A stretch of 62,528 nt of DNA. It comes from Kocuria sp. p3-SID1428 (lineage in GTDB: Bacteria > Actinomycetota > Actinomycetes > Actinomycetales > Micrococcaceae). The number at the start of each line of letters is the position of its first letter. Within the stretch, counting starts at the first letter, position 1. The notes beneath the pieces are model-generated. The model did no database searches. It was given only the letters and a program-made list of their open reading frames with translations, and was not told the origin of the DNA. A program made the position numbers and the translations under genes. Shown here piece after piece: positions 1 through 62,528 of the stretch. Where the stretch lies: positions 1 to 62,528 of the forward strand of contig NZ_JALXVH010000008.1 of NCBI RefSeq assembly GCF_025149945.1. The letters are read 5' to 3'.

Positions 1-36
1 CCCCGGCGCCCGGGCCGATGGCTATCCTGGGGGACT

Positions 37-1590
37 GTGACCACTGATCAGACGCGCGAGAACGCAGCCAGCCCCGCACCCGATGCCCCGTCCGCCGCGG
101 CCGAGGCCGCCCGCCCCGACGAGCAGCGGCAGTTCCGCATGGACAAGCGCGCCGCGCTGGTCGATTCCGGCCGCCAGGCCTACCCGGTCGAGGTCCCGCG
201 CACCCATACGCTGTCGCAGGTCCGCGACGGCTGGGAGCACCTGGAGACCGGCGAGGAGACGGAGGACGTCGTCTCCGTGACCGGGCGCGTGGTGTTCGTG
301 CGCAACACCGGCAAGCTGTGCTTCGCCGCCCTCCAGGACGGCGACGGCGTCCAGCTGCAGCTCATGCTCTCCAAGGCGGTCGTGGGCGAGGAGTCGCTGG
401 CCGAGTGGAAGTCCCTGGTGGACCTGGGCGACTTCGTGGCCGCCACCGGCACCGTGATCCGCTCCCGCCGCGGCGAGCTCTCCGTCATGGTGACCTCCTG
501 GCAGATGGCCTCCAAGGCCCTGCGGCCGCTGCCCAATCTCTACGAGGGATCCGAGCTCAGCGAGGAGACCCGCGTCCGGCAGCGCTACCTGGACCTGCTC
601 GTGCGCCAGGAGGCGCGCGACGTGGTCCGCAAGCGGGCCGCGATCATCTCCGCGGTGCGCCGCACGCTCGAGGACGAGGGCTACATCGAGATCGAGACCC
701 CCGTGCTGCAGCTCGTGCACGGCGGCGCCACGGCCCGTCCGTTCGCCACGCACCTCAACGCGTTCGATCAGGACATGACCCTGCGCATCGCCACGGAGCT
801 CTACCTCAAGCGCGCCGTCGTGGGCGGGGTGGAGCGGGTCTTCGAGATCGGGCGGGTGTTCCGCAACGAGGGCGTGGACTCCACGCACTCCCCGGAGTTC
901 ACCACCCTGGAGGTCTACGAGGCCTGGGGCGATCAGTTCTCGCAGGCCGAGCTCATGCAGCGCATGATCGTGGCCGCCGCCGACGCCCTGGGGATCGACG
1001 GTCCGCTGCGCACCGCCAAGGGCGAGATCGACCTGCGCGGCGAGTGGCCGTGGCTGAGCGTCTACCCGGGGCTCTCGGAGGCCGTGGGACAGGAGATCAC
1101 GCCCGAGACACCCGCCGAGGCGCTGCGGGCGATCGCCGCCGAGCACGACGTCTCGGTGGATCCCGCCTGGGGTGCCGAGAAGCTCGTGATCGAGCTCTTC
1201 GGAGAGATCGTGGAGCCCACGCTGATACAGCCCACGTTCGTGTGCGACTACCCGCCGGCGGCCCAGCCGCTGGCCCGGCCGCACCGCGACAAGCCGGACG
1301 TCATCGAGGCCTGGGACCTGATCATCGGCGGCATGGAGCGCGGCACCGCGTTCTCCGAGCTGATCGACCCGGTGGTGCAGCGCGAGCGGCTCACCGAGCA
1401 GTCTCGCCTGGCCGCGGCCGGCGACGACGAGGCCATGCAGCTCGATGAGGACTTCCTGCGCGCCCTCGAGCACGGCGCCCCGCCCATGGGCGGACTGGGG
1501 CTGGGCCTGGACCGTCTGATCATGCTCTTCACGGATCTGGGCATCCGCGACACGATCCTGTTCCCCTTGATGAAGCCCGAGAAGGACTGA
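37..1590 (+). CDS. lysS: Lysyl-tRNA synthetase, class II
   Basis: Charges tRNA-Lys with lysine in the cytoplasm. The 517-residue product has an OB-fold anticodon-binding domain in the first ~190 residues, followed by a class II catalytic core. Motif 2 is visible as RNEGVDSTHSPEFT and motif 3 as GLGLGLDRLIMLF near the C-terminus. The length matches bacterial LysS of about 500 residues. The start is a GTG at 37, preceded by a G-rich stretch (29-33) usable as a ribosome-binding site. The first ~30 residues are Ala/Pro-rich and probably disordered. It heads a co-directional set with the small membrane protein gene 6 bp downstream. The identification is secure; only the start is uncertain. Confidence 0.97.
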   Translation: MTTDQTRENAASPAPDAPSAAAEAARPDEQRQFRMDKRAALVDSGRQAYPVEVPRTHTLSQVRDGWEHLETGEETEDVVSVTGRVVFVRNTGKLCFAALQDGDGVQLQLMLSKAVVGEESLAEWKSLVDLGDFVAATGTVIRSRRGELSVMVTSWQMASKALRPLPNLYEGSELSEETRVRQRYLDLLVRQEARDVVRKRAAIISAVRRTLEDEGYIEIETPVLQLVHGGATARPFATHLNAFDQDMTLRIATELYLKRAVVGGVERVFEIGRVFRNEGVDSTHSPEFTTLEVYEAWGDQFSQAELMQRMIVAAADALGIDGPLRTAKGEIDLRGEWPWLSVYPGLSEAVGQEITPETPAEALRAIAAEHDVSVDPAWGAEKLVIELFGEIVEPTLIQPTFVCDYPPAAQPLARPHRDKPDVIEAWDLIIGGMERGTAFSELIDPVVQRERLTEQSRLAAAGDDEAMQLDEDFLRALEHGAPPMGGLGLGLDRLIMLFTDLGIRDTILFPLMKPEKD

Positions 1591-1596
1591 TCCGCC

Positions 1597-1830
1597 ATGG
1601 GCGAATACATCGCTGTGCTCCTGCCCTCGATCGGGGTGGGGCTGATCTTCTGGTTCACCATGCGGGCCCTGTTCCGGGCCGATCGCGGTGAGCGCCGTGC
1701 GCAGGAGGCCGTGAATCGCGATCAGGCCGATGCCGAGAAGTGGTATCAGGATCTGAAGGCGCGGGAATCCGGCGGACGCGGTTCCGCCCGGAGCGGATCC
1801 GATGAACATCAGGATGCACCGCGCAGTTGA
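1597..1830 (+). CDS. Small single-pass membrane protein, function unknown
   Basis: A 77-residue protein starting 6 bp after lysS, so probably co-transcribed. Residues 5-25 (IAVLLPSIGVGLIFWFTMRA) form one hydrophobic helix, followed by a highly charged, Arg/Glu/Gln-rich cytoplasmic tail that may be coiled coil. An 11-bp terminator hairpin follows directly, closing a lysS operon. I do not assign a function. Confidence 0.8.
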   Translation: MGEYIAVLLPSIGVGLIFWFTMRALFRADRGERRAQEAVNRDQADAEKWYQDLKARESGGRGSARSGSDEHQDAPRS

Positions 1831-1840
1831 TTCTTCTCCG

Positions 1841-1868
1841 ATTCCCCGGCTTCTCCGAGCCGGGGAAT
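1841..1868 (+). terminator. Rho-independent-type terminator after lysS operon
   Basis: A perfect 11-bp stem (1841-1851 with 1858-1868) and a 6-nt loop lie 10 bp after the small membrane protein gene. The following tract is only weakly T-rich (tgcttt), as is common in high-GC actinobacteria. Confidence 0.75.
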
Positions 1869-1897
1869 TGCTTTCAGCGGCATCCGATATCTATAGT
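1868..1897 (+). promoter_or_regulatory. Predicted sigma70-type promoter of lsr2
   Basis: TTGCTT (1868-1873) and TATAGT (1892-1897) are separated by 18 bp in an unusually AT-rich stretch. This places a start site around 1904 and leaves a leader of ~105 nt before the lsr2 ATG. It begins exactly where the preceding terminator ends. Confidence 0.55.
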
Positions 1898-2011
1898 TGC
1901 GGGCAATAGGGGATCCTGAGTGCGCAATTCGTTGTGATCGGGCCCGGAATCGGCTCCGCGGATCTCCTGACCGCACGAGCACATCGAATCGATGATGAAG
2001 GAGCTCCACAC

Positions 2012-2347
2012 ATGGCGCAGACCGTGAAGATCATTCTCGAGGACGACCTGGACGGCGGCCCCGCGGACGAGACCGTCCGCTTCGGCCTGGACGGCACGCA
2101 GTACGAGATCGACCTCTCCTCCGCCAACGCGGACAAGCTGCGCGCGGCCATCCGCCCGTACGTGGGCAAGGCCCGCCGGGCTCAGGCCAAGCAGGCCGGC
2201 CGCCCCGCTGCGAAGTCCTCGGGCACCCGCGCCAATCCGGACACCCCCAAGATCCGTGCCTGGGCGAAGGAGAACAACTACAACGTCTCCGATCGCGGCC
2301 GCATCCACCAGGAGGTCCAGGACGCGTACTACGCCGCTCACAAGTGA
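2012..2347 (+). CDS. lsr2: Lsr2 family nucleoid-associated protein
   Basis: Lsr2 is the actinobacterial H-NS analogue that bridges AT-rich DNA and silences acquired genes. This 111-residue protein has the N-terminal beta/helix dimerisation domain (MAQTVKIILEDDLDGG) and a C-terminal DNA-binding domain. The C-terminal domain carries the minor-groove loop 'SDRGRI' and its preceding helix 'IRAWAKENNYNV'. The basic linker is Ala/Lys-rich. I chose ATG 2012 because a GAAGGAG ribosome-binding site lies at 1997-2003; an open frame upstream has no such site. A long hairpin terminator follows. Its presence fits a genome with AT-rich acquired islands such as 22.8-23.9 kb, which it would be expected to bind. 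Confidence 0.95.
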   Translation: MAQTVKIILEDDLDGGPADETVRFGLDGTQYEIDLSSANADKLRAAIRPYVGKARRAQAKQAGRPAAKSSGTRANPDTPKIRAWAKENNYNVSDRGRIHQEVQDAYYAAHK

Positions 2348-2463
2348 GCGCGCGCGGCCTGAGGGATTCATCACCGAATCGATAATCTCAGGTCGCTTCG
2401 GAAACGAACTCGTGGTGGATGCCCGCAGGTATTCGATCTGAGATTGCCGTTCCATCGCTGTGC

Positions 2464-2499
2464 GAATCCCCGCTCGTCCTTCCGGACGTGCGGGGATTC
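2464..2499 (+). terminator. Terminator after lsr2
   Basis: A 10-bp stem (2464-2473 with 2490-2499) encloses a second 5-bp stem (cgtcc/ggacg) separated only by a T-T mismatch, making one long hairpin. It lies ~115 bp after lsr2. Confidence 0.75.
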
Positions 2500-2581
2500 C
2501 TCATTCGGGGACCGCCGTGCCCAGAGCGGCGCTGCCCCCGGCCGCCTCTCAGAAGGCTCCTGCGGGAGGCGGTGCGGGGCC

Positions 2582-2599
2582 GTCTCGCCGGTGGCGAAC
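2582..2599 (+). promoter_or_regulatory. Candidate ClgR operator upstream of clpC
   Basis: The site reads gtctCGCC-ggt-GGCGaac, an inverted repeat with CGCC/GGCG half-sites and a 3-bp spacer. It fits the published actinobacterial ClgR motif CGCY-N3-RGCG with flanking AT-rich positions. It sits 63 bp before the clpC ATG and ~28 bp before a TAGCAT hexamer (2627-2632) that could be the -10. ClgR activates clp genes in other actinobacteria; the regulator itself is not in this window. Confidence 0.5.
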
Positions 2600-2661
2600 A
2601 ATGGCGGCGAGACCCTCCGGGGTGCGTAGCATCGATGCCAAACATCGACTGAGGAGTATCC

Positions 2662-5316
2662 ATGTTCGAACGCTTCACCGATCGGGCCCGACGGGTCGTG
2701 GTCCTGGCCCAGGAGGAGGCCAGGATGCTCAACCACAACTACATCGGCACCGAGCACCTGCTGCTGGGCCTCATCCACGAGAACGAGGGCGTGGCCGCCA
2801 AGGCCCTGGACTCGCTGGGCATCACCCTCAACGGGGCCCGCGAGCAGGTCCAGGACATCATCGGCCCGGGTCAGCAGGCCCCCTCCGGGCACATCCCCTT
2901 CACGCCGCGGGCCAAGAAGGTCCTGGAGCTCTCCCTGCGCGAGGCGCTGCAGCTCGGGCACAACTACATCGGCACCGAGCACATCCTGCTGGGCATCATC
3001 CGCGCAGGCGAGGGCGTGGCCGCCCAGGTGCTCACCAAGCTCGGCACCGAGCCGCAGAAGGTCCGCTCGACCGTCCTGGACCTGATCTCGGGCTACCAGT
3101 CCGGCGGCGAGGAGAAGGAGACCGCGGGCGCAGGCGCTCGCACCTCCGGCGAGGGCACCCCCGCGGGCTCGGCTGTGCTCGACCAGTTCGGGCGCAACCT
3201 GACGGCAGCGGCCCGCGAGAGCCAGCTCGACCCCGTGATCGGGCGCGCCCGCGAGATGGAGCGCGTCATGCAGGTCCTGTCGCGGCGCACCAAGAACAAC
3301 CCGGTGCTGATCGGCGAGCCGGGCGTCGGCAAGACCGCCGTGGTCGAGGGCCTGGCCCAGGCCATCGTGCGCGGCGACGTCCCGGAGACGCTCAAGGACA
3401 AGCACCTCTACACGCTGGACCTCGGCTCGCTCGTGGCCGGCTCTCGCTACCGCGGCGATTTCGAGGAGCGCCTCAAGAAGGTGCTCAAGGAGATCAAGTC
3501 CCGCGGCGACATCATCCTGTTCATCGACGAGATCCACACGCTCGTCGGCGCGGGTGCCGCAGAGGGCGCGATCGACGCCGCCTCGATCCTCAAGCCCATG
3601 CTGGCCCGCGGCGAGCTGCAGACCATCGGCGCCACCACGCTGGATGAGTACCGCAAGCACATCGAGAAGGACGCAGCGCTCGAGCGCCGCTTCCAGCCGA
3701 TCCAGGTCGACGAGCCCTCCGAGGCGCACTCGATCGAGATCCTCAAGGGCCTGCGCGACAAGTACGAGGCGCACCACCGCGTGTCGATCTCGGACGAGGC
3801 CCTCGAGGCCGCCGTGCACCAGTCGGCCCGCTACATCTCGGACCGCTTCCTGCCGGACAAGGCGATCGACCTGATCGACGAGGCCGGTGCCCGCCTGCGC
3901 ATCAAGCGCATGACGGCCCCGCCGGAGATCAAGGAGCTCGACGAGCGCATCGCCAAGGTCAAGCAGGCCAAGGAGGATGCGATCGAGGGCCAGGACTACG
4001 AGAAGGCCGCCTCGCTGCGCGATCAGGAGCAGAAGCTGCTGTCCGAGCGCGATGACAAGGACACCGCCTGGCGCGAGGGCGGCGACCAGGTGGCCGAGGT
4101 CACCCCGGAGGTCATCTCGGACGTGCTCTCCGCGGCCACGGGCGTGCCGCTGTACCGCCTGACCGACGAGGAGTCCGGCCGCCTCATCCGCATGGAGGAG
4201 GAGCTGCACAAGCGCGTCGTGGGCCAGGAGGAGGCCATCACGGCTCTCTCCCGCTCCATCCGACGCACGCGTGCGGGCCTCAAGGACCCCAAGCGCCCCG
4301 GCGGGTCGTTCATCTTCGCCGGCCCCACGGGCGTCGGCAAGACGGAGCTGGCCAAGTCGCTGGCGGAGTTCCTGTTCGGCGATGAGGACTCCCTCATCAC
4401 GCTGGACATGTCCGAGTACCAGGAGAAGCACACGGTCTCGCGGCTGTTCGGTGCCCCTCCCGGCTACGTCGGCTTCGAGGAGGGCGGCCAGCTGACCGAG
4501 AAGGTCCGCCGCAAGCCGTTCTCCGTCGTGCTCTTCGACGAGGTCGAGAAGGCGCACCAGGACCTGTTCAACTCGCTGCTGCAGATCCTCGAGGACGGTC
4601 GACTGACCGACTCGCAGGGCCGCGTGGTGGACTTCAAGAACACCGTGATCATCATGACCACGAACCTGGGCACCAAGGACATCTCGCGCAGCGTCCCCAT
4701 GGGCTTCCAGGCGGGCAACGACTCGACCACGAACTACGAGCGCATGCAGCAGCGCGTCAACGACGAGCTCAAGGAGCACTTCCGCCCCGAGTTCCTCAAC
4801 CGCGTGGACGAGATCGTCGTGTTCCCGCAGCTGGAGGAGAAGGAGATCGTCCAGATCGTCGATCTGTTCGTCGCCCGTCTCCAGGAGCGCCTGCGCGAGC
4901 AGGACATGTCGATCGTGGTCTCGGACGCCGCCAAGAAGGTGCTGGCCAAGCGGGGCTACGACCCAACCATGGGCGCCCGTCCGCTGCGCCGCACGATCCA
5001 GCGCGAGATCGAGGACACGCTTTCGGAGAAGATCCTCTTCGGCGACATCAAGGAGGGCGAGCGCGTCTCCGTGGATGTGGACGGAGACGGCGACGACGCC
5101 AAGCTGACGTTCTCGTCGGTGGCCATGTCGGAGCTGCCGGACACGGAGTTCTCCGACGACGACCAGGACGGCTCCGCTCAGGATCCGGATCTGGTGCCCG
5201 GTGAGGTGCCGTCCGGGACCAACGTCCCGCACAGCACCGACGGCGACACCGGATCGGCCGGCGCCGAGGCTCCCGAGCCCGGCCACGGCCCGGAGTCGGG
5301 TCCGACCACGGCCTGA
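2662..5316 (+). CDS. clpC: ATP-dependent Clp protease ATPase subunit ClpC
   Basis: An AAA+ unfoldase that feeds substrates to ClpP. The 884-residue protein has two N-terminal Clp-N repeats (~residues 5-145, each with HNYIGTEH), a first AAA+ domain with Walker A GEPGVGKT (218-225), and a UVR-like coiled-coil middle domain (~residues 430-465). A second AAA+ domain has Walker A GPTGVGKT (554-561) and the GYVGFEEGG pore-loop region. The C-terminal ~60 residues are acidic, Gly/Pro-rich and probably disordered, longer than in many ClpC proteins. The gene stands alone with its own upstream region carrying a possible ClgR site, and ends in a strong hairpin. Confidence 0.97.
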
Positions 5317-5355
5317 TCCTCCGGCACGGGGCCGATCCGCTGCGGCACCTGTCAT

Positions 5356-5392
5356 CGACGCCCTCTCCGAGCTCAGCTCGGGGAGGGCGTCG
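5356..5392 (+). terminator. Terminator after clpC
   Basis: A 16-bp stem with a single wobble (5356-5371 with 5377-5392) and a 5-nt loop, followed by tcgtct. It lies 40 bp after the clpC stop. Confidence 0.8.
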
Positions 5393-5464
5393 TCGTCTGC
5401 GCTCTCCGGGCTCGGCCGGGGCCCCGGCGAGGGCGAGGGTCGCGGGCGGTCGTACACTTTCCGG

Positions 5465-6049
5465 ATGACTCTCGAGCTGCGCCTGCGCCCTGCCACCACG
5501 GGCGACGTCCACGCGATCAAGGCCCTCGTGGGTCCGCTGGCGCAGGAGGGCGTGCTGGTGATCAAGGAGACCGTCGCGTACTACGAGGGCATCCAGGAGT
5601 TCCTCATCGCCGAGCTCGTGGACGACGACCCCTCCGGCGCCGGCCTGGTCGACGAGTCCGGGATCGCCTACGGGCAGCCGTCGCCCAGCGGGACCTCGGC
5701 CCGGATCGTGGGCTGCGGGGCCCTGCACGTGATGTGGCAGGACCTCGCCGAGATCCGCACCCTGGCCGCCGACCCGCGGGTGCGTGGGCAGGGCGTGGGG
5801 TGGCGGCTCGTGGAGGCACTGCTGGAGCGGGCGCGCAGGCTGGGGGTGGACCGGGTCTTCTGCCTGACCTTCGAGGTGGAGTTCTTCCAGCGCCAGGGCT
5901 TCCGGGTCATGGCCGATCAGCGCCCGATCGACCCGGACGTCTTCGCGGAGCTGCTGCGCTCCCATGACGAGGGCGTGGCCGAGTTCCTGGACCTCGCCCG
6001 GGTGAAGCCCAACACGCTGGGCAACACCCGGATGATCCTCACGCTCTGA
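5465..6049 (+). CDS. argA: N-acetylglutamate synthase-type GNAT acetyltransferase
   Basis: Predicted to acetylate glutamate with acetyl-CoA, the first step of arginine biosynthesis. The 194-residue protein is one GNAT domain. It contains 'LRLRPATTGDVHAIKALV' at the N-terminus and the acetyl-CoA loop 'VRGQGVGWRLVEALLERA' near the middle. It ends with 'LGNTRMILTL', resembling the short actinobacterial NAGS (Rv2747 type) rather than the long ArgA fused to a kinase-like domain. I chose ATG 5465 because a TACACT hexamer ends exactly 6 nt upstream, suggesting a leaderless mRNA. It converges on mutY. The symbol follows the family; substrate specificity is inferred. Confidence 0.8.
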   Translation: MTLELRLRPATTGDVHAIKALVGPLAQEGVLVIKETVAYYEGIQEFLIAELVDDDPSGAGLVDESGIAYGQPSPSGTSARIVGCGALHVMWQDLAEIRTLAADPRVRGQGVGWRLVEALLERARRLGVDRVFCLTFEVEFFQRQGFRVMADQRPIDPDVFAELLRSHDEGVAEFLDLARVKPNTLGNTRMILTL

Positions 6050-6074
6050 CGGGGACCGCGCAGACCGGTCGGGA

Positions 6075-7055
6075 TCAGCCGGGCAGAGCGATCCTGTCGC
6101 CGCGGCGGTGGGCCAAGCCATCGGAGACCAGGCCGTCGACCGCGCGCTGTCGCTGCTCGACGGGGGATTCCAGTGTCAGCAGGGCCTCGAGGGGGCGGGC
6201 CAGATCCGCACTCGCGCCGCGCGGCAGGGTGACCTGCTGGTCCCGCGTCAGCCAGCTCTCCGGGACCGGCTGATCCGCGGCGCGCAGCACCGCCATGACC
6301 GCGCCGCGCACCTGCCGGTCGGTGCCCTTCCAGGACTGTCCCCGCGGGGCCTCCTCCGGCTCCGGGCGACCGGCTGCGATCCAGGCGCAGAGATCCTGCA
6401 CGGGGCACTGGTCGCAGCGCGGAGACCGAGCCGTGCAGATCAGGGCGCCGAGCTCCATCACGGACTGGTTCCACACCACCGAGGCCGCGCGCTGCTCGGG
6501 CAGCAGCGAGCGCGCCAGACGGGTCTCGGCTGCCGTCAGGGACCGGCTCGGCAGCCCCTTGCCGGAGAAGAGGCGAGCGTGCACGCGTCGGATGTTGGTG
6601 TCGATCACGCACTGGCGCTCGCCGAAGGCGAAGGCCGAGACCGCCGCGGCCGTGTAGGCCCCGATGCCCGGCAGCGCCAGCAGCTGGTCGTGCTCGCGCG
6701 GCACGCGGCCGCCGTGGTCCGCGACGATCGCCTGTGCGGCGGCCTGCAGCCGCAGGGCCCGTCGGGGATAGCCCAGGCGGTCCCAGGCGCGCAGGACGTC
6801 GGCGGTCGGGGCCTCGGCAAGGTCGGCGGGGGAGGGCCAGCGCCGCATCCAGTCGAGCCAGCGGGGCAGCACGCGCACCACGGGAGTCTGCTGGAGCATG
6901 ATCTCCGAGACCAGCACGCCCCAGGCGGTGCGCTCGGGGCAGCGCCAGGGGAGGTCGCGGCCGTCGCTGGCGTACCAGGCGGCGATCCGGTCGCGGATCT
7001 GCGCGAGTCGCTGAGCATCCTGAGGTGAGGGATCGGCGATGTGCGGGCTGGGCAT
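6075..7055 (-). CDS. mutY: A/G-specific adenine DNA glycosylase
   Basis: Removes adenine mispaired with 8-oxoguanine. The 326-residue protein has the helix-hairpin-helix LPGIGAYTA and the catalytic Glu in 'SEIMLQQT' (E51). The catalytic Asp is in 'VIDTNIRRVH'. The [4Fe-4S] cysteines follow the C-x6-C-x2-C-x5-C pattern in 'CTARSPRCDQCPVQDLC'. The C-terminal ~80 residues are poorly conserved and short compared with MutY proteins carrying a full NUDIX-like 8-oxoG recognition domain. I chose the start at 7055, just before the first conserved helix; a much longer open frame upstream is antisense to the neighbouring gene. It is divergent from the next gene with only 23 bp between starts. Confidence 0.93.
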   Translation of the reverse strand: MPSPHIADPSPQDAQRLAQIRDRIAAWYASDGRDLPWRCPERTAWGVLVSEIMLQQTPVVRVLPRWLDWMRRWPSPADLAEAPTADVLRAWDRLGYPRRALRLQAAAQAIVADHGGRVPREHDQLLALPGIGAYTAAAVSAFAFGERQCVIDTNIRRVHARLFSGKGLPSRSLTAAETRLARSLLPEQRAASVVWNQSVMELGALICTARSPRCDQCPVQDLCAWIAAGRPEPEEAPRGQSWKGTDRQVRGAVMAVLRAADQPVPESWLTRDQQVTLPRGASADLARPLEALLTLESPVEQRQRAVDGLVSDGLAHRRGDRIALPG

Positions 7056-7078
7056 CGCGCCACTGTAGCCTGGAGGCC

Positions 7079-8572
7079 ATGGCACGGGACGACGCGGATG
7101 ACGGGCGCAGGGACGCCCCCTGGGACTTCGATCTGCCGGATCTCGGAGCCTCCACGACCCCCGAGCATCACCGGCGCCGCCGCCGTGCCGAGCAGCAGGA
7201 GGCGCCGCAGACCCCGTCCGAGGAACGATCGCAGCCCCGGACGCGCTCGAGCTCCGAGCCCGCGACGCGGTTTTCGCCGCAGCGCACGGGTCGCAGACGG
7301 TCCTCCGAGGACCCGCTGGATTTCGAGGGCCTCGACGACGACCCCATCGATCAGGACGACCACGACCTGATCCCGCACTCCGCCGAGGAGCTGTCCACGG
7401 TGGGCCCGGGCCCGCGCGGTCCCCAGCTGCCGGACGACGATGACGTCCCCGACGACTTCGGGGCCCCTCAGCCGTACTCCTCTGCTCCGCGCAGCTCAGC
7501 CGGTGCAGGGTCCCGCGACGGGGCTGCTTCGTCTTCTTCCGGTGCGCGCTCCTCGCGCGCAGCCTCCGCACCGGAGGACGACCTGCTGCCTGCTTGGGCC
7601 ACCGGCAAGCCTGCGCGACGGCGCCCGGGCCGCGCCGCCGGGGCGGCTTCATCGAGGGAGCAGGCCGCTCCCGGCGATGCGCTTGAGCACCAGCGCCGAG
7701 CCCAGAGCGGTCGTGTCGAGGAGCTGAGCGGTGGGGACCTGGACCGTGAGGAGCGGCGCGGCTCAGCGGGACGTCGTCACGGCCAGCCCGCAGGCGGTGC
7801 GCGCCCTGACCGCAGGCGGCACGACGACCACGATCGCGACGCCTGGGGCGACGAGCACGGCTATCCCGAGGACTGGGACGACGAGCGCGGATATGCCGAG
7901 GACTGGGACGACCAGGACTGGGCGGAGGCACCGGAGGCTCGGCAGCCGCGGTGGCGCAGCTGGATCGGTGATCCGCAGCGGCTGACCCGCCTGCTGGTCC
8001 CGGCGGCTGTGGTGCTGCTGCTGATCGCGGTGGGCATCTGGTCGGTGAACGCGCTCACCGGCGGCTCGGAGACGGCCGATGACCCCGAGGCGGTGGCCAC
8101 CGAGGCGGCGCAGTCGGAGGATCCCTTCGACGGCTTCTCCGCGCGCCCGCAGGACGAGACCACCGACGGCGCCAGCGGCCCGGCCGCACAGGCCTGCGGC
8201 GATGCCCTGAAGATCACGGGGTCCACGGACCACAAGACCTATGCCGAGGACGCGGACCCGATCCTGATCATGACCATCGAGAACACGGGCGAGGACCCCT
8301 GCATGGTCAATGCCGGCACCGCGCGCATGGACTACACGGTCACCTCCGGCTCAGACACGGTCTTCGACTCGAAGCACTGCCAGATCGACGGCCAGGACCG
8401 TCCGATCGAGCTCGAGGCCGGGGGCAAGGAGAGCGCCCGGATGCAGTGGAACCGCCAGCGCTCGGCGGAAGGGTGCGCCGAGGATCTCGAGGACGCCGCG
8501 GCCGGAGGCTATGAGCTGGAGGTCTCGCTGGGCGAGGACTCCGCGGAGCCGGTCGAGTTCACCCTGAAGTGA
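7079..8572 (+). CDS. Membrane protein with long disordered N-terminus and extracellular domain
   Basis: A 497-residue protein of unknown function. Residues 1-300 are low-complexity: Arg-, Asp-, Ser- and Pro-rich, with a near-tandem repeat of 'GYPEDWDDE'/'GYAEDWDDQ' around residues 260-280. A single transmembrane helix follows (LLVPAAVVLLLIAVGIWSV, ~302-325). The ~150-residue exported domain has two pairs of cysteines and an all-beta look (CGDALKITG... CMVNAGTARMDYTV), resembling the small beta-sandwich domains of actinobacterial envelope proteins. TAGCCT (7066-7071) lies 7 nt before the ATG, so it may be leaderless. Its stop codon lies inside a 28-bp tandem duplication shared with the end of radA. 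Confidence 0.8.
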   Translation: MARDDADDGRRDAPWDFDLPDLGASTTPEHHRRRRRAEQQEAPQTPSEERSQPRTRSSSEPATRFSPQRTGRRRSSEDPLDFEGLDDDPIDQDDHDLIPHSAEELSTVGPGPRGPQLPDDDDVPDDFGAPQPYSSAPRSSAGAGSRDGAASSSSGARSSRAASAPEDDLLPAWATGKPARRRPGRAAGAASSREQAAPGDALEHQRRAQSGRVEELSGGDLDREERRGSAGRRHGQPAGGARPDRRRHDDHDRDAWGDEHGYPEDWDDERGYAEDWDDQDWAEAPEARQPRWRSWIGDPQRLTRLLVPAAVVLLLIAVGIWSVNALTGGSETADDPEAVATEAAQSEDPFDGFSARPQDETTDGASGPAAQACGDALKITGSTDHKTYAEDADPILIMTIENTGEDPCMVNAGTARMDYTVTSGSDTVFDSKHCQIDGQDRPIELEAGGKESARMQWNRQRSAEGCAEDLEDAAAGGYELEVSLGEDSAEPVEFTLK

Positions 8573-8624
8573 GACAGGTCAGGACGGCGGGAAGAAGTGA
8601 GACAGGTCAGGACGGCGGGAAGAA
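8569..8624. repeat. 28-bp perfect tandem duplication at convergent gene ends
   Basis: Two identical 28-bp units occupy 8569-8596 and 8597-8624. The first holds the stop codon of the upstream membrane protein gene and the second holds the stop codon of radA read on the other strand. Removing one copy would leave both genes intact and overlapping. Confidence 0.95.
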
Positions 8625-9995
8625 GATCTGCAGGGCCTCCACCAGGCTGGTGACCTCGCGGACGCGGAAGCCGTCCGGGATGCTGCTGAGCCCCTGCGGG
8701 CTGGCCGGGACCACGGCGTGGGTGAAGCCCAGCCTGGCGACTTCCCGGATGCGCTGCTCGATCCCCGGAACGGGCCGGACCTCTCCGGCCAGGCCGACCT
8801 CGCCGAAGCACACGAGGCGCTGGGGCAGGGGCTTGTCCTGTGCGGCCGAGGCCAGTGCCAGCGCGGTGGCCAGGTCCGCGGCGGGCTCGCCGAGGCGCAC
8901 ACCGCCCACGGTCGAGACATAGGCGTCCATGGAGGCCAGTCCCACACCCGCTCGGCGCTGCAGGACGGCCAGCAGCATGGCCACCCGCGAGCTGTCCAGA
9001 CCGGAGGTGGCGCGGCGCGGCTGGGCGGTCGAGGACTGGTCCAGCAGCGCCTGGACCTCCGCCAGCAGGGGGCGCCGCCCCTCCATGGTCACGGTGAGGC
9101 AGGTCCCGGACACCGGATGCGCGGTGCGCGAGACGAACAGCCCGGAGGGATCCGAGACCGAGCGGATGCCGCTGTCCACGAGCTCGAAGCAGCCGACGTC
9201 GTCGGTGGGGCCGTAGCGGTTCTTGACCGCGCGCAGCAGCCGGATGCTCGAGTGCTTCTGGCCCTCGAACTGGCAGACCACGTCCACCAGGTGCTCGAGC
9301 AGCCGGGGTCCGGCGATGGTCCCCTCCTTGGTCACGTGCCCCACGAGCAGCACGGTCATGCCCCGCGACTTGGCCGCGGCGATCAGGGAGGCGGCCACCT
9401 CCCGCACCTGGGTCACGCCGCCGGCGGAGCCGTCGACCTCGGCGCTGGCCAGGGTCTGGACGGAGTCCACGACCAGGACCTCCGGCGATAGTGCCTCCAC
9501 CTGTCCCAGTGCGGTGGACAGATCCGTCTCCGAGGTGAGGTAGAGGGAATCGGCCAGCGCGCCCACTCGGTCGGCGCGCAGCTTCACCTGGGCCGCGGAT
9601 TCCTCTCCCGTGATGTACAGGACCGAGCGCGGACCGCGCGGTGCGGTGCCCTGGGCCACGCGAGCCGCGACATCCAGCAGGAGGGTGGACTTGCCGACGC
9701 CGGGCTCACCGGCCAGCAGGATCACCGCGCCGGGCACGAGCCCGCCGCCCAGGACGCGATCGAGCTCTCCGACGCCGGTGGGGACGCTGGTGGCCTGGGT
9801 GGCATCCACCTGGGCGATGGGCTTGGCGGGATCGGCGATCGAGCGGGCCGGGGTGGTGCGGGCCTTGTGCTCGCCGACCTCCTCCATGGTCCCCCAGGCC
9901 TGGCATTCGGCGCAGCGGCCCACCCACTTGACGGTGCTCCACCCGCATTCCGTGCAGCGGTATCCCGAGGAGCTGCGCTTGGACCTGGTGCTCAT
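8607..9995 (-). CDS. radA: DNA repair protein RadA
   Basis: A RecA-related branch-migration ATPase that processes recombination intermediates. The 462-residue protein has an N-terminal zinc finger (YRCTECGWSTVKWVGRCAEC), Walker A GEPGVGKST, and the RadA-specific KNRYG motif (KNRYGPTDDVG). A Lon-like domain forms the C-terminus. I chose ATG 9995; a GAGG sits ~8 nt upstream, and a second in-frame ATG at 10016 adds seven residues. The gene ends in a 28-bp duplication, so the last codons exist in two copies downstream. In several relatives disA lies next to radA; none is seen here. Confidence 0.95.
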   Translation of the reverse strand: MSTRSKRSSSGYRCTECGWSTVKWVGRCAECQAWGTMEEVGEHKARTTPARSIADPAKPIAQVDATQATSVPTGVGELDRVLGGGLVPGAVILLAGEPGVGKSTLLLDVAARVAQGTAPRGPRSVLYITGEESAAQVKLRADRVGALADSLYLTSETDLSTALGQVEALSPEVLVVDSVQTLASAEVDGSAGGVTQVREVAASLIAAAKSRGMTVLLVGHVTKEGTIAGPRLLEHLVDVVCQFEGQKHSSIRLLRAVKNRYGPTDDVGCFELVDSGIRSVSDPSGLFVSRTAHPVSGTCLTVTMEGRRPLLAEVQALLDQSSTAQPRRATSGLDSSRVAMLLAVLQRRAGVGLASMDAYVSTVGGVRLGEPAADLATALALASAAQDKPLPQRLVCFGEVGLAGEVRPVPGIEQRIREVARLGFTHAVVPASPQGLSSIPDGFRVREVTSLVEALQIFFPPS

Positions 9996-10051
9996 GCCGT
10001 CGACCTCATGGCTCACACGCTAGGAACCGGGTCCGACAGCACAGCGGGTGC

Positions 10052-11212
10052 TCACATGCGGTCCCAGTCGTCGAGGGCCGGCAGGTGGGCGATGGCGTCC
10101 TCGTGGTCCATGTTGGTGGCCTCGAGGAGGTCCACCGCCAGCGGCCGCATGAGCAGCACAAGGGTCTGGCCCTCGAGGGTCTGCACGCCCATGTCCTGGG
10201 GGTTCAGGCGCTCGGCCACGGTGATCAGCTCGTTGCGCGCCTGGCGCAGGAACGATTCGCGCGACTCCCGCTGAGGGACGGCCAGGGCGCGGCCCACCGT
10301 GTCGGTCGAATCCGCCATGTCCCTCAGGCATTCGGAGATCGACTCGATGGCAGCCGGTGCCAGGGTGACGTGGTTGATGACCCCGGCCACCCGGCGCACC
10401 AGCACCCGGCTGTCGCGCGCGGCCAGGTCCAGGTAGTGCGCCGAGATCGCGATCTGCTCGATCTCCGAGCGGTGGCGCCGATGCACGGGCGCTGCCGCGG
10501 CGATCTCCTGGGAGGCCTGCAGCGCGGTCTTCACGGAATCGATCTCGGACTGGGTGCGCCGGGCGCGCACCAGGCAGTGCCATGCGGCCGTGGAGTCGTC
10601 CTCGGTGATGGCCTGGGCGGCCTCGCGCAGCACGGCGGAGAGCTCATCGGTCAGCCGGCGCACGTGCACACGCGGCTGGCGGCGGGGGTCTGAGGGGACC
10701 AGGTAGGCCATGAGCAGGGCGAAGACCCCGCCCACCATGGCATCGGTCGAGCGGGCGAACGCGCCGTCGGACGACGGCGGCAGCATGACGACCAGCAGCG
10801 ACTGCAGGGCCATCTGCGTGGTGAACAGGACGCCGCTGTCCAGGAACCGGGCCAGCAGGATGGACACCAGCATGACGACGCCGCCCTGCCACGTTCCGAC
10901 GCCGATGAAGTGGATCAGCACCTCGGCCAGCGCGATGCCGAGCGTGCAGCCGATGGCGACCTCGAGCACGCGCCGGTAGCGCTGCCCGCCCTTGGAGAAG
11001 CCGAGGGCCACGGTGGCCGCCGTGGCCGCGAAGATCGGCCCCGTGTGCCCGAGCACGTTCTCGGCGAAGACGAAGGCGCCGATCGCGGCGACCGTGAGCT
11101 GCAGGGCCTGCAGGATGTCGCCGCGCAGGCGAGCCCCGCCGGCGCGGGCGCGCTCGCTGAACTCCCTGCCGGCGCGGTGCACCAGCCCGGGACTCTGCTC
11201 GGCTTCGCTCAT
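10052..11212 (-). CDS. FUSC/aromatic-acid-exporter family membrane protein
   Basis: A 386-residue protein with about six hydrophobic helices in residues 30-180 (for example VAAIGAFVFAENVLGHTGPI and VVMLVSILLARFLDSGVLF). A ~200-residue cytoplasmic helical domain follows, as in FUSC-like and ArAE transporters. The conserved 'GFSKGGQRYRRVLEVAIGCTLG' patch lies in the membrane half. The substrate is unknown; family members export aromatic acids or act in envelope stress. The chosen ATG (11212) has GGATGG 6 nt upstream. It is divergent from pstS across ~315 bp. Confidence 0.8.
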   Translation of the reverse strand: MSEAEQSPGLVHRAGREFSERARAGGARLRGDILQALQLTVAAIGAFVFAENVLGHTGPIFAATAATVALGFSKGGQRYRRVLEVAIGCTLGIALAEVLIHFIGVGTWQGGVVMLVSILLARFLDSGVLFTTQMALQSLLVVMLPPSSDGAFARSTDAMVGGVFALLMAYLVPSDPRRQPRVHVRRLTDELSAVLREAAQAITEDDSTAAWHCLVRARRTQSEIDSVKTALQASQEIAAAAPVHRRHRSEIEQIAISAHYLDLAARDSRVLVRRVAGVINHVTLAPAAIESISECLRDMADSTDTVGRALAVPQRESRESFLRQARNELITVAERLNPQDMGVQTLEGQTLVLLMRPLAVDLLEATNMDHEDAIAHLPALDDWDRM

Positions 11213-11366
11213 GCGAGCCATCCTAGGTGCATCTGGCCCCCTCGCCGGTGGCACCGAGGGTGCCTCGATGCTGGCCGCTCGGGAGCTTGCGGTCCGCATG
11301 ACGACGCTCACGCCATCAAAAAATATGTGCTCAGCAATACATAAAGACCGCCGAAGGGTCGGGGAA

Positions 11367-11388
11367 GTTCACCTTCCGTTCACGGCCT
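11367..11388 (+). promoter_or_regulatory. PHO box upstream of pstS
   Basis: Two adjacent 11-nt units both begin GTTCAC (11367-11377 and 11378-11388), the layout of actinobacterial PhoP sites. A TAGAGT hexamer at 11416-11421 is a candidate -10, so the repeats sit where a -35 element would be. This predicts PhoP-activated transcription of pstSCAB under phosphate limitation. Confidence 0.7.
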
Positions 11389-11528
11389 GAGCGGAGTCCG
11401 GCTACGTGCCGATCCTAGAGTCGGTGAGCGTTGGGTGGGCTTGGCCGGGAATTCGGGGCCTTCGTCCAGCGCCGCCGGACCTCACCGGCACGTCAGCTTC
11501 AGCAGAACCACAGGAACAGGGGCACCAC

Positions 11529-12590
11529 GTGAAGGCTTCTCGCATCGGCCAGAGCGCCGCGATTCTCTCCATCGGCGCTATCGCACTGACCGCTTGCGGC
11601 GGCGGCGGCGGCACGACCACGCTGCAGGGCGCGGGCGCGTCCTCGCAGGAGGCGGCCATGAACGCCTGGTCGGATGGCGCCGGCGAGCTGGATCCGGCCG
11701 TCGAGGTCCGCTACTCGCCGGATGGCTCCGGCGCCGGCCGCGAGGCCTTCCTGGCCGGCGGCGCGAGCTTCGCCGGCTCGGATGCCGCCATGGACGAGGA
11801 GGAGTTCGAGTCCTCCAAGGAGCAGTGCGGCGACAAGGGCGCGTTCAACGTCCCCGCCTACATCTCCCCGATCGCCGTCGGCTTCAACCTCGAGGGCGTC
11901 GACACCCTCAACATGGATGCCGGCACCATCGCCCAGGTCTTCTCCGGCGAGATCACCACCTGGAACGACCCGGCCATCGCCGAGCAGAACCCGGATGCCG
12001 ACCTGCCGGACACGAACATCACCGTCGTGCACCGCTCGGATGAGTCCGGCACCACCGAGAACTTCACCGACTACCTCCATGCCGCTGCACCGGATGCCTG
12101 GGCGGATGAGGAGTCCGAGTCCTGGCCGATCTCCGGCCAGGAGAATGCCCAGGGCACCTCCGGCGTGGTCTCCACCGCTTCTGACACGGAGGGTGCGATC
12201 ACCTACGCCGACGCCTCCGCCATCGGCGACCTGGGCACCGTGGCCGTGGGCGTGGGCGAGAACTACGTCGAGTACAGCCCCGAGGCCGCCGCCGCGGCTG
12301 TCGATGCCTCCCAGCGGGTCGAGGGCGGTGCCGAGAACGACATGGCGCTCGAGCTGGACCGCAAGACCGAGGCTGACGGCGCCTACCCGATCATCCTGGT
12401 CTCGTACCACATCTACTGCAACGAGTACCAGGACCAGGACACCGCCGACGCGGCCAAGGCCTTCGGCCAGTACGTGGTCTCGGAGGAGGGCCAGCAGGCC
12501 GCTGCCGATGCTGCGCACTCCGCTCCGCTGAGCGAGTCCATGCGCCAGGAGGCGAACGACTCGATCGACCAGATCGCCGCCAGCGAGTGA
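11529..12590 (+). CDS. pstS: Phosphate ABC transporter substrate-binding lipoprotein
   Basis: Captures inorganic phosphate outside the membrane for PstCAB. The 353-residue preprotein has a lipoprotein signal peptide ending in the lipobox LTAC, followed by a poly-Gly tether. The PstS fold follows, with phosphate-contacting motifs 'GAGASSQ', 'GSDAAM' and 'RSDESGTTENF'. The start is GTG 11529, with AGGGG ~8 nt upstream. It is first of pstS-pstC-pstA-pstB. A 176-bp gap with two strong hairpins separates it from pstC, consistent with higher expression of the binding protein. Confidence 0.96.
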   Translation: MKASRIGQSAAILSIGAIALTACGGGGGTTTLQGAGASSQEAAMNAWSDGAGELDPAVEVRYSPDGSGAGREAFLAGGASFAGSDAAMDEEEFESSKEQCGDKGAFNVPAYISPIAVGFNLEGVDTLNMDAGTIAQVFSGEITTWNDPAIAEQNPDADLPDTNITVVHRSDESGTTENFTDYLHAAAPDAWADEESESWPISGQENAQGTSGVVSTASDTEGAITYADASAIGDLGTVAVGVGENYVEYSPEAAAAAVDASQRVEGGAENDMALELDRKTEADGAYPIILVSYHIYCNEYQDQDTADAAKAFGQYVVSEEGQQAAADAAHSAPLSESMRQEANDSIDQIAASE

Positions 12591-12596
12591 TCCGCG

Positions 12597-12692
12597 GCGC
12601 GCAGGCCGCTTCATGCGGTCTGCGCGCCCCTGCGACGGGCCCGCCCGGGCCGCCCTGAGGAGAGATCCCGGAGCACGGGGCGGGCCCGTCGC
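12597..12692 (+). terminator. Twin hairpins between pstS and pstC (probable attenuator)
   Basis: Hairpin 1 pairs 12597-12609 with 12615-12627 (13 bp, one wobble, 5-nt loop). Hairpin 2 pairs 12632-12645 with 12679-12692 (14 bp perfect, 33-nt loop). Placed right after pstS, they should cause partial termination or protect the pstS message from decay. Confidence 0.65.
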
Positions 12693-12766
12693 TGTGGCCG
12701 CTGGCCGCAACCACGAGCGGCCCGACGGACCGCCGATGACAGCATCTACACCCGAAGGGGTCGACC

Positions 12767-13744
12767 ATGTCCACCAATGTCTCTGAGAAGAGGCCGCCGG
12801 AGCAGAAGCCGGAGGGCTCTCGGACCTTCGCCTCCGGCTCGAAGGGCGGCCGATTCGGCGATCAGCTCTTCTCCGGGCTGAGCCTGGCCGCGGGCATCCT
12901 GATCTTCGTGATCCTGCTGGCGGTCTTCAGCTTCCTCGGCTGGGAGTCCGCTGACATCCTGACGATCCCGGGATCCGCCATCACCGGCGGCGAGGGGTTC
13001 TTCGGCTACGTCTACCCGATCGTCCTGGGCACCCTGATGGCGGCGGTGATCGCACTGCTGATCGCCACCCCGCTGGGGATCCTCGTGGCCCTCTACATCT
13101 CGCACTTCGCTCCGTCCAAGGTCGCCAAGCCTGTCGGCTACGTGATCGACCTGCTCGCAGCCATCCCCTCGGTCGTCTACGGCGCCTGGGGCATGACGGT
13201 TCTGGCGCCGGCCCTGGTGCCGTTCTACAACTGGCTCGCCGAGAACTTCGGGTGGATCCCGCTCTTCGAGGGGCCCGCATCGAACACGGGCCGCACCATG
13301 CTCACCGCGGGCATCGTTCTGGCGATCATGATCCTGCCGATCATCACTGCCATGTCCCGTGAGCTGTTCGTCCAGACGCCCAAGCTGCACGAGGAGGCCT
13401 CGCTGGCCCTCGGCGCCACGCGTCTGGAGATGATCGGCCAGGCCGTCTTGCCCTTCGCCCGGGCAGGCATCATCTCCTCGGTCATGCTGGCCCTGGGCCG
13501 CGCTCTGGGCGAGACCATGGCCGTGGCCCTGGTGCTCTCCACCGGCGGCCTGCAGTGGTCGCTGATCCGCACCGGCAACAACACCATCGCCGCGGAAATC
13601 GCGCTGAACTACCCGGAGGCCTTCGGCAACCGGTTCACCGAGCTCATCGCCGCCGGCTTCGTGCTCTTCATCATCACCCTGATCGTGAATCTCGCAGCAC
13701 GTGCGATCACCGCCCGCTACAAGGAATTCTCGGGGGCCAACTGA
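12767..13744 (+). CDS. pstC: Phosphate ABC transporter permease PstC
   Basis: One half of the membrane channel for phosphate. The 325-residue protein has six predicted helices. The binding-protein-dependent permease signature lies around 'EASLALGATRLEMIGQAVLP', the EAA loop that contacts PstB. The hydrophilic N-terminal ~30 residues are Lys/Glu-rich. Its stop codon overlaps the pstA start by one base, indicating translational coupling. Confidence 0.96.
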   Translation: MSTNVSEKRPPEQKPEGSRTFASGSKGGRFGDQLFSGLSLAAGILIFVILLAVFSFLGWESADILTIPGSAITGGEGFFGYVYPIVLGTLMAAVIALLIATPLGILVALYISHFAPSKVAKPVGYVIDLLAAIPSVVYGAWGMTVLAPALVPFYNWLAENFGWIPLFEGPASNTGRTMLTAGIVLAIMILPIITAMSRELFVQTPKLHEEASLALGATRLEMIGQAVLPFARAGIISSVMLALGRALGETMAVALVLSTGGLQWSLIRTGNNTIAAEIALNYPEAFGNRFTELIAAGFVLFIITLIVNLAARAITARYKEFSGAN

Positions 13745-14877
13745 TGTCGACCAACACCACTGAGCAGCACTCCGAGGTCCGGAGCTCCAAGAATCAGAAC
13801 TCGCTCACGTCCGGCCAGCGCCCTACGTGGCTGATCCCAGCCATCCTCATCGCCGCGATCATCGTCGGTGCCGCCCTGGCCGCCGTCGTGAGCTTCAGCG
13901 TGGCCCTGTGGGCCTTGTTCGCGGCCGTGATCTTCCTGATCGCCGCGCCGATCGCCGTCACCTCGATCGAGGGCCCCCGCCAGGGCAAGAACGCCGCACT
14001 GACCTACCTGGTCTATGGCGCCTTCATCCTGGCGGTCATCCCGCTGATCTCGGTCATCTGGACGGTCCTCTTCCGAGGCATCCCCACGCTGTCGCCGGAG
14101 CTGCTGACCACCACCATGTCCAGCGTGACCGCCATCGACGACCAGCAGAGCGTCGAGAACGGCACCGGTGTGGAGGGCGGCATCCTGCACGCCATCGTGG
14201 GCAGCGTGGTCGTGACCCTGTGCGCCACCATCATCTCGGTGCCGATCGGCCTGCTGACGGCCATCTACCTGGTCGAGTATTCCAACGGCAACGCACTGTC
14301 GAGGGTCATCACCTTCCTCGTGGACGTCATGACCGGCATCCCGTCGATCGTCGCCGGCCTGTTCGCCTCGGCCCTGTTCACGATCATCCTGGGCCAGCAG
14401 GGCGTGCGCATGGGCATCGTCGGCGCGGTGGCGCTGACCGTGCTGATGATCCCCACCGTGGTGAAGTCCACGGAGGAGATGCTGAAGGTCGTGCCCAATG
14501 AGCTGAGAGAAGCCTCATATGCCCTCGGCGTGCGCAAGTGGCGTACGATTCTGAAGGTGGTCATTCCCACCGCGATCTCGGGCATCGCTGCCGGCGTCAC
14601 GCTGGCCATCGCCCGAGTGATCGGTGAAACGGCGCCGCTGATGGTGACGATCGGCTTCCTGGACTCCATGAACTGGAACCCGTTCGACGACTGGATGTCC
14701 TCGCTGCCGACCTTCATCTATCAGCAGCTGATGCGACCGATCTCTCCGACCACTCCGGAACCGTCCACTGATCGCGCCTGGGCCGCCGCGCTCGTGCTGA
14801 TCCTGTTCGTCATGCTGCTGAACCTGGTCGCGCGACTGATCGCCAGTGCCTTCGCGCCCAAGACCGCCGGCCGCTGA
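13744..14877 (+). CDS. pstA: Phosphate ABC transporter permease PstA
   Basis: Second permease half of the phosphate transporter. The 377-residue protein has two extra N-terminal helices (~residues 30-80) before the usual PstA core. The EAA loop is '[19 protein letters not shown]'. A longer open frame begins further upstream, but ATG 13744 overlaps the pstC stop (TGATG) and starts a PstA-like N-terminus. It runs in series with pstB, 35 bp downstream. Confidence 0.95.
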
Positions 14878-14912
14878 ACCCTCCGACGACTGAGAAAGAA
14901 GCTCTGAACCAC

Positions 14913-15692
14913 ATGTCGAAGCGAATCGACGTCGAGAACCTCGATGTCTACTACGGAGATTTCCGCGCCGTCGAGGGCGTGAACATCGATATCGACCCCA
15001 ACACGGTCACGGCATTCATCGGCCCGTCGGGCTGCGGCAAGTCCACGGTGCTGCGCTCCCTGAACCGCATGCACGAGGTCATCCCTGGTGCGTACACCAC
15101 CGGCAAGGTCATGATCGACGGCGAGGACGTCTACGGTCGCGGCGTGGACCCGGTGACGGTCCGATCCACGATCGGCATGGTGTTCCAGCGCCCCAACCCG
15201 TTCCCCACCATGTCCATCCGCGACAACGTGCTGGCCGGTGTGAAGCTGAACAACAAGGCCATCTCCAAGAAGGACGCCGACGAGCTCGTGGAGTCCTCCC
15301 TGCGCGGCTCCAACCTCTGGAACGAGGTCAAGGACCGTTTGGACCGCCCGGGCTCGGGCCTGTCCGGCGGCCAGCAGCAGCGTCTGTGCATCGCTCGCGC
15401 GATTGCCGTGAAGCCCGAGATCATCCTCATGGACGAGCCCTGCTCGGCCCTGGACCCGATCTCGACCATCGCGATCGAGGACCTGATCCACGATCTCAAG
15501 AAGGACTTCACGGTCGTGATCGTGACCCACAACATGCAGCAGGCCCAGCGCGTGGCCGACCGCACCGCGTTCTTCAACCTCGAGGCCACCGGCAAGCCCG
15601 GCAAGCTCGTGGAGTACAACGACACCACGAACATCTTCCAGAACCCGCAGCAGCAGGCCACCGAGGACTACGTCTCCGGTCGCTTCGGCTGA
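14913..15692 (+). CDS. pstB: Phosphate ABC transporter ATP-binding protein PstB
   Basis: ATPase that powers phosphate import. The 259-residue protein has Walker [10 protein letters not shown], the Q-loop region '[11 protein letters not shown]', the ABC signature LSGGQQQR and Walker B '[12 protein letters not shown]', followed by the switch His in 'VIVTHNMQQ'. The length matches PstB exactly. It is last in the operon, and a 17-bp hairpin follows. Confidence 0.98.
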
Positions 15693-15730
15693 TCGGCAGG
15701 GCCTGCCCGCGCAGGCTTTTCAGCGGCACT

Positions 15731-15768
15731 CAGCGCCCCCGCTCGGATGGATCCGAGCGGGGGCGCTG
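15731..15768. terminator. Bidirectional terminator between pstB and pit
   Basis: A perfect 17-bp stem (15731-15747 with 15752-15768) with a 4-nt loop lies between two convergent genes, 38 bp after pstB and 102 bp from the pit stop. Confidence 0.85.
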
Positions 15769-15869
15769 TCGTGCTCGGGCGGCGTGCCCGGGAGCAGATC
15801 GAGCGGTCCCGCGGCGTGCGTCGGGGGCAGGAAGCGCAGCGGCGACAGCCGGGGAAGGCAGGGGGTCCT

Positions 15870-16901
15870 TCAGAGGCTCAGCAGCGGGGAAGCTGCAGCG
15901 ACCAGCACCGCGCTGGCCGCGGCGCACATGGGGATCGTGACGATCCAGCAGCCGATGACCTGGACGACGACCACGTGGTGCGTCGAGCGGAAGCGCTGGT
16001 TCACGCCCGCGCCGAGCACGGCGGCGGTGGTCGTCTGCGACGTGGACATCTGCAGGTCCGATCCTAGGGCGACGGGCAGCAGCAGGGCGCCGGCCACGGC
16101 CTGAGCGGTGGCACCGCGCACGGCATCGGGGCGGACCATGCGGGAGGAGATCGTGCGGGCGATCTGCCAGGCGCCCAGCAGGCTTCCGCCGGCCAGGCAG
16201 ACCGCGACGATCGCGGCGATCGCACCGGACGTCTCGGGTCCCTCCATGGAAGACATCCCCGACAGCCCCACGACGGCGGTGAGCAGGGCGATCATGCGCG
16301 GTCCGTGGATCACACCGTGGCCGAGATTCACCGCTGAGGCGCCGATGGCCAGGGCCACACGTGCCCCCAGGGTGACCTGGTCGGCTTCGAAGCGGCTGGC
16401 CAGGTGCACCACGGGGATCAGCAGAGCCCAGGCCAGGGCGAAGGCCAGCAGCGGGCCCACGAGCATGGGCAGCAGCATCAGGCCCAGTGGCCATTCGGCG
16501 CGCGGGGGAGAGCTGGCCAGACCCAGGGCCGCGGCGGTCAGGGAGGCTGCGACCAGCGAGCTCGTCAGCGTGGCCCCCATGGAGGCGGGCAGGCCGCGCC
16601 GCCAGGTCATCAGGGCCCAGCCGATGCTCACGATGAGCGAGCAGGCGAGCACCAGCAGACCTGTGCGCGGGTCGGGGAGCAGGGTCTGCAGATGCTCCGT
16701 GACTTGCTGCAGAGGCACCAGCAGCACTGCCAGCCCCACCCCGAGGACATTGAGCGCGGCTGCCGTCACCAGAGCCGTGCGGGCGGTGAGTGCCCGATGG
16801 CGCACGGGGACCGCGATCGCGTTGGAGACGTCGTGCCCGGAGCTGATGACGGCGAAGGCCAGAGCCAGGACGAGGACGGCCGCGGTGGCTGCGAGCAGCA
16901 C
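15870..16901 (-). CDS. pit: PiT-family inorganic phosphate transporter
   Basis: A low-affinity phosphate permease driven by ion symport. The 343-residue protein has about ten helices. It carries a PiT repeat near the N-terminus (SSGHDVSNAIAVPV) and a second one around 'NLGHGVIHGPRMI'. Both deviate from the canonical GANDVANA/GHGANDA motif; in the second the usual Asn-Asp is absent, so transport activity should be tested rather than assumed. 'SMGATLTSSL' matches the conserved SSTH-like region only loosely. Its start is 3 bp after the stop of the DUF47 partner gene, the standard pair for bacterial Pit systems. Confidence 0.85.
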   Translation of the reverse strand: MLLAATAAVLVLALAFAVISSGHDVSNAIAVPVRHRALTARTALVTAAALNVLGVGLAVLLVPLQQVTEHLQTLLPDPRTGLLVLACSLIVSIGWALMTWRRGLPASMGATLTSSLVAASLTAAALGLASSPPRAEWPLGLMLLPMLVGPLLAFALAWALLIPVVHLASRFEADQVTLGARVALAIGASAVNLGHGVIHGPRMIALLTAVVGLSGMSSMEGPETSGAIAAIVAVCLAGGSLLGAWQIARTISSRMVRPDAVRGATAQAVAGALLLPVALGSDLQMSTSQTTTAAVLGAGVNQRFRSTHHVVVVQVIGCWIVTIPMCAAASAVLVAAASPLLSL

Positions 16902-16904
16902 GGA

Positions 16905-17525
16905 TCAGGCCTCGGAGATGCTGATGCGCCCGACCTCGTGGGCCAGTGCCGTCATGGAGCGGGCGGCCTCGTGCAGCTGATCGGCCGTCTGCAGGGACTC
17001 GAAGGCCTCTGCGGGCTCCAGATCCCGGAACAGGCGCTGGCGGTGCACCAGGTAGGTCCGCTCGGTCTGCTTGCGCAGACGATGCATGTCGAACCAGTAC
17101 TCGTCGAGCCCCTCGAGGGACTGCAGCCGCAGCATGGCCGTGCGCGAGAGCGAGGCCATGTGGCTGATGCTGGAGAGCTGCTCCGTGGTCTGGGTGCCGT
17201 GGGAGAGGCGGTGCGGGTCGGTGGCCAGGGCCTCGACGCACAGCTGGAGGTGCTCGGAGGCCTCCGCCAGGTGGCCGCTGAGGATGTAGATGTCCGAACG
17301 GGGCAGGGGCAGGGCGTAGGTGGTGCGCGCCGAGGTCATGGCCCCGAAGTGCAGATCCGCGGTCCGGGTGCCGATGCCGGTGGCCAAGTTCCTCAGCTCG
17401 TCCACGTGATCGCCCTCGGCGGGCAGAAGCTCGGAGCAGCAGCGCACGGCCTCCTGCACCTGGTCGCTGAGCTGCGCCAGGGTGTGCAGCACCCCGCTGT
17501 CCTCGGGAAAGACACGCAGTGCCAT
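16905..17525 (-). CDS. DUF47/PhoU-like Pit accessory protein
   Basis: A 206-residue all-helical protein of the DUF47 (PhoU-like) family that accompanies PiT transporters and modulates them. Features are the long heptad-like helices and the 'LTALAHEVGRISISEA' C-terminal helix. I prefer ATG 17525 (MALRVFPEDSG), which begins the family's usual N-terminus; an upstream ATG at 17570 has no ribosome-binding site. It is first in a two-gene operon with pit. The mRNA is predicted to carry a ~180-nt structured leader from the promoter at 17713-17743. Confidence 0.85.
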   Translation of the reverse strand: MALRVFPEDSGVLHTLAQLSDQVQEAVRCCSELLPAEGDHVDELRNLATGIGTRTADLHFGAMTSARTTYALPLPRSDIYILSGHLAEASEHLQLCVEALATDPHRLSHGTQTTEQLSSISHMASLSRTAMLRLQSLEGLDEYWFDMHRLRKQTERTYLVHRQRLFRDLEPAEAFESLQTADQLHEAARSMTALAHEVGRISISEA

Positions 17526-17712
17526 GGAGCCATGCCTTCGGTCACTGGAGGGAGAAGCCCGCAGCGGCATGGCTGCGGGGCCTAGTCGTGGATCGGCCTG
17601 TGGCAGGTCGGTGGTCTAGGGGTGCCGGACCGGGAGCGCCTCTCGGCGTGTGGCCGCTCGTAGCGGCTGAATGATGGAGCCCGGGGCTGCCGCGGCCCGG
17701 CACCTGCTTCCT

Positions 17713-17743
17713 ATTGTAGGAGCCGCCCCCGGCGATGGGTCAA
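17713..17743 (-). promoter_or_regulatory. Predicted promoter and long leader of the DUF47-pit operon
   Basis: Read on the minus strand, TTGACC (17738-17743) and TACAAT (17713-17718) are 19 bp apart, slightly longer than ideal. The resulting leader down to 17525 is ~180 nt. It contains an inverted repeat close to the start codon (around 17552-17580) and another around 17645-17670. I see no PHO-box repeat here. Confidence 0.5.
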
Positions 17744-17762
17744 AGCGGCAGATGGGCCGTCC

Positions 17763-18479
17763 TCAGTCCAGCGAGCTGGCTCGCCAGGCCCGCGCGGCGG
17801 CCTCGAGGTCCTCGGCGGTGCGCTCGAGGCGCTGCGCCCCGGCGATCTCCTGGCGCGCCATCCGCTCGCCGTCCAGCTCGGCGGCCGCCGCCTCGACGGC
17901 GAGCTCTCCTGCGGAGGGAGTGCTCGGAACGCGCTCGGGGGTGCGCCGGGTCTCGTCGTCCGAGGCCCAGGGGTCGCCCAGGCGGGTGCGGCCCAGTGCC
18001 GTGACGCGGCAGAAGGCGGCGAAGCGCTCCAGGGCGACGTCGAAGTCGCCGTTCCAGGCCCCGGAGAGGATCGCGTCGGCCATGGCGCGGATCTCGGCAG
18101 CCCGCGGCGGGTCTGCCACGCCGGCCACCACGGTGGAGACCTGGGCGGTGTCGCGCCCGGCCTCGAACCAGCGGCTCAGCCGCACCGGATCCGCCTGCAC
18201 GGCCGAGCGCAGGGCGTAGAGCCTCCACAGCGCCCCGGGCAGGCTCACCGGAGGGGCCTCCGACCACAGGGCGGCCAGACCATCGAGTCCCTCGGTGTCC
18301 GTGAACTCGACGAGCCGACGCCGGACCTCCGGGTCCTCGTGGCCGCGACCGCGGTGCAGCACGGCCGCGGCCGTGACATGGGCGGCCTCGGCGAGCATGG
18401 CCGGATCGACCCCGCCGATCCTCTGATCGAAGAGGGCGGGGTCGAACTTCACCGGGCGGTGGTGATCACGAGCAGACAT
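17763..18479 (-). CDS. Conserved hypothetical protein
   Basis: A 238-residue acidic, soluble, mostly helical protein with no signal peptide or membrane segment. The N-terminal half includes 'GRGHEDPEVRRRLVEFTDTEG' (split here as HEDPEVRRRLVEF) and 'LWRLYALRSAVQADP'. The C-terminus is Ala/Glu-rich and probably a long helix. On the minus strand TACGCT ends 6 nt before the ATG, so it is probably leaderless; the GGAGG directly before the ATG is too close to act as a normal ribosome-binding site. It lies between the Pit operon and the glutaminase gene, all on the same strand. I do not recognise its function. Confidence 0.75.
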   Translation of the reverse strand: MSARDHHRPVKFDPALFDQRIGGVDPAMLAEAAHVTAAAVLHRGRGHEDPEVRRRLVEFTDTEGLDGLAALWSEAPPVSLPGALWRLYALRSAVQADPVRLSRWFEAGRDTAQVSTVVAGVADPPRAAEIRAMADAILSGAWNGDFDVALERFAAFCRVTALGRTRLGDPWASDDETRRTPERVPSTPSAGELAVEAAAAELDGERMARQEIAGAQRLERTAEDLEAAARAWRASSLD

Positions 18480-18570
18480 GCCTCCAGCGTACGACCGCTG
18501 CTGCCGGTCGCATCAGGCCGTACGGATCCGATCAGCGCTCAGCCGAAGCCCCGTGCGAGCAGACCAGAGC

Positions 18571-20727
18571 TCAGTCCTCGACCGGGGTCTCGTTCCAGTG
18601 GTCGCCGGGCTCCCAGCCGAGGTTGGCGCACAGGGCGGTCTCCAGGTCCTCCGAGGCGGCCCGGGCCATCGAGCGCCACAGCTCCAGAGCTGCGGCGGGC
18701 TCCTCCTGCTCCAGCGCCCGCAGGGCAGGGGCGTCGAGCACGCGCACCACCAGGTCGGTGCCGGCCACGGCCTGCACGCTCAGCCGCTCGTCGCTGACGC
18801 CCGAGGAGCGGAAGACGGTGCCCGGGCGCATGCGGCGCACGACCGAGCCGTCCTCGTGGGAGCCGTGCGGGATCATCTCCACGAGGCCCTCGACCACCAG
18901 GACCACCGCGGACTCGCCGGGCTCCAGGTCCAGCACGGGCTCGCCCTCGCGGACCCGCAGCTCCTGGGCGCGCGACCAGATCGTCTCGGCGACCTCGTCG
19001 TCGGTGTCGCGCAGCAGGTCAGTGGAGCGCGCGGCCTCGATGGTGGACTCGGCGTCCAGATCGGGCATCTCGTCGGAGGCGGTGGCGTCGTCGTCGCGTC
19101 GGCGCAGCTGCTCGATCAGCTGATCCTCCACGTGCGCCAGGGCCTCTTCGCGGGTGCCGAAGACCGTGAGGTTCTCCGGCTTGGTGGTGGTCCGGATCTT
19201 GCGCGCCGCCGAGATGGCAGGCAGCGAGTCGGTATAGGGGTTGGACGGGCCATCGGTGTCGTCGTCGGGCTCGTCCTTCCAGATGTCCTCCCAGACGGTG
19301 TCCCAGGCGTCGTGCCAGTCGCCGGTCCAGGTGTCGCCCACGACCAGCGCGACGTCGCGGCCGGCCTCGCACAGCTCTGTGGCGGTCACGGCGATCAGGT
19401 GGCGGCCGAAGCCGGCGATCTGATCGACGTCGGACAGGTCCAGGATCACGGAGCTCGCCGTCTGCGCCGATTGGCGCAGGGCGCGCACGGTCTCCTCGGT
19501 GCCGGGGAAGAGCAGGTTGCCTTGGATCTCGATCACGGCGACGTCCGAAGCCAGCTCGCTGAGGGCCCGGCGCGAGTCCTCATCGCGGTGGGTCAGGGAG
19601 CGGGCGTCGGCCAGGGAGTGGATGGAGCGCACGGTGCGCTTGGACGGGCGCGGGCCGCGGGCGAAGTGCAGGTCCATGGCCTGGGAGATGCGCTCGCAGG
19701 CGGCCGTGCCGCGCACGCTGTTGCCGTGCTGATCCAGCGGCGGGGCGAACGTGGCCACGGCCAGCTGGCCCGGGACCACCGCGATGATGCCGCCGCCCAC
19801 GCCGGACTTGCCGGGCAGGCCCACGCGCACGAACCACTCGCCGGCATCGTCGTACATTCCGCAGGAGTTCATCACCGACAGCACACGCTCGACCGTGACC
19901 GGCTCCATGACGCGCTCGTCGGTGAACGGATTGCGCCCACCGGCGGCCAGGGTGGCGCCCATGATCGCCAGATCCCGGGTGTCGACCATGACGGAGCACT
20001 GGGCGAAGTAGTCCTCCAGCGCCTGGGTGGGGTCCTCCTCGATGATCCCGACGGAGCTGAGCATCCAGCCCAGCGCGCGGTTGCGGTCGCCCTCCTTGTG
20101 CTCCTGGGAGTAGACGTCGGGATCCATCATCAGCTCGCGCCCGGCGAAGGCCGAGAACAGCTGCCGGACGCGCTCGCGGCGGGCGGTGCCGCGGTGCGGG
20201 TCCACGAGCCAGGAGGCGGTGATCGCCCCGGCGTTGATCATGGCGTTGGCAGGGCGGTTGGTCTGCGGATTCAGCGAGATGCGGTTGAAGGACTCGCCGC
20301 TGGGCTCCACATCGATCTTGGCATCCACGCCCTCGAAGCCGCGGTCCTCGATCGCCAGCCCGTAGACGAAGGCCTTGGAGATCGACTGGATGGAGAAGCA
20401 GTCGCGGCTGTCGCCGGCCTCGTAGATGTGGCCATCGGCCGTGGCGACCACGACCGCCAGCTTCTCCGGATCGGCGTTGGCCAGCGCCGGGATCGACGAC
20501 GACGGCTCCCCGTCGGTCAGCTCGCGGACCTCATCCAGCACGGCGGCCAGGGCGCCCTCGATGGGCGACGGGCCGAAGAGCTTCTCGGACTCGGACCACT
20601 CGGGGCTCGGGCGCTGGGTGTCGGCCCATCCCAGCGGGTCGCCGTTCTCGTCGAGCTGGTAGGCGGTGTCCTGATCGTCCGGATCTTGGGCTGTTCGGTG
20701 GCGCTGAGGCGTGTCGTGGGAGGTCAC
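18571..20727 (-). CDS. glsA: Glutaminase fused to STAS and cyclic-nucleotide-binding domains
   Basis: Converts glutamine to glutamate and ammonia. The 718-residue protein has three parts. Residues ~55-345 are a serine-dependent beta-lactamase-like glutaminase with the S-x-x-K pair in FSIQSISK (S115, K118) and 'NAMINAGAI'. Residues ~375-560 are a STAS-like domain interrupted at ~462-492 by a Trp/Asp-rich insertion (DTWTGDWHDAW and onward). Residues ~590-718 resemble a cNMP-binding fold (EGEPVLDLEPGESAVVLVVE). The first ~45 residues are polar and disordered. Such glutaminase-STAS-cNMP fusions occur in actinobacteria. Whether the last domain binds a nucleotide is unknown; I do not see a clean phosphate-binding cassette. 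Confidence 0.9.
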   Translation of the reverse strand: MTSHDTPQRHRTAQDPDDQDTAYQLDENGDPLGWADTQRPSPEWSESEKLFGPSPIEGALAAVLDEVRELTDGEPSSSIPALANADPEKLAVVVATADGHIYEAGDSRDCFSIQSISKAFVYGLAIEDRGFEGVDAKIDVEPSGESFNRISLNPQTNRPANAMINAGAITASWLVDPHRGTARRERVRQLFSAFAGRELMMDPDVYSQEHKEGDRNRALGWMLSSVGIIEEDPTQALEDYFAQCSVMVDTRDLAIMGATLAAGGRNPFTDERVMEPVTVERVLSVMNSCGMYDDAGEWFVRVGLPGKSGVGGGIIAVVPGQLAVATFAPPLDQHGNSVRGTAACERISQAMDLHFARGPRPSKRTVRSIHSLADARSLTHRDEDSRRALSELASDVAVIEIQGNLLFPGTEETVRALRQSAQTASSVILDLSDVDQIAGFGRHLIAVTATELCEAGRDVALVVGDTWTGDWHDAWDTVWEDIWKDEPDDDTDGPSNPYTDSLPAISAARKIRTTTKPENLTVFGTREEALAHVEDQLIEQLRRRDDDATASDEMPDLDAESTIEAARSTDLLRDTDDEVAETIWSRAQELRVREGEPVLDLEPGESAVVLVVEGLVEMIPHGSHEDGSVVRRMRPGTVFRSSGVSDERLSVQAVAGTDLVVRVLDAPALRALEQEEPAAALELWRSMARAASEDLETALCANLGWEPGDHWNETPVED

Positions 20728-20834
20728 GAAGACGACGGTACCGGGGCTGGCGGCGGATGCCGATTCCTCTGCGGATCTGCCTGCGGGGGCTGGTCTACGA
20801 TGGTGGGCGTCGCCCGCACATCCGGGCGGCGGTG

Positions 20835-20910
20835 GGGCCCTTAGCTCAGCTGGCAGAGCAGTGGACTTTTAATCCATGGGTCGTGGGTTCGATCCCCACA
20901 GGGCCCACCA
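20835..20910 (+). tRNA. tRNA-Lys (anticodon TTT)
   Basis: A complete 76-nt cloverleaf: acceptor gggccct pairs with agggccc, the D arm is 'agctcagctggcagagc', the anticodon loop is 'cttttaa', and the T arm is 'gtgggttcgatccccac'. CCA is encoded (20908-20910). A TACGAT hexamer at 20796-20801 may be the -10. It is the intact member of a set of five tRNA-Lys 3'-end copies spread over the next 6.6 kb. Confidence 0.98.
20871..20907 (+). repeat. Attachment-site core, copy 1 (inside tRNA-Lys)
   Basis: The 37 bp from the anticodon arm to the discriminator base recur exactly at 23941-23977 and partly at three other places. This is the usual site of tyrosine-integrase insertion into tRNA 3' ends. Confidence 0.8.
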
Positions 20911-20932
20911 TTGTGATGTCTCAGTACATGGG

Positions 20933-20964
20933 AAACACCCCGAACCCTCAGGTTCGGGGTGTTT
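20933..20964 (-). terminator. Hairpin with T-tract downstream of tRNA-Lys and transposase remnant
   Basis: A 14-bp perfect stem (20933-20946 with 20951-20964), loop ctca, ending in ttttt on the plus strand. It can serve tRNA-Lys on the plus strand. The transposase remnant's stop codon (minus strand) falls in the loop, so the hairpin is probably the end of that element. Near-identical copies lie at 27108-27131 and 27534-27567. Confidence 0.8.
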
Positions 20965-21430
20965 TTCGTTGTGGCTGGTACTTCCGCGTGGGGTCCAGGG
21001 TGAGCTCGCGGAGGATCTCTCCGGTGGCCTTGGCCACGATGGTGATCTCGCGGTCCTCAACGATCAGAACGACGTGGGTTCGGGCGTGGGCTCGGCCGAT
21101 GCCGATGTGGAAGAGCTGGCCGTCGTAGCGCAGCGTGACTTTGCCCGTGGCATCGATCTTGTCGGTGCGGAACCGGGTCGTGGCCGGTGCCAGGGGCCCT
21201 GGGGTGTCCTTCGGTGCGGCGATGTAGGCGGCGTACGGGGTGGTCTTCTTCGCTGAGTGGATCCGCTGAGTGTTGTAGATCTCGCGGAACTGATCGAGCA
21301 GGGCCTGCAGGCCCGGCAGGTCTGCTGGTGGGGGCTGGGCTGCCAGCCACTTCTTCAGGGTCTGCTGGAAGCGCTCGACTTTGCCCTGGGTCTGCGGGTG
21401 GCCTCCGCGGCAGTCCCGCTTGGATGGTGG
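20948..21430 (-). pseudogene. IS481-type transposase, C-terminal remnant
   Basis: The readable part contains 'HPQTQGKVERFQQTLKKWL', the hallmark end of the DDE core in IS481-family transposases, then the usual C-terminal beta-rich tail (ITIVAKATGEILRELTL). It ends in RKTPRT at the hairpin. Sequence before the HPQTQG motif no longer matches the family in this frame, and the N-terminal two thirds, including the first catalytic Asp residues, are missing. It abuts tRNA-Lys with only ~37 bp between, so the element's end lies directly next to the tRNA. It is inactive by itself. Confidence 0.8.
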
Positions 21431-21586
21431 ACAACGGGGCTTCGTAGACGGCGGGGCCGTCGGCCCACATGCGGGACTTGGTGGTGATCCAGCGGTGGAT
21501 GCTGGCCGCGATCGCACGCGCCTCAGAGGCCGCTAGTGGCGATCCCGCGCCATTGCTTGTCCAGACTCAACCGCCGTTCGACTCGA

Positions 21587-22366
21587 TCACGCGGCGACCC
21601 CGCCCCGCCGCGCCGGCCCGGTGCCGGGCCCGGCAAAGTCGCGCGCGATCGGCGGCAGGGATGCGGTCAGGATCAGGGCGGCGCCGAAGACCAGGGCGCC
21701 GAAGCCCATTCCCCAGTAACCCAGCGTGCCCACGATCCCGCCGAGGAAGAACAGGCCCACGAGCACAGTGAGCACCCGCAGCTTCTCCCGGTCACCGCGC
21801 ACTGGGGCGTCGTCCCGGCTGCGGTAGAGGATGCGGCCGAGCTCCACGGCGATATCGGTCACCATCCCCGTGACGTGGGTGGTTCGCACCGGGAAGTCGC
21901 GGATCTTGGTGATCAGGGCGTTCTGCAGGCCCATGGTGAAGCACAGCGGCGCCACGAGCACCAGCTCCGTCTCAGGGCCCTCGAATCGCCCGGCCAGCAG
22001 ACCGGTCACGAGCATCAGTACGCCCTCCAGTGCCAGGACGTTGGCGTAGCGGCTCGAGAGCCGTCGTCGTCGGCCCCAGGTGAAGACCACGGTGCACATG
22101 ATCGCCCCGACGATGAATGAGGACACGGCCAGGGCCGCCGCCAGCACCAGGCGCCAGTCGCCGGTCATGAAGTGATCGGCGCCCGAGGCCGTCATCCCGG
22201 TCATGTGCGACGTGTAGAGACCCACGGCCACGAAGCCGACGGAGTTCAGAGCCCCGGCGATGACCACCAGCAGGTAGGCCAGGTGCCGGTCGAAGAGCGG
22301 GGTTCGGCGGGGGCCGGAGAGTAGCTGGGCGTAGCGGTAGATCTGGCGGGGAGCGCGGGGGAGCAT
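21587..22366 (-). CDS. DUF1275 (YoaK-like) integral membrane protein
   Basis: A 259-residue protein with about six or seven helices and the family's N-terminal 'AGALNSVGFVAVGLYTSHMTG' pattern (shown in part: GFVAVGLYTSHMTG). A second conserved block 'GLQNALITKIRDFPVRTTHV' matches the usual MGxQNA..T.vTG motif. Function of the family is unknown. On the minus strand TATAGT ends exactly 6 nt before the ATG (ACCGAG between), a strong hint of leaderless transcription. It lies between two copies of the tRNA-Lys 3' end, so it may be cargo of an integrated element, but its GC content looks like the host's. Confidence 0.88.
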   Translation of the reverse strand: MLPRAPRQIYRYAQLLSGPRRTPLFDRHLAYLLVVIAGALNSVGFVAVGLYTSHMTGMTASGADHFMTGDWRLVLAAALAVSSFIVGAIMCTVVFTWGRRRRLSSRYANVLALEGVLMLVTGLLAGRFEGPETELVLVAPLCFTMGLQNALITKIRDFPVRTTHVTGMVTDIAVELGRILYRSRDDAPVRGDREKLRVLTVLVGLFFLGGIVGTLGYWGMGFGALVFGAALILTASLPPIARDFAGPGTGPARRGGVAA

Positions 22367-22704
22367 CTCGGTACTATAGGCAGGCGCGTGTGAACGGCGG
22401 ATGCAACGCAGGTAGGGATCCGCCGGGAGTCCGCTCAGTTCATCAGTCGATTCTCATCTGGGCGCGCACCGGTGCAGGGTGGGGCCGCAGAGCTGCTCAG
22501 CGCCGCAGGATCATGGGGGTGTGCGTGATGCCGGCTTCCAGGAAGGGCGCCTCGTCGCGTAGGAGACACGCCCTAGCCGATCAGGCCGCGAGATGAGCAC
22601 GTGGTGGCTCGCGTTCGGCGGTGACCTCCGTCCAGACGGCACGAGCGGGTTGCCCTGTGGACGTGAGCCGGCGACACCTTGTGTCGGCGGGACTGATAAT
22701 CCTC

Positions 22705-22734
22705 GGGTCGTGGGTTCGATCCCCACAGGGCCCA
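22705..22734 (+). repeat. tRNA-Lys 3'-end repeat, copy 2
   Basis: 30 bp identical to tRNA-Lys 20878-20907. It is preceded by 'ggactgataatcc', itself close to the anticodon arm, and followed 6 nt later by 'tgatgtctcggtacatc', like the sequence after tRNA-Lys. Confidence 0.85.
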
Positions 22735-23045
22735 CTCCTTGATGTCTCGGTACATCAGGCGTGCTCCAGATTGCGGGGCGATAAGGTCGCCACAGTAACT
22801 TTACCCGCGTAGCGTACCGGGCCAGATTGACACCCTCAACGGGATCGAAAACTGATGAATATACGTGGTTTGTTTCGTTGATCGCGAGCGATTGCTTACT
22901 CTGTGTGAATTATGGGGCGATGGTCCTCGGTGTCGCCATGTGTTCGATCGTTCGCAAGTGAGAACGGCGCGGAGCTGAAGCCCCGGATCGGGTTCTACTG
23001 GGCGTTGGCTGCGGGTTGCGGAACCTAAGCTGGCCACTTCTGCCA

Positions 23046-23051
23046 TACAAT
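23046..23051 (+). promoter_or_regulatory. -10 hexamer of leaderless HNH-like gene
   Basis: TACAAT ends exactly 6 nt before ATG 23058, so transcription would begin at or next to the start codon. No ribosome-binding site is present. No clear -35 at ideal spacing was found. Confidence 0.5.
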
Positions 23052-23057
23052 GTACGC

Positions 23058-23858
23058 ATGAATGATCAACTGGCCCCATCCGTGTTGGACAAATACAGAA
23101 TTCGAGATGAGGGAAAGTGTTGGATCTGTGGCGCCCCTGCTACAACTTCTGAGCATAAGTATAAGCATAGTGATTTGCGTCGCATCCGAGGTTCGTCTAA
23201 GGAGGACGGTGTTTATCGGGTTGCCAAGGTTGGATATACCGGAGAGTTGCGATCGCTAAAGAAAGGTCATGCAGTCCTCTGGAGCAGGTGCTTGTGTGCG
23301 AAATGCAATAATCAGCGAAGTCAACCGTTTGATCGTAGCTACGATCAATTTGTCGACTATATTTCAGTCAACTGGGAAGGGTTGATGAAGGCTCGGCGCC
23401 TTAAGTGGCGTCATGTCTACGGGGATGACTTGGGGGCGAAAGCTAAGGACCTATCAAAATACCTAGTCAAGCAATTTGGTTGCATGCTACGAACCGAGAA
23501 CCTCCCTGTTCCGCCGGAGGCACCTCGATTTTTAAATGGTGGCGATATTGGTGATTTGATGGTTAGCATGTTTGTGGATGATGAATTACTCGACGCTAGA
23601 GATCGGGCGATGCATTCGATGGGTGACGATGTTTGGCTCCGGACTTACGTCGGCCTACCCGAGACATCTGCTCTGCATGATGGCAGGAACCTTACTGGTG
23701 CTGAGTACCGGCTCCAGCTCGGATATATTCTACTATGTGTTAAATGGGTCAAAGGCGAAAGATTTCCTTCGATTCACGAGCGAGCGACGTTTCGAATTCG
23801 GCACCTCGAGGCAGATGGGCGAACTGCTGGATCGGAGGAGAGCGGTTCAGCGTCATGA
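23058..23858 (+). CDS. HNH-nuclease-like zinc protein in low-GC island
   Basis: A 266-residue soluble protein. The N-terminus has a treble-clef/HNH-like pattern: CWIC (C21, C24), then S31-E32-H33, then CAKCNN (C80, C83, N84). This matches the metal-binding cysteines and EH/N residues of HNH-type nucleases with a ~45-residue insertion. The C-terminal two thirds match nothing I recognise. The gene is markedly AT-richer (roughly half GC) and uses codons unlike its neighbours, indicating transfer. It is the only intact gene between attachment-site copies 2 and 3. The C-terminus runs close to copy 3, so its last ~15 residues may not be original. A nuclease or defence role is inference. Confidence 0.75.
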   Translation: MNDQLAPSVLDKYRIRDEGKCWICGAPATTSEHKYKHSDLRRIRGSSKEDGVYRVAKVGYTGELRSLKKGHAVLWSRCLCAKCNNQRSQPFDRSYDQFVDYISVNWEGLMKARRLKWRHVYGDDLGAKAKDLSKYLVKQFGCMLRTENLPVPPEAPRFLNGGDIGDLMVSMFVDDELLDARDRAMHSMGDDVWLRTYVGLPETSALHDGRNLTGAEYRLQLGYILLCVKWVKGERFPSIHERATFRIRHLEADGRTAGSEESGSAS

Positions 23859-23940
23859 TTCGTGCAGATGGGGACGCGCAGGGACCGCCTGCGCCCGGCC
23901 GGCTGTCGGTTGTAGCTGCGCACAATGGGCTTGAACTGAT

Positions 23941-23977
23941 AATCCATGGGTCGTGGGTTCGATCCCCACAGGGCCCA
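23941..23977 (+). repeat. tRNA-Lys 3'-end repeat, copy 3 (attachment site next to integrase)
   Basis: 37 bp identical to tRNA-Lys 20871-20907, the longest of the four extra copies. The stop codon of the truncated integrase lies 54 bp away, the usual arrangement of an integrase gene beside its att site. Confidence 0.9.
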
Positions 23978-23992
23978 CTCATAGAGAACGCT

Positions 23993-24022
23993 GCTACTTC
24001 CCCTAGAATCCGGGGAAGTAGC
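23993..24022. terminator. Hairpin beside integrase stop
   Basis: An 11-bp perfect stem (23993-24003 with 24012-24022) and 8-nt loop, followed on the plus strand by ggccttcttt. It separates attachment copy 3 from the integrase stop and could end transcription from either side. Confidence 0.65.
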
Positions 24023-24030
24023 GGCCTTCT

Positions 24031-24729
24031 TTAGCCCTGACCCTGGCCCTCTGCCCACGATCTGCCCACAACTGCCGTAGATGCTGCGCGATCCAGAGCT
24101 GCCCCCACGGCGTCGAGATCGTCGTCGAAGAGGTCCGCGTACACGTCCAGGGTCATGGCCGCCGAGGCGTGCCCGAGCATCCGCTGCGCCGCCTTGACGT
24201 TGGCCCCGGCCGAGATCGCCAGGGACGGTGCCGTGTGCCGAAGGTCGTGCAGGGTCATGTGCTCGAGCTCGGCGCGGCCGAGCGCCGCGGAGTACCAGGA
24301 GTGCCCGTCCCCGGAGCGGCGACGCCCGTTCTTGCCGGTAGAGACCGCCTCGGAGAGCTTCGGGCGCCGGATGAAGCCGCCGCTTGGACTCATGAACACC
24401 AGGTCGTTTGGCTCCTTGTCGGCGACCTGGTCGCGCAGCTGCGGCGCCAGGAACCAATCCAGCGGGACGGAGCGCTTCTTGTGCGACTTCGGGGAGCCGA
24501 TCTCGATCTTCGAGCCGATTTCCACCGCATTGCGCTCCACGCTCACGCGCCGCCGCTCAAAGTCGAGGTCGCGGGCGCGAAGGCCGGCCATCTCGCCCCA
24601 GCGCAGCCCCGTGTACCCGAGTAGCAGGATCAGCGTGCGGTGCTGCCCTGCCTCATCGGCGAGCGCGTGCAGCTGCTCGTGGGACAGGTAGATGTGCGGC
24701 CGCGGTCGCCGCCCTCGCAGAGGTCGGCC
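24031..24729 (-). pseudogene. int: Tyrosine-recombinase integrase, N-terminally truncated
   Basis: The catalytic half of a phage/ICE integrase is intact. The first Arg is in 'TGLRWGEM', followed by a Lys in 'SHKKRSVPL', HxxR in 'LHDLRHT', the second His in 'LGHAS' and the nucleophile Tyr in 'LDVYADL'. The open frame runs upstream to a TGA (24730-24732), giving at most 232 codons with no start codon before 24591. The SAM-like arm-binding and core-binding domains (~150 residues) are missing. On the other strand a different short frame (ending GLIRVEGDKIALL at 24767) abuts this point, suggesting a deletion junction. Probably inactive. Confidence 0.88.
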
Positions 24730-24794
24730 TCATCCGAGTTGAGGGAGACAAGATTGCCCTGCTGTAGCTCGAGCAGCACATACCGCCGCCCAGC

Positions 24795-25046
24795 GTGCGC
24801 GAGAACACGGAGAAGTCGAAGCAGCGGATGCGCCGGCACCGCAAGCACAAGAACGGAGACCACTCCGAGCGCCTCCCCGCGAACTGCGACCAGGCCCCAC
24901 CTACCCGTAAAGCTACGGCCCCTGTTACGCGTAACACTGAGACAGGACAGGACAGGACAAGGCGGGTGTCACCGAGCCGCTCGAAAACGCCGAGCAGGTC
25001 AGCCTCTGTCCCGTTGCAGTTCCAGGGGGAAACGTCCCCGAAGTAG
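24795..25046 (+). CDS. Small basic phage-type protein
   Basis: An 83-residue ORF beginning MRENTEKSKQRMRRHRKHKN, then 'GDHSERLPANCDQ'. Short proteins with this basic start and a GDH...C pattern are frequent in actinobacterial prophages, where their role is unknown. The C-terminal half is Ser/Thr/Arg-rich and includes translation of a short tandem DNA repeat (gacag repeated three times near 24944-24958). It may continue as remnant only; no ribosome-binding site is obvious. Confidence 0.4.
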   Translation: MRENTEKSKQRMRRHRKHKNGDHSERLPANCDQAPPTRKATAPVTRNTETGQDRTRRVSPSRSKTPSRSASVPLQFQGETSPK

Positions 25047-25412
25047 GCCAAGAGCAGAACAGCCTCAAGACCCAGCAGCGGTAGACGTACTGCCGAAGGG
25101 GAGGCTACGCGAACCGGCCCCTGCCAGGTATCGACCTCTGCACAGAGCACCGCCCCGACCGAGAGGCCGCCGAGGCCGCCCGCGACCGCGAACTGAGGGA
25201 GGCGTCATGATCTGGAGCCGCCCCCCCCGGGCGTCCGTGGGACGGACAGCCCCACCGAGGACGAGCGCACCGATCGCGGGCTGTTCGTGCTGCCGGAGAT
25301 CCGCCCCGGCACCACCCCGGCCCGCCTGGCCGACTCGGCACCGAGGACCAGCCCCGCCCGTGCCCTTACTGCCGGCCCCACCTCAGCCGCGGCCGCCAGG
25401 GCTGGCGCGTGA
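25047..25412. other. Degenerate phage-derived stretch without a clear gene
   Basis: Open frames exist but none gives a protein-like sequence throughout. One frame contains 'RPCPYCRPHLSRGRQGWR', a possible CxxC zinc knuckle, and a poly-C run near 25218 is a likely frameshift site. I read it as decayed phage DNA leading into the capsid fragment. Confidence 0.5.
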
Positions 25413-25899
25413 ATCCGAAGCTCCTAAGGTCATCGACAAGGCCTTCCTCACCAGCCAGGCAGCCCCGGCACCCAAGGGCCTGACCTCGCTGAAGGATGCC
25501 ACGGCCGTCGACCTCGAGCTCGAGAACCTGGATTCCTTCTCGGTGGCGCAGTACACCGCCGAGGCCAAGGGCGCGATCATCACCGCGTTCCTCACCTCGC
25601 CCGAGGACGCTCTCACGCTGGCGAACCTCAAGGTCTCCGTGGGCTCGAACGAGTCGCTGGTGCAGGGGCAGCGCGTCGTCAACGGTGTGCCCATCATCAT
25701 CGCTCCCGACCTGCCCGCAGGCACGATCTCCGGCGTCGACGCCAGCCGCATCTACAGCGTGATCCGCGATGAGGTGCGCGTCGACGTCGACGAGTCGGTC
25801 TACTTCACCTCCGACCGCATCGCTGTGCGCACCACCATGCGGATGGGCTTCGGCTTCGCCGATCCGACCAGCATCATCAAGATGACCGCGGCAGCCTGA
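25413..25899 (+). pseudogene. HK97-fold phage major capsid protein, C-terminal fragment
   Basis: About 160 residues match the C-terminal half of siphophage major capsid proteins. These include 'NESLVQGQRVVNGVPIII' and the domain-A/E-loop return 'RVDVDESVYFTSDRIAVR', and it ends in a normal stop. The N-terminal half (delta domain and most of the P domain) is absent, and the upstream in-frame sequence is Pro/Arg-rich and unrelated. No other structural genes (terminase, portal, tail) are in the window, so this is a prophage relic. A 13-bp terminator follows, as expected for a late operon end. Confidence 0.85.
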
Positions 25900-25911
25900 A
25901 CCAGCATGGAA

Positions 25912-25942
25912 AAGGCCCGGCAGGCTTGACCTGCCGGGCCTT
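25912..25942 (+). terminator. Terminator after capsid fragment
   Basis: A perfect 13-bp stem (25912-25924 with 25930-25942), 5-nt loop, with A-rich left and T-rich right flank. Confidence 0.8.
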
Positions 25943-26241
25943 CCCCGCCCTTACCGCTGCGCTGCTCTTCGCTCACCCAAGGGCCTCGAGTGCTGGAAGA
26001 GCCCGACGAACGGATTGCTTCTAGGCGCTCCGAGGGAGGGACAACGGCCCAGTCAGCTTACAGCGTCCTGGCGCGCACATGGTGAACCTCAGCTCCTTCC
26101 CCACCCGTTCTACCCCCCCCCCCGGAAGCAGGCCCGGCAGGTGACACCGGCCAATCCGGCTTGTCACCACTAGAATCCGCGCGGGTGACATGCCGAGGAC
26201 GACCTCGGGCGACCCCAAAACTCCGTAGAAGGGAAGCCCAG

Positions 26242-26922
26242 ATGAACGCGTTAGCCGCATGGAGCACATTCGCTACGGCCCTATTCACGCTTGGACTTCT
26301 CTTGACAGCGGTACTGACGGCCTGTTCGGCCTTCAGTACGCTCAGGGCGGCGCGCGAGGCCAATGAACAGGCCAAGAGGGACTCGATCCTGCAAACCCGC
26401 CCATATGTCTACGCAGAGATCCTCCCCAGCTTGGCCGGAGCAGCCTCCTATGACCTCGTCGTGCGGAATCAGGGGCGGTCGGCTGCCCGCGATCTGCGCA
26501 TGGCTTTCGAGCCGCAGGTGAACACTCCCGACGACGTTGCGGACGCCATTCTGCGTGCGTTCGACACCCCGCGTGACCTTCCCCCGGGATCCTCCCTGCG
26601 GATGTACTGGCACATCGCTGCGGCCGAGGGCGAAACTCTAATGAACGCCAAGGGCACCGAGCCGGTAGAGGATGGGGGCTCCGGTATGCCCAAACATGGA
26701 GTCATCCAACTTCGCTACGAGGGCGACGACCCGTCTCAGGACCTGTACACGGAGAAGTACCCTTTCGACGTCGAGAATGCTGGCCTCTGGCCCCTCCCGG
26801 AGGATGGTCCCGAAGTTAGGGGGCCGCGCGACACCCGTTCCGACAAGATGTCGCCCAAGGAGCGACGCTTCTACAAAGCGCTCCAAGCACTCAGTCGCAA
26901 TGTTGGAGCCCTTCGCTGGTAG
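26242..26922 (+). CDS. Membrane-anchored protein of unknown function on integrated element
   Basis: A 226-residue protein with one N-terminal transmembrane helix (residues ~10-32, ALFTLGLLLTAVLTACSAF). A short charged helix (REANEQAKRDSI) and a soluble domain follow. The soluble domain begins 'TRPYVYAEILP' and continues with 'YDLVVRNQGRSAARDL', a pattern common to uncharacterised actinobacterial and phage proteins with an Ig-like beta domain. I prefer ATG 26242, with GAAGGGA ~8 nt upstream, over a start 27 codons earlier. It is flanked by a poly-C tract (26115-26124) upstream and attachment copy 4 downstream. No function assigned. Confidence 0.7.
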   Translation: MNALAAWSTFATALFTLGLLLTAVLTACSAFSTLRAAREANEQAKRDSILQTRPYVYAEILPSLAGAASYDLVVRNQGRSAARDLRMAFEPQVNTPDDVADAILRAFDTPRDLPPGSSLRMYWHIAAAEGETLMNAKGTEPVEDGGSGMPKHGVIQLRYEGDDPSQDLYTEKYPFDVENAGLWPLPEDGPEVRGPRDTRSDKMSPKERRFYKALQALSRNVGALRW

Positions 26923-27049
26923 GCAACCTCTAGTCCGGAAGCAGTCCTGGCCGCCCACGATCTGCCCACATCGATTGTGATCCAGAGGCATCTAGGGAGA
27001 CCTAGATCGCTGTCATTTCAAGGGTTGATTCCCCCGGTGTGGTCGCCTG

Positions 27050-27076
27050 CGTGGGTTCGATCCCCACAGGGCCCAC
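27050..27076 (+). repeat. tRNA-Lys 3'-end repeat, copy 4
   Basis: About 27 bp (T arm to past the discriminator base) match tRNA-Lys. The following ~55 bp also match the sequence after tRNA-Lys, including the ctca-loop hairpin, so the duplication spans both. Confidence 0.85.
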
Positions 27077-27107
27077 TCTGTGACGTCTCAGTACATCGGA
27101 AACACCC

Positions 27108-27131
27108 CGAACCCTCAGGTTCGGGGTGTTT
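27108..27131 (+). terminator. Second copy of the tRNA-Lys hairpin
   Basis: The stem accccgaacc/ggttcggggt with loop ctca and a T-tract is identical in sequence to the hairpin at 20938-20959 and occupies the same position relative to the tRNA repeat. Confidence 0.7.
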
Positions 27132-27496
27132 TTCGCTGCGTCGGGGTGCTCCGCGAGGACTCACCTAGGTGAGGGGTCGCCGGTGCAGACCTTCCGCCCA
27201 TGAACGACGGCATCTGCGACTCCTCTGCTGCGGCAGACTCGTGGGTTCTACCGTGGGCCCGTCGAGGATCTGCGACGTCGACCTGGTCAGACGCTGATCG
27301 CAACGGCACAGTCTTCGCGGGGCCGCGTCGGCCCCGGCACCCCGACCGTCACGGGCCCTGCCCCTCCCAATGAAAGCTGCACGGCGGCGTGCGAGGGCTG
27401 GATCCTGGTGCGGACGGCGGCGGGTCATGTCTCATCGTGGGTCCGGTGGTGTTGCCGAGGTATCGAGACATGTGGTGACGAGGTATTGAGACTCAA
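27132..27496. other. Gene-free stretch between repeat copies 4 and 5
   Basis: No convincing gene. It contains two related 16-nt strings, gaggtatcgagacatg (27457-27472) and gaggtattgagactca (27479-27494). Tandem strings of this kind occur at the ends of IS481-type elements, so this may be the left end of a deleted copy. Confidence 0.5.
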
Positions 27497-27497
27497 C

Positions 27498-27571
27498 ACC
27501 ACAGGGCCCACTCTGTGATGTCTCAGCACATCGGAAGCGCCTCGAACCCTCAGGTTCGGGGCGCTTCTCGT
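27498..27571 (+). repeat. tRNA-Lys 3'-end repeat, copy 5, with diverged hairpin
   Basis: The last ~14 tRNA bases (ccacagggcccac) are followed by the same downstream sequence as copies 1 and 4. The hairpin has changed to aagcgcc...ggcgctt: both arms changed together, so pairing is kept. Confidence 0.8.
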
Positions 27572-27627
27572 CGTGGCCGGAAGGCCGCCCAGGGACTGGA
27601 GGCTCGTGGCCGGGAGCCCGGGGCGGC

Positions 27628-27687
27628 GGGTTGGTGACAGATCTGCACCTCATCAGCGCTGATGAGGTGCAGATCTGTCACCAACCC
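27628..27687. repeat. 60-bp perfect palindrome
   Basis: Two 30-nt arms (27628-27657 and 27658-27687) are exact inverted copies with no spacer. The arms contain ggtgacagatctgcacctca. It lies ~150 bp before the YfcC gene and just after the last tRNA-Lys repeat. It may be a terminator, an operator or an element end; no T-tract follows. Confidence 0.9.
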
Positions 27688-27835
27688 TCCCGGCTGGGCA
27701 CACGTCGGAGAGGCCGGTTACGGCCCGAGTCTTCGTTCTTGGGGTGCCCGCGACGGGGTGCATAGGTTCGAAAGCAGGCGCGCCTCCGCTGCCCGCTGGC
27801 GCGCGACGAACCTGCCCGACCCGCGAGGGAGCCCC

Positions 27836-29314
27836 ATGTCCACCTCCGCATCAGCCGGAGAGCCCGCCGCTTCACGAGAGACCTCTCCCGCCGGGGAGCC
27901 CGCCGCCGCGGAGACTGACCCCACCGCCCCGCGGGACCGCTTCCCGCACGTCTACGTCATCCTGATCGCCTTCGCGCTGCTGGCCGCCGTCGCCAGCTGG
28001 CTTGTCCCTGCGGGACAGTACGAGCGGATGGCGGGACCGGGCGGCCGGGAGGTCGTGGACCCGGACAGCTTCTCGTTCATCGAGCAGTCGCCCGTCACCG
28101 CCCTGCAGCTGCTCACCGCGATCCCGCGCGGGCTGGTGGATGCCGGGGCCATCGTGTTCTTCGTCTTCACGATCGGCGGCATGTTCGAGGTCATCCGCAG
28201 GACCGGGCTGATCGACGTCGCCCTGGCCGCGGTAGCTCGGACCTTCTCCGGCCGGGGGATCGTGGTGATCCCCGTGCTGATGACGGTGTTCTCGCTGATC
28301 GCCAGCTTCATCGGCGTGCCCGAGCTCTCGCTCGTCTACATCCCGGCGATCATGCCGCTGATCCTCAGCCTGGGCTACGACCGGGTCGTCGCGGCCGGGA
28401 TCGCGCTGCTGGGCACGGGCGCGGGCTTCGCCGCAGGATTCCTCAACCCGATCAACACCGGGCTGGGCCAGCAGATCGCCGGGCTGGAGCCCTTCTCGGG
28501 TATCGGTCTGCGCATCGTGCTCTACGTCTTCTATCTGGCCACGGGCATCGCCTACGTCATGTGGTACGCCCGCCGCGTGGCCGCCGATCCCACGCGCTCG
28601 GTGCTGCACGGCCACGCCGACACCTCCATCCGCGACCGCGACCGCCTGGATCTGGAGTCCACCCCGCGCTTCACCGGGCGCCAGCGCGCGGCGGCCGTCG
28701 CCCTGATCCTGATGGCCGGTCTGCTGGTGTGGGGGATCCTCACCCAGGGCTGGTTCTTCCCCGAGTTCGCGGGAATGTTCATCCTCACCGCGATCGTCGT
28801 CGGGCTGGTCGCGGGGCTGAAGACGCGCGAGCTGGCCGAGGGCTTCGATCAGGGCATGCGCGACGTCCTCGCCGGCGCGATCATCGTCGGCGTGGCCCGC
28901 GGCGTAGCCATCGTCCTCGAGGACGGGCACATCCTGGACACGATCATCTACGGCCTGGGGGAGTCGGTGGGCTTCCTGCCGCCCGTGCTGTTCGTCGTCG
29001 GGATGTTCCTGATGCAGGCGGTGTTCAACCTGATCGTCCCGTCCGGCTCCGGGCAGGCGCTCGTGACTCTGCCCGTGCTGGCGCCGCTGTCGGACATCCT
29101 GGGCGTCTCGCGCCAGTCGGCGGTGCTGGCGTATCAGACCGGCGACGGCATGACGAACGTGCTGTACCCGACCTCCGGGTACTTCATGGCGGCGCTGGTG
29201 GTCGGGCGCATCCCGTGGAACCGGTGGGTGCGCTTCTATGCCCCGCTGCTGGGGGTCTGGGTGCTGATCTCGATCGGCTTCCTGATCTTCGCCCAGGTCA
29301 CCGGCTGGAGCTGA
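27836..29314 (+). CDS. YfcC-family transporter
   Basis: A 492-residue polytopic protein with ~12 helices. It matches the YfcC/DcuC-like family: 'ALLAAVASWLVPAGQYER' near the N-terminus and 'LNPINTGLGQQIAGL' in the middle. The family signature 'FNLIVPSGSGQALVTLPVL' lies near residue 400, then 'QTGDGMTNVLYPTSG'. Family members are thought to move basic amino acids or C4-dicarboxylates; the substrate here is unknown. The N-terminal 40 residues are Ala/Glu/Pro-rich. ATG 27836 has GAGGGA 5 nt upstream. It ends 8 bp before a 64-nt hairpin repeat shared with the convergent SMR genes. Confidence 0.85.
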   Translation: MSTSASAGEPAASRETSPAGEPAAAETDPTAPRDRFPHVYVILIAFALLAAVASWLVPAGQYERMAGPGGREVVDPDSFSFIEQSPVTALQLLTAIPRGLVDAGAIVFFVFTIGGMFEVIRRTGLIDVALAAVARTFSGRGIVVIPVLMTVFSLIASFIGVPELSLVYIPAIMPLILSLGYDRVVAAGIALLGTGAGFAAGFLNPINTGLGQQIAGLEPFSGIGLRIVLYVFYLATGIAYVMWYARRVAADPTRSVLHGHADTSIRDRDRLDLESTPRFTGRQRAAAVALILMAGLLVWGILTQGWFFPEFAGMFILTAIVVGLVAGLKTRELAEGFDQGMRDVLAGAIIVGVARGVAIVLEDGHILDTIIYGLGESVGFLPPVLFVVGMFLMQAVFNLIVPSGSGQALVTLPVLAPLSDILGVSRQSAVLAYQTGDGMTNVLYPTSGYFMAALVVGRIPWNRWVRFYAPLLGVWVLISIGFLIFAQVTGWS

Positions 29315-29329
29315 TCCCCATCCCTCTCC

Positions 29330-29393
29330 CCGCCGAGTGGATACCCAGTTGCGCTGTCGGGCGCAATAGCGCAACTGGGTATCCACTCGGCGG
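29330..29393. repeat. 64-nt palindromic repeat, copy A
   Basis: Core begins ccgccgagtggataccc and ends with its complement. The 26-nt left arm pairs perfectly with the right arm around a 12-nt centre. Flanks (29322-29329 ccctctcc, 29394-29400 agaggg) extend the stem. It sits between two convergent genes, 15 bp after one stop and 9 bp from the other, so it could terminate both. Confidence 0.9.
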
Positions 29394-29402
29394 GAGAGGG
29401 CC

Positions 29403-29732
29403 TCAGTGCGCGGCGCCGAGTTCGATGAGCAGCACGCCGCCGATGATCAGGGTGATCCCCAGGGTCATGACCCGGGTGAGCGGCTCCTTGAACAGGACGC
29501 GGCTGAGGATCGCGGTGAGGGCCACGCCGGCAGCTGCCCAGACGCCGTAGGCGACGCCCAGCGGCGTGCCCTCGGCGAGGGTCAGCGTGAGCATCGAGAA
29601 GGCCAGGACGTAGCCGCCGCCGATCGCCAGCCACCACAGCTTGGAGCCGGCGGCGGCCATGCGCAGGCTGAGGGTGGCGCTGACCTCGAAGAGGATCGCT
29701 AGGACGAGGGATGTCACTGCCAGGGGAGTCAT
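29403..29732 (-). CDS. SMR-family multidrug efflux subunit 2
   Basis: A 109-residue, four-helix small multidrug resistance protein. The membrane-embedded Glu of helix 1 is in 'LAILFEVSATLSLRMA', and the 'GVAYGVWAAAGVALTAI' helix 3 motif is typical of EmrE/EbrB. It overlaps the upstream SMR gene by 4 bp, so the two are translationally coupled. Paired unequal SMR genes (EbrAB, YkkCD type) usually form a heterodimer. Both are downstream of a TetR regulator. Confidence 0.92.
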   Translation of the reverse strand: MTPLAVTSLVLAILFEVSATLSLRMAAAGSKLWWLAIGGGYVLAFSMLTLTLAEGTPLGVAYGVWAAAGVALTAILSRVLFKEPLTRVMTLGITLIIGGVLLIELGAAH

Positions 29733-30100
29733 CGTGCAGTCGCCTCCTTCTGCTCGCGTGCGGTGTCCGGCGTGTTCTGAGCCTGTTGGGAGCCGATCTC
29801 GACCAGCAGCACGCCGCCCATCACGGCGGCGATGCCGATGCCCATGGGCAGGGTCAGGGGCTCGTGGAAGATCACGGCGGACAGGACTGCCGTCAGCGCC
29901 ACGCCGCAGGCGGCCCAGATGCCGTAGCCCACGCCCAGGCTCATGCCCTCGCGCAGGGCCTGGAACATGCACAGGAAGGCGGCGGCGTAGCCTGCGACCA
30001 CCACGGCGTAGAGCGCCGGGGCCTCCAGTGCTGCCTTCAGGGACAGCGTGGCGGTCACCTCCACCAGGATCGCCAGGGTCAGGAAGATCCACTTCTTCAT
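29729..30100 (-). CDS. SMR-family multidrug efflux subunit 1
   Basis: A 123-residue four-helix SMR protein, with Glu in 'LAILVEVTATLSLKAA' and 'GVGYGIWAACGVALTAV'. A hydrophilic C-terminal tail of ~18 residues (ending EQKEATAR) is longer than in its partner; in paired SMRs one subunit commonly carries such a tail. It overlaps tetR by 4 bp upstream and its partner by 4 bp downstream, forming a tight three-gene operon. Confidence 0.92.
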   Translation of the reverse strand: MKKWIFLTLAILVEVTATLSLKAALEAPALYAVVVAGYAAAFLCMFQALREGMSLGVGYGIWAACGVALTAVLSAVIFHEPLTLPMGIGIAAVMGGVLLVEIGSQQAQNTPDTAREQKEATAR

Positions 30101-30606
30101 GCGTCAGTCTCCTTCTCGAACAGGGACAGGGCGACGTCGAGCACGGCCGCGCGCTGATCGCGGTCCTGCGGGAGGATCCCCAGGCAGCGGTCGATCCAGG
30201 CGCCGTCGGCGAGATAGCGCACGGCGGCTGCGCGCGGATGCTCCAACGAGCCGAACCAGGCGTCCATCTGCTCGCCCCAGCGCACGGAGAGCTTCTCGCG
30301 CAGCCGGGGATCGGCGAACAAAGCGAGATCGGCGGTGTCCATCTCGCCGAGCAGCGCGAGCTCTGCGTAGGCGCGCAGCCGCTGCTCGGGGCTCGCGTCG
30401 GCACCGGCCCGCTCCGACAGCTCGCGCTCCCAGCGGGCGAGCAGGTGCTCCAGCACCGCGAAGGCCAGCGCTTCCTTGGTGGGGAAGTGGTGCACGACGC
30501 CGGGCTTGGTCAGCTTCGCCTCCTGCGCGACGGCGTCGATGGTCAGGGAGCGGCCATCGCGCAGGACGTCGAGGGCGGCGTCGAGGATCTGGGGGTTCGT
30601 CATCAT
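30097..30606 (-). CDS. TetR-family regulator of the SMR pair
   Basis: A 169-residue repressor. An N-terminal helix-turn-helix (SLTIDAVAQEAKLTKPGVVHHF, given in part as AQEAKLTKPGVVHHF) is followed by a helical ligand domain. It is the first gene of the tetR-SMR-SMR operon and should control it. A perfect 16-bp palindrome lies 12-27 bp upstream of its start, and a TATGGT hexamer ends 7 nt before the ATG. Repressor binding would therefore block its own promoter. The ligand is probably a cationic drug exported by the pump (inference). Confidence 0.88.
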   Translation of the reverse strand: MMTNPQILDAALDVLRDGRSLTIDAVAQEAKLTKPGVVHHFPTKEALAFAVLEHLLARWERELSERAGADASPEQRLRAYAELALLGEMDTADLALFADPRLREKLSVRWGEQMDAWFGSLEHPRAAAVRYLADGAWIDRCLGILPQDRDQRAAVLDVALSLFEKETDA

Positions 30607-30617
30607 ACCCTAAACCA

Positions 30618-30633
30618 TACCATACGTATGGTA
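30618..30633. promoter_or_regulatory. Palindromic operator of the TetR-SMR operon
   Basis: taccatacgtatggta is a perfect 16-bp palindrome overlapping the predicted promoter of tetR. On the minus strand the -10 TATGGT corresponds to 30614-30619. Size and position suit a TetR dimer. Confidence 0.65.
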
Positions 30634-30655
30634 GGTATCGATTCCGCCTCTCTCC

Positions 30656-30719
30656 CCGCCGAGTGGATGCCCAGTTGCGCTATCGGGCGGAACAGCGCAA
30701 CTGGGGATCCACTCGGCGG
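30656..30719. repeat. 64-nt palindromic repeat, copy B
   Basis: Same core as copy A with arms ccgccgagtggatgccc and ...ggggatccactcggcgg. One G-G mismatch is otherwise fully paired to the gcgct/agcgc closing pairs, with a 12-nt centre. Its right edge is 6 bp from the yeiH stop, so on the minus strand it follows yeiH directly and precedes the tetR promoter. Confidence 0.9.
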
Positions 30720-30725
30720 AGGGGG

Positions 30726-31769
30726 TCAGGGGGTGGCGAGGGCGATGCCTCCTGCGGCGATGCCGGCGACCAGCAGCGTGGACAGGGCCGCCAGGGCGAA
30801 GGGGCGGGCGCCCACGGCGGCCAGCGCTCGGAAGCGGACGCCGCAGCCCAGCCCGAACATCGCCGCGGCCAGCAGGAGGGTCTGCAGCAGCTGGGCACCG
30901 GCCAGCGCGGGGTCCGGGATGGGCAGCAGGGAGCGTACGAGCACCATGGCCAGAAATCCCACGACGAACAGGGGCACGACGGGCGGCAGCGCCCCGGGCG
31001 ATGCGTCGGGATCCGCGGCCTTCCGGGTCCGGCGGCGGTGCAGGCTCAGGATCGCGATGACCGGCGCGAGCAGCAGCACGCGGGCGAGCTTGACCACGAC
31101 GGCCGCGCTCAGCGCCCCGCCGCCGACGAACCCGCCGACGGCCACCACCTGGGCGATCTCGTGGATCGAAGCTCCAGCCCACAGCCCGGTCGTCTCCGCC
31201 TCCAGCCCCAGGGCTGAGCTGAGCAGCGGCACGATCCCGATCATGAGCGTCCCGAACAGCGCCACCAACGCGATCGCGGTGACGGCGTCCTGCTCACGCT
31301 CGCCGTGGGGATCACTCGCCCCGGCGGCCCCGGCCACCGCGGCGGCACCGCAGATCGAGAAGCCGCAGGCCACCAGCAGGCTCAGATGCCCGGGCACACC
31401 CAGCAGTCGGCCCAGGGTGAGCGTGCCGATGATCCCGCCGACGACGACGGCGAGCACGACGCCCAGCAGCGGCGCCCCCAGGGCCAGGATGTCGCCCAGG
31501 ACCAGCTGCAGCCCCAGGACGACGATGCCGGCGCGCAGCAGGTGGCGGGAGCTGAAGGCGATGCCCGCGGCACCGGCGCTCGGGAGCAGCTCCAGGTTGG
31601 CCGCGGCCATGCCCATCACGATGGCGCACAGCAGCGCGGGCAGTCCCGGCAGCAGCGCAGCGAGCCCCAGGGACAGCCCGGCGGCGGCCAGGCACAGCAT
31701 GATGCCGGGCACCAGGGCGCGCACAGTGCTGGCGGACGCCGGTGCTGCGGTGGTCCTGTGCGGGGTCAT
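30726..31769 (-). CDS. yeiH: YeiH-family putative sulfate exporter (UPF0324)
   Basis: A 347-residue membrane protein with about ten helices. Family marks are 'LLRAGIVVLGLQLVLGDI', 'LVACGFSICGAAAVAG' and 'WAGASIHEIAQVVAVG'. Proteins of this family are annotated as sulfate exporters; substrate evidence is thin. I start at ATG 31769 (MTPHRTTAAP), 14 codons after an earlier in-frame ATG. It is divergent from a LysR regulator 93 bp away, the same pairing as yeiH-yeiE in enterobacteria, so the LysR protein probably controls it. Confidence 0.85.
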   Translation of the reverse strand: MTPHRTTAAPASASTVRALVPGIMLCLAAAGLSLGLAALLPGLPALLCAIVMGMAAANLELLPSAGAAGIAFSSRHLLRAGIVVLGLQLVLGDILALGAPLLGVVLAVVVGGIIGTLTLGRLLGVPGHLSLLVACGFSICGAAAVAGAAGASDPHGEREQDAVTAIALVALFGTLMIGIVPLLSSALGLEAETTGLWAGASIHEIAQVVAVGGFVGGGALSAAVVVKLARVLLLAPVIAILSLHRRRTRKAADPDASPGALPPVVPLFVVGFLAMVLVRSLLPIPDPALAGAQLLQTLLLAAAMFGLGCGVRFRALAAVGARPFALAALSTLLVAGIAAGGIALATP

Positions 31770-31862
31770 CTGTCCATCGTCGCGAGTCCGCGCGATCGGC
31801 AGTAGAGGCATCTCCGTGCCGGGTCACAAGCTATCGTTGGATCTCGAGGCGATGGGGGCAGC

Positions 31863-32768
31863 ATGACGAGTGAGCCGGACCTGGAGTCCCTGCGCGCCCT
31901 CACTCTGGCAGCGCAGCACGGCAGCATCTCGGCCGCAGCGGCACGGCAGGACGTCAGCCAGCAGGCCCTGTCGCTGCGGATCCGCGCGTTGGAGAGGCAG
32001 CTGGGTCTCGCCCTGCTGGTGCGCTCGCCCAGGGGATCCCATCTCACGCCGTCGGGCGAGCTGCTGGTCGGCTGGGCCGCCCCTCTGCTGGCGGCCGCCG
32101 ACGACTTCGCCGCAGCGACCCGCTCCCTGCGCGAGTCCCGTGCGGACACCCTGCGCATCGCGGCCAGCCTGACCATCGCCGAGCACCTGCTTCCCCCGTG
32201 GGTGGCCCGCTGGCGCGCGCAGCGAGGCCAGGAGGGCCCTCTCGTACAGCTGCGCGCGGCCAACAGCAGCGCCGTCATCGAGTCCGTGCGTGAGGGGGCC
32301 GTCGACCTCGGACTCATCGAGACACCCGACCTGCCGCAGGACCTGGGGTGCGAGCAGATCGGCTCGGACACGGTGGAGGTCGTGGTCGACGCTGCGCATC
32401 CGTGGGTCCGTCGTGCCGCCGTCGCCGCTGACGAGCTCGCCCGCACGCCCCTGGTGCTGCGCGAGCCGGGCAGCGGAACCCGCCGGGCGCTCGAGGAGGC
32501 GCTGCTCCGGGCGGGCTACCCGCTTGCCGCCGAGCCCGCCGTGGTCTCGCCGACCACCCTGGGCGTGCGCAGTGCGACCATGGCCGGCACGGCTCCCGGC
32601 GCCCTCAGCTCGATCGCGGTGGCGGAGGACCTGCGGGCGAGACGACTCGTGCGAGTGCAGATCGCCGGCGTCGCGATCGCCCGCCCGCTGACGGCCATCT
32701 GGTCGAGCAGCCGTCCGAGCGCGGCAGCGCGCGCCTTCCTGTCGATGCGCGCCCGGCTCACCTCCTGA
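31863..32768 (+). CDS. LysR-family transcriptional regulator
   Basis: A 301-residue regulator. The N-terminal winged helix-turn-helix (AAAARQDVSQQALSLRIRAL) is followed by a periplasmic-binding-like effector domain with 'GAVDLGLIETPDLP' and the 'REPGSGTRRALEEAL' loop typical of the CysB/CbbR/YeiE side of the family. GGGGGC lies 5 nt before the ATG. Divergence from yeiH suggests it regulates that gene and itself from the shared 93-bp gap. Confidence 0.88.
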   Translation: MTSEPDLESLRALTLAAQHGSISAAAARQDVSQQALSLRIRALERQLGLALLVRSPRGSHLTPSGELLVGWAAPLLAAADDFAAATRSLRESRADTLRIAASLTIAEHLLPPWVARWRAQRGQEGPLVQLRAANSSAVIESVREGAVDLGLIETPDLPQDLGCEQIGSDTVEVVVDAAHPWVRRAAVAADELARTPLVLREPGSGTRRALEEALLRAGYPLAAEPAVVSPTTLGVRSATMAGTAPGALSSIAVAEDLRARRLVRVQIAGVAIARPLTAIWSSSRPSAAARAFLSMRARLTS

Positions 32769-32872
32769 GGGGCCTGCTGGGGTGGACGAGCCATAGTTGC
32801 TAGCGTCGGCATACGGGCTGATCAGAAGCAGGCCCGCTTCGATCGGCCGGCCGAGAACCGGAAGGGGCCGAC

Positions 32873-33526
32873 ATGCATCAGCGAACAGCATCCACCACCA
32901 CCACGGCACGACGACCGGCGACGCTGCTGAGCCTGGGGGCCGTCGCGGCCCTGGCGCTCAGCGCCTGCGCGGGGCAGGACTCCGGTGCGGAGGGAGACGG
33001 CGAGACCGCGTCGTCCGCCGCCGACAGCGCCGCCCTGGCGACCGCCGCGGCCCAGGACGGCGACGGCCAGGACGCCGGCACCGCCGAGTTCACCGAGACG
33101 GACGGCGGGATGGAGATCAGCGTCGATCTCGAGAACCTGGAACCGGGCCACCACGGCCTGCACCTGCATCAGGTCGGCGAATGCGAGCCGGACAGCGCCG
33201 CGCCGGACGACCCGTCGGACACCGGCGACTTCCTCTCGGCAGGCGGGCACCTGAATCCGGACGACGCGCAGCATCCCGACCACGCGGGTGACCTGCCGTC
33301 GATCCTGGTCCAGGAGGACGGCACGGCGCAGATCACCTTCACCACGGACAGGCTCGCCCAGGAGGACCTGCTCGACGACGACGGGACCGCGCTGATGGTC
33401 CACTCTGATGCCGACAACTTCGCGAACATCCCCGAGCGCTACGCCCCGGAGGGCGCCGACGAGGACAGCACCTCCACCGGCGATGCCGGGGACCGCGCGG
33501 CCTGCGGCGTGGTCGAGGAGGCCTGA
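32873..33526 (+). CDS. sodC: Cu-Zn superoxide dismutase, lipoprotein
   Basis: Destroys superoxide outside the membrane. The 217-residue preprotein has a lipobox LSAC (Cys ~32) and an acidic linker. The SOD fold has copper ligands in 'GLHLHQVG' and 'GGHL' and a last His in 'MVHSDADNF'. Zinc-site residues are visible in 'DAQHPDHAGDLPSI' (His, His, Asp), and the disulfide cysteines are GEC and AACG. Unlike mycobacterial SodC, the zinc ligands appear complete. The active-site Arg is not obvious: the usual GxR near the end is 'AGDRAACGVV', in which R likely serves. A strong SD (aaggggcc) precedes ATG 32873. Confidence 0.9.
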   Translation: MHQRTASTTTTARRPATLLSLGAVAALALSACAGQDSGAEGDGETASSAADSAALATAAAQDGDGQDAGTAEFTETDGGMEISVDLENLEPGHHGLHLHQVGECEPDSAAPDDPSDTGDFLSAGGHLNPDDAQHPDHAGDLPSILVQEDGTAQITFTTDRLAQEDLLDDDGTALMVHSDADNFANIPERYAPEGADEDSTSTGDAGDRAACGVVEEA

Positions 33527-33545
33527 GCCTCAGCCGCCCACCGCC

Positions 33546-33586
33546 CGACGACGCCCGCCGCACTGCCTGTGCGGCGGCCGTCGTCG
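33546..33586 (+). terminator. Terminator after sodC
   Basis: An 18-bp stem with one mismatch (33546-33563 with 33569-33586), 5-nt loop, then ttct; 20 bp after the sodC stop. Confidence 0.75.
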
Positions 33587-33632
33587 TTCTCGAGCCTGAG
33601 CGCCTGCCCTCCGATGACAGCTCCAGACCCCA

Positions 33633-33696
33633 CCGCCGAGTGGATAGCCAGTTGCGATGAAGGACCCCATGGCGCAAACGGGTATCCACTCGGCGG
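33633..33696. repeat. 64-nt palindromic repeat, copy C (degenerate)
   Basis: Ends ccgccgagtggata and tatccactcggcgg are conserved. The inner arms (gccagttgcg against cgcaaacggg) have two to three mismatches, and the 16-nt centre is unrelated to the other copies. Total length is still 64 nt. It lies between sodC and the MFS gene, which are both on the plus strand. Confidence 0.85.
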
Positions 33697-33762
33697 AGGG
33701 GGAGGTGCGGTATGGAGCCTGTGCTGCGCCCCGGATCGCGCGGCTGCCCACGATCGGGGGTG

Positions 33763-35043
33763 ATGACGACGGATCAGGATCAGGTCCCGGCTGGCGGGCC
33801 GTGCCGGGCGGCAGGGCCCCAGCGCCGCATCCTGCTGGTGCTCGTGCTGGGCCAGGTCCTCGGAGGGCTCGGCACCGGGGCCACGCTGAGCCTCGGGGCG
33901 CTCCTGATCAGCGAGCTCGCCGGCTCGTCGGCGTGGTCCGGAATGGCGGCCACCATGAGCACGCTGGGAGCCGCCCTGTTCGCACTGCCTCTGGCGGGCC
34001 TCGCCCAGGCCCGTGGCCGTCGGATCTCGCTGAGCGGGGGAGCCGTCACGGCCGCCTTGGGGGCAGTCGTCGCAGTGACGGCAGCGGACCTGGGCTCGGT
34101 GCTGCTTGTGCTGGCGGGCATCCTGATGCTGGGCGCCGCCCAGGCGGTGAACCTCCAGTCGCGCTTCGCCGCCACGGACCTGGCCGACCCGCGCAGCCGG
34201 GGGCGAGACCTGTCCCTGGTGGTCTGGTCGACCGCGATCGGGGCGGTGACGGGGCCCAACCTGCTCGGCCCCGGCGAGGTCGTGGGCGGTGCTCTGGGGA
34301 TGCCGCCGCTGACGGGGGTGTTCGCGTTCACCATGACGGCGCAGCTGCTGGCGGCGATCGTGTACCTGGTGGGGTTGCGTCCGGACCCGCTGCTCGCGGC
34401 CCGGGCAGGGGGCGCCGGCGTCGCGGGGGAGAAGGCGGCGGAGCCCGCGACGACGGCGCAGGAGCCTGTGGCCGAGCCGGTCAGACCCTGGCGGGCCATC
34501 CTCACGGTGGCGCTGAGCCACGGGGTCATGGTCGCCCTGATGTCCATGACGCCCGTTCACCTGCAGGACCACGGTTCGACGCTGAGCGTCATCGGCCTGA
34601 CCATCAGCCTGCACATCGCCGGGATGTACGCCTTCTCCCCGGTCTTCGGGATCCTGGCGGACCGCAGGGGAGCACGGACCACGGTGCTGCTGGGGCAGGC
34701 CCTGCTGGTGGGGGCGATGGCCCTGTCGATGCTCGGCTCGGAGTCCTCCGCCGTGGCGGTCGCCAGCCTGATCCTGCTGGGCCTGGGCTGGTCGGCCTCG
34801 ACGGTGGCCGGGTCCGTGCAGATCAGCCGCGCCGGGACGCCCGAGACGCGCTCGCGGATCCAGGGCAGCTCGGACACGGTCATGAACCTGATGGGTGCCT
34901 TGGGCGGGGCGAGCGCGGGACTGATCCTCAGCGCCGTGGGGTTCGCCGGACTGGCGGGCCTGCTGCTGGTGCCCGTGGCGGTGGTGGTCGCGTTCCAGCT
35001 GATGCCGCCCCAGACGCCGAGCGGGCGATCTTCTGCTGCATGA
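33763..35043 (+). CDS. MFS transporter
   Basis: A 426-residue major facilitator with twelve predicted helices in two halves. The half-dividing loop (~residues 205-240) is charged (EKAAEPATTAQEPVAEP). The first-half loop 'PLAGLAQARGRRISL' matches the MFS signature after helix 2. The start is ATG 33763 (MTTDQDQVP) with a G-run 3 nt upstream; GTG 33760 is equally possible. The substrate is unknown. The last eight codons form the left arm of a long hairpin, and its stop codon lies in the loop. Confidence 0.85.
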   Translation: MTTDQDQVPAGGPCRAAGPQRRILLVLVLGQVLGGLGTGATLSLGALLISELAGSSAWSGMAATMSTLGAALFALPLAGLAQARGRRISLSGGAVTAALGAVVAVTAADLGSVLLVLAGILMLGAAQAVNLQSRFAATDLADPRSRGRDLSLVVWSTAIGAVTGPNLLGPGEVVGGALGMPPLTGVFAFTMTAQLLAAIVYLVGLRPDPLLAARAGGAGVAGEKAAEPATTAQEPVAEPVRPWRAILTVALSHGVMVALMSMTPVHLQDHGSTLSVIGLTISLHIAGMYAFSPVFGILADRRGARTTVLLGQALLVGAMALSMLGSESSAVAVASLILLGLGWSASTVAGSVQISRAGTPETRSRIQGSSDTVMNLMGALGGASAGLILSAVGFAGLAGLLLVPVAVVVAFQLMPPQTPSGRSSAA

Positions 35044-35071
35044 GGTGCAGCAGGAGATCGCCCGCTCGGCG
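35015..35071. terminator. Long hairpin over the MFS stop codon
   Basis: A 26-bp stem with one mismatch (35015-35040 with 35046-35071) and a 5-nt loop that holds the MFS stop codon TGA (35041-35043). It lies between convergent genes, 16 bp before the gltS stop, so it can terminate both. Confidence 0.85.
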
Positions 35072-35086
35072 AGTCCGGGAAGCTTC

Positions 35087-36526
35087 TCAGGCGCTGGCCC
35101 GGTCGTCCGCGGTGAGGTCGAAGGCGGGATTGCGTCCGAAGTAGAACAGGCCCGACAGCACCGCCACCAGCAGCAGGGTGGCCATGATCCCCAGCAGCGG
35201 GTACGGGCCGAACTGCACGATCAGCGGGATCGAGGCCGCGGTGACCAGTCCGCCGCCGAAGAACGGCTCGAAGATCAGCTGCTTGTAGCCGAAGGACTCG
35301 TAGGCGGGGGTCTTGGCCTCCGGGTCGGCCATGCGCATGAGCATCAGGCCGGTGGCGGTCACGCCCATCGACTGCCCGAAGTCGCCCAGGCCGCGCTCGA
35401 ACCAGTACGAGCGGATGAACCGCGGGGCCAGCACGAACAGCACGAACACGTTCCAGGCGATGCCGGCGATGGCCAGGATCGCGAACGGCGCGAGGTTGTC
35501 GGCGATGGCCGTCAGGGACAGCGTGGCCAGCGCGGCGACGATCAGGAAGTCCAGCGACATGCCCTGGATGCGGTCCATCATGCCGCGGTCGACCAGGCCG
35601 ACGGTGTCGAACCGGTCCAGGACCATCTGCACCAGCACACCGCCGAGCATGGCCAGCGGGAAGAGGGGGACGAAGGCGAAGATCTCGACGACATCGGCCC
35701 ACAGCGCCGCCTCGATCGCCTGCAGCGCCGAGAGCATGAGCCGGCCGAGCAGCACGGCGACAGCCACGAAGGCCACGTGCAGCGTCAGCGTCTCGATGGC
35801 CGCCGAGCGGGTGGTCTCGCGGCCGGCCGAGGGCTTGTCATCGCCCGCGTACAGGCCACGGCGCTCCCAGAGGGGCATCTGGGCATCGGCGTGCAGCTCC
35901 GCGGTGTGGCCCTTGCGGGCCGCCCAGTTCACGGCGAAGACGCCGACGACGACGCCGGTGAGGATGCCGACGGTGGCCATGGCCAGCGCGAGGTCGCCGC
36001 CGTGGTCGAAGCCCAGCTCCGTCATGACCGGGGCCATGCCGGCGGCGGTGCCGTGGCCGCCCTCGAAGCCGATCTCGATCAGCGCGCCGAACATGGGGGT
36101 GACGCCGAACAGCGGGGACAGCACCAGGATCACCAGCAGCAGGCCGACCACGTACTGGCCGGAGCCGAAGGTCACGCCCAGGGAGAGCTGGGGGCCGAGC
36201 AGCTTCACCGCTCGCTTGGGGGAGGGGATCGGGCTGCCCAGGAACAGGGTGGCGAACACGACGCTGATCAGGAGTCCGGGCAGGGTGCTCCAGACCTCCA
36301 TGACGTTCGCGCCGAAGATCCCGCCCTCCACGAGCGAGTCGACGCCTGCCGCGCCGGCGATGCGCCCCAGGATCTGGGGGCCCAGGATGAGTCCCAGGAA
36401 CCCGGCGATGATCGACACGGGCAGGAACAGTCGCTGGGTGAGCCCCCAGCTGGCGCGGATGAGCGTTCCGGCCGCTGCGAGCACGCCCAGCAGCAGGATC
36501 GCCAGCCCGATGGTGGTCGGCTGCAT
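35087..36526 (-). CDS. gltS: Sodium/glutamate symporter (GltS family)
   Basis: A 479-residue membrane protein with two inverted repeats of helices. The GltS reentrant-loop motifs appear as 'GPQLSLGVTFGSGQYVVG' and 'FEGGHGTAAGMAPVM' in the first half, and 'GVTATGLMLMRMADPE' in the second half. A hydrophilic stretch (~residues 215-250, with ELHADAQMPLWERRG) links the halves. The start ATG 36526 is preceded by GGGAGGG. Sodium-coupled glutamate uptake is the family role; with the glutaminase elsewhere in the window it fits glutamate metabolism, though no linkage is shown. Confidence 0.88.
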   Translation of the reverse strand: MQPTTIGLAILLLGVLAAAGTLIRASWGLTQRLFLPVSIIAGFLGLILGPQILGRIAGAAGVDSLVEGGIFGANVMEVWSTLPGLLISVVFATLFLGSPIPSPKRAVKLLGPQLSLGVTFGSGQYVVGLLLVILVLSPLFGVTPMFGALIEIGFEGGHGTAAGMAPVMTELGFDHGGDLALAMATVGILTGVVVGVFAVNWAARKGHTAELHADAQMPLWERRGLYAGDDKPSAGRETTRSAAIETLTLHVAFVAVAVLLGRLMLSALQAIEAALWADVVEIFAFVPLFPLAMLGGVLVQMVLDRFDTVGLVDRGMMDRIQGMSLDFLIVAALATLSLTAIADNLAPFAILAIAGIAWNVFVLFVLAPRFIRSYWFERGLGDFGQSMGVTATGLMLMRMADPEAKTPAYESFGYKQLIFEPFFGGGLVTAASIPLIVQFGPYPLLGIMATLLLVAVLSGLFYFGRNPAFDLTADDRASA

Positions 36527-36616
36527 GATGTTGTGACCCTCCCAGGGTTCAGTGATGTGATTCACCGGACACTATCAGGAAGCGCGAGTCACATTCCCCC
36601 CACCGTCCCACCCCCT

Positions 36617-36680
36617 CCGCCGAGTGGATACCTGGTTGCGCTATCGGGGCGAATAGCGCAACCAGGTATCCACTCGGCGG
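36617..36680. repeat. 64-nt palindromic repeat, copy D
   Basis: The most perfect copy: 28-bp arms pair without mismatch around an 8-nt centre. Relative to copy A two base pairs differ (C-G to T-A and A-T to G-C), changed on both arms. Flanks ccaccccct and ggtggggagg lengthen the stem. It lies 14 bp after the broken peptidase gene stop and upstream of gltS, both on the minus strand. Confidence 0.92.
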
Positions 36681-36694
36681 GGTGGGGAGGGGGG

Positions 36695-37410
36695 TTAGGA
36701 GGCCTTGGAGGCCTTGGAGAGCTTGGAGAGGATCGCCGTCATCGCCGCCGCGTAGCCTGTGCTCAGCGTGGGCTCCATGACCGGCAGGAACTGCGGTGAG
36801 TGATTGACCGGGACATCGTCGGCGGCCATCTGCTCCTCCGTGAATCCGCCGAAGAACCAGAACACCGTCGGCACCCCGATCGACTCGGCCAGCGTGCCGA
36901 AGTCCTCGGAGCCCATGAACGGCTTGCCGTCGACCACGTTCTGCTCGCCCAGGACCCCGACCAGGTGCTCGCGCAGGGCCTCGGTCTCCTCGACGTCGTT
37001 GAGGTTGCGCGGGAAGCGGTAGAGCTCCTCGATCTGCGGCTCGGGCGCCCCGGACGCGGCGTCCACCGCCGAGATGATCCGGCGCACCGCCGCCAGCACG
37101 GGCCCGCGGACGGTGTCGTCCAGGGAGCGGATGTTGAGGGTGAACTCCGCCGTGGCCGGGATGATGTTCTCCTTGAGCCCGCCGTGGAACGTGACCACCG
37201 TGACGACGGCCGACTGCAGGGCGGAGATCTCGCGCGAGACCACCGTCTGCAGCCGGGTCACGATGTGCGCGCCCAGCACGATCGGATCCATCGAGTTCTC
37301 CGGCTGCGAGCCGTGGGACTGGCGTCCGCGCAGGGTCAACCGCCAGGAATCGGCATAGCTCATCACGGGCCCGGCCGTCAGGCGCACCGTGCCGGAGACC
37401 CCCGATGTCT
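36695..37410 (-). pseudogene. M20-family amidohydrolase, C-terminal fragment
   Basis: About 235 residues match the C-terminal two thirds of hippurate-hydrolase-like M20D peptidases. These include the lid domain 'LRGRQSHGSQPENSMDPI' and a metal-region Glu in 'FMGSEDFGTLAESIGVP'. The N-terminal catalytic part with the first metal ligands is missing; upstream sequence is the antisense of the neighbouring regulator fragment. The last residues form a short repeat (SKLSKASKAS) from a tandem ggaggccttggag DNA repeat. It is probably inactive, and is one of three truncated genes meeting here. Confidence 0.85.
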
Positions 37411-37424
37411 TCAGTATCGAGCGC

Positions 37425-37957
37425 TGCCATCGCGGCCGGGACATGATGCTGACCGTGATCACGCCGGCGCTGATGCGGCTCACCGAGCATGTCTATCCCC
37501 ATCTGGATCAGGTCCCGGGGCTGAATCCAGTCACGATCCGACGCCAGCTGCGCCAGGTCCTGGACAGCGGAGCCGTGACGATCCGCTGCGAGACCTCGCA
37601 CCGCGCCGCCGGCTTCCCCGCGGTGTGCGAGTGGTTCTGCAGGCTGCCCGCCGCCGAGCACGAGGACGCAGCGGCCGCGCTGCGGAGCATGAGCTCGCTG
37701 CGGCTGTGCACGTCGCTGACTGAGCCGGCGAACTTCAGCTTCCTGATGTGGGTGCGTTCGCCGGCCGAGATCATGACGGTCGAGCAGCGCATCGCCGCCC
37801 GCATCCCGGGCCTCGAGGTGCTGGAGTCCGTGGTCATCACGGAGATCCCCAAGCGGGTCGGGCGGTCCTGGACGTCGACGGACGCTCCACGGGCCAGGTC
37901 GTGCTGCCGGGCCGGCCTGGGGCTGAGCTGCGTGCGCCGCGCGTCGAGCACCGGGCC
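37425..37957 (+). pseudogene. Lrp/AsnC-family regulator, truncated and frameshifted
   Basis: The sequence matches the second half of two-domain AsnC regulators: 'LNPVTIRRQLRQVLDSGAV' (second helix-turn-helix), then the ligand domain 'LRLCTSLTEPANFSFLMW' and 'GLEVLESVVITEIPKRVGR'. The N-terminal helix-turn-helix is missing. Just after KRVGR (~37863) the homologous tail continues in another frame (VLDVDGRSTGQVVLP), so one base has been lost. The second frame runs directly into a glyoxalase fragment. Confidence 0.8.
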
Positions 37958-38302
37958 GGCACGCCCAAGCTCGCGACCTTCGCCGACTTCGGCGCCGTCC
38001 CGACCGGCAGCGAGCACGCCGACAAGATCATGCACGGCGCCCTGGAGATCGATGACCTGATCCGCCTCTACGTCTCCGACTTCGTGGAAGGCATGGCCCC
38101 GGGCGAGGTCGTGAAGGGCAACGACATCACCCTGGCGGTGATGGGAGAGGACTCCGACGAGCAGCGCCTCACCGCGATCTTCGCGGGCCTGTCCGACGGC
38201 GGCACCGTGACCATGCCGCTGGGCAAGCAGATCTGGGGCGGGATCTACGGCGCGGTGACCGACCGCTTCGGCATCTTCGGGCAGATCAACATCGGGGGCT
38301 GA
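37958..38302 (+). pseudogene. PhnB-like VOC/glyoxalase protein, N-truncated
   Basis: From ~37967 the frame reads 'KLATFADFGAVPTGSEHADK' then 'VKGNDITLAVMGEDSDEQRL' and 'DRFGIFGQINIGG', the C-terminal ~115 residues of PhnB-type VOC proteins. The first 20-25 residues of the family, with the first beta strand and metal ligand, are absent. They are replaced by the tail of the regulator fragment in the same frame. A fused product is possible but probably non-functional. Confidence 0.78.
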
Positions 38303-38450
38303 GCGCTCCGGCTCCGTTGCCGTGATCGCCTCACGAGGCCATCACGATCCCGTCACGATCGGGACTGCTGCTGCCTCGTGCGGTGGCGCTGCTCCGGAGT
38401 CGATGGTTGCGTGGGGTCCTCAAGACTTCCGTGCCTCGAGGAGGAGCTCC

Positions 38451-38960
38451 GTGAGCAGGTCCGATCCCCGCAGCTTCGGGACCCAGCCCCCGGAGTCCGT
38501 GGGCCCGTTCCGCGCGATCCGGAACTTCTACAGGCGGTTCGGCCGGATCTCCGGGCGGGCCTCGCCCAGCGAGTTCTGGTGGATCGTGCTGTGGGGCATG
38601 CTCGCCTCGGCCGCGGCCACGATTCTGCTGTGGGCCCTCGGCGGCGGCGAGCTGGTGCGGCTGCGGCACCAGGACCCTGAATCGCTCAACGGCTTCGGGC
38701 GCGGGTTCCTGGCCGTCTGGGGGCTGATCAGCCTGATGCATGTGATCCCGTGGCTGGCGCTGTGCGTGCGTCGCCTGCACGACGTGAACCGCAGCGGGCT
38801 GTGGCTGCTGGCCGGGCTGATCCCCATCGCCGGCTTCATCTTCCTGCTCATCTGCGCAGTGATGCCCTCGACTCCGGAGGGGGCGCGCTTCGACCGGGAG
38901 ATCGCGCGGCGCGGGCGCGAGCAGGAGGAGCGCCGGAGGATCTGGGCCGGCTTCGACTGA
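38451..38960 (+). CDS. DUF805 family membrane protein
   Basis: A 169-residue protein with three or four helices and the DUF805 marks 'FGRISGRASPSEFWWIVL' and 'RRLHDVNRSGLWLL'. The C-terminus is long, charged and helical (ARRGREQEERRRIWAGFD). Function unknown. The start is GTG 38451 with a strong AGGAGGAG 5 nt upstream. It converges with the POT transporter across a 14-bp hairpin. Confidence 0.88.
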   Translation: MSRSDPRSFGTQPPESVGPFRAIRNFYRRFGRISGRASPSEFWWIVLWGMLASAAATILLWALGGGELVRLRHQDPESLNGFGRGFLAVWGLISLMHVIPWLALCVRRLHDVNRSGLWLLAGLIPIAGFIFLLICAVMPSTPEGARFDREIARRGREQEERRRIWAGFD

Positions 38961-38978
38961 GGTCTGGATCGCAACGAT

Positions 38979-39011
38979 GGCGGGGCCGGTGCGCGATGCA
39001 CCGGCCCCGCC
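38979..39011. terminator. Bidirectional terminator between DUF805 and POT genes
   Basis: A perfect 14-bp stem (38979-38992 with 38998-39011) and 5-nt loop, 18 bp from each stop codon. Confidence 0.82.
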
Positions 39012-39029
39012 GTCGTCGTGCGTGATGCG

Positions 39030-40514
39030 TCAGCGGATCCCGCGCATGCCGCGGGTGATCGTGCGGGACAGCGCCAGGGTGAGCACGCCGATGCCGATCG
39101 TGATCGCGCCCAGGGTGCCGAAGTACGCGGCCTCGGTGTCGGCGCTGTAGAACCCGGCCAGCGAGCCGGACAGCGCTGTGCCCAGAGCCACCGCCAGGTA
39201 GTACAGCGAGATCATCAGCACCGGCATGGCCTCCGGCGAGAGCTTCGTGGACAGCGACAGCCCCACCGGCGAGACCATGAGCTCGCCCATGGTGGCCACG
39301 AGCATGATCAGCGCGATCCACCAGACCGACACAGCCGCCACGGAGACCTGGGTGAGGAAGATCAGGAACGCCGAGCCCATGAGGATGAGCCCCACGCCGA
39401 ACTTGGTGGCGGTCACCGGCTGGCGCCTGCCCAGGGTGGTCCACAGGTAGGCGAAGACCGGGGCCAGCAGGATGATGAACGCCGGGTTGAAGGACTGGAC
39501 CCAAGGGATCGGGACCTGCCAGCCGAACACGTCGAGATCCAGTCGCGTGTCGGCATAGACGGTGATGACGGTGAACTGCTGCTGGAACAATGCGAAGAAC
39601 GCCGCCGTGCCGATGAACAGCGGGATGAAGGCGATCACCCGGGAGTGCTCGTCCGGGGTGAGCTTGGTGCTGGTGAGCATCACGGCGAACAGCGCGACGG
39701 CCGCGATCACGCACACGGCCACGATCGTTCCGGCCAGGTTGGCGGCCGTGAGCAGTCCGGTGGCGACCGCGATCACGATCACCGCGACGGCTGCGATAAC
39801 GATGGCGATCCACTTGGGGTAGGCCGAGCGCGGCAGCGGGTCGGGGATGACGTGGACGCTGCCGGGCATGCTGCGGCGGTTCCAGGCATAGATGCCCAGT
39901 CCCAGCGCCATCCCGGCTGCGGCCAGTCCGAAGGCGAGGTGGAAGCCCCATTCCCGCTGGGCCCAGCCGGTGAGCAGGGGCCCGAGCAGGCCGCCGATGT
40001 TCACGGACATGTAGAAGATCGAGAACCCGCCGTCGCGGCGGGTGTCCTCTCGCGTGTAGAGCGAGCCCACCAGGTTGGTGATGTTCGCCTTGAGCCCGCC
40101 CGAGCCGATCGCGATGAGCCCCAGGCCGATGCCGAGGCCCCAGACGGCAGGGATCAGCGCCAGCGAGATGTGCCCGGCCATGATGAGGATGCCGCTGAGG
40201 AACATGGCCCGCTCGGAGCCGGTCAGGTGATCGGCCACCCAGCCGCCCAGGATGGCGCACAGGTAGACGGAGCCGCCGTAGGCGCCCACGATGCCGGTGG
40301 CCACGGCCGCGTCGATGCCCAGGCCGCCGTCGGCCACCTGCCAGTACATGTAGAGCAGGACGATGCCCTGCATGCCGTAGAAGGAGAAGCGCTCCCACAG
40401 CTCGACCGAGAACAGGGGCGCGAGCAGTCGGGGGTGGCCGAAGAATCCGCGGTCCGTCTGGGATTCGGTGGCCGAGGTGCCGGGATCTGGTGAGTGCTTG
40501 GTGGGAGAAGGCAT
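39030..40514 (-). CDS. POT-family proton-dependent peptide transporter
   Basis: A 494-residue MFS-fold protein with ~14 helices. The POT signature begins near the N-terminus: 'ELWERFSFYGMQGIVLLYM' (ExxERFxYYG class) and 'YGGSVYLCAILGGWVADHL'. The second signature is 'FSIFYMSVNIGGLLGPLL'. Likely imports di- and tripeptides with protons. ATG 40514 has GCAGGG 1-3 nt upstream, a weak site; an earlier ATG at 40553 is in frame but lies in the divergent gene's leader. Confidence 0.93.
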   Translation of the reverse strand: MPSPTKHSPDPGTSATESQTDRGFFGHPRLLAPLFSVELWERFSFYGMQGIVLLYMYWQVADGGLGIDAAVATGIVGAYGGSVYLCAILGGWVADHLTGSERAMFLSGILIMAGHISLALIPAVWGLGIGLGLIAIGSGGLKANITNLVGSLYTREDTRRDGGFSIFYMSVNIGGLLGPLLTGWAQREWGFHLAFGLAAAGMALGLGIYAWNRRSMPGSVHVIPDPLPRSAYPKWIAIVIAAVAVIVIAVATGLLTAANLAGTIVAVCVIAAVALFAVMLTSTKLTPDEHSRVIAFIPLFIGTAAFFALFQQQFTVITVYADTRLDLDVFGWQVPIPWVQSFNPAFIILLAPVFAYLWTTLGRRQPVTATKFGVGLILMGSAFLIFLTQVSVAAVSVWWIALIMLVATMGELMVSPVGLSLSTKLSPEAMPVLMISLYYLAVALGTALSGSLAGFYSADTEAAYFGTLGAITIGIGVLTLALSRTITRGMRGIR

Positions 40515-40574
40515 CCCTGCACTGTGCACCTCATGACATTCCGGATCCGGCATCTGGGGGCTGGCTCACGTAGC

Positions 40575-42734
40575 GTGTCGCGTGCGACGCACCAACTGCT
40601 GTTCCGCGCATGGATTCGCTTGTGTAAACTCTCCTCTCGACACAGCACTCAACACCGCCTCCGGGGGATCCCCATCGCTGCGCCAGTCCTCGCACCGCCG
40701 TCCTCGACCGGGCCCACCGCCCCTGCCTCGCCTCGTCGCCCCGAGATCCAGGGGCTGCGCGGGCTCGCCGTCGTCCTCGTGGTGGCCTTCCACCTGTGGG
40801 GCAGCGGGGTCTCCGGAGGCGTCGACGTCTTCTTCGTGGTCTCGGCCTATCTGCTGACGCTGTCCTTCACGCGCAAGGCGGAGGAGGGCAGGCCGCTGGC
40901 GCTGGTGCGCTACTGGTCGCGGACCTTCGTGCGGCTGCTGATCCCCGTGGCGATCGCGCTGCTGGCGGTGCTCGTCGCGATCCTGGCCTTCTACCCGGCC
41001 TCGCGCTGGGGCGCCCTGTGGACACAGCTGCTCGGCGCGGGCACCTACTCGCTGAACTGGGTCCTCGCCGCGGCCTCCGTCGACTACTACGCAGGCGGCG
41101 GGGTCGCCTCGAGCCCTGTGCAGCACATGTGGTCGCTGGCCGTGCAGGGGCAGGTCTTCATCCTGTGGCCGCTGCTGATCGCCGTCGCGCTCAGGCTGTC
41201 CCGGGTCTCGGGGCGCAGCTTCCGGGCGGTCGCGATCGGCGTCTTCGGGGTGGTGCTTGCGGTCTCGCTGACGGCTTCCGTGATCGTCACGCCGCTGGAC
41301 CCCGGACCGGCGTACTTCCATACCGGTCTGCGGCTGTGGGAGTTCGCGCTGGGGTCGCTGAGCGCGCTGATCTTCACCTCGAAGCTGCCGCAGCGGGTCT
41401 CGCTGCTGCTGGGCTGGAGCGGCCTCGCGGCGGTAGTCCTAGCCGGCTTCGCGGTCGGCCGCGACGGCCTGTTCCCCGGCTGGGCCGCCCTCGTGCCCAC
41501 CCTGGGCGCCGTCGCGCTGCTGATCTGCAGAGACGGCGGCGGCCGTGGCGGTGTCCATGTCCCGCTGTCCTGGCGGCCGCTGACGTGGCTGGGGGATCGC
41601 TCCTACGGAGTCTATCTGTGGCACTGGCCGCTGATGATCACCTGGCTGCTGCTGACGGGTGCGGAGGCGGTGCCGCTGGGCGCCGGCCTGCTGATCATGG
41701 CGGCTTCGATCGTGCTGTCCCTGGGCACCGAGAGGGCTGTCGGGGTGCTCACCGCCCCGCGCCGAGCCCGCGCCCGGGTCTCGACCCGCAAGGAGCTCGT
41801 GCGGCTGGCGGCGATCGTGACGGCGGTGACCGTGCCGGTCACCGCTGCGCAGGCATGGACGCTCTCGCAGTCCGAGCTGCAGACCTCCTACGAGCTGACC
41901 CCGCAGAACTACCCGGGAGCGGCAGCCGTCGTCGAGGGGGCGCCCGAGGCTCCGGACCTGCGGCCGATCCCCCTGTGGTCCGAGGTCGACGACGAATGGG
42001 GCTACCCGGGCGGTGAGGCCTGCGAGGCCGAGCCGGAGGGCTTCGACGACTCCGCCGAGTGCTACGTCTACGATCCCGCCGCCGAGGACGGCCGGGAGGC
42101 CGGGCGCACCGTCGTGCTGCTGGGCGACTCGCACGCCAAGCAGCTCTCCGAGCCGCTGAAGATCGCGGCCGAGAACCGCGACTGGCGCCTGGTCACCTTC
42201 GTCTACGCCGGCTGCCGCTATACCGGCCACGACGACGCCCTGGCGCCCGAGTGCAACGACTTCAACCGCGCGGCCGAGGCGGCGGCGCTGGAGCTCGAGC
42301 CGGATGCCGTGATCGCCCAGGGCACCCGATCCCAGATGCCCGATCAGGATGAGCGCGAGATCGTGGTGCCGCACTGGGCTGAGGGAGTGGCCGGTTTCCA
42401 GGAGGCGGACATCCCGGTTGTGAGCGTGCGCGACAACCCGCGCTGGGGTCGCGACATGTTCGAGTGCGTCGACCTCTACGGGGAGGGCTCCCATCTGTGC
42501 AGCGACCCGGTCGAGGAGGCGCTGGGCGGCCAGGCGATCCAGGATCAGTGGGCCAAGGAGAACCCCGAGGTCCCCCTGGTGGAGCTCACCGACCTCTACT
42601 GCCCCGACGACGTCTGCGGGCCGACGGTCGGCAATGTGATGGTCTACCGGGATCTCGACCACATCACCGCCACGTTCGGGCGCAGCACGGCGCCGATGCT
42701 CGAGCAGAGGCTCGTGGACGCACTGGGCTGGTGA
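40575..42734 (+). CDS. Membrane acyltransferase with C-terminal SGNH domain
   Basis: An OafA-like protein that probably O-acylates a cell-surface glycan. The first ~360 residues after 'RPEIQGLRGLAVVLVVAFH' form the ten-helix acyltransferase-3 domain, with the catalytic His in VAFH and 'YGVYLWHWPLMI'. The C-terminal ~280 residues are extracytoplasmic and SGNH-like: block I 'TVVLLGDSHAKQL' (Ser) and a late 'DLDHITATF' (Asp-His). The start is uncertain: GTG 40575, ATG 40533 and TTG 40620 are all in frame and none has a clear ribosome-binding site. The coordinates use GTG 40575 (719 residues). Confidence 0.85.
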   Translation: MSRATHQLLFRAWIRLCKLSSRHSTQHRLRGIPIAAPVLAPPSSTGPTAPASPRRPEIQGLRGLAVVLVVAFHLWGSGVSGGVDVFFVVSAYLLTLSFTRKAEEGRPLALVRYWSRTFVRLLIPVAIALLAVLVAILAFYPASRWGALWTQLLGAGTYSLNWVLAAASVDYYAGGGVASSPVQHMWSLAVQGQVFILWPLLIAVALRLSRVSGRSFRAVAIGVFGVVLAVSLTASVIVTPLDPGPAYFHTGLRLWEFALGSLSALIFTSKLPQRVSLLLGWSGLAAVVLAGFAVGRDGLFPGWAALVPTLGAVALLICRDGGGRGGVHVPLSWRPLTWLGDRSYGVYLWHWPLMITWLLLTGAEAVPLGAGLLIMAASIVLSLGTERAVGVLTAPRRARARVSTRKELVRLAAIVTAVTVPVTAAQAWTLSQSELQTSYELTPQNYPGAAAVVEGAPEAPDLRPIPLWSEVDDEWGYPGGEACEAEPEGFDDSAECYVYDPAAEDGREAGRTVVLLGDSHAKQLSEPLKIAAENRDWRLVTFVYAGCRYTGHDDALAPECNDFNRAAEAAALELEPDAVIAQGTRSQMPDQDEREIVVPHWAEGVAGFQEADIPVVSVRDNPRWGRDMFECVDLYGEGSHLCSDPVEEALGGQAIQDQWAKENPEVPLVELTDLYCPDDVCGPTVGNVMVYRDLDHITATFGRSTAPMLEQRLVDALGW

Positions 42735-43181
42735 GACGGTGTGCAGGTCTCGGGGTGCAGCTGTCCGCACTTGCGCCCACCTGAGCTCTGCGATCTGAGG
42801 CGGGTGCCCCCTTCCTTCCCAGGTCGGAGGCGGATTGCGAAGAAGTGAAGATTCATGAGAAGACAGGTTGCTTCACCGTCTATTTCACGGATCGCCTCGG
42901 GCAGAGGAGCATGGGTGGAGTGATCCGACAGTGCGGGGTCTCCGGCTCGGCCGTGAGACCCGGCCATCGGGTCCGTCGGCGCGCAGCATCGGGGGGTGCG
43001 GCGCGCCGGATGAGCTCAGCTGCAGTAGTCCGAGTGGTCTCTGCGGTCGGGCTCTGGGCCGGGTCCGGTCGGGGGGCCGGACCCGGCCCGCTTTCACGCC
43101 TGAGCCCCACCCTGCCCGGCGATGCCCCCGCGGACTCGTCGAGGTCCTTGTGCTGTCGGAGTCGGGCGGGAGACTTCCCGC
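42735..43181. other. 447-bp gap before recQ
   Basis: I find no convincing gene on either strand. The only clear structure is a 13-bp hairpin at 43056-43089. The part around 42836-42900 is locally AT-richer (gaagattcatgagaagacagg) and may hold a promoter, but no clean hexamer pair is visible. Confidence 0.55.
43056..43089. terminator. Hairpin upstream of recQ
   Basis: A perfect 13-bp stem (43056-43068 with 43077-43089), 8-nt loop, followed by gctttc. It lies 320 bp after the acyltransferase stop, too far to be its obvious terminator; it may be left from a lost gene or act in the recQ leader. Confidence 0.55.
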
Positions 43182-45350
43182 ATGAGCCAGCACATCCGTC
43201 CCGCTGAAGACGTCTCCGGACTCGAGTCGGAGGCCCTCGAGCTGCTGCGCGCGCTGACCGGCCGCCCGGATGCCGTCTTCCATCCGGGACAGTTCCAGGC
43301 CATCTCCGCGCTGGTGGCGGATTCCCGTCGGGCTCTGGTCGTGCAGCGCACGGGCTGGGGCAAGTCCGCCGTCTACTTCATCGCGTCCCTGCTTCTGCGA
43401 GCCCGCGGGGCAGGCCCCACGCTGATCGTCTCGCCGCTGCTGGCGCTCATGCGCGACCAGGTCGCCGCCGCCGAGCGGGCAGGCGTGCGCGCGGCCTCCA
43501 TCAGCTCGGCCAACGCCACCGAGTGGGGGCAGATCCTCGAGCGGCTGGGCCGGGATGAGGTCGACGTCCTGCTCGTGTCTCCGGAACGGCTCAACAACGC
43601 CCGGTTCCGACAGGAGCAGCTGCCGGATCTCCTGCGGCGCATGGGGCTGCTCGTGGTGGATGAGGCCCACTGCATCTCGGACTGGGGCCACGACTTCCGC
43701 CCGGACTACCGCCGGATCCGCGATCTGATCGCCCAGCTGCCCAGCACCGTGCCCGTGCTGGCCACCACCGCCACGGCCAATGAGCGCGTCGTGCACGACG
43801 TCGAGGAGCAGCTCGGCGTGGGGGTCGTGGACGAGCAGCGGGCGCCCGTGCTGACGCTGCGCGGCCCGCTGGCCCGCGATTCCCTGCGCCTGGGCGTGCT
43901 GCGGATGCCGTCGAACACCGTGCGCCTGGCCTGGCTGATCGAGCACCTGGGGCAGATGCAGGGCTCGGGGATCATCTACGCCCTGACCATCGGCGCGGCC
44001 GAGGACACCACGCAGGCGCTGCGAGACGCCGGGCATGATGTCTGCTCCTACACCGGGCGCACGGACCCCTCGGAGCGCGAGCAGCTCGAGCAGGAGCTCA
44101 AGGACAACCGGGTCAAGGCGCTCGTGGCCACCTCGGCGCTGGGCATGGGCTTCGACAAGCCGGATCTGGGGTTCGTGATCCACCTGGGGGCGCCGTCGTC
44201 GCCGGTGGCGTACTACCAGCAGGTCGGTCGTGCGGGTCGCGCCACGGACAGCGCGGACGTCCTGCTGCTGCCGGGCAGCGAGGATCGGGAGATCTGGGAG
44301 TACTTCGCCACCGCGTCCATGCCCACCGAGGCCAAGGCCACCGCAGTGCTCACCGCTCTGGAGCAGCACGGCGGGCCGCTGGGACCGGGGGCACTGGAGG
44401 CGCGCGTGGACATCAAGCGCACCGCGCTGACCCTGCTGCTGAAGGTCCTGGCCGTGGACGGGGCGGTCGAGCAGGTGCAGGGCGGCTGGCAGGTCACCGG
44501 CCGCCCCTGGCACTACGACTCCGAGCGCTACGACCGCATCCGCCGCGCCAGGGTGGACGAGCAGAACGCCATGCTGGACTACCAGAACAGCTCGCGGTGC
44601 CGCATGCAGATGCTGATCGAGCAGCTCGATGATCCCCACGCCGAGCCCTGCGGACGCTGCGACAACTGCGCGGGGCCGTGGTACTCGGATCACGTCAGCC
44701 GGGATGCCTCGCAGGCGGCCACGTCGTCGCTGCAGAAGGTCGGGGTGCTGATCGAGCCGCGCGCCCAGTGGCCCACGGGCATGGATCGGCTCGGCGTGCA
44801 GGTCAAGGGGAGGATCCCGGAGGAGGAGCGGGCGCAGAACGGCCGGGCCGTCGCGCGCCTGACCGATCTGGGCTGGGGAAATCGCCTGCGGGAGATCTTC
44901 CACGACGACGCAGACGGCCGCCCCGTCGATCAGCAGGTCGATCCCGCCCTGGGCAAGGCCGCCATCGAGGTGCTGGCGGCTTGGGATTGGCAGCGCCGTC
45001 CGGCCGGCATCGTGGCCATGCCGTCGATGTCGCGCCCTCAGTTGGTCTCCTCTCTCGCCCAGGGGCTGTCCCAGGCTGGCCGCATGCCGCTGCTCGGGGA
45101 GCTCGGCCTGGCGGAGGGCCACCCGCGGCAGGGCTCCGGGGGCAACGGGGCCTACCGCCTGGCTGCGGTCTGGGAGCGCTTCGTGGTCACGCCGCAGGTC
45201 CAGCAGGGGCTCGACCAGCTCCAGGGCCAGCCCGTGCTGCTGATCGACGACCTCGTGGACAGCAGGTGGACCCTGACCGTGGCCGCACGCGAGCTGCGCC
45301 GCGCCGGCTCGGGACCCGTCCTGCCGTTCGTGCTGGCCTCCCGGGGCTGA
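43182..45350 (+). CDS. recQ: RecQ-family helicase fused to a phosphoribosyltransferase-like domain
   Basis: A 722-residue DNA helicase. Motif I is 'QRTGWGKSAVYF' (residues ~55-66), motif II is 'LLVVDEAHCISDWGHDFRP' and motif VI is 'QQVGRAGRA'. A RecQ zinc-binding region follows with cysteines in 'SRCRMQML' and 'PCGRCDNC'. Instead of an HRDC domain, the last ~110 residues resemble a PRTase: 'RPQLVSSLAQGLSQAGRMP' and the PRPP-loop-like 'VLLIDDLVDSRWTLTVAAREL'. Such fusions are known in actinobacteria. The usual Asp-Asp-x-x-T/S-T-G ending is altered to DDLVDSRWT, so PRPP binding is doubtful. ATG 43182 has GGGAGA upstream. Confidence 0.9.
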   Translation: MSQHIRPAEDVSGLESEALELLRALTGRPDAVFHPGQFQAISALVADSRRALVVQRTGWGKSAVYFIASLLLRARGAGPTLIVSPLLALMRDQVAAAERAGVRAASISSANATEWGQILERLGRDEVDVLLVSPERLNNARFRQEQLPDLLRRMGLLVVDEAHCISDWGHDFRPDYRRIRDLIAQLPSTVPVLATTATANERVVHDVEEQLGVGVVDEQRAPVLTLRGPLARDSLRLGVLRMPSNTVRLAWLIEHLGQMQGSGIIYALTIGAAEDTTQALRDAGHDVCSYTGRTDPSEREQLEQELKDNRVKALVATSALGMGFDKPDLGFVIHLGAPSSPVAYYQQVGRAGRATDSADVLLLPGSEDREIWEYFATASMPTEAKATAVLTALEQHGGPLGPGALEARVDIKRTALTLLLKVLAVDGAVEQVQGGWQVTGRPWHYDSERYDRIRRARVDEQNAMLDYQNSSRCRMQMLIEQLDDPHAEPCGRCDNCAGPWYSDHVSRDASQAATSSLQKVGVLIEPRAQWPTGMDRLGVQVKGRIPEEERAQNGRAVARLTDLGWGNRLREIFHDDADGRPVDQQVDPALGKAAIEVLAAWDWQRRPAGIVAMPSMSRPQLVSSLAQGLSQAGRMPLLGELGLAEGHPRQGSGGNGAYRLAAVWERFVVTPQVQQGLDQLQGQPVLLIDDLVDSRWTLTVAARELRRAGSGPVLPFVLASRG

Positions 45351-45359
45351 GTCGGAGCC

Positions 45360-45412
45360 CTCCCGCGAACATGGGGTGCTTCGGCTGCTTCCGCGGGCAG
45401 GTTCCGCGGGAG
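45360..45412 (+). terminator. Possible terminator after recQ
   Basis: ctcccgcgaac (45360-45370) pairs with gttccgcgggag (45401-45412) with one bulge around a 30-nt loop, 10 bp after the recQ stop. The loop is large, so this is tentative. Confidence 0.4.
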
Positions 45413-45441
45413 AGCGCGGCGCCCGCGCCTCTACCGTGCTT

Positions 45442-45470
45442 TTGACCCGCTCCAGCGGGCCGATTAGAGT
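45442..45470 (+). promoter_or_regulatory. Promoter of tRNA-Ser
   Basis: TTGACC (45442-45447) and TAGAGT (45465-45470) are exactly 17 bp apart, the best sigma70-type match I noticed in the window. It lies 57 bp before the tRNA. Confidence 0.75.
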
Positions 45471-45526
45471 GTCGTTCGCTGTTTCATCAGGAGAGTGCCG
45501 TTGTGCACCCTTCTTGGCGACAGCAA

Positions 45527-45615
45527 GGAGACGTGCCAGAGCGGCCGAATGGACTTCACTGCTAATGAAGGATCCGGGGAGACCTGGATCGGGGGTTCAA
45601 ATCCCCCCGTCTCCG
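45527..45615 (+). tRNA. tRNA-Ser (anticodon GCT)
   Basis: An 89-nt type II tRNA. Acceptor ggagacg pairs with cgtctcc, the anticodon loop is 'ctgctaa', a long variable arm is built from gatccggggagacctggatc, and the T arm is 'gggggttcaaatcccccc'. Discriminator G at 45615. CCA is not fully encoded. Confidence 0.97.
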
Positions 45616-45622
45616 CCCTTGT

Positions 45623-45671
45623 CCTGAGTCGCGACATCGTTGACAGACGATGTCGCGGCTCAGGCTTTTTT
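45623..45671 (+). terminator. Terminator after tRNA-Ser
   Basis: An 18-bp stem with one internal mismatch (45623-45640 with 45647-45664), 6-nt loop, and a run of T after the right arm: the most classical intrinsic terminator here. Confidence 0.9.
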
Positions 45672-45830
45672 CGTATGGGTTCGTCTTCTCCGCCAGCAGG
45701 CTTCTCACGCAGTCGAGCTGTGTGTGAAACCCTGGTCGATCACGGAGCGGACGATGGCGATCTGGCCACTGGGTGCTGAATCGGCATCGTCCCTGCGTCC
45801 ATCCTCTCCTCTTCTCGAAGGCGCATCGGC

Positions 45831-46850
45831 GTGAGCACAGCAGCTGATCAATCGTCCACCTCCGGGCCTCGCGAGTCCGCCGGCACCCAGGGCGGCGGCA
45901 GCTCGTTCACGGTCATCCTGGCGTTCGCGGCAAACCTGCTGGTGGCCCTGGCCAAGTCAGCCGTCGCGGCCTTGAGCGGATCGGCGTCCATGGTGGCCGA
46001 GGCAGCCCACTCCTGGGCCGATACCGGCAACGAGATCTTCCTGCTGGTGGGCGAGCGGCGCTCACGTCGGGCCCCAGATGCCACTCACCCGCTGGGTTAC
46101 GGCCGTGCCGGGTACGTCTGGGCGATGTTTGCCGCGATCGGGCTGTTCGCCGTGGGCTCCGGAGTCTCTATTTGGCACGGCTTCCAATCCTTGGGCGGCG
46201 AGGGCGAGGACGGCGGCTACGGATGGGCCTATCTGGTGCTCGGGGTGTCGTTCGTGCTCGAGGGGACGTCGTTCCTGCAAGCGCTGCGCCAGGCCCGCTC
46301 CGGGGCGCGCACCCGTCGCATCAGCCCGCTGCGCTACATCCGCACGACCTCCGATTCGATGCTGCGCGCGGTGTTCGCCGAGGACGCGGCCGCGCTGCTC
46401 GGGCTGCTGATCGCCGGCAGCGGCCTGGTCCTGCATCAGATCACCGGCAATGCGGTGTGGGATGCTCTGGGCTCGATCCTGGTCGGCGTGCTGCTGGGGA
46501 TCGTCGCGGTGGTGCTGATCCGCCGCAACGTCCAGCTGCTCACGGGCGAGGGCGGCTCGGCGCGCGGGCGCAACCGCCTGCTGTCGATCCTGCTCGAGCA
46601 TCCCGATATCGAGTCCGTGAGCCTGCTGCACACCGAGTGGGTCGGCGCCGACAAGCTGTTCGTCGTGGCCTCCGTGGACGTGACCGGAGATTCCCGTGAG
46701 TCGGAGCTGCGCACCAGGGTCCAGGCGGTCGAGGACCTGCTGGAGAAGGAGCCCGTGGTGCAGCGCGCGCTGCTGACCCTCACCCGGCCCGGCGACCAGA
46801 CCCGCCTGAGCCTCGAGCCGCTTCCGCAGCGGTACCGCAGCGAGTCCTGA
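45831..46850 (+). CDS. Cation diffusion facilitator transporter
   Basis: Exports divalent metal ions such as zinc in exchange for protons. The 339-residue protein has six helices. The first metal-site motif HxxxD is 'AAHSWADTGNEIF'. The second half-site sits in 'EDAAALLGLLIAGSGLVLH' and 'WDALGSILVG'. A C-terminal cytoplasmic regulatory domain (residues ~225-330, VSLLHTEWVGADKLFVVASV) follows. The GTG start at 45831 follows a clean upstream region but lacks a strong ribosome-binding site. It converges on the NCS1 permease gene with 33 bp between stops. Metal specificity cannot be read from sequence. Confidence 0.9.
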   Translation: MSTAADQSSTSGPRESAGTQGGGSSFTVILAFAANLLVALAKSAVAALSGSASMVAEAAHSWADTGNEIFLLVGERRSRRAPDATHPLGYGRAGYVWAMFAAIGLFAVGSGVSIWHGFQSLGGEGEDGGYGWAYLVLGVSFVLEGTSFLQALRQARSGARTRRISPLRYIRTTSDSMLRAVFAEDAAALLGLLIAGSGLVLHQITGNAVWDALGSILVGVLLGIVAVVLIRRNVQLLTGEGGSARGRNRLLSILLEHPDIESVSLLHTEWVGADKLFVVASVDVTGDSRESELRTRVQAVEDLLEKEPVVQRALLTLTRPGDQTRLSLEPLPQRYRSES

Positions 46851-46883
46851 CCCAGCCCGCCGGGCACCGTGCCCGTGTCCTTC

Positions 46884-48374
46884 TCAGGCCCGGGCCGCCG
46901 TCTGCTCCTGACGGCGGATGCGGCCCCGTCGGGCGAGAAGCGTCACCATGAACGAGAGCACCAGGGCAACCAGCACGCCCAGGTTGGACCCGGCCCAGGT
47001 GCCCTCCGGGCCGCCGACCAGACCGAAAAGGTAGCCCTGCCAGCTGTTCCAGGGGGCCGTCTCGGCGAAGGCGTTGAGCACCAGTCCCCAGCCGATCACG
47101 GAGGCGACGACCATGGTGAGCAGCGAGATCCAGTCCACCGACCCGTAGCGGCCGCCGGCATCGAAGAGCGCCGCCTCGTCGTAGTCCGAGCGACGGGTGA
47201 GAACATCCGCGATGAGGATCCCCGCCCACGAGGCCATCGGCACGCCCAGGGTGATGAGGAACGACTGGAACGGGCCGATGAAGTCCTGGGCGAAGAAGAC
47301 CACCCACAGGGTGCCGGCCGTGAGGATGAGTCCGTCCACGGCGGCCGCCGCCGGTCGCGGGATGCGGATCCCCAGCGAGAGCAGCGTGAGCCCGGAGGAA
47401 TAGATGCCGAGCACCGCCCCGGAGACCAGCGTCAGCACGGCCACGATCCAGAACGGGATGAGCGCCCACAGCGGCAGCAGCGTGCTCAGAGCGCCCACGG
47501 GATCAGCGCCGATGGCCTCGGCTAGCTGCGGGTCGGAGCCGGCCAGCAGCAGCCCGAAGAGCACCAGCACCACGGGGGCGCAGGCACCGCCGATCGTGTT
47601 CCAGGCGACGATGGCGGCATCCGAGGTCGAGCGGCGCTGATACCGGGACCAGTCGGCCGAGATGTTGATCCAGCCGAGTCCGAATCCCGTCATGACCATC
47701 ACGAATGCGCCGACCATCTGCTGCGCCGAGCCGGCCGGGGCGCTCAGGACGGCATCCCAGCGGATGTGGGGAATGGTCAGGGCCATGAAGACGATCGTGG
47801 CCGCACCGGTGAGCCAGGTCAGCACCGACTGCAGCCGGATGATCGTGTGGTAGCCGAGCACGGAGGCCGTGACGATGAGCAGGGCCACCACTGCCGCGGC
47901 GGTGACCATCACAGCCCCGCCCGCTCCCCAGCCCAGTGCGCTGAAGACCGTGCCGGTGGCGAGCACGGCGGTGATCGCCAGGGAGGTCTCCCATCCGATC
48001 GAGGTCAGCCACGAGATGATCCCCGGGACCTTCTGCCCGTGCACTCCGAAGGCCGCACGCGAGAGCACCATTGTGGGCGCACTGCCGCGCTTGCCGGCGA
48101 TCGCCACGAGGCCGCACAGCGCGAAGCTCACGATGATCCCGACGACGGCCACCGCGCTCGCCTGCCAGACCGAGATGCCGTAGCCCAGCAGGTAGGAGCC
48201 GTACGTCATCCCGAACACGGAGATGTTGGCGGCGAACCAGGGCCAGAACAGGTCGCGGGGTCGGGCGGTGCGCTCGTGCTCGGCGATGATCTCGATGCCG
48301 GTGCGCTCCAGCAGGGCGCCTGGGCGGTCGTCGTGGCGGGCGCTCGTCGGCGCGGTGGGCTGCGCAGCGGACAT
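46884..48374 (-). CDS. NCS1-family purine/cytosine permease
   Basis: A 496-residue transporter with twelve helices. NCS1 marks include 'ERTARPRDLFWPWFAANIS' at the N-terminus, 'LSRAAFGVHGQKVPGIISW' and 'GLGWINISADWSRYQ'. It probably imports cytosine, purines or allantoin-type compounds by proton or cation symport. ATG 48374 has GGAG with a 6-nt spacer. A second in-frame ATG at 48404 follows GGGGAGGGG and would add ten residues (MFCRFRSESL). Repeat copy E lies just upstream. Confidence 0.88.
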   Translation of the reverse strand: MSAAQPTAPTSARHDDRPGALLERTGIEIIAEHERTARPRDLFWPWFAANISVFGMTYGSYLLGYGISVWQASAVAVVGIIVSFALCGLVAIAGKRGSAPTMVLSRAAFGVHGQKVPGIISWLTSIGWETSLAITAVLATGTVFSALGWGAGGAVMVTAAAVVALLIVTASVLGYHTIIRLQSVLTWLTGAATIVFMALTIPHIRWDAVLSAPAGSAQQMVGAFVMVMTGFGLGWINISADWSRYQRRSTSDAAIVAWNTIGGACAPVVLVLFGLLLAGSDPQLAEAIGADPVGALSTLLPLWALIPFWIVAVLTLVSGAVLGIYSSGLTLLSLGIRIPRPAAAAVDGLILTAGTLWVVFFAQDFIGPFQSFLITLGVPMASWAGILIADVLTRRSDYDEAALFDAGGRYGSVDWISLLTMVVASVIGWGLVLNAFAETAPWNSWQGYLFGLVGGPEGTWAGSNLGVLVALVLSFMVTLLARRGRIRRQEQTAARA

Positions 48375-48423
48375 CAGGGACTCCGATCGGAAGCGGCAGA
48401 ACATCGAACCCCTCCCCACCCAC

Positions 48424-48487
48424 CCGCCGAGTGGATACCTGTTTGCGCTAAAGGGCTCAACAGCGCAACTGAGTATCCACTCGGCGT
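48424..48487. repeat. 64-nt palindromic repeat, copy E
   Basis: Ends ccgccgagtggatac and gtatccactcggcg are conserved. A 4-bp internal loop (ctgt against ctga) interrupts the stem, and the gcgct/agcgc closing pairs and 12-nt centre are kept. Flanks (48409-48423 C-rich, 48488-48503 G-rich) lengthen the stem by more than ten pairs. It is 27 bp after the peptidase stop and upstream of the NCS1 permease start, both minus strand. Confidence 0.9.
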
Positions 48488-48513
48488 AGGTGGGGGAGGG
48501 GATGGGCGGCGGG

Positions 48514-50628
48514 TCAGAGGGCGGCGGTCACGGCTCGCCACATGAAGTCGTAGGACAGCGCGTGCGAGCGGGCGGCCTGACGGTTGTCGCCGGCACCTGC
48601 GTGCCCGCCCTCGAGCGTCTCGTGGAACCACACCCGCTCATGGCCCTGGTTCAGCATGCGCTGAGCCATCTTGCGCGCCTGGACCGGTCCCACGCGGTCG
48701 TCGCTCGTGGCCGTCCAGAACAGCACCGGTGGGTACTGCCGACCCGGCTCCACCAGGTGGTACGGGGAGAAGGTGCGCAGCCATTCCCACTGCTGCGGGT
48801 CCTCCGGGTCGCCGTACTCCGCGATCCACGACGTCCCCGCCGACAGCTTGGTGTAGCGGCGCATGTCCAGCAGGGGCACCCCGCAGGAGATCCCCGCGAA
48901 GAGCTCCGGATAGGTGGTGAGCATGTTGCCCACCAGCAGCCCGCCGTTCGAGCCGCCGGCGCAGGCCAGCGTGGACGGCGAGCTCACGCCGCGCCGGTGC
49001 AGATCGCGGGCCACGGCCGCGAAGTCCTCATAGGCGCGGTGGCGCTGCGACTGCAGGGCAGCCCGGTGCCACGAGGGCCCGTACTCGCCGCCGCCGCGGA
49101 TGTTCGCGATGACCTGGACGCCCGTGCGCCCGGGTGCGGCTCCGCCCGCGCCGGACGACTCGACCCGACGGGTCAGCCACGACCGTCCGATCACCCCGGA
49201 GTAGCCCGGCGTGCGCGAGACCTCGAACCCGCCGTAGCCGGACAGCAGCGTGGGATTGCGCCCGTCCAGCTCCAGGTCGGCAGGACCGATCTGGTAGTAG
49301 GGGATGCGGGTCCCGTCGGCGGAGACCGCCCAGTGCTGCTCCACGCTCAGCCCGGAGGCGTCGAAGAACGACGGCGCCTGCTTGACCGGCTCGGGCAGCG
49401 ACTGCTCGAGCGTGCCGCGCAGGATCGTCGTGGGAGTGAGGAAGCCGCTCGTGGAGACCCAGACGTCGTCGCCGGCCTCGGGGTCCTCGTCGTCGACGGC
49501 CCACACCGCGGTGGAGCGGTGCTCGCCTGTGCCCTGCATGGGCTCGCAGCGCCAGGTGCCCGGCTCGACCACGCGGATCTCGGAGGAGACGTCCGTCAGC
49601 AGCTGCAGCACCAGGTGCGAGGCGGTCCACGACCAGCCCTGCAGACTCGTGTGCTCATCCGGGGCGAAGACCACTGTCAGGGAGCGCTCGCCGGCCAGGA
49701 AGCTCTCGAGCTCGGCGACCAGCAGGGTGCCGGGCGCGTGCTCGCCCCAGGTCTCCTGCGGGCGCAGCAGCAGCCACTGCCGGTGCAGGTCGACCTCGAC
49801 CGTCTCGGGGACATCGATCGGCACGGGGCCGCCGTCGACCGACTCGTCGAACAGGTAGGTCCGGGAGCGGAAGAAGTCGATCGCATCCACAGCCAGGGTG
49901 CGCTCGAAGCCAGGCGTGTGGTCGCGACCCACCCAGGCCTGGATGTGATCCCGCGGCACTTCGAAGACGACGGGAGCCTGATCGAGCGCCTGCCCGCGCG
50001 AGAGCCGGCGGACCTGGGCCGGGTAGGACGACGTCGTGGTCGAGCCCGGACCGGTGTCCGTGCCCACGAAGAGCGTGTCCGCATCCAGCCAGGAGACCGA
50101 GGTCTTGGCCGCCGGCAGGTCGAAGCCGCCCTCATCGGCGGGCACGAAGCGCCGCTGCAGCAGATCGAACTCGCGGTAGCGCCGGGCGTCGCCGCCGTCC
50201 GGGGACAGGGCGATCAGCATTCGTCGCCACTGGCCCTCGGTGTGCTGGGGGCGCAGCAGCCGCGCGCCGCCCCAGACCCAGGGGACGCCCTCGGCCTCGG
50301 CGAGCACATCCAGGTCCAGGATCACGTCCCACTGCGGATCGTCGCTGAGCCAGGACTGCCAGGTGGTGCGGCGGAACAGCCCGCGGGGGTGCTGCGCATC
50401 GCGCCAGAAGCCGTAGTAGTGCTCGCCGTGCTTGGAGACCATGGGGATGCGGTCATCGGAGTCCATGACCTCGAGCGCGGCGGCCTCGAGGCGCTCGAGC
50501 TGCGGGGTGACCAGCAGGGATTCGCTGCGATCGTTCTGCTCGCGCACCCACTCGAGCGCGGGCTCGCCGTGGATCTCCTCCAGCCACAGGAGGTCGTCGG
50601 CGGTCTCATCTGCAGGGGTCTCGTTCAT
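48514..50628 (-). CDS. Prolyl oligopeptidase-family serine peptidase (S9)
   Basis: A 704-residue cytoplasmic peptidase (no signal peptide) with an N-terminal seven-bladed propeller (~residues 55-430) and an alpha/beta hydrolase domain. The triad is Ser in 'CAGGSNGGLLVGNML', Asp in 'TSDDRVGP' and His in 'EGGHAGAGDN'. The N-terminal 'DDLLWLEEIHGEPALEWV' is the family's usual opening. Cleaves short peptides, typically after proline or basic residues. It could act on peptides brought in by the POT carrier at 39-40.5 kb (inference). ATG 50628 is used; another ATG lies 9 bp upstream. Confidence 0.93.
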   Translation of the reverse strand: MNETPADETADDLLWLEEIHGEPALEWVREQNDRSESLLVTPQLERLEAAALEVMDSDDRIPMVSKHGEHYYGFWRDAQHPRGLFRRTTWQSWLSDDPQWDVILDLDVLAEAEGVPWVWGGARLLRPQHTEGQWRRMLIALSPDGGDARRYREFDLLQRRFVPADEGGFDLPAAKTSVSWLDADTLFVGTDTGPGSTTTSSYPAQVRRLSRGQALDQAPVVFEVPRDHIQAWVGRDHTPGFERTLAVDAIDFFRSRTYLFDESVDGGPVPIDVPETVEVDLHRQWLLLRPQETWGEHAPGTLLVAELESFLAGERSLTVVFAPDEHTSLQGWSWTASHLVLQLLTDVSSEIRVVEPGTWRCEPMQGTGEHRSTAVWAVDDEDPEAGDDVWVSTSGFLTPTTILRGTLEQSLPEPVKQAPSFFDASGLSVEQHWAVSADGTRIPYYQIGPADLELDGRNPTLLSGYGGFEVSRTPGYSGVIGRSWLTRRVESSGAGGAAPGRTGVQVIANIRGGGEYGPSWHRAALQSQRHRAYEDFAAVARDLHRRGVSSPSTLACAGGSNGGLLVGNMLTTYPELFAGISCGVPLLDMRRYTKLSAGTSWIAEYGDPEDPQQWEWLRTFSPYHLVEPGRQYPPVLFWTATSDDRVGPVQARKMAQRMLNQGHERVWFHETLEGGHAGAGDNRQAARSHALSYDFMWRAVTAAL

Positions 50629-50692
50629 GGTCCCCACCCTAGGGCCCGGCTCCGGGGCCTCATGCAGGGTCTGCGGTTCCTATGCTGGGGCC

Positions 50693-52777
50693 ATGACCCC
50701 TCCGATGCACCCCACCGAGACCCCCCACGACGAGCCCCGCTCCCGCCCCGTGCCCCGTGTGGTCATCGTGGGCTGCGGGCCGCGCGGGCTCTCGGCCCTG
50801 GAGCGCCTGATCGCGCGCAGCGCGCATTCGGGGCGGCGCGTGAATATCGACGTCGTGGACCCCTTCCCTCCCGGAGCGGGCCACGTCTGGCGGACCCGGC
50901 AGTCGCCGCGGTTCCTGATGAACACGCCGTCGCTGTTCCCCACGGTCATCGCCGCCGACGGCGCCCTGGACGTGCCGCCGCTGGAGCCGCTGCGCGGGAT
51001 GAGCTTCGACGGCTGGCGTCGGGCGGTCGTGGAGCAGGGTCTTCCGGTGGAGCTGGACGAGCAGAACCGTGAGGCGCTGCAGCAGCTGGGGGCTGCGGAT
51101 TTCCCGCAGCGCCGGCTCTACGGCGCCTATCTCGAATGGGTGTTCCGCACGCTGGTCGAGAGCGCTCCGGCCACGGTCGAGCTGCGGGTGCATCGCGACG
51201 AGGCCGTGGCCGCGCGCCGGGTCGAGTCGGGCCGGCACAGCTATGCGGTGGAGATCGGCGGTCAGCAGGAGCTGCTGGCCGATCATGTGGTGCTCGCCCT
51301 GGGCCACCTGGACGCCCACCTGAGCCGGAGGCAGAAGGAACTCGTGGACGGCGCCGCCCAGAACGGACTGGACTATCGCCCGCCGATCGTCCCGGCCGAT
51401 GGCCACTGGGACACGCTGCCGGCGGGGGAGACCGTGCTCGTGCGCGGCATGGGCCTGAACTTCCACGACGTCCTGGCGGAGGTCACCGAGGGCCGCGGCG
51501 GCGTGTTCGAGCCCGCCGACGACGGCACCGACCGGCTGGTCTACCGGCCCTCCGGCCAGGAGCCCTTCGTGGTGGCGGGCTCGCGCCGCGGGACGCCGTA
51601 CCGCGCCAAGCCGGAGATCGGCTCCTACTATGCCCGCAGCCTGGAGCACCGCTTTCTGACCCCGGAGACGATCGAGCAGCTCAGGGGCCAGGGCCCGCTG
51701 TCCTTCGAGCGCGTGCTCCTGCCGCTCGTGCTGCGGGATGCCCACCGCACCTACTACCGCACGTACGCGCGCGTGCACGCCGATCGCCTAGGCATGCCCG
51801 CCGCGGACTTCCTGGTCGAGCTCGACCGGGCGCTGGGGGTTCCCGACGACGACGCCCCCTCCGGGCCCGCACGCACCGCACCGGCCGCTCGCAGGGGTGC
51901 CGAGCGCGAATGGGCCCAGGACTCGCAGGAGCGCCTGGCCGAGGACACCGCTGAGGGGCTGCCGTGGGAGGTGCGTCTGGAGCGGCTCGTGCAGACCGCG
52001 GTGCCGGCTCCCGATCGCTTCGACCCCGTGCGCTCGGCCAAGCCGTTCCGAGGGGAGGACTTCGGCTCGCACGAGGAGTATGCGGCCGCCGTCGTGCATC
52101 TGCTGGACCGCGATGCCGCAGGCTCCGCGCAGGGTGAGGACGACCCGGCCAAGATGGCCTTCTCGTCGCTGAACTGGTCGCGCACCCTGCTCAAGCAGAT
52201 CATCGCGGAGGTGGGGCTGACCGATGCCTCCTGGCACGACGACCTGCTGCGCACGTTCGCACCGCTGGTCGAGGGCCTGAGCTCCGGGCCGCCCGCCCTG
52301 CGGATCCGCCAGCTGGCCGCTCTGGCCCGGGCCGATGTGGTGCGCTTCCTGGGGCCCGATCCGGTGTTCCGCGCGGACGACGAGCGCGGCTGCTTCGAGG
52401 CCAGCTCCCCGTGGGTGGCCGCCGAGCCGTTCCGTGCTCGCCTCATGCTCGAGGCCATGTCTCCGCCCAACGAGGTCCGGCGCAACATCTCGCCGTTGCT
52501 TCAGTCCATGCACGACGCCGGGCTGCTGCGCTCCAAGCCCATGGACACCCGCGACGGCGCCGTGCGGATGCCCGGCGCCGGGCTCGACGTCTCGGCCATC
52601 CCGTACCGCACGATCGGCACGGACGAGCGGGTCCAGGACGGCGTGTGGGTGCTGGGGCTGCAGCTGACCTCGGTCCAGTGGGGCACCGCGATCGCGTCCG
52701 AGGCCGATGCCCCCGCCGAGCTCGGCGCCCGCACCCTGGCCGACGCCGATCGAGCCGCCGAGCAGATCCTGGACTGA
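50693..52777 (+). CDS. FAD/NAD(P)-binding protein (NAD_binding_9 type)
   Basis: A 694-residue putative flavoprotein of unknown reaction. The dinucleotide-binding motif is 'VVIVGCGPRGLSALERL' (residues ~23-39), followed by 'GAGHVWRTRQSPRFLMNTPS', the usual pattern of this family. A second glycine-rich stretch is 'VLVRGMGLNFHDVLAEV', and 'GVWVLGLQLTSVQWGTAIA' closes the protein. The middle contains a long acidic, probably disordered linker (~residues 385-440). It resembles proteins annotated as hydroxyacylglutathione-independent or adenylate-cyclase-like without evidence, so I leave the reaction open. TATGCT ends exactly 6 nt before the ATG; it is probably leaderless. It is divergent from the peptidase. 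Confidence 0.82.
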   Translation: MTPPMHPTETPHDEPRSRPVPRVVIVGCGPRGLSALERLIARSAHSGRRVNIDVVDPFPPGAGHVWRTRQSPRFLMNTPSLFPTVIAADGALDVPPLEPLRGMSFDGWRRAVVEQGLPVELDEQNREALQQLGAADFPQRRLYGAYLEWVFRTLVESAPATVELRVHRDEAVAARRVESGRHSYAVEIGGQQELLADHVVLALGHLDAHLSRRQKELVDGAAQNGLDYRPPIVPADGHWDTLPAGETVLVRGMGLNFHDVLAEVTEGRGGVFEPADDGTDRLVYRPSGQEPFVVAGSRRGTPYRAKPEIGSYYARSLEHRFLTPETIEQLRGQGPLSFERVLLPLVLRDAHRTYYRTYARVHADRLGMPAADFLVELDRALGVPDDDAPSGPARTAPAARRGAEREWAQDSQERLAEDTAEGLPWEVRLERLVQTAVPAPDRFDPVRSAKPFRGEDFGSHEEYAAAVVHLLDRDAAGSAQGEDDPAKMAFSSLNWSRTLLKQIIAEVGLTDASWHDDLLRTFAPLVEGLSSGPPALRIRQLAALARADVVRFLGPDPVFRADDERGCFEASSPWVAAEPFRARLMLEAMSPPNEVRRNISPLLQSMHDAGLLRSKPMDTRDGAVRMPGAGLDVSAIPYRTIGTDERVQDGVWVLGLQLTSVQWGTAIASEADAPAELGARTLADADRAAEQILD

Positions 52778-52810
52778 GCCTCCCTCGTCAGCCCACTCGC
52801 GCACGATCCT

Positions 52811-52870
52811 GCGCCTGCGTGCCCGGATGCGCCGTTCGCGGGGTGGCGACGCATCCGCGCACGCAGGCGC
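52811..52870. terminator. Long hairpin between convergent genes
   Basis: A 21-nt left arm (52811-52831) pairs with 52850-52870 with one mismatch around an 18-nt loop. It lies 33 bp after the FAD protein stop and 21 bp before the nuclease stop. Its architecture resembles the 64-nt repeats, but the sequence differs. Confidence 0.8.
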
Positions 52871-52890
52871 GAGAGAAGGGGCGGGGCGGA

Positions 52891-55626
52891 TCAGCGGGTC
52901 GAGGTGAAGCGGTCCCGCTGCTGCTGGACCCACTCGCGCAGATCGCCGGACGGGCGGCCGCGCTCGGACTTGCGCTCCTCAGCCAGATCGTGGCCGTGCC
53001 CGAAGGTCGGCTGATCGGTGGGTTCAGGGCTGGGCTCCGGCGAAGGATCGGTCGGGTCCGTCGGATCAGTGGGCTCGGGCGACGGCTCCTCCGACCCGCT
53101 CAGTGCGATCCCCACCAGGGCCGGGTTGTGGTCCGAGGCGCGGAACTGATCCGGAGCGTAGAGATCCACCACGTTGTAGTTCGCTCGCGAGTACTCCATG
53201 CCCACGGACTCGTTCGCGTTGATCTCCCAGATGTCCGATCCGGTCACCGCCTCGGCGGCGGCCGGCGAGGCCAGCACGTGGTCCAGGGAGCCGGACTGCC
53301 CGCCGTAGGAGTAGGTGTGCTGGCCCTCCGGGGCCAGGTTCACGTACCCGTCCGCGTAGAGCCCGAGCATGGGGTCCTCGTGGGTGTAGGAGTTGAAGTC
53401 GCCCACCAGGAACAGCCGATCGGTGCCGGCCTCCTGAGCGAAAGACTCCGCGAAGCCCTGCATGGACTCGGCCTGGCGGGTGCGGTCGCCGTTCCAGGAG
53501 CCCTGGCCGGTGTCGGTGTTGTCGCCGGAGCCGGAGCCGCCCTTGGACTTGAGGTGGTTCACGACGACTACAAAGTCATCGGTCTCGGTGCCGCCCACCG
53601 GGCGGAAGGTCTGGGCCAGCGGTTCGCGGGCGTTGTCGAAGTTCTCCTGGTCGTCGTGGATCGCGGACTCGCCCACGGTCTCCACCTCGGCCGGCTGGTA
53701 GATGAACCCGGTGCGGATGACGTCCTCGGAGGCCGGCAGCTCGGACGGCGAGGGCACGTAGGCCCACTTCTGGGACCCGGCGTCGGCGTTGAGGGCCTCC
53801 ACCAGGGCGGACAGCGCCTGGTCGCGGTCCTTGCCGAAGGCCGCCGAGTTCTCGATCTCCTCGAGCGAGACCACCGAGGAGTCCAGGCCGTTGATCGCCG
53901 CGACGATCTTCTCCTGTTGCTGGGCGAACGAGTCCTGGTCGTAGGCCCCGCGCACATCGCAGTAATCGGCGGTCGTGGGATTGCCCGCCCGGTCCAGGTG
54001 AGCGCGGCAGCCGGGCTCGTCCGCGCCCAGGGAGGTGAAGTAGTTCAGCACGTTGAACGTGCCGAGCGTGTAGTCGCCGCCCACAGGGGCCGGTGCCGCG
54101 TACTCCGAACGGTCGTTCTCGAACAAAGCCGGGACGGCCTCGGGAGTCTCGCCGGTGACCTGCTCGAGCGGCTGCAACCGCCAGGCGTCGTGGCCGTAGC
54201 CCAGCACGACCGGCTGGTCGAAGCTCACCGAGGAGCCCACGCGCACCGGGCTCTCCTGCGAGAGATACGGCAGCGGCTGGTCGCCGTAGCGCTGCAGATT
54301 CGTGTAATTCCACGTCGAGCCGTCGTCGAGCAGCACCCCGCGGGCGGCGTTGTCGGCCTCGACGGCCGCGGCCTCCGCCGAGCCCGCCGGGGCCGCGTCC
54401 GTCGGGGTGCGCAGCGGGGTCTCGCCGACGGCCAGCCCCACCTCGCCGTAGCTGTTGAGGCTGTAGTTGTCCGAGACCGTGAATTCTCCGGTGGGCTGCA
54501 GCAGCATGCCCTCCAGGTCCTCGCGGGACTCCTCGTCGGTGGGCCAGGCCACGTCGGCGGGCTTCACGGCCTCGGCGAGCTCGCCGAGCACCTCGATGCC
54601 GTTGGCCGGTACGGAGATCTGGGTCTGGCCGTAGTACTCGTCCGCTGTGCCGGTGACCTCCACGTGATCGCCGATCTGCGCGGCGTCCAGCGCCTCCGGG
54701 GCGTAGACGAAGATGCCGTCGGAGGCGTCGTGATCGGCGGCCAGATCGCCTCCGGTGCCCTCGGTCTGGATCTGGTAGCCGTTCAGCCCGCCGGTCTTGT
54801 AGGCGGCCGTGACGACGCCGCGGGTGGTGACCTGCTGGCCCTGGTACGGGGTCGTGTCGGCCTCGCCCTGGATCTCGGCGATCGACAGCTGCTCGCCGGG
54901 CTCAGTCGGCTCCGGCGTGGGCTCGGGATCGGGCGTCTCGGAGCCGTCTCCGGACTGGGGCGTGACCTGGCTCGACAGCGAGAAGTCAGCGGAGTTGTCG
55001 TCGGTGTCCGCGGCATCCGAGCGGTTCATCGACCGCGGATCAGCATTCGACGACGGGCTCGTGGCCCCGGCGGTCTCGAAGGTGTTGGAGTCGCCGTAGC
55101 CCAGCAGGTCCACGACGGATTCCGTTCCGGGTGTGGCTTCCGTGATCGAGCCGGTCGGCAGGCTCAGCGCGGTGCCCCCGCTCGAGAGCACCAGGGTTCC
55201 CTTGGTGCCCGACGGGTTGAGCCGGCCGCCGGCCTCCACATCGGCCTCGGGCAGCGCTGCCCCGTTGGTGCCGTTGGAGGCTCCGCTGACCAGGAAGTGC
55301 TCGCCGGGCTGGATGGTCCCGGACAGGGGCACGGTGTTCGACGTCCCCGATGTTCCGGTGGCGGAGCGGTACTGCAGCGACCAGCCGTCCAGGCTCACGG
55401 GGGCGTCGGAGGGGTTGTAGAGCTCCACGAACTTGTGCGTGTAGACCGCGTTGGCGGAGCCGCCGCTGAGGTAGGCCTCGTTGATGACGACCTCGTCGCC
55501 GGCCGGTGAGGCGCTCGCCGGCGCCAGCGAGCTGAGCCCGGCGGGGATGGCCAGCAGGGCGGCCAGGGGAAGAGCGGCCGAGCGCAGGCGCCCGGTGCGA
55601 TGCTGGGGGGTCTTCAGGGCAGTCAT
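52891..55626 (-). CDS. Secreted ExeM/NucH-type endonuclease
   Basis: A 911-residue exported nuclease. Order: signal peptide (1-40, ending PASASPAG); lamin-tail domain (~45-195, VVINEAYLSGGSANAVYTHK); Pro/Glu linker; OB-fold YhcR-like domain (~245-345, LSIAEIQGEADTTPYQGQ); endonuclease/exonuclease/phosphatase domain (~500-860). The last has 'LGTFNVLNYF', 'VSLEEIENS', 'VNHLKSKGG', 'LVGDFNSY' and 'SDHNPALVGI', the catalytic Asn/Glu/Asp/His set. A PEPTDPT-rich spacer and a charged 33-residue tail also found on the neighbouring nucleotidase follow. No LPXTG or membrane anchor. It likely degrades extracellular DNA/RNA. ATG 55626 has AAGGGAA upstream. Confidence 0.9.
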   Translation of the reverse strand: MTALKTPQHRTGRLRSAALPLAALLAIPAGLSSLAPASASPAGDEVVINEAYLSGGSANAVYTHKFVELYNPSDAPVSLDGWSLQYRSATGTSGTSNTVPLSGTIQPGEHFLVSGASNGTNGAALPEADVEAGGRLNPSGTKGTLVLSSGGTALSLPTGSITEATPGTESVVDLLGYGDSNTFETAGATSPSSNADPRSMNRSDAADTDDNSADFSLSSQVTPQSGDGSETPDPEPTPEPTEPGEQLSIAEIQGEADTTPYQGQQVTTRGVVTAAYKTGGLNGYQIQTEGTGGDLAADHDASDGIFVYAPEALDAAQIGDHVEVTGTADEYYGQTQISVPANGIEVLGELAEAVKPADVAWPTDEESREDLEGMLLQPTGEFTVSDNYSLNSYGEVGLAVGETPLRTPTDAAPAGSAEAAAVEADNAARGVLLDDGSTWNYTNLQRYGDQPLPYLSQESPVRVGSSVSFDQPVVLGYGHDAWRLQPLEQVTGETPEAVPALFENDRSEYAAPAPVGGDYTLGTFNVLNYFTSLGADEPGCRAHLDRAGNPTTADYCDVRGAYDQDSFAQQQEKIVAAINGLDSSVVSLEEIENSAAFGKDRDQALSALVEALNADAGSQKWAYVPSPSELPASEDVIRTGFIYQPAEVETVGESAIHDDQENFDNAREPLAQTFRPVGGTETDDFVVVVNHLKSKGGSGSGDNTDTGQGSWNGDRTRQAESMQGFAESFAQEAGTDRLFLVGDFNSYTHEDPMLGLYADGYVNLAPEGQHTYSYGGQSGSLDHVLASPAAAEAVTGSDIWEINANESVGMEYSRANYNVVDLYAPDQFRASDHNPALVGIALSGSEEPSPEPTDPTDPTDPSPEPSPEPTDQPTFGHGHDLAEERKSERGRPSGDLREWVQQQRDRFTSTR
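52900..53000 (-). other. Shared C-terminal tail motif, nuclease copy
   Basis: Residues ~875-908 read FGHGHDLAEERKSERGRP then SGDLREWVQQQRDRF. The equivalent tail on the nucleotidase is FGHGRDLADQRKADRGRP then SGDLREWVLEQRERR. The DNA is also similar. It is charged, lacks hydrophobic residues and follows a Pro-rich spacer. Confidence 0.85.
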
Positions 55627-55677
55627 TTCTGGATTCCCTTCGGAGGATGGGGGCAGGGGGTGAGGACAGAGAGGGGA

Positions 55678-55710
55678 GGGGCCCATCGGGAGGGGTTCCC
55701 GACGGGCCCC
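55678..55710 (-). terminator. Terminator after 5'-nucleotidase gene
   Basis: A 14-bp stem with one wobble (55678-55691 with 55697-55710) lies 29 bp after the nucleotidase stop on the minus strand, so the nuclease gene downstream probably depends on its own promoter or read-through. Confidence 0.7.
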
Positions 55711-55739
55711 GGGAGATGAGCTGGGCAGGCGGCTGCGGC

Positions 55740-57896
55740 TCAGCGACCCGAGCGGCGCTCGCGCTGCTCGAGCACCCACTCGCGCAGATCGCCGGAGGGG
55801 CGCCCGCGGTCGGCCTTGCGCTGATCGGCCAGGTCGCGGCCGTGGCCGAAGCCCGGGCGGTCGCTGGGCTCGGCAGTCGGCTCCGTCGTGGGCTCGGAGC
55901 CCCCGGCTGCGAAGAGCTCGGCGGGCAGCTGCATGGTGGTGCCTGCGGGGGAGACCACCAGGTAGGCGGGCTCGCCCTGAAGATCGGCGACCTGCACCTG
56001 GAGGCTCGCGGAGCCGCCCACCTGCCCGGAGGCGTCCTTGGCGGGCTCGCCGGTGACCTCGGCGGAGGCCACGACCTCGCCGTCGGCCGAGCCCCTGCGG
56101 ATCTCGACGGTCTCGTTGGCCACCGCCCCCAGCGAGGTCATGTTCAGCTCGGTGAGCTCGAGGCTCGTGATGCCGGCCTCGGTCGTGGAGCCGGTGACGT
56201 TGACGCCGCGGCGGTCGAACGTGGGCTCCAGCGGGGCCTCGAAGGAGCCGAGGTAGTCGGTGAAGGCCTCGCGATCGATCCGGCCGGTGTCGACGCTGGC
56301 CCCGCCCTCGGTGAAGGCTGTGAAGCCGTCGCCGCCCTCGAGCAGGAAGGAGACCGAGCCGATCGTGTAGCTCGCCTCGGGATCCAGCGGCTGGCCGTCC
56401 ACCGTGACGGAGGTGATGCGCTCGCCGGCCGGCAGCGACTCGTCCATCGTGTACTGGACGTTGTCCGACAGCCCCAGATGCAGGAATGCGCGTGAGGAGC
56501 CCTCCGGCTGCCACTGCTGCTCGAGAGCGGTCTTGAACTGGGCGCCGGTCAGCTCGACCGTGTTGAGGTTGTTGGCGAAGGGCAGGACGTTGTTGATCTC
56601 CGCCTCGGTGACCACGCCGTCGGCGTCGCCGTCGATGACCTCGGAGGCATCGTCGGCGTAGTAGAACTCGTTGCGCAGCCCGCCGGGGTTGATCACCCCG
56701 ATGTCCACGCCGTGGGACTCCGCCAGCTCGGAGCGGAAGCCCTCGGCCGCCAGGTTGCCCAGCGTGGACTCGTTCTGGCGGTCGTCGCGGGTGGTGCCGG
56801 TGAAGGCCGTGGTGAAGTCGCCGGTGATCTCCCCGGCCGGGGTGGATCCGATCTCCTCGGCGGTCGCGGTGGCCTCGGCGACGATCCGGTCCACCTCGGC
56901 GGTGCGCGGCGAGGCGGCCACGAGCTGCTCGGGGGTCTGGCCCGCGATCAGCTCGTCGTACGGGGTCACGGAGGCGACCACGTCGACGTCGTCGCTGGCG
57001 GCGTCGTAGGTGACCTCGACCTTGCCCAGGTTCGCCATGTAGGACCCGGACTGCAGGTACGCGCGGTCATCGGTGCCGTCGCCGTCGACGTCCTCGCTCA
57101 CGCTGTACTCGGCGTGGGTGTCGCCGCCGAAGATGACGTCGACCTCCTCGGAGGTCTCGGTCCAGAACCTGTCGGAGGCGGCAGCCTCCTGGCTGGCGGC
57201 GCCGTCGTGGTAGGCCGCGATGATGACGTCGGCCTCCCCGGAGGCTGCGATCTCCTCGGCCACCGCGTTGACCTCGGCGACCGGGTCGGTGAACACGAGG
57301 CCCTCGTGGGCCGACGGGGCGAGCTTGGACGGCGTGGCCTGGGTGACGGCGCCGATGACCGCATAGGTCACGCCGTCGCGCTCGAAGAGCTCGTACACGC
57401 CGCTGCCGTCGTGGCCCTCGCCCTCCATGAGCAGCGGGCCGGTTTCCGAGCCCACGTGCACGTTGGCGGCCAGGTACGGGAAGTCCGCGCGCGGGGCCAC
57501 GCGCTCGGTGAGGTCCTGGTGGCCCTGGTCGAACTCGTGATTGCCCACGGCCGAGGCATCCAGCTCGAGCGCATTGAGCATGTCCAGGGTGGGGTTGTCG
57601 TCCTGGGCGGCGGAGGTGTACTGCGAGGCGCCGATGTTATCGCCGCCCGACAGCAGCAGATCCTCGGGGCCGCGCTGCGATTCGATGGCTCCCGCGAAGC
57701 CCACGGGGTCCTCGTCCAGTCGGCCGTGGAAGTCGTTGAAGTAGAGCAGGTCGGTGGTGGGCGCAGCGCTCGCCGCGGTCTCGGCGCCCGTCTCCTGGGC
57801 GTGGGCCGGGACCACGAACGAGGAGGTGACCAGGACGCCTGCGGCGGCCGCCGCAAGGGGCAGCGACGAGGCGCGGGAGGGATTCGACGGCGACAT
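55740..57896 (-). CDS. Secreted 5'-nucleotidase/2',3'-cyclic phosphodiesterase (UshA-like)
   Basis: A 718-residue exported enzyme that releases phosphate from nucleotides outside the cell. Signal peptide 1-33 (ending VPAHA). The metallophosphatase domain has metal-binding motifs 'YFNDFHGRL', 'LSGGDNIGAS', 'AVGNHEFDQGH' and 'FGGDTHAEY'. The C-terminal substrate domain has 'GVINPGGLRNEF', 'LPFANNLNTVELTG' and 'LLEGGDGFTAFTEGG'. After a TEPTAEPS spacer it ends in the same charged tail as the nuclease. Three tandem 11-nt PHO-box-like units lie 78-110 bp upstream of the ATG (57896), predicting phosphate-starvation control. The nuclease gene follows in the same direction. Confidence 0.92.
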   Translation of the reverse strand: MSPSNPSRASSLPLAAAAAGVLVTSSFVVPAHAQETGAETAASAAPTTDLLYFNDFHGRLDEDPVGFAGAIESQRGPEDLLLSGGDNIGASQYTSAAQDDNPTLDMLNALELDASAVGNHEFDQGHQDLTERVAPRADFPYLAANVHVGSETGPLLMEGEGHDGSGVYELFERDGVTYAVIGAVTQATPSKLAPSAHEGLVFTDPVAEVNAVAEEIAASGEADVIIAAYHDGAASQEAAASDRFWTETSEEVDVIFGGDTHAEYSVSEDVDGDGTDDRAYLQSGSYMANLGKVEVTYDAASDDVDVVASVTPYDELIAGQTPEQLVAASPRTAEVDRIVAEATATAEEIGSTPAGEITGDFTTAFTGTTRDDRQNESTLGNLAAEGFRSELAESHGVDIGVINPGGLRNEFYYADDASEVIDGDADGVVTEAEINNVLPFANNLNTVELTGAQFKTALEQQWQPEGSSRAFLHLGLSDNVQYTMDESLPAGERITSVTVDGQPLDPEASYTIGSVSFLLEGGDGFTAFTEGGASVDTGRIDREAFTDYLGSFEAPLEPTFDRRGVNVTGSTTEAGITSLELTELNMTSLGAVANETVEIRRGSADGEVVASAEVTGEPAKDASGQVGGSASLQVQVADLQGEPAYLVVSPAGTTMQLPAELFAAGGSEPTTEPTAEPSDRPGFGHGRDLADQRKADRGRPSGDLREWVLEQRERRSGR
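55752..55850 (-). other. Shared C-terminal tail motif, nucleotidase copy
   Basis: Residues ~682-714 match the tail of the nuclease at ~24 of 33 positions, with conserved GHG-DLA--RK--RGRPSGDLREWV--QR. No catalytic domain extends into it, so it is a portable module. Confidence 0.85.
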
Positions 57897-57973
57897 GCGG
57901 GATCCTTGCAAGCTGGGTACGTGCCCCGGCGCCGAAGCGGTCCAAGGGCGTCTGACCTGCCCAGACGATCATT

Positions 57974-58006
57974 CCTGGGTGAACCCTGAGTTACCCCTCG
58001 GTGCAC
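57974..58006 (-). promoter_or_regulatory. Three-unit PHO box upstream of the 5'-nucleotidase
   Basis: On the minus strand, in 5' to 3' order, the units are GTGCACCGAGG (58006-57996), GGTAACTCAGG (57995-57985) and GTTCACCCAGG (57984-57974). Against the published 11-nt PHO-box pattern G(G/T)TCAYYYR(G/C)G they match at 9, 10 and 11 positions. They are head-to-tail with no gap. Confidence 0.75.
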
Positions 58007-58030
58007 ATTGTGAAGGATGATCCGTGGCAC

Positions 58031-58381
58031 ATGTCACACCCCACCACCGATCCTGCGCCGCAGGATGCCTAGGCCCACGAGCAGGAGGACTTCCACAAGT
58101 CCCCCAGCGGTCGCCAGGTCCAGATGATCGCGATCGGCTCGGCCATCGGCACGGGCCTGTTCCTGGGTGCAGGCGGACGCGTGGCCACGGCCGGTCCGTC
58201 GCTGTTCATCCTCTACGCGCTGTGCGGGTTCTTCGGCGAGATGGAGTTCTGGTTCTCGCTGATCAAGGTCGGGGCCATCCTGCTCTTCCTCGTGATGGGC
58301 CTCGCTCGACGGCGACCTCGCGCGCAGGGCGATGGCGTGGTCCCGATCATGTCGCAGGATCCGGGCAGCGACCCCCGTTGA
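58031..58381 (+). pseudogene. Decayed duplicate of amino acid permease
   Basis: Starts MSHPTTDPAPQDA, then an in-frame TAG (58070-58072), then continues as '[18 protein letters not shown]', closely matching the intact permease at 58641. After '[11 protein letters not shown]' it jumps directly to '[17 protein letters not shown]', skipping ~88 residues present in the intact copy, then ends in unrelated sequence. Two independent lesions (nonsense and internal deletion, plus 3' loss) make it a pseudogene. It was probably produced by tandem duplication. Confidence 0.9.
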
Positions 58382-58398
58382 TCGTCTCCGCGACGACG

Positions 58399-58447
58399 GC
58401 AGCCCCTCTCCTGCAGGTCCACACGGGCCTGCAGGGGGAGGGGCTGC
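58399..58447 (+). terminator. Hairpin after permease pseudogene
   Basis: A ~22-bp stem with a few mismatches or a bulge (58399-58420 with 58425-58447) and a 4-nt loop. It ends transcription from the decayed gene before the intact permease. Confidence 0.7.
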
Positions 58448-58640
58448 TCTCGTCATGGGGCACCCAGGCCCCTCGGATGTGAGGTACCGTACACCCGGCT
58501 GTCGACGGTCGCTGCTGCACCGGTCATCCCGTCCAGCCCCTCCGCCCTGGCTCCTCGGCGCCCCTCCCGGTCGCCCAGCGACGCTCCTGCGCCCGCACGC
58601 GCCTCGGTTCCGATGGGGCTCCTCGCAGAAGAAGGCAGTC

Positions 58641-60218
58641 ATGTCACACGAGAGCAATGCCCCGGTGCAGCGCCCGGACGATCCCTTCGCCTATGAGCAG
58701 GAGGGCTTCCACAAAGGCCTCGGAGCGCGTCAGCTCCAGATGATCGCGATCGGCTCGGCGATCGGCACCGGGCTCTTCCTGGGTGCCGGTGGCCGGCTCG
58801 AGACCGCCGGCCCGTCGCTGTTCATCCTGTACGCGGTCTGCGGCTTCTTCGGCTATCTGATCCTGCGCGCCCTGGGCGAGTTGGTGCTGCACCGTCCGTC
58901 CTCGGGCTCATTCGTCTCCTACACCCGGGAGTTCTACGGCGAGCGCTCGGCCTTCGTCTCCGGCTGGCTCTACTGGCTGAACTGGGCCATGACGGCGGTC
59001 GCCGATGCCACAGCGCTGGCCATCTACATCGCCTGGTTCGGGCAGTACGAGTCCATGGCGTTCCTGGGGGAGATCCCGCAGTGGGTCGTGGCGCTGATCG
59101 TGGTCGTCGCGGTGGTCTCTCTGAACCTCGTCTCGGTCAAGGTCTTCGGCGAGATGGAGTTCTGGTTCTCCCTGGTCAAGGTCGGGGCGCTGCTGCTGTT
59201 CCTGGTCATCGGCATCATCTTCGTGATCTTCGGGACCCCCACGGGCAGCGAGGTGGGCTTCTCCCTGATCACGAGCGAGGGCGGGCTGTTCCCCAACGGC
59301 TTCCTCCCGGCCATCATCGTCACGCAGGGCGTCGTGTTCGCCTACGCCGGCATCGAGCTCGTGGGCACCACGGCCGGTGAGACCAAGGACCCGGAGAAGG
59401 TCATCCCGCGGGCGATCAACTCCGTGATCCTGCGCATCGCGGTCTTCTATGTGGGCTCCGTGGTCCTGCTGTGCATGCTCATGCCGTACACGGCATACTC
59501 CGCCGACGAGTCCCCGTTCGTGACCTTCTTCTCCTCGATCGGCGTGGAGGCTGCAGGTCCGCTCATGCAGCTCGTGGTGATCACCGCGGCCATGTCCTCC
59601 ATGAACGCCGGCATCTACTCGACCGGTCGCATCCTGCACTCCATGTCGGTGGCGGGCTCCGCGCCGAAGTTCGCCGGGACCATGAACAAGGCCGGTGTGC
59701 CGGTGGGAGGCATCCTGCTCACCGCGGTGGTGGCGCTGTTCGGCGTGGCCCTGAACTTCTGGGTCCCCGCACAGGCCTTCGAGATCGTGCTGAACATCGC
59801 CGCGATCGGCACCATGGCCTCATGGGCCGCGATCGCCATGTCCCACCAGAAGTTCCTGCAGCTCGTGAAGCTCGGGCAGTACACCCGCCCCGACTACCAG
59901 GCCCCGGGCGGCCGCTTCGCCGACTGGCTCGTGATCGCGTTCATCGCCGCGGTCGTGGTCCTGATCGCCTTCGACTACCCGGTGGGCACCTACACCCTGG
60001 TCGCCATGATCGCGGTCATCCCGTTCCTGGTCATCGGCTGGTTCGTGGTGCGCGACCGCGTCCGCGAGATCGCCGCGGCCCGCGACGGCTACACCGGCAC
60101 TTATCCCGTGGTGGGCACCAGCCCCGGTCAGGAGCTGCTCACCCAGCGCTCGCACCGTCCGGAGGATCCGCGCCGGGAGCCCTCGACGGATCGCGACGAG
60201 ACCCTCGGGGACCGCTGA
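58641..60218 (+). CDS. Amino acid permease (APC superfamily, AAT type)
   Basis: Imports an amino acid by proton symport. The 525-residue protein has twelve helices. The AAT opening is '[20 protein letters not shown]' and helix 3 has 'YLILRALGELVLHRPSSGSF'. The signature 'FAYAGIELVGTTAGETKDPE' is typical of GabP/AnsP/RocE/CycA transporters. The hydrophilic C-terminus is ~45 residues (HRPEDPRREPSTDRDE). ATG 58641 follows GAAGG. The nearby Lrp regulator and ornithine-cyclodeaminase-like enzyme suggest an amino acid catabolic set, possibly ornithine, proline or asparagine; the substrate is not determined. Confidence 0.92.
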   Translation: MSHESNAPVQRPDDPFAYEQEGFHKGLGARQLQMIAIGSAIGTGLFLGAGGRLETAGPSLFILYAVCGFFGYLILRALGELVLHRPSSGSFVSYTREFYGERSAFVSGWLYWLNWAMTAVADATALAIYIAWFGQYESMAFLGEIPQWVVALIVVVAVVSLNLVSVKVFGEMEFWFSLVKVGALLLFLVIGIIFVIFGTPTGSEVGFSLITSEGGLFPNGFLPAIIVTQGVVFAYAGIELVGTTAGETKDPEKVIPRAINSVILRIAVFYVGSVVLLCMLMPYTAYSADESPFVTFFSSIGVEAAGPLMQLVVITAAMSSMNAGIYSTGRILHSMSVAGSAPKFAGTMNKAGVPVGGILLTAVVALFGVALNFWVPAQAFEIVLNIAAIGTMASWAAIAMSHQKFLQLVKLGQYTRPDYQAPGGRFADWLVIAFIAAVVVLIAFDYPVGTYTLVAMIAVIPFLVIGWFVVRDRVREIAAARDGYTGTYPVVGTSPGQELLTQRSHRPEDPRREPSTDRDETLGDR

Positions 60219-60268
60219 CGCGCAGCTGCTCCAGCTCTCACCCGCCGCCGGGCGGCGTCGTGCTCGGC

Positions 60269-60697
60269 TCAGCGCACGACCGAGCTGAGCAGCAGGGAGG
60301 TCTCCGAGTTCACGACGCCCTTGATCGAGCGCATCCGGCGCAGCAGGTCGTCGAAGGCGCGCAGGTTCCGGCAGGAGATCTCCGCGACCAGGTCCCAGCC
60401 GCCGTTGGTGGTGTGCAGGCCCATGATCTCGGGCAGCCCGCGCAGCGAGCCGATGACCTGGTCCGTGGTGAAGCCCTGGACCTCGATGAACGAGATGGCC
60501 CGGACCTCGTCGTCGGACGCCGAGCGGGTGCGCACGGTGAAGCCGATGATCACGTCGCGGGCCATCAGGCGCTCGATGCTGCGGCTGATCGTGGTGCGCG
60601 AGACCCCCAGCCGCTCGGCGAGCGCGGCGATGGGGGCTCGACCGTCGGCGCGCAGCTCGGCGATCAGGCGCCGCTCCAGCTCGGTGACCTCCGTCAT
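60269..60697 (-). CDS. Lrp/AsnC-family transcriptional regulator
   Basis: A 142-residue single-domain-pair Lrp protein. The helix-turn-helix is 'ALAERLGVSRTTISRSIERL', followed by a RAM ligand domain (IGFTVRTRSASDDEVRAISF). On the minus strand TAGCAT ends 7 nt before the ATG, so it is probably leaderless. It is divergent from the cyclodeaminase-like gene, 168 bp away. Direct repeats in that gap are candidate binding sites, so it probably controls that gene in response to an amino acid. Confidence 0.92.
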   Translation of the reverse strand: MTEVTELERRLIAELRADGRAPIAALAERLGVSRTTISRSIERLMARDVIIGFTVRTRSASDDEVRAISFIEVQGFTTDQVIGSLRGLPEIMGLHTTNGGWDLVAEISCRNLRAFDDLLRRMRSIKGVVNSETSLLLSSVVR

Positions 60698-60722
60698 GCG
60701 CAGAATGCTACGCGCCGCTGTG

Positions 60723-60793
60723 CAGACTGCGGCTCAAGTGAGCAGATTGCACACAGATTGCGGCTTATCCGCGCACTTCTCTGTTCATATTGT
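60723..60793 (+). promoter_or_regulatory. Promoter and possible Lrp sites before the cyclodeaminase-like gene
   Basis: cagattgc occurs at 60743-60750 and 60754-60761, 11 bp apart (one helical turn), with a one-mismatch copy cagactgc at 60723-60730. TTATCC (60765-60770) and TATTGT (60788-60793), 17 bp apart, form a plausible promoter immediately downstream. Confidence 0.5.
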
Positions 60794-60865
60794 GGAACGG
60801 GTCACTCGACGAACCGTGCAGCAGCTCGTCAGCAGCAGTTCCCCAACACGTCAGAAGGAGGCCGT

Positions 60866-61894
60866 ATGCCGCAGCTCGTGGATGTTCCGTCCATGGCGCA
60901 GTGGATCCAGCGCGAGGGCGTCGGATCGATCATCGAGAGGATGGTCGGCTACATCGAGGAGGACTTCCGCAAGTGGGAGCGCTTCGACAAGATCCCGCGC
61001 GTGGCCACGCACACCCCGGTGGGGGTCATCGAGCTCATGCCCACCTCGGATCTCGAGACGTACAGCTTCAAGTACGTCAACGGGCATCCGTCGAACCCCG
61101 CCCGCGGGTACCAGACGGTGACCGCCTACGGGATGCTCTCGGATGTCGACAACGGCTATCCCACGTTCTTCGCCGAGATGACCCTGCTGACCGCGCTGCG
61201 CACTGCCGCGAACTCGGTCATGTTCGCCCGACAGCTGGCGCGCAAGGACTCCAAGGTCATGGCGCTGATCGGCGCCGGAAGCCAGTCGGAGTTCCAAGCC
61301 CTGGGCTTCCGCTCGGTGCTCGGCATCGAGGACCTGCGGGTCTACGACGTCGATCCCGCCGCCATGGAGAAGCTCCGCCGGAATCTGGAGCCGCTCGGCT
61401 TCCGGATCACGCTGGCCGATTCCGTCGACGAGGCTGTGGAGGGCGCCGACATCATCACCACCTGCACCGCCGACAAGGCGCAGAACAAGGTGCTCTCCGA
61501 TCATCAGGTGCGTCCCGGCGTGCACCTAAACGCAGTGGGCGGAGACTGCCCGGGCAAGACCGAGCTCGAGGCGGACATCCTGCGCCGGGCCAGCGTGTTC
61601 GTGGAGTTCACGCCGCAGACCCGCATCGAGGGCGAGATCCAGCAGATGGAGCCCGAGTTCCCGGTGGTCGAGTTCTGGCAGGTGCTCACCGGGGCCGCAC
61701 GTGGCCGCAGCTCGGACGACGAGATCACGCTCTACGACTCCGTGGGCTTCGCGATCTCCGACTTCTCCGCGCTGCGCTGCGTCCGCGATGCCACGGCGGA
61801 CACGGATCTGCAGCAGCACATCGACCTGATCGCCGATCCCGATGACCCCAAGGACCTGTACTCCCTGGTCAAGGCGCCGGTCCCTGTGGGTTGA
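60866..61894 (+). CDS. Ornithine cyclodeaminase/mu-crystallin family enzyme
   Basis: A 342-residue NAD(P)-dependent enzyme. The N-terminal half is the substrate domain, including 'TYSFKYVNGHPSNPARGYQT', where the Lys-x-x-N-x-P pattern is typical of true ornithine cyclodeaminases. The Rossmann part is 'VMALIGAGSQSEFQALGF'. 'HLNAVGGDCPGKTELEADIL' (GGDCPGKTEL) contains the conserved Asp and Lys that close the active site. Converts ornithine to proline and ammonia if the family's main activity holds. A strong AGAAGGAGG site lies 5 nt before ATG 60866. It is probably regulated by the divergent Lrp protein. Confidence 0.9.
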   Translation: MPQLVDVPSMAQWIQREGVGSIIERMVGYIEEDFRKWERFDKIPRVATHTPVGVIELMPTSDLETYSFKYVNGHPSNPARGYQTVTAYGMLSDVDNGYPTFFAEMTLLTALRTAANSVMFARQLARKDSKVMALIGAGSQSEFQALGFRSVLGIEDLRVYDVDPAAMEKLRRNLEPLGFRITLADSVDEAVEGADIITTCTADKAQNKVLSDHQVRPGVHLNAVGGDCPGKTELEADILRRASVFVEFTPQTRIEGEIQQMEPEFPVVEFWQVLTGAARGRSSDDEITLYDSVGFAISDFSALRCVRDATADTDLQQHIDLIADPDDPKDLYSLVKAPVPVG

Positions 61895-61920
61895 CCTGCA
61901 ACGACTCCCGCAGCGCCTCA

Positions 61921-61952
61921 GGACGGCCGACAGCACCCGCTGTCGGCCGTCC
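61921..61952 (+). terminator. Terminator after cyclodeaminase-like gene
   Basis: A perfect 14-bp stem (61921-61934 with 61939-61952) with a 4-nt loop, 26 bp after the stop. Confidence 0.85.
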
Positions 61953-62021
61953 CCCTATGTGGCAGCTGACATGACCGGTTATCCGGATGGCGCAGCGATC
62001 TGTGTGCGATTGAATGTATTC

Positions 62022-62468
62022 ATGCTTCGAGCACCGCTGATCGCGACCCCGGCCATCGTGGTGGTCGTCGCTGTCATGGTGCCGCTGGTGAGCAGCGAGT
62101 TCGTCTCGGTCAGCATCGCGGCCGGACTGATCGCCGTGATCGGCGCCTGGTGCGTGCCGGCGACCTACACGCAGGGCGAGACTGGCTCGCTGCTGACGGT
62201 GGGCCGCGACGTCTGGACACAGCGGCTCGCTCGCCTCAAGACCCTGCAGCTCGTGGTGGCCGGCGGCGTGCTGGTGGGACTCGTGGGCCTCGAGCTGCTG
62301 AGTGCGACCATGGCGGCCATGTTCGGCATCGGTGTCGCCCTGGCGATCGGCGCCTTCACCGGCGCCTCGTCCGGAGCCGCCGCCTCGGATTCTGCGGCTC
62401 CCGGTGCGGGCTCGACGGGACCCGGAAGCGCGTCCCACATCGCCCGGCACGCGCACCACACTCACTGA
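62022..62468 (+). CDS. Small membrane protein, function unknown
   Basis: A 148-residue protein with four hydrophobic helices (LIATPAIVVVVAVMVPLV; VSIAAGLIAVIGAWCV; LQLVVAGGVLVGLVGLELL; MAAMFGIGVALAIGAFTG). A Ser/Ala/Gly-rich tail ends in a His-rich stretch (HIARHAHHTH). I start at ATG 62022; earlier in-frame ATGs (for example 61971) are possible. The preceding ~100 bp are AT-richer than average. I do not recognise a family. The last 60 bp of the window hold no gene. Confidence 0.6.
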   Translation: MLRAPLIATPAIVVVVAVMVPLVSSEFVSVSIAAGLIAVIGAWCVPATYTQGETGSLLTVGRDVWTQRLARLKTLQLVVAGGVLVGLVGLELLSATMAAMFGIGVALAIGAFTGASSGAAASDSAAPGAGSTGPGSASHIARHAHHTH

Positions 62469-62528
62469 CACTCGGCACTCTCGCCGAGTCGCGCCCTCTT
62501 CTGTCCGCGCCTACGTGCCTTAATGCGC

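Follow-up and report, generated by a model that had tools for sequence, protein, structure and literature searches.

A dispersed family of palindromes

The window analysed here, the whole stretch of Kocuria DNA with a length of 62,528 nt, contains five near-perfect palindromes of a single common length in the vicinity of gene ends (copies 1-5, Table 1). This raises the question whether they belong to a dispersed family, and what such an element might do at the end of a gene. All five copies are located where the preliminary description had placed them, and four of them lie within ~30 nt of a stop codon, as it had reported, also according to our own gene calls; the exception at 33633 is found 107 nt past the stop. 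The length of 64 nt applies to all five, while the description of each copy as running from CCGCCGAG to its complement fails at the right end of the fifth (48475-48487, 1 mismatch). An alignment of the five copies comprises 104 columns with 0 gaps. In DNA folding they are more stable than 200 dinucleotide shuffles by 8 to 13 sd (z -8 to -13). An Rfam scan of the window at gathering threshold returned two tRNAs and no other match, and the palindromes match no curated family. Nor was a description of this palindrome family found in the literature covered, outside which subscription papers mostly lie.

Table 1. Palindromic elements of the window with neighbouring genes and orthologous places in the nearest genome compared (G001).
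Element	Position	Core	Neighbouring genes	Orthologue in G001
1	29330..29393	29332-29391 (60 nt)	convergent gap: DcuC-type carrier gene (+, ends 29314) / SMR gene (-, ends 29403)	L047:6738-6797
2	30656..30719	30658-30717	tandem, 3' end of Cons_hypoth698 gene (-, ends 30726)	L047:8090
3, degenerate copy	33633..33696	33635-33694	between sodC (+, ends 33526) and MFS gene (+)	
Sixth copy, older dialect (GCCGAGCGGGCGATCT...)	35015..35071		between MFS gene (+, ends 35043) and - strand gene (ends 35087)	
4	36617..36680	36619-36678	tandem, 3' end of M20 dimerisation domain gene (-, ends 36695)	L047:11676
5	48424..48487	48426-48485	tandem, 3' end of S9 peptidase gene (-, ends 48514)	L048:8099

The sixth copy, which overlaps the end of the MFS gene, had been overlooked in the preliminary description.

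A covariance model trained on the five copies, as had been proposed there, recovers both strands of all of them by construction (E 4e-24 to 3e-13) and yields further places in the window and in the nearest relative. The two extra places in the window are 34994-35094 (E 2e-9), which contains the palindrome of the sixth copy, and, weakly, 52791-52891 (E 2e-4), a seventh. In 1-27 kb, for which an absence of the element had been noted, there are 0 matches up to E 10. The nearest genome compared (G001, genus Kocuria by inference) has 28% of sampled 31-mers in common with the window, and the main aligned blocks show 85-97% identity. Here the model finds at least 34 places with the element (E<=1e-3), a minimum count since the scoring covered 150 of 624 candidates. 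The family is thus not restricted to the copies of the window, and the claim of its dispersal holds in relatives. Copies in G001 are strongly clustered, with eight at 1.555-1.565 Mb occupying 8 of 10 successive gene junctions.

The genus was then covered by a search for the exact caps (GCCGAGT + 36-60 nt + ACTCGGC) with the reversed pattern as control. At least one match is present in 16 of 27 genus genomes. Exact-cap matches, including a few coding chance matches, amount to 26 in G001, 20 in G025, 18 in G002, 24 in G008 and 31 in G019; the reversed pattern gives 0-4 throughout and 0-2 for the latter four genomes. The caps are shared across genus members, while the inner words differ between genomes and agree within one, like dialects. 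Copies of the window dialect begin with GCCGAGTGGAT and finish with its complement. Two or three dialects coexist in some genomes, and a class of 72-nt palindromes is present in other genus members. Order-wide, with the total length set to 58-62 nt, at least one match occurs in 85 of 396 genomes. Many of the matches listed are evidently due to chance and show no inner pairing; among them are also palindromes with dialects of their own in several other families of the order. The pattern of the window dialect has 0 matches in genome_contigs, a set from which the nearest records may be absent. We regard the existence of a dispersed palindrome family as near certain.

Two half-sites at a locked distance

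The element consists of two inverted half-sites of ~24-26 bp each, made up of the outer cap GCCGAGT and dialect-specific blocks. The centre between them is free in sequence and fixed in length, resulting in a total of 60 or 61 bp. When the arms were sought separately with a free spacing of 40-110, 125 of 126 pairs were found to span 60 or 61 nt, at loci preselected by cap or model matches that bound the length to ~50-74 nt and not to 60 or 61. The strict length asserted in the preliminary description is thereby borne out. By set, the span is 60 in 40/40 (window and G001), 61 in 19/19 (G008), 60 or 61 in 30/30 (G019) and in 12/12 (G002), and for the two dialects of G025 60 in 14/15 and 61 in 10/10. 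Copies at divergent junctions are likewise of fixed length. Ordinary hairpins in the same loci vary widely in length. In eight genomes searched at wider spacing, the palindromes among the matches listed are mostly 60 or 61 nt long, some 64 or 72. Departures from the consensus concentrate in the loop, which varies freely in sequence at constant length: the central 12 nt take 151 of 266 departures in 33 window-dialect copies.

Placement at gene ends

Placement was evaluated for 128 elements from six genomes. Of the convergent junctions, 61 of 149 contain an element, compared with 45 of 419 tandem and 14 of 131 divergent ones; these fractions are relative since the loci were picked around elements and the genes called with a home-made caller. 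Convergent junctions are favoured over the rest with an odds ratio of 5.8 (p about 1e-15, which is only a guide because the copies are related). The median distance from an element to the nearest stop is 17 nt, and 86 of 112 elements lie within 30 nt. The 14 divergent junctions count against a reading as gene-end elements; possibly they include errors of the gene calls. Overall, the placement of the family at gene ends is well supported.

An ordinary hairpin is rare in convergent gaps that contain an element. A strong ordinary hairpin is found in 59% of 61 convergent gaps without element versus 11% of 54 gaps with element, where it would be a second one. The contrast is weaker at matched gap length: element-free gaps of ≤80 nt have a hairpin in 27% of 26 cases, and where a gap with element leaves 30 nt or more free, the figure is 30% of 20, compared with 54% of 50 element-free gaps of ≤130 nt.

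We tentatively favour the interpretation, with a probability of about 0.47, that the elements are species-specific palindromes in the place of terminators at 3' ends, chiefly of convergent genes, and mark where transcription stops in either direction. The element would stand in for the terminator hairpin at gene 3' ends, above all in convergent gaps, and RNA polymerases arriving from either side would stop at it.

In G001, each of the three 5S genes found is followed by 2-4 copies, some of them degenerate. Among 21 5S loci of 15 genomes, each covered for 300 nt or more on the downstream side, elements occur only in G001 and in none of the 20 others, the element-rich G002 included. The pattern at 5S ends was rejected as proof of termination, since it is seen in G001 alone and G002 is negative.

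RNA fold or DNA sequence

The placement just past stop codons, the rarity of a further hairpin beside the element and the very stable folds (calculated with DNA parameters) are also what ordinary bidirectional RNA hairpin terminators would show, duplicated by chance and dependent on the RNA fold alone. This explanation is unlikely in view of several differences. No U-tract follows the elements: behind 45 tandem copies, the next 10 nt contain 1.6 T on average. Moreover, G-U mismatches are no more frequent than A-C mismatches on the transcribed strand of tandem copies (20 vs 30 over 24 bp, p 0.20), a test weakened by mismatches inherited within a dialect. The element differs from intrinsic terminators further by a conserved primary sequence and by a loop whose length is fixed despite its free sequence.

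Pairing between the arms leaves a mixed picture. The 12-nt flanks pair slightly above chance (6.03 vs 5.56, sd 0.12). The arms covary weakly in the window dialect (0.120 vs 0.101, sd 0.008), and in G019 no more than shuffled ones; in the dialect G025a, positions 17-18 vary yet pair in 11/11. In the window dialect, the two arms of one copy are only slightly more alike than arms of different copies (1.75 vs 2.09 mismatches of 6), with 66 of 5000 shuffles as good. Together with the missing G-U bias, these results are no weaker an argument for sequence blocks read at a fixed distance than for an RNA fold, which may still be what counts. A putative protein would then bind the paired half-sites. Our best reading is a REPIN/BIME-like family without RAYT, whose members would act as bidirectional gene-end signals read by such a protein.

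A 6-nt unpaired zone was rejected as a general feature, as it is clear only in the window dialect.

The uptake sequences of Neisseria are very many single short words. The Kocuria element resembles them by its repeated words, by dialects with a conserved core and by inverted pairs at gene ends; it differs by its few copies (about 35 in G001, not very many single words), by long half-sites and by the rarity of single arms outside palindromes. Hence a DNA-uptake-type signal with dialects that doubles as a terminator, as in Neisseria (terminator hairpins formed by uptake sequences are reported in PMC2267715), is very improbable.

Evolution of the sites

Four pairs of orthologues can be compared between the window and G001. 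Of the 60 core positions, 0 differ for element 1, whose core is identical, 15 for element 2, with every change in the variable zones, and 11 and 9 for the other two. Altogether the changes affect 35 of 96 variable versus 0 of 144 block positions, all 35 in the zones 12-17 and 25-36, the zones being drawn after viewing the alignment that contains these copies; inside the elements there are 0 indels. The primary sequence had been described as conserved, which agrees with dialect blocks that remain unchanged between orthologues. In similarity the orthologues rank 1, 21, 16 and 3 of 27 copies. Two of them (ranks 21 and 16) are no closer than unrelated copies, which argues for a fast rewriting of the variable zones by mutation or exchange. 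Beyond these pairs, G001 is without the sodC segment that holds element 3. The gene to the left of element 4 is missing as well, and the alignment restarts at the element.

These data fit the alternative offered in the preliminary description, shared descent or recognition by a protein. Dialect-wide words argue for descent, and the unchanged blocks of the orthologues combined with the locked spacing suggest a reader protein, although exchange between copies instead of selection could mimic the constancy of the blocks.

A second comparison was made with a K. palustris-like genome (G040); the S9 peptidase of K. palustris is 88% identical to that of the window. It covers eight gene ends of G001 or the window whose gene occurs in the G040 DNA compared, and leaves out most G001 neighbour genes, a paralogue match of 36% identity and repeat flanking genes. 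Six of the eight sites are without element. At the other two, behind the genes for the S9 peptidase (element 5) and SelO, the position of the element is taken in G040 by a palindrome of 60 nt that belongs to another, older dialect. Four element-free sites were aligned (Ldh, a 533-aa gene, Pyr_redox and M20) and are too diverged to display a target-site duplication. The older dialect accounts for 2 of 16 exact-cap matches in G040, and because both fall at exactly these two sites, chance is an improbable explanation. The window copy at 35015-35071 belongs to this dialect, too, and shares its inner words with the two G040 palindromes.

A wider form of the favoured interpretation is rather unlikely: a gene-end code across Actinomycetales, in which a putative DNA-binding protein or enzyme reads inverted half-sites with a fixed total span of about 60-62 bp. 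By means of a roadblock or cruciform it would stop transcription arriving from either direction, and reader and element would evolve together. A genome could then switch its dialect while the gene-end sites stay. If the favoured interpretation is right, what separates many convergent pairs in these high-GC bacteria would be a repeated element, not a terminator evolved separately for each pair, and the element sequence would change from species to species with some sites fixed. Two questions would then become accessible to tests: by what means converging RNA polymerases are halted in bacteria of this kind when U-tract terminators are missing, and in what way REP-like palindromes can spread when RAYT is absent.

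Mobility and comparison with known repeats

RAYT is the mobilising enzyme known for REP-like palindromes. The corresponding Y1 tyrosine transposase domain (PF01797) was found in 0 of 27 genus genomes, a set that lies beside the window's own genome, and in 5 of 14 control rings. A RAYT/IS200 partner was hence rejected. In G001, no insertion sequence came to light that carries these ends and could be the parent: of 64 arm matches, 62 belong to the 34 palindrome places and two lie beside 5S genes. An autonomous element sharing the terminal repeats, as expected for MITEs, was thus not seen in G001. No recurrent transposase or recombinase near the elements is among the 25 of 175 neighbour families listed (130 of 192 proteins), a listing that misses rare families such as the IS110 gene. 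An IS110-type transposase gene (L045:7432-8652) does lie beside 5S-linked copies of G001, as came out of a check of ten proteins, nine of them hand-chosen neighbours of elements or of 5S-linked copies and one a repeat; it would be wrong to state that there is no transposase nearby.

A selfish non-autonomous mobile element (REPIN- or MITE-like) served by an enzyme in trans, with the bias to gene ends resulting from purging of insertions elsewhere, is possible but doubtful. It would account for dialects that differ by species, for bursts of a single word within a genome, for clustering such as that of 8 copies within 10 kb of G001, for the 6/8 comparable G040 sites without element and for the adjoining IS110-type gene. 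It is at odds with the lack of PF01797, of a parent insertion sequence and of a recurrent transposase described above, with the preference for convergent over divergent gaps and with a length that is fixed even in divergent copies. With the favoured interpretation, new copies would arise by a duplicative process, in which a putative enzyme may read the same sequence, such that each lineage accumulates its own dialect.

A phage or plasmid origin was rejected: element 4 of the window has 0 matches in plasmids and phages, a G008 element has 0 in plasmids, and three dialect patterns have 0 in viral contigs.

Integron attC ends read RYYYAAC/GTTRRRY, in contrast to GCCGAG/CTCGGC in the Kocuria element. 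Folded single-strand recombination sites of the attC type that bound exchangeable genes could explain the paired blocks, the variable, partly unpaired zone and the variable tip of the window dialect. A tendency of elements to lie at junctions with gene gain or loss points in the same direction (4/6 vs 6/16 for window/G001, 2/3 vs 6/15 for window/G040, 6/7 vs 6/12 for G001/G040); these trends are not significant (p 0.35, 0.56 and 0.17). As the flanking genes are of mixed orientation and the partly unpaired zone is not general, we consider attC-like sites highly unlikely. A role as boundary of gene cassettes was dismissed as well, being a trend only.

Enterobacterial BIMEs and gyrase- or IHF-binding palindromes are bound by proteins and occur at 3' ends and between convergent genes. 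The Kocuria element is similarly placed at 3' ends and in convergent gaps; it is one compact unit and not a mosaic, and the likeness is one of description. With the REPIN/REP-RAYT systems of Pseudomonas and E. coli it has in common that short extragenic palindromes occur in tens of copies with species-specific words and two inverted units. It differs by the missing Y1 transposase in the 27 genus genomes and by its 60-61 nt with locked spacing. The failed test for RAYT and the lack of a U-tract place the family in neither the REPIN/BIME nor the terminator group, but as a variant of dispersed palindromic repeats. The tags differ, too, with GCCGAGT caps in Kocuria versus the GTAG or CGTC tags that the title of PMC3733652 names. 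In the dialects G019 and G025a, GTAG is located within the paired arm (positions 6-9) and not as an end tag.

Family copies at 5S genes and an adjoining transposase

In G001, the nearest relative genome compared, two to four copies of the gene-end palindrome family follow each of the three 5S genes found (loci L038, L045 and L049), part of them in degenerate form. In contrast, family copies are absent downstream of the 5S gene at 20 other readable loci, i.e. those with at least 300 nt of downstream DNA. One group of the 5S-linked copies is adjoined by an IS110-type transposase gene. Members of IS110, for example ISPpu9, insert into REP sequences, hence the gene-end palindromes may be the target of this transposase.

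Coordinates of the features (window unless a G001 or relative locus is named)
Feature	Position	Remarks
IS110-type transposase gene	L045:7432-8652 (G001)	PF01548, PF02371; adjoins 5S-linked copies
Palindrome, 60 nt, different words	52811-52870	between convergent genes; weak match to covariance model
Long palindromes (44-76 nt) near S9-type gene	L239, L248, L254, L287, L298, L301 and others
Direct repeat, 72 nt	27064-27135 and 27499-27570	89% identity between copies; contains hairpin
Perfect palindrome, 60 nt	27628-27687	GGTTGGTGACAGATCTGCACC..., unlike main family

Other repeats and a probable exchange at tRNA ends

Palindromes with other words also lie close to the S9-type gene of relatives, mainly Arthrobacter kin, with at least one long palindrome per locus in 10 of the 80 loci examined. 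A 72-nt class capped by GCCGAGTCCCC occurs in the genus members G022, G016, G004, G015 and G009.

In the first copy of the direct repeat, a T-run follows the hairpin. The retrieved G001 DNA holds one full copy of the GGTTGGTGACAGATCTGCACC... palindrome (L046:10537); at the orthologous site just its initial bases remain, as after a deletion.

Window positions 20912-21420 and G001 L048:5576-6084 share 509 bp at 99% identity, compared to ~90% in the flanking DNA, which points to a recent exchange at tRNA ends. The segment lies 3’ of one tRNA in the window and, in G001, after a block that ends at another.
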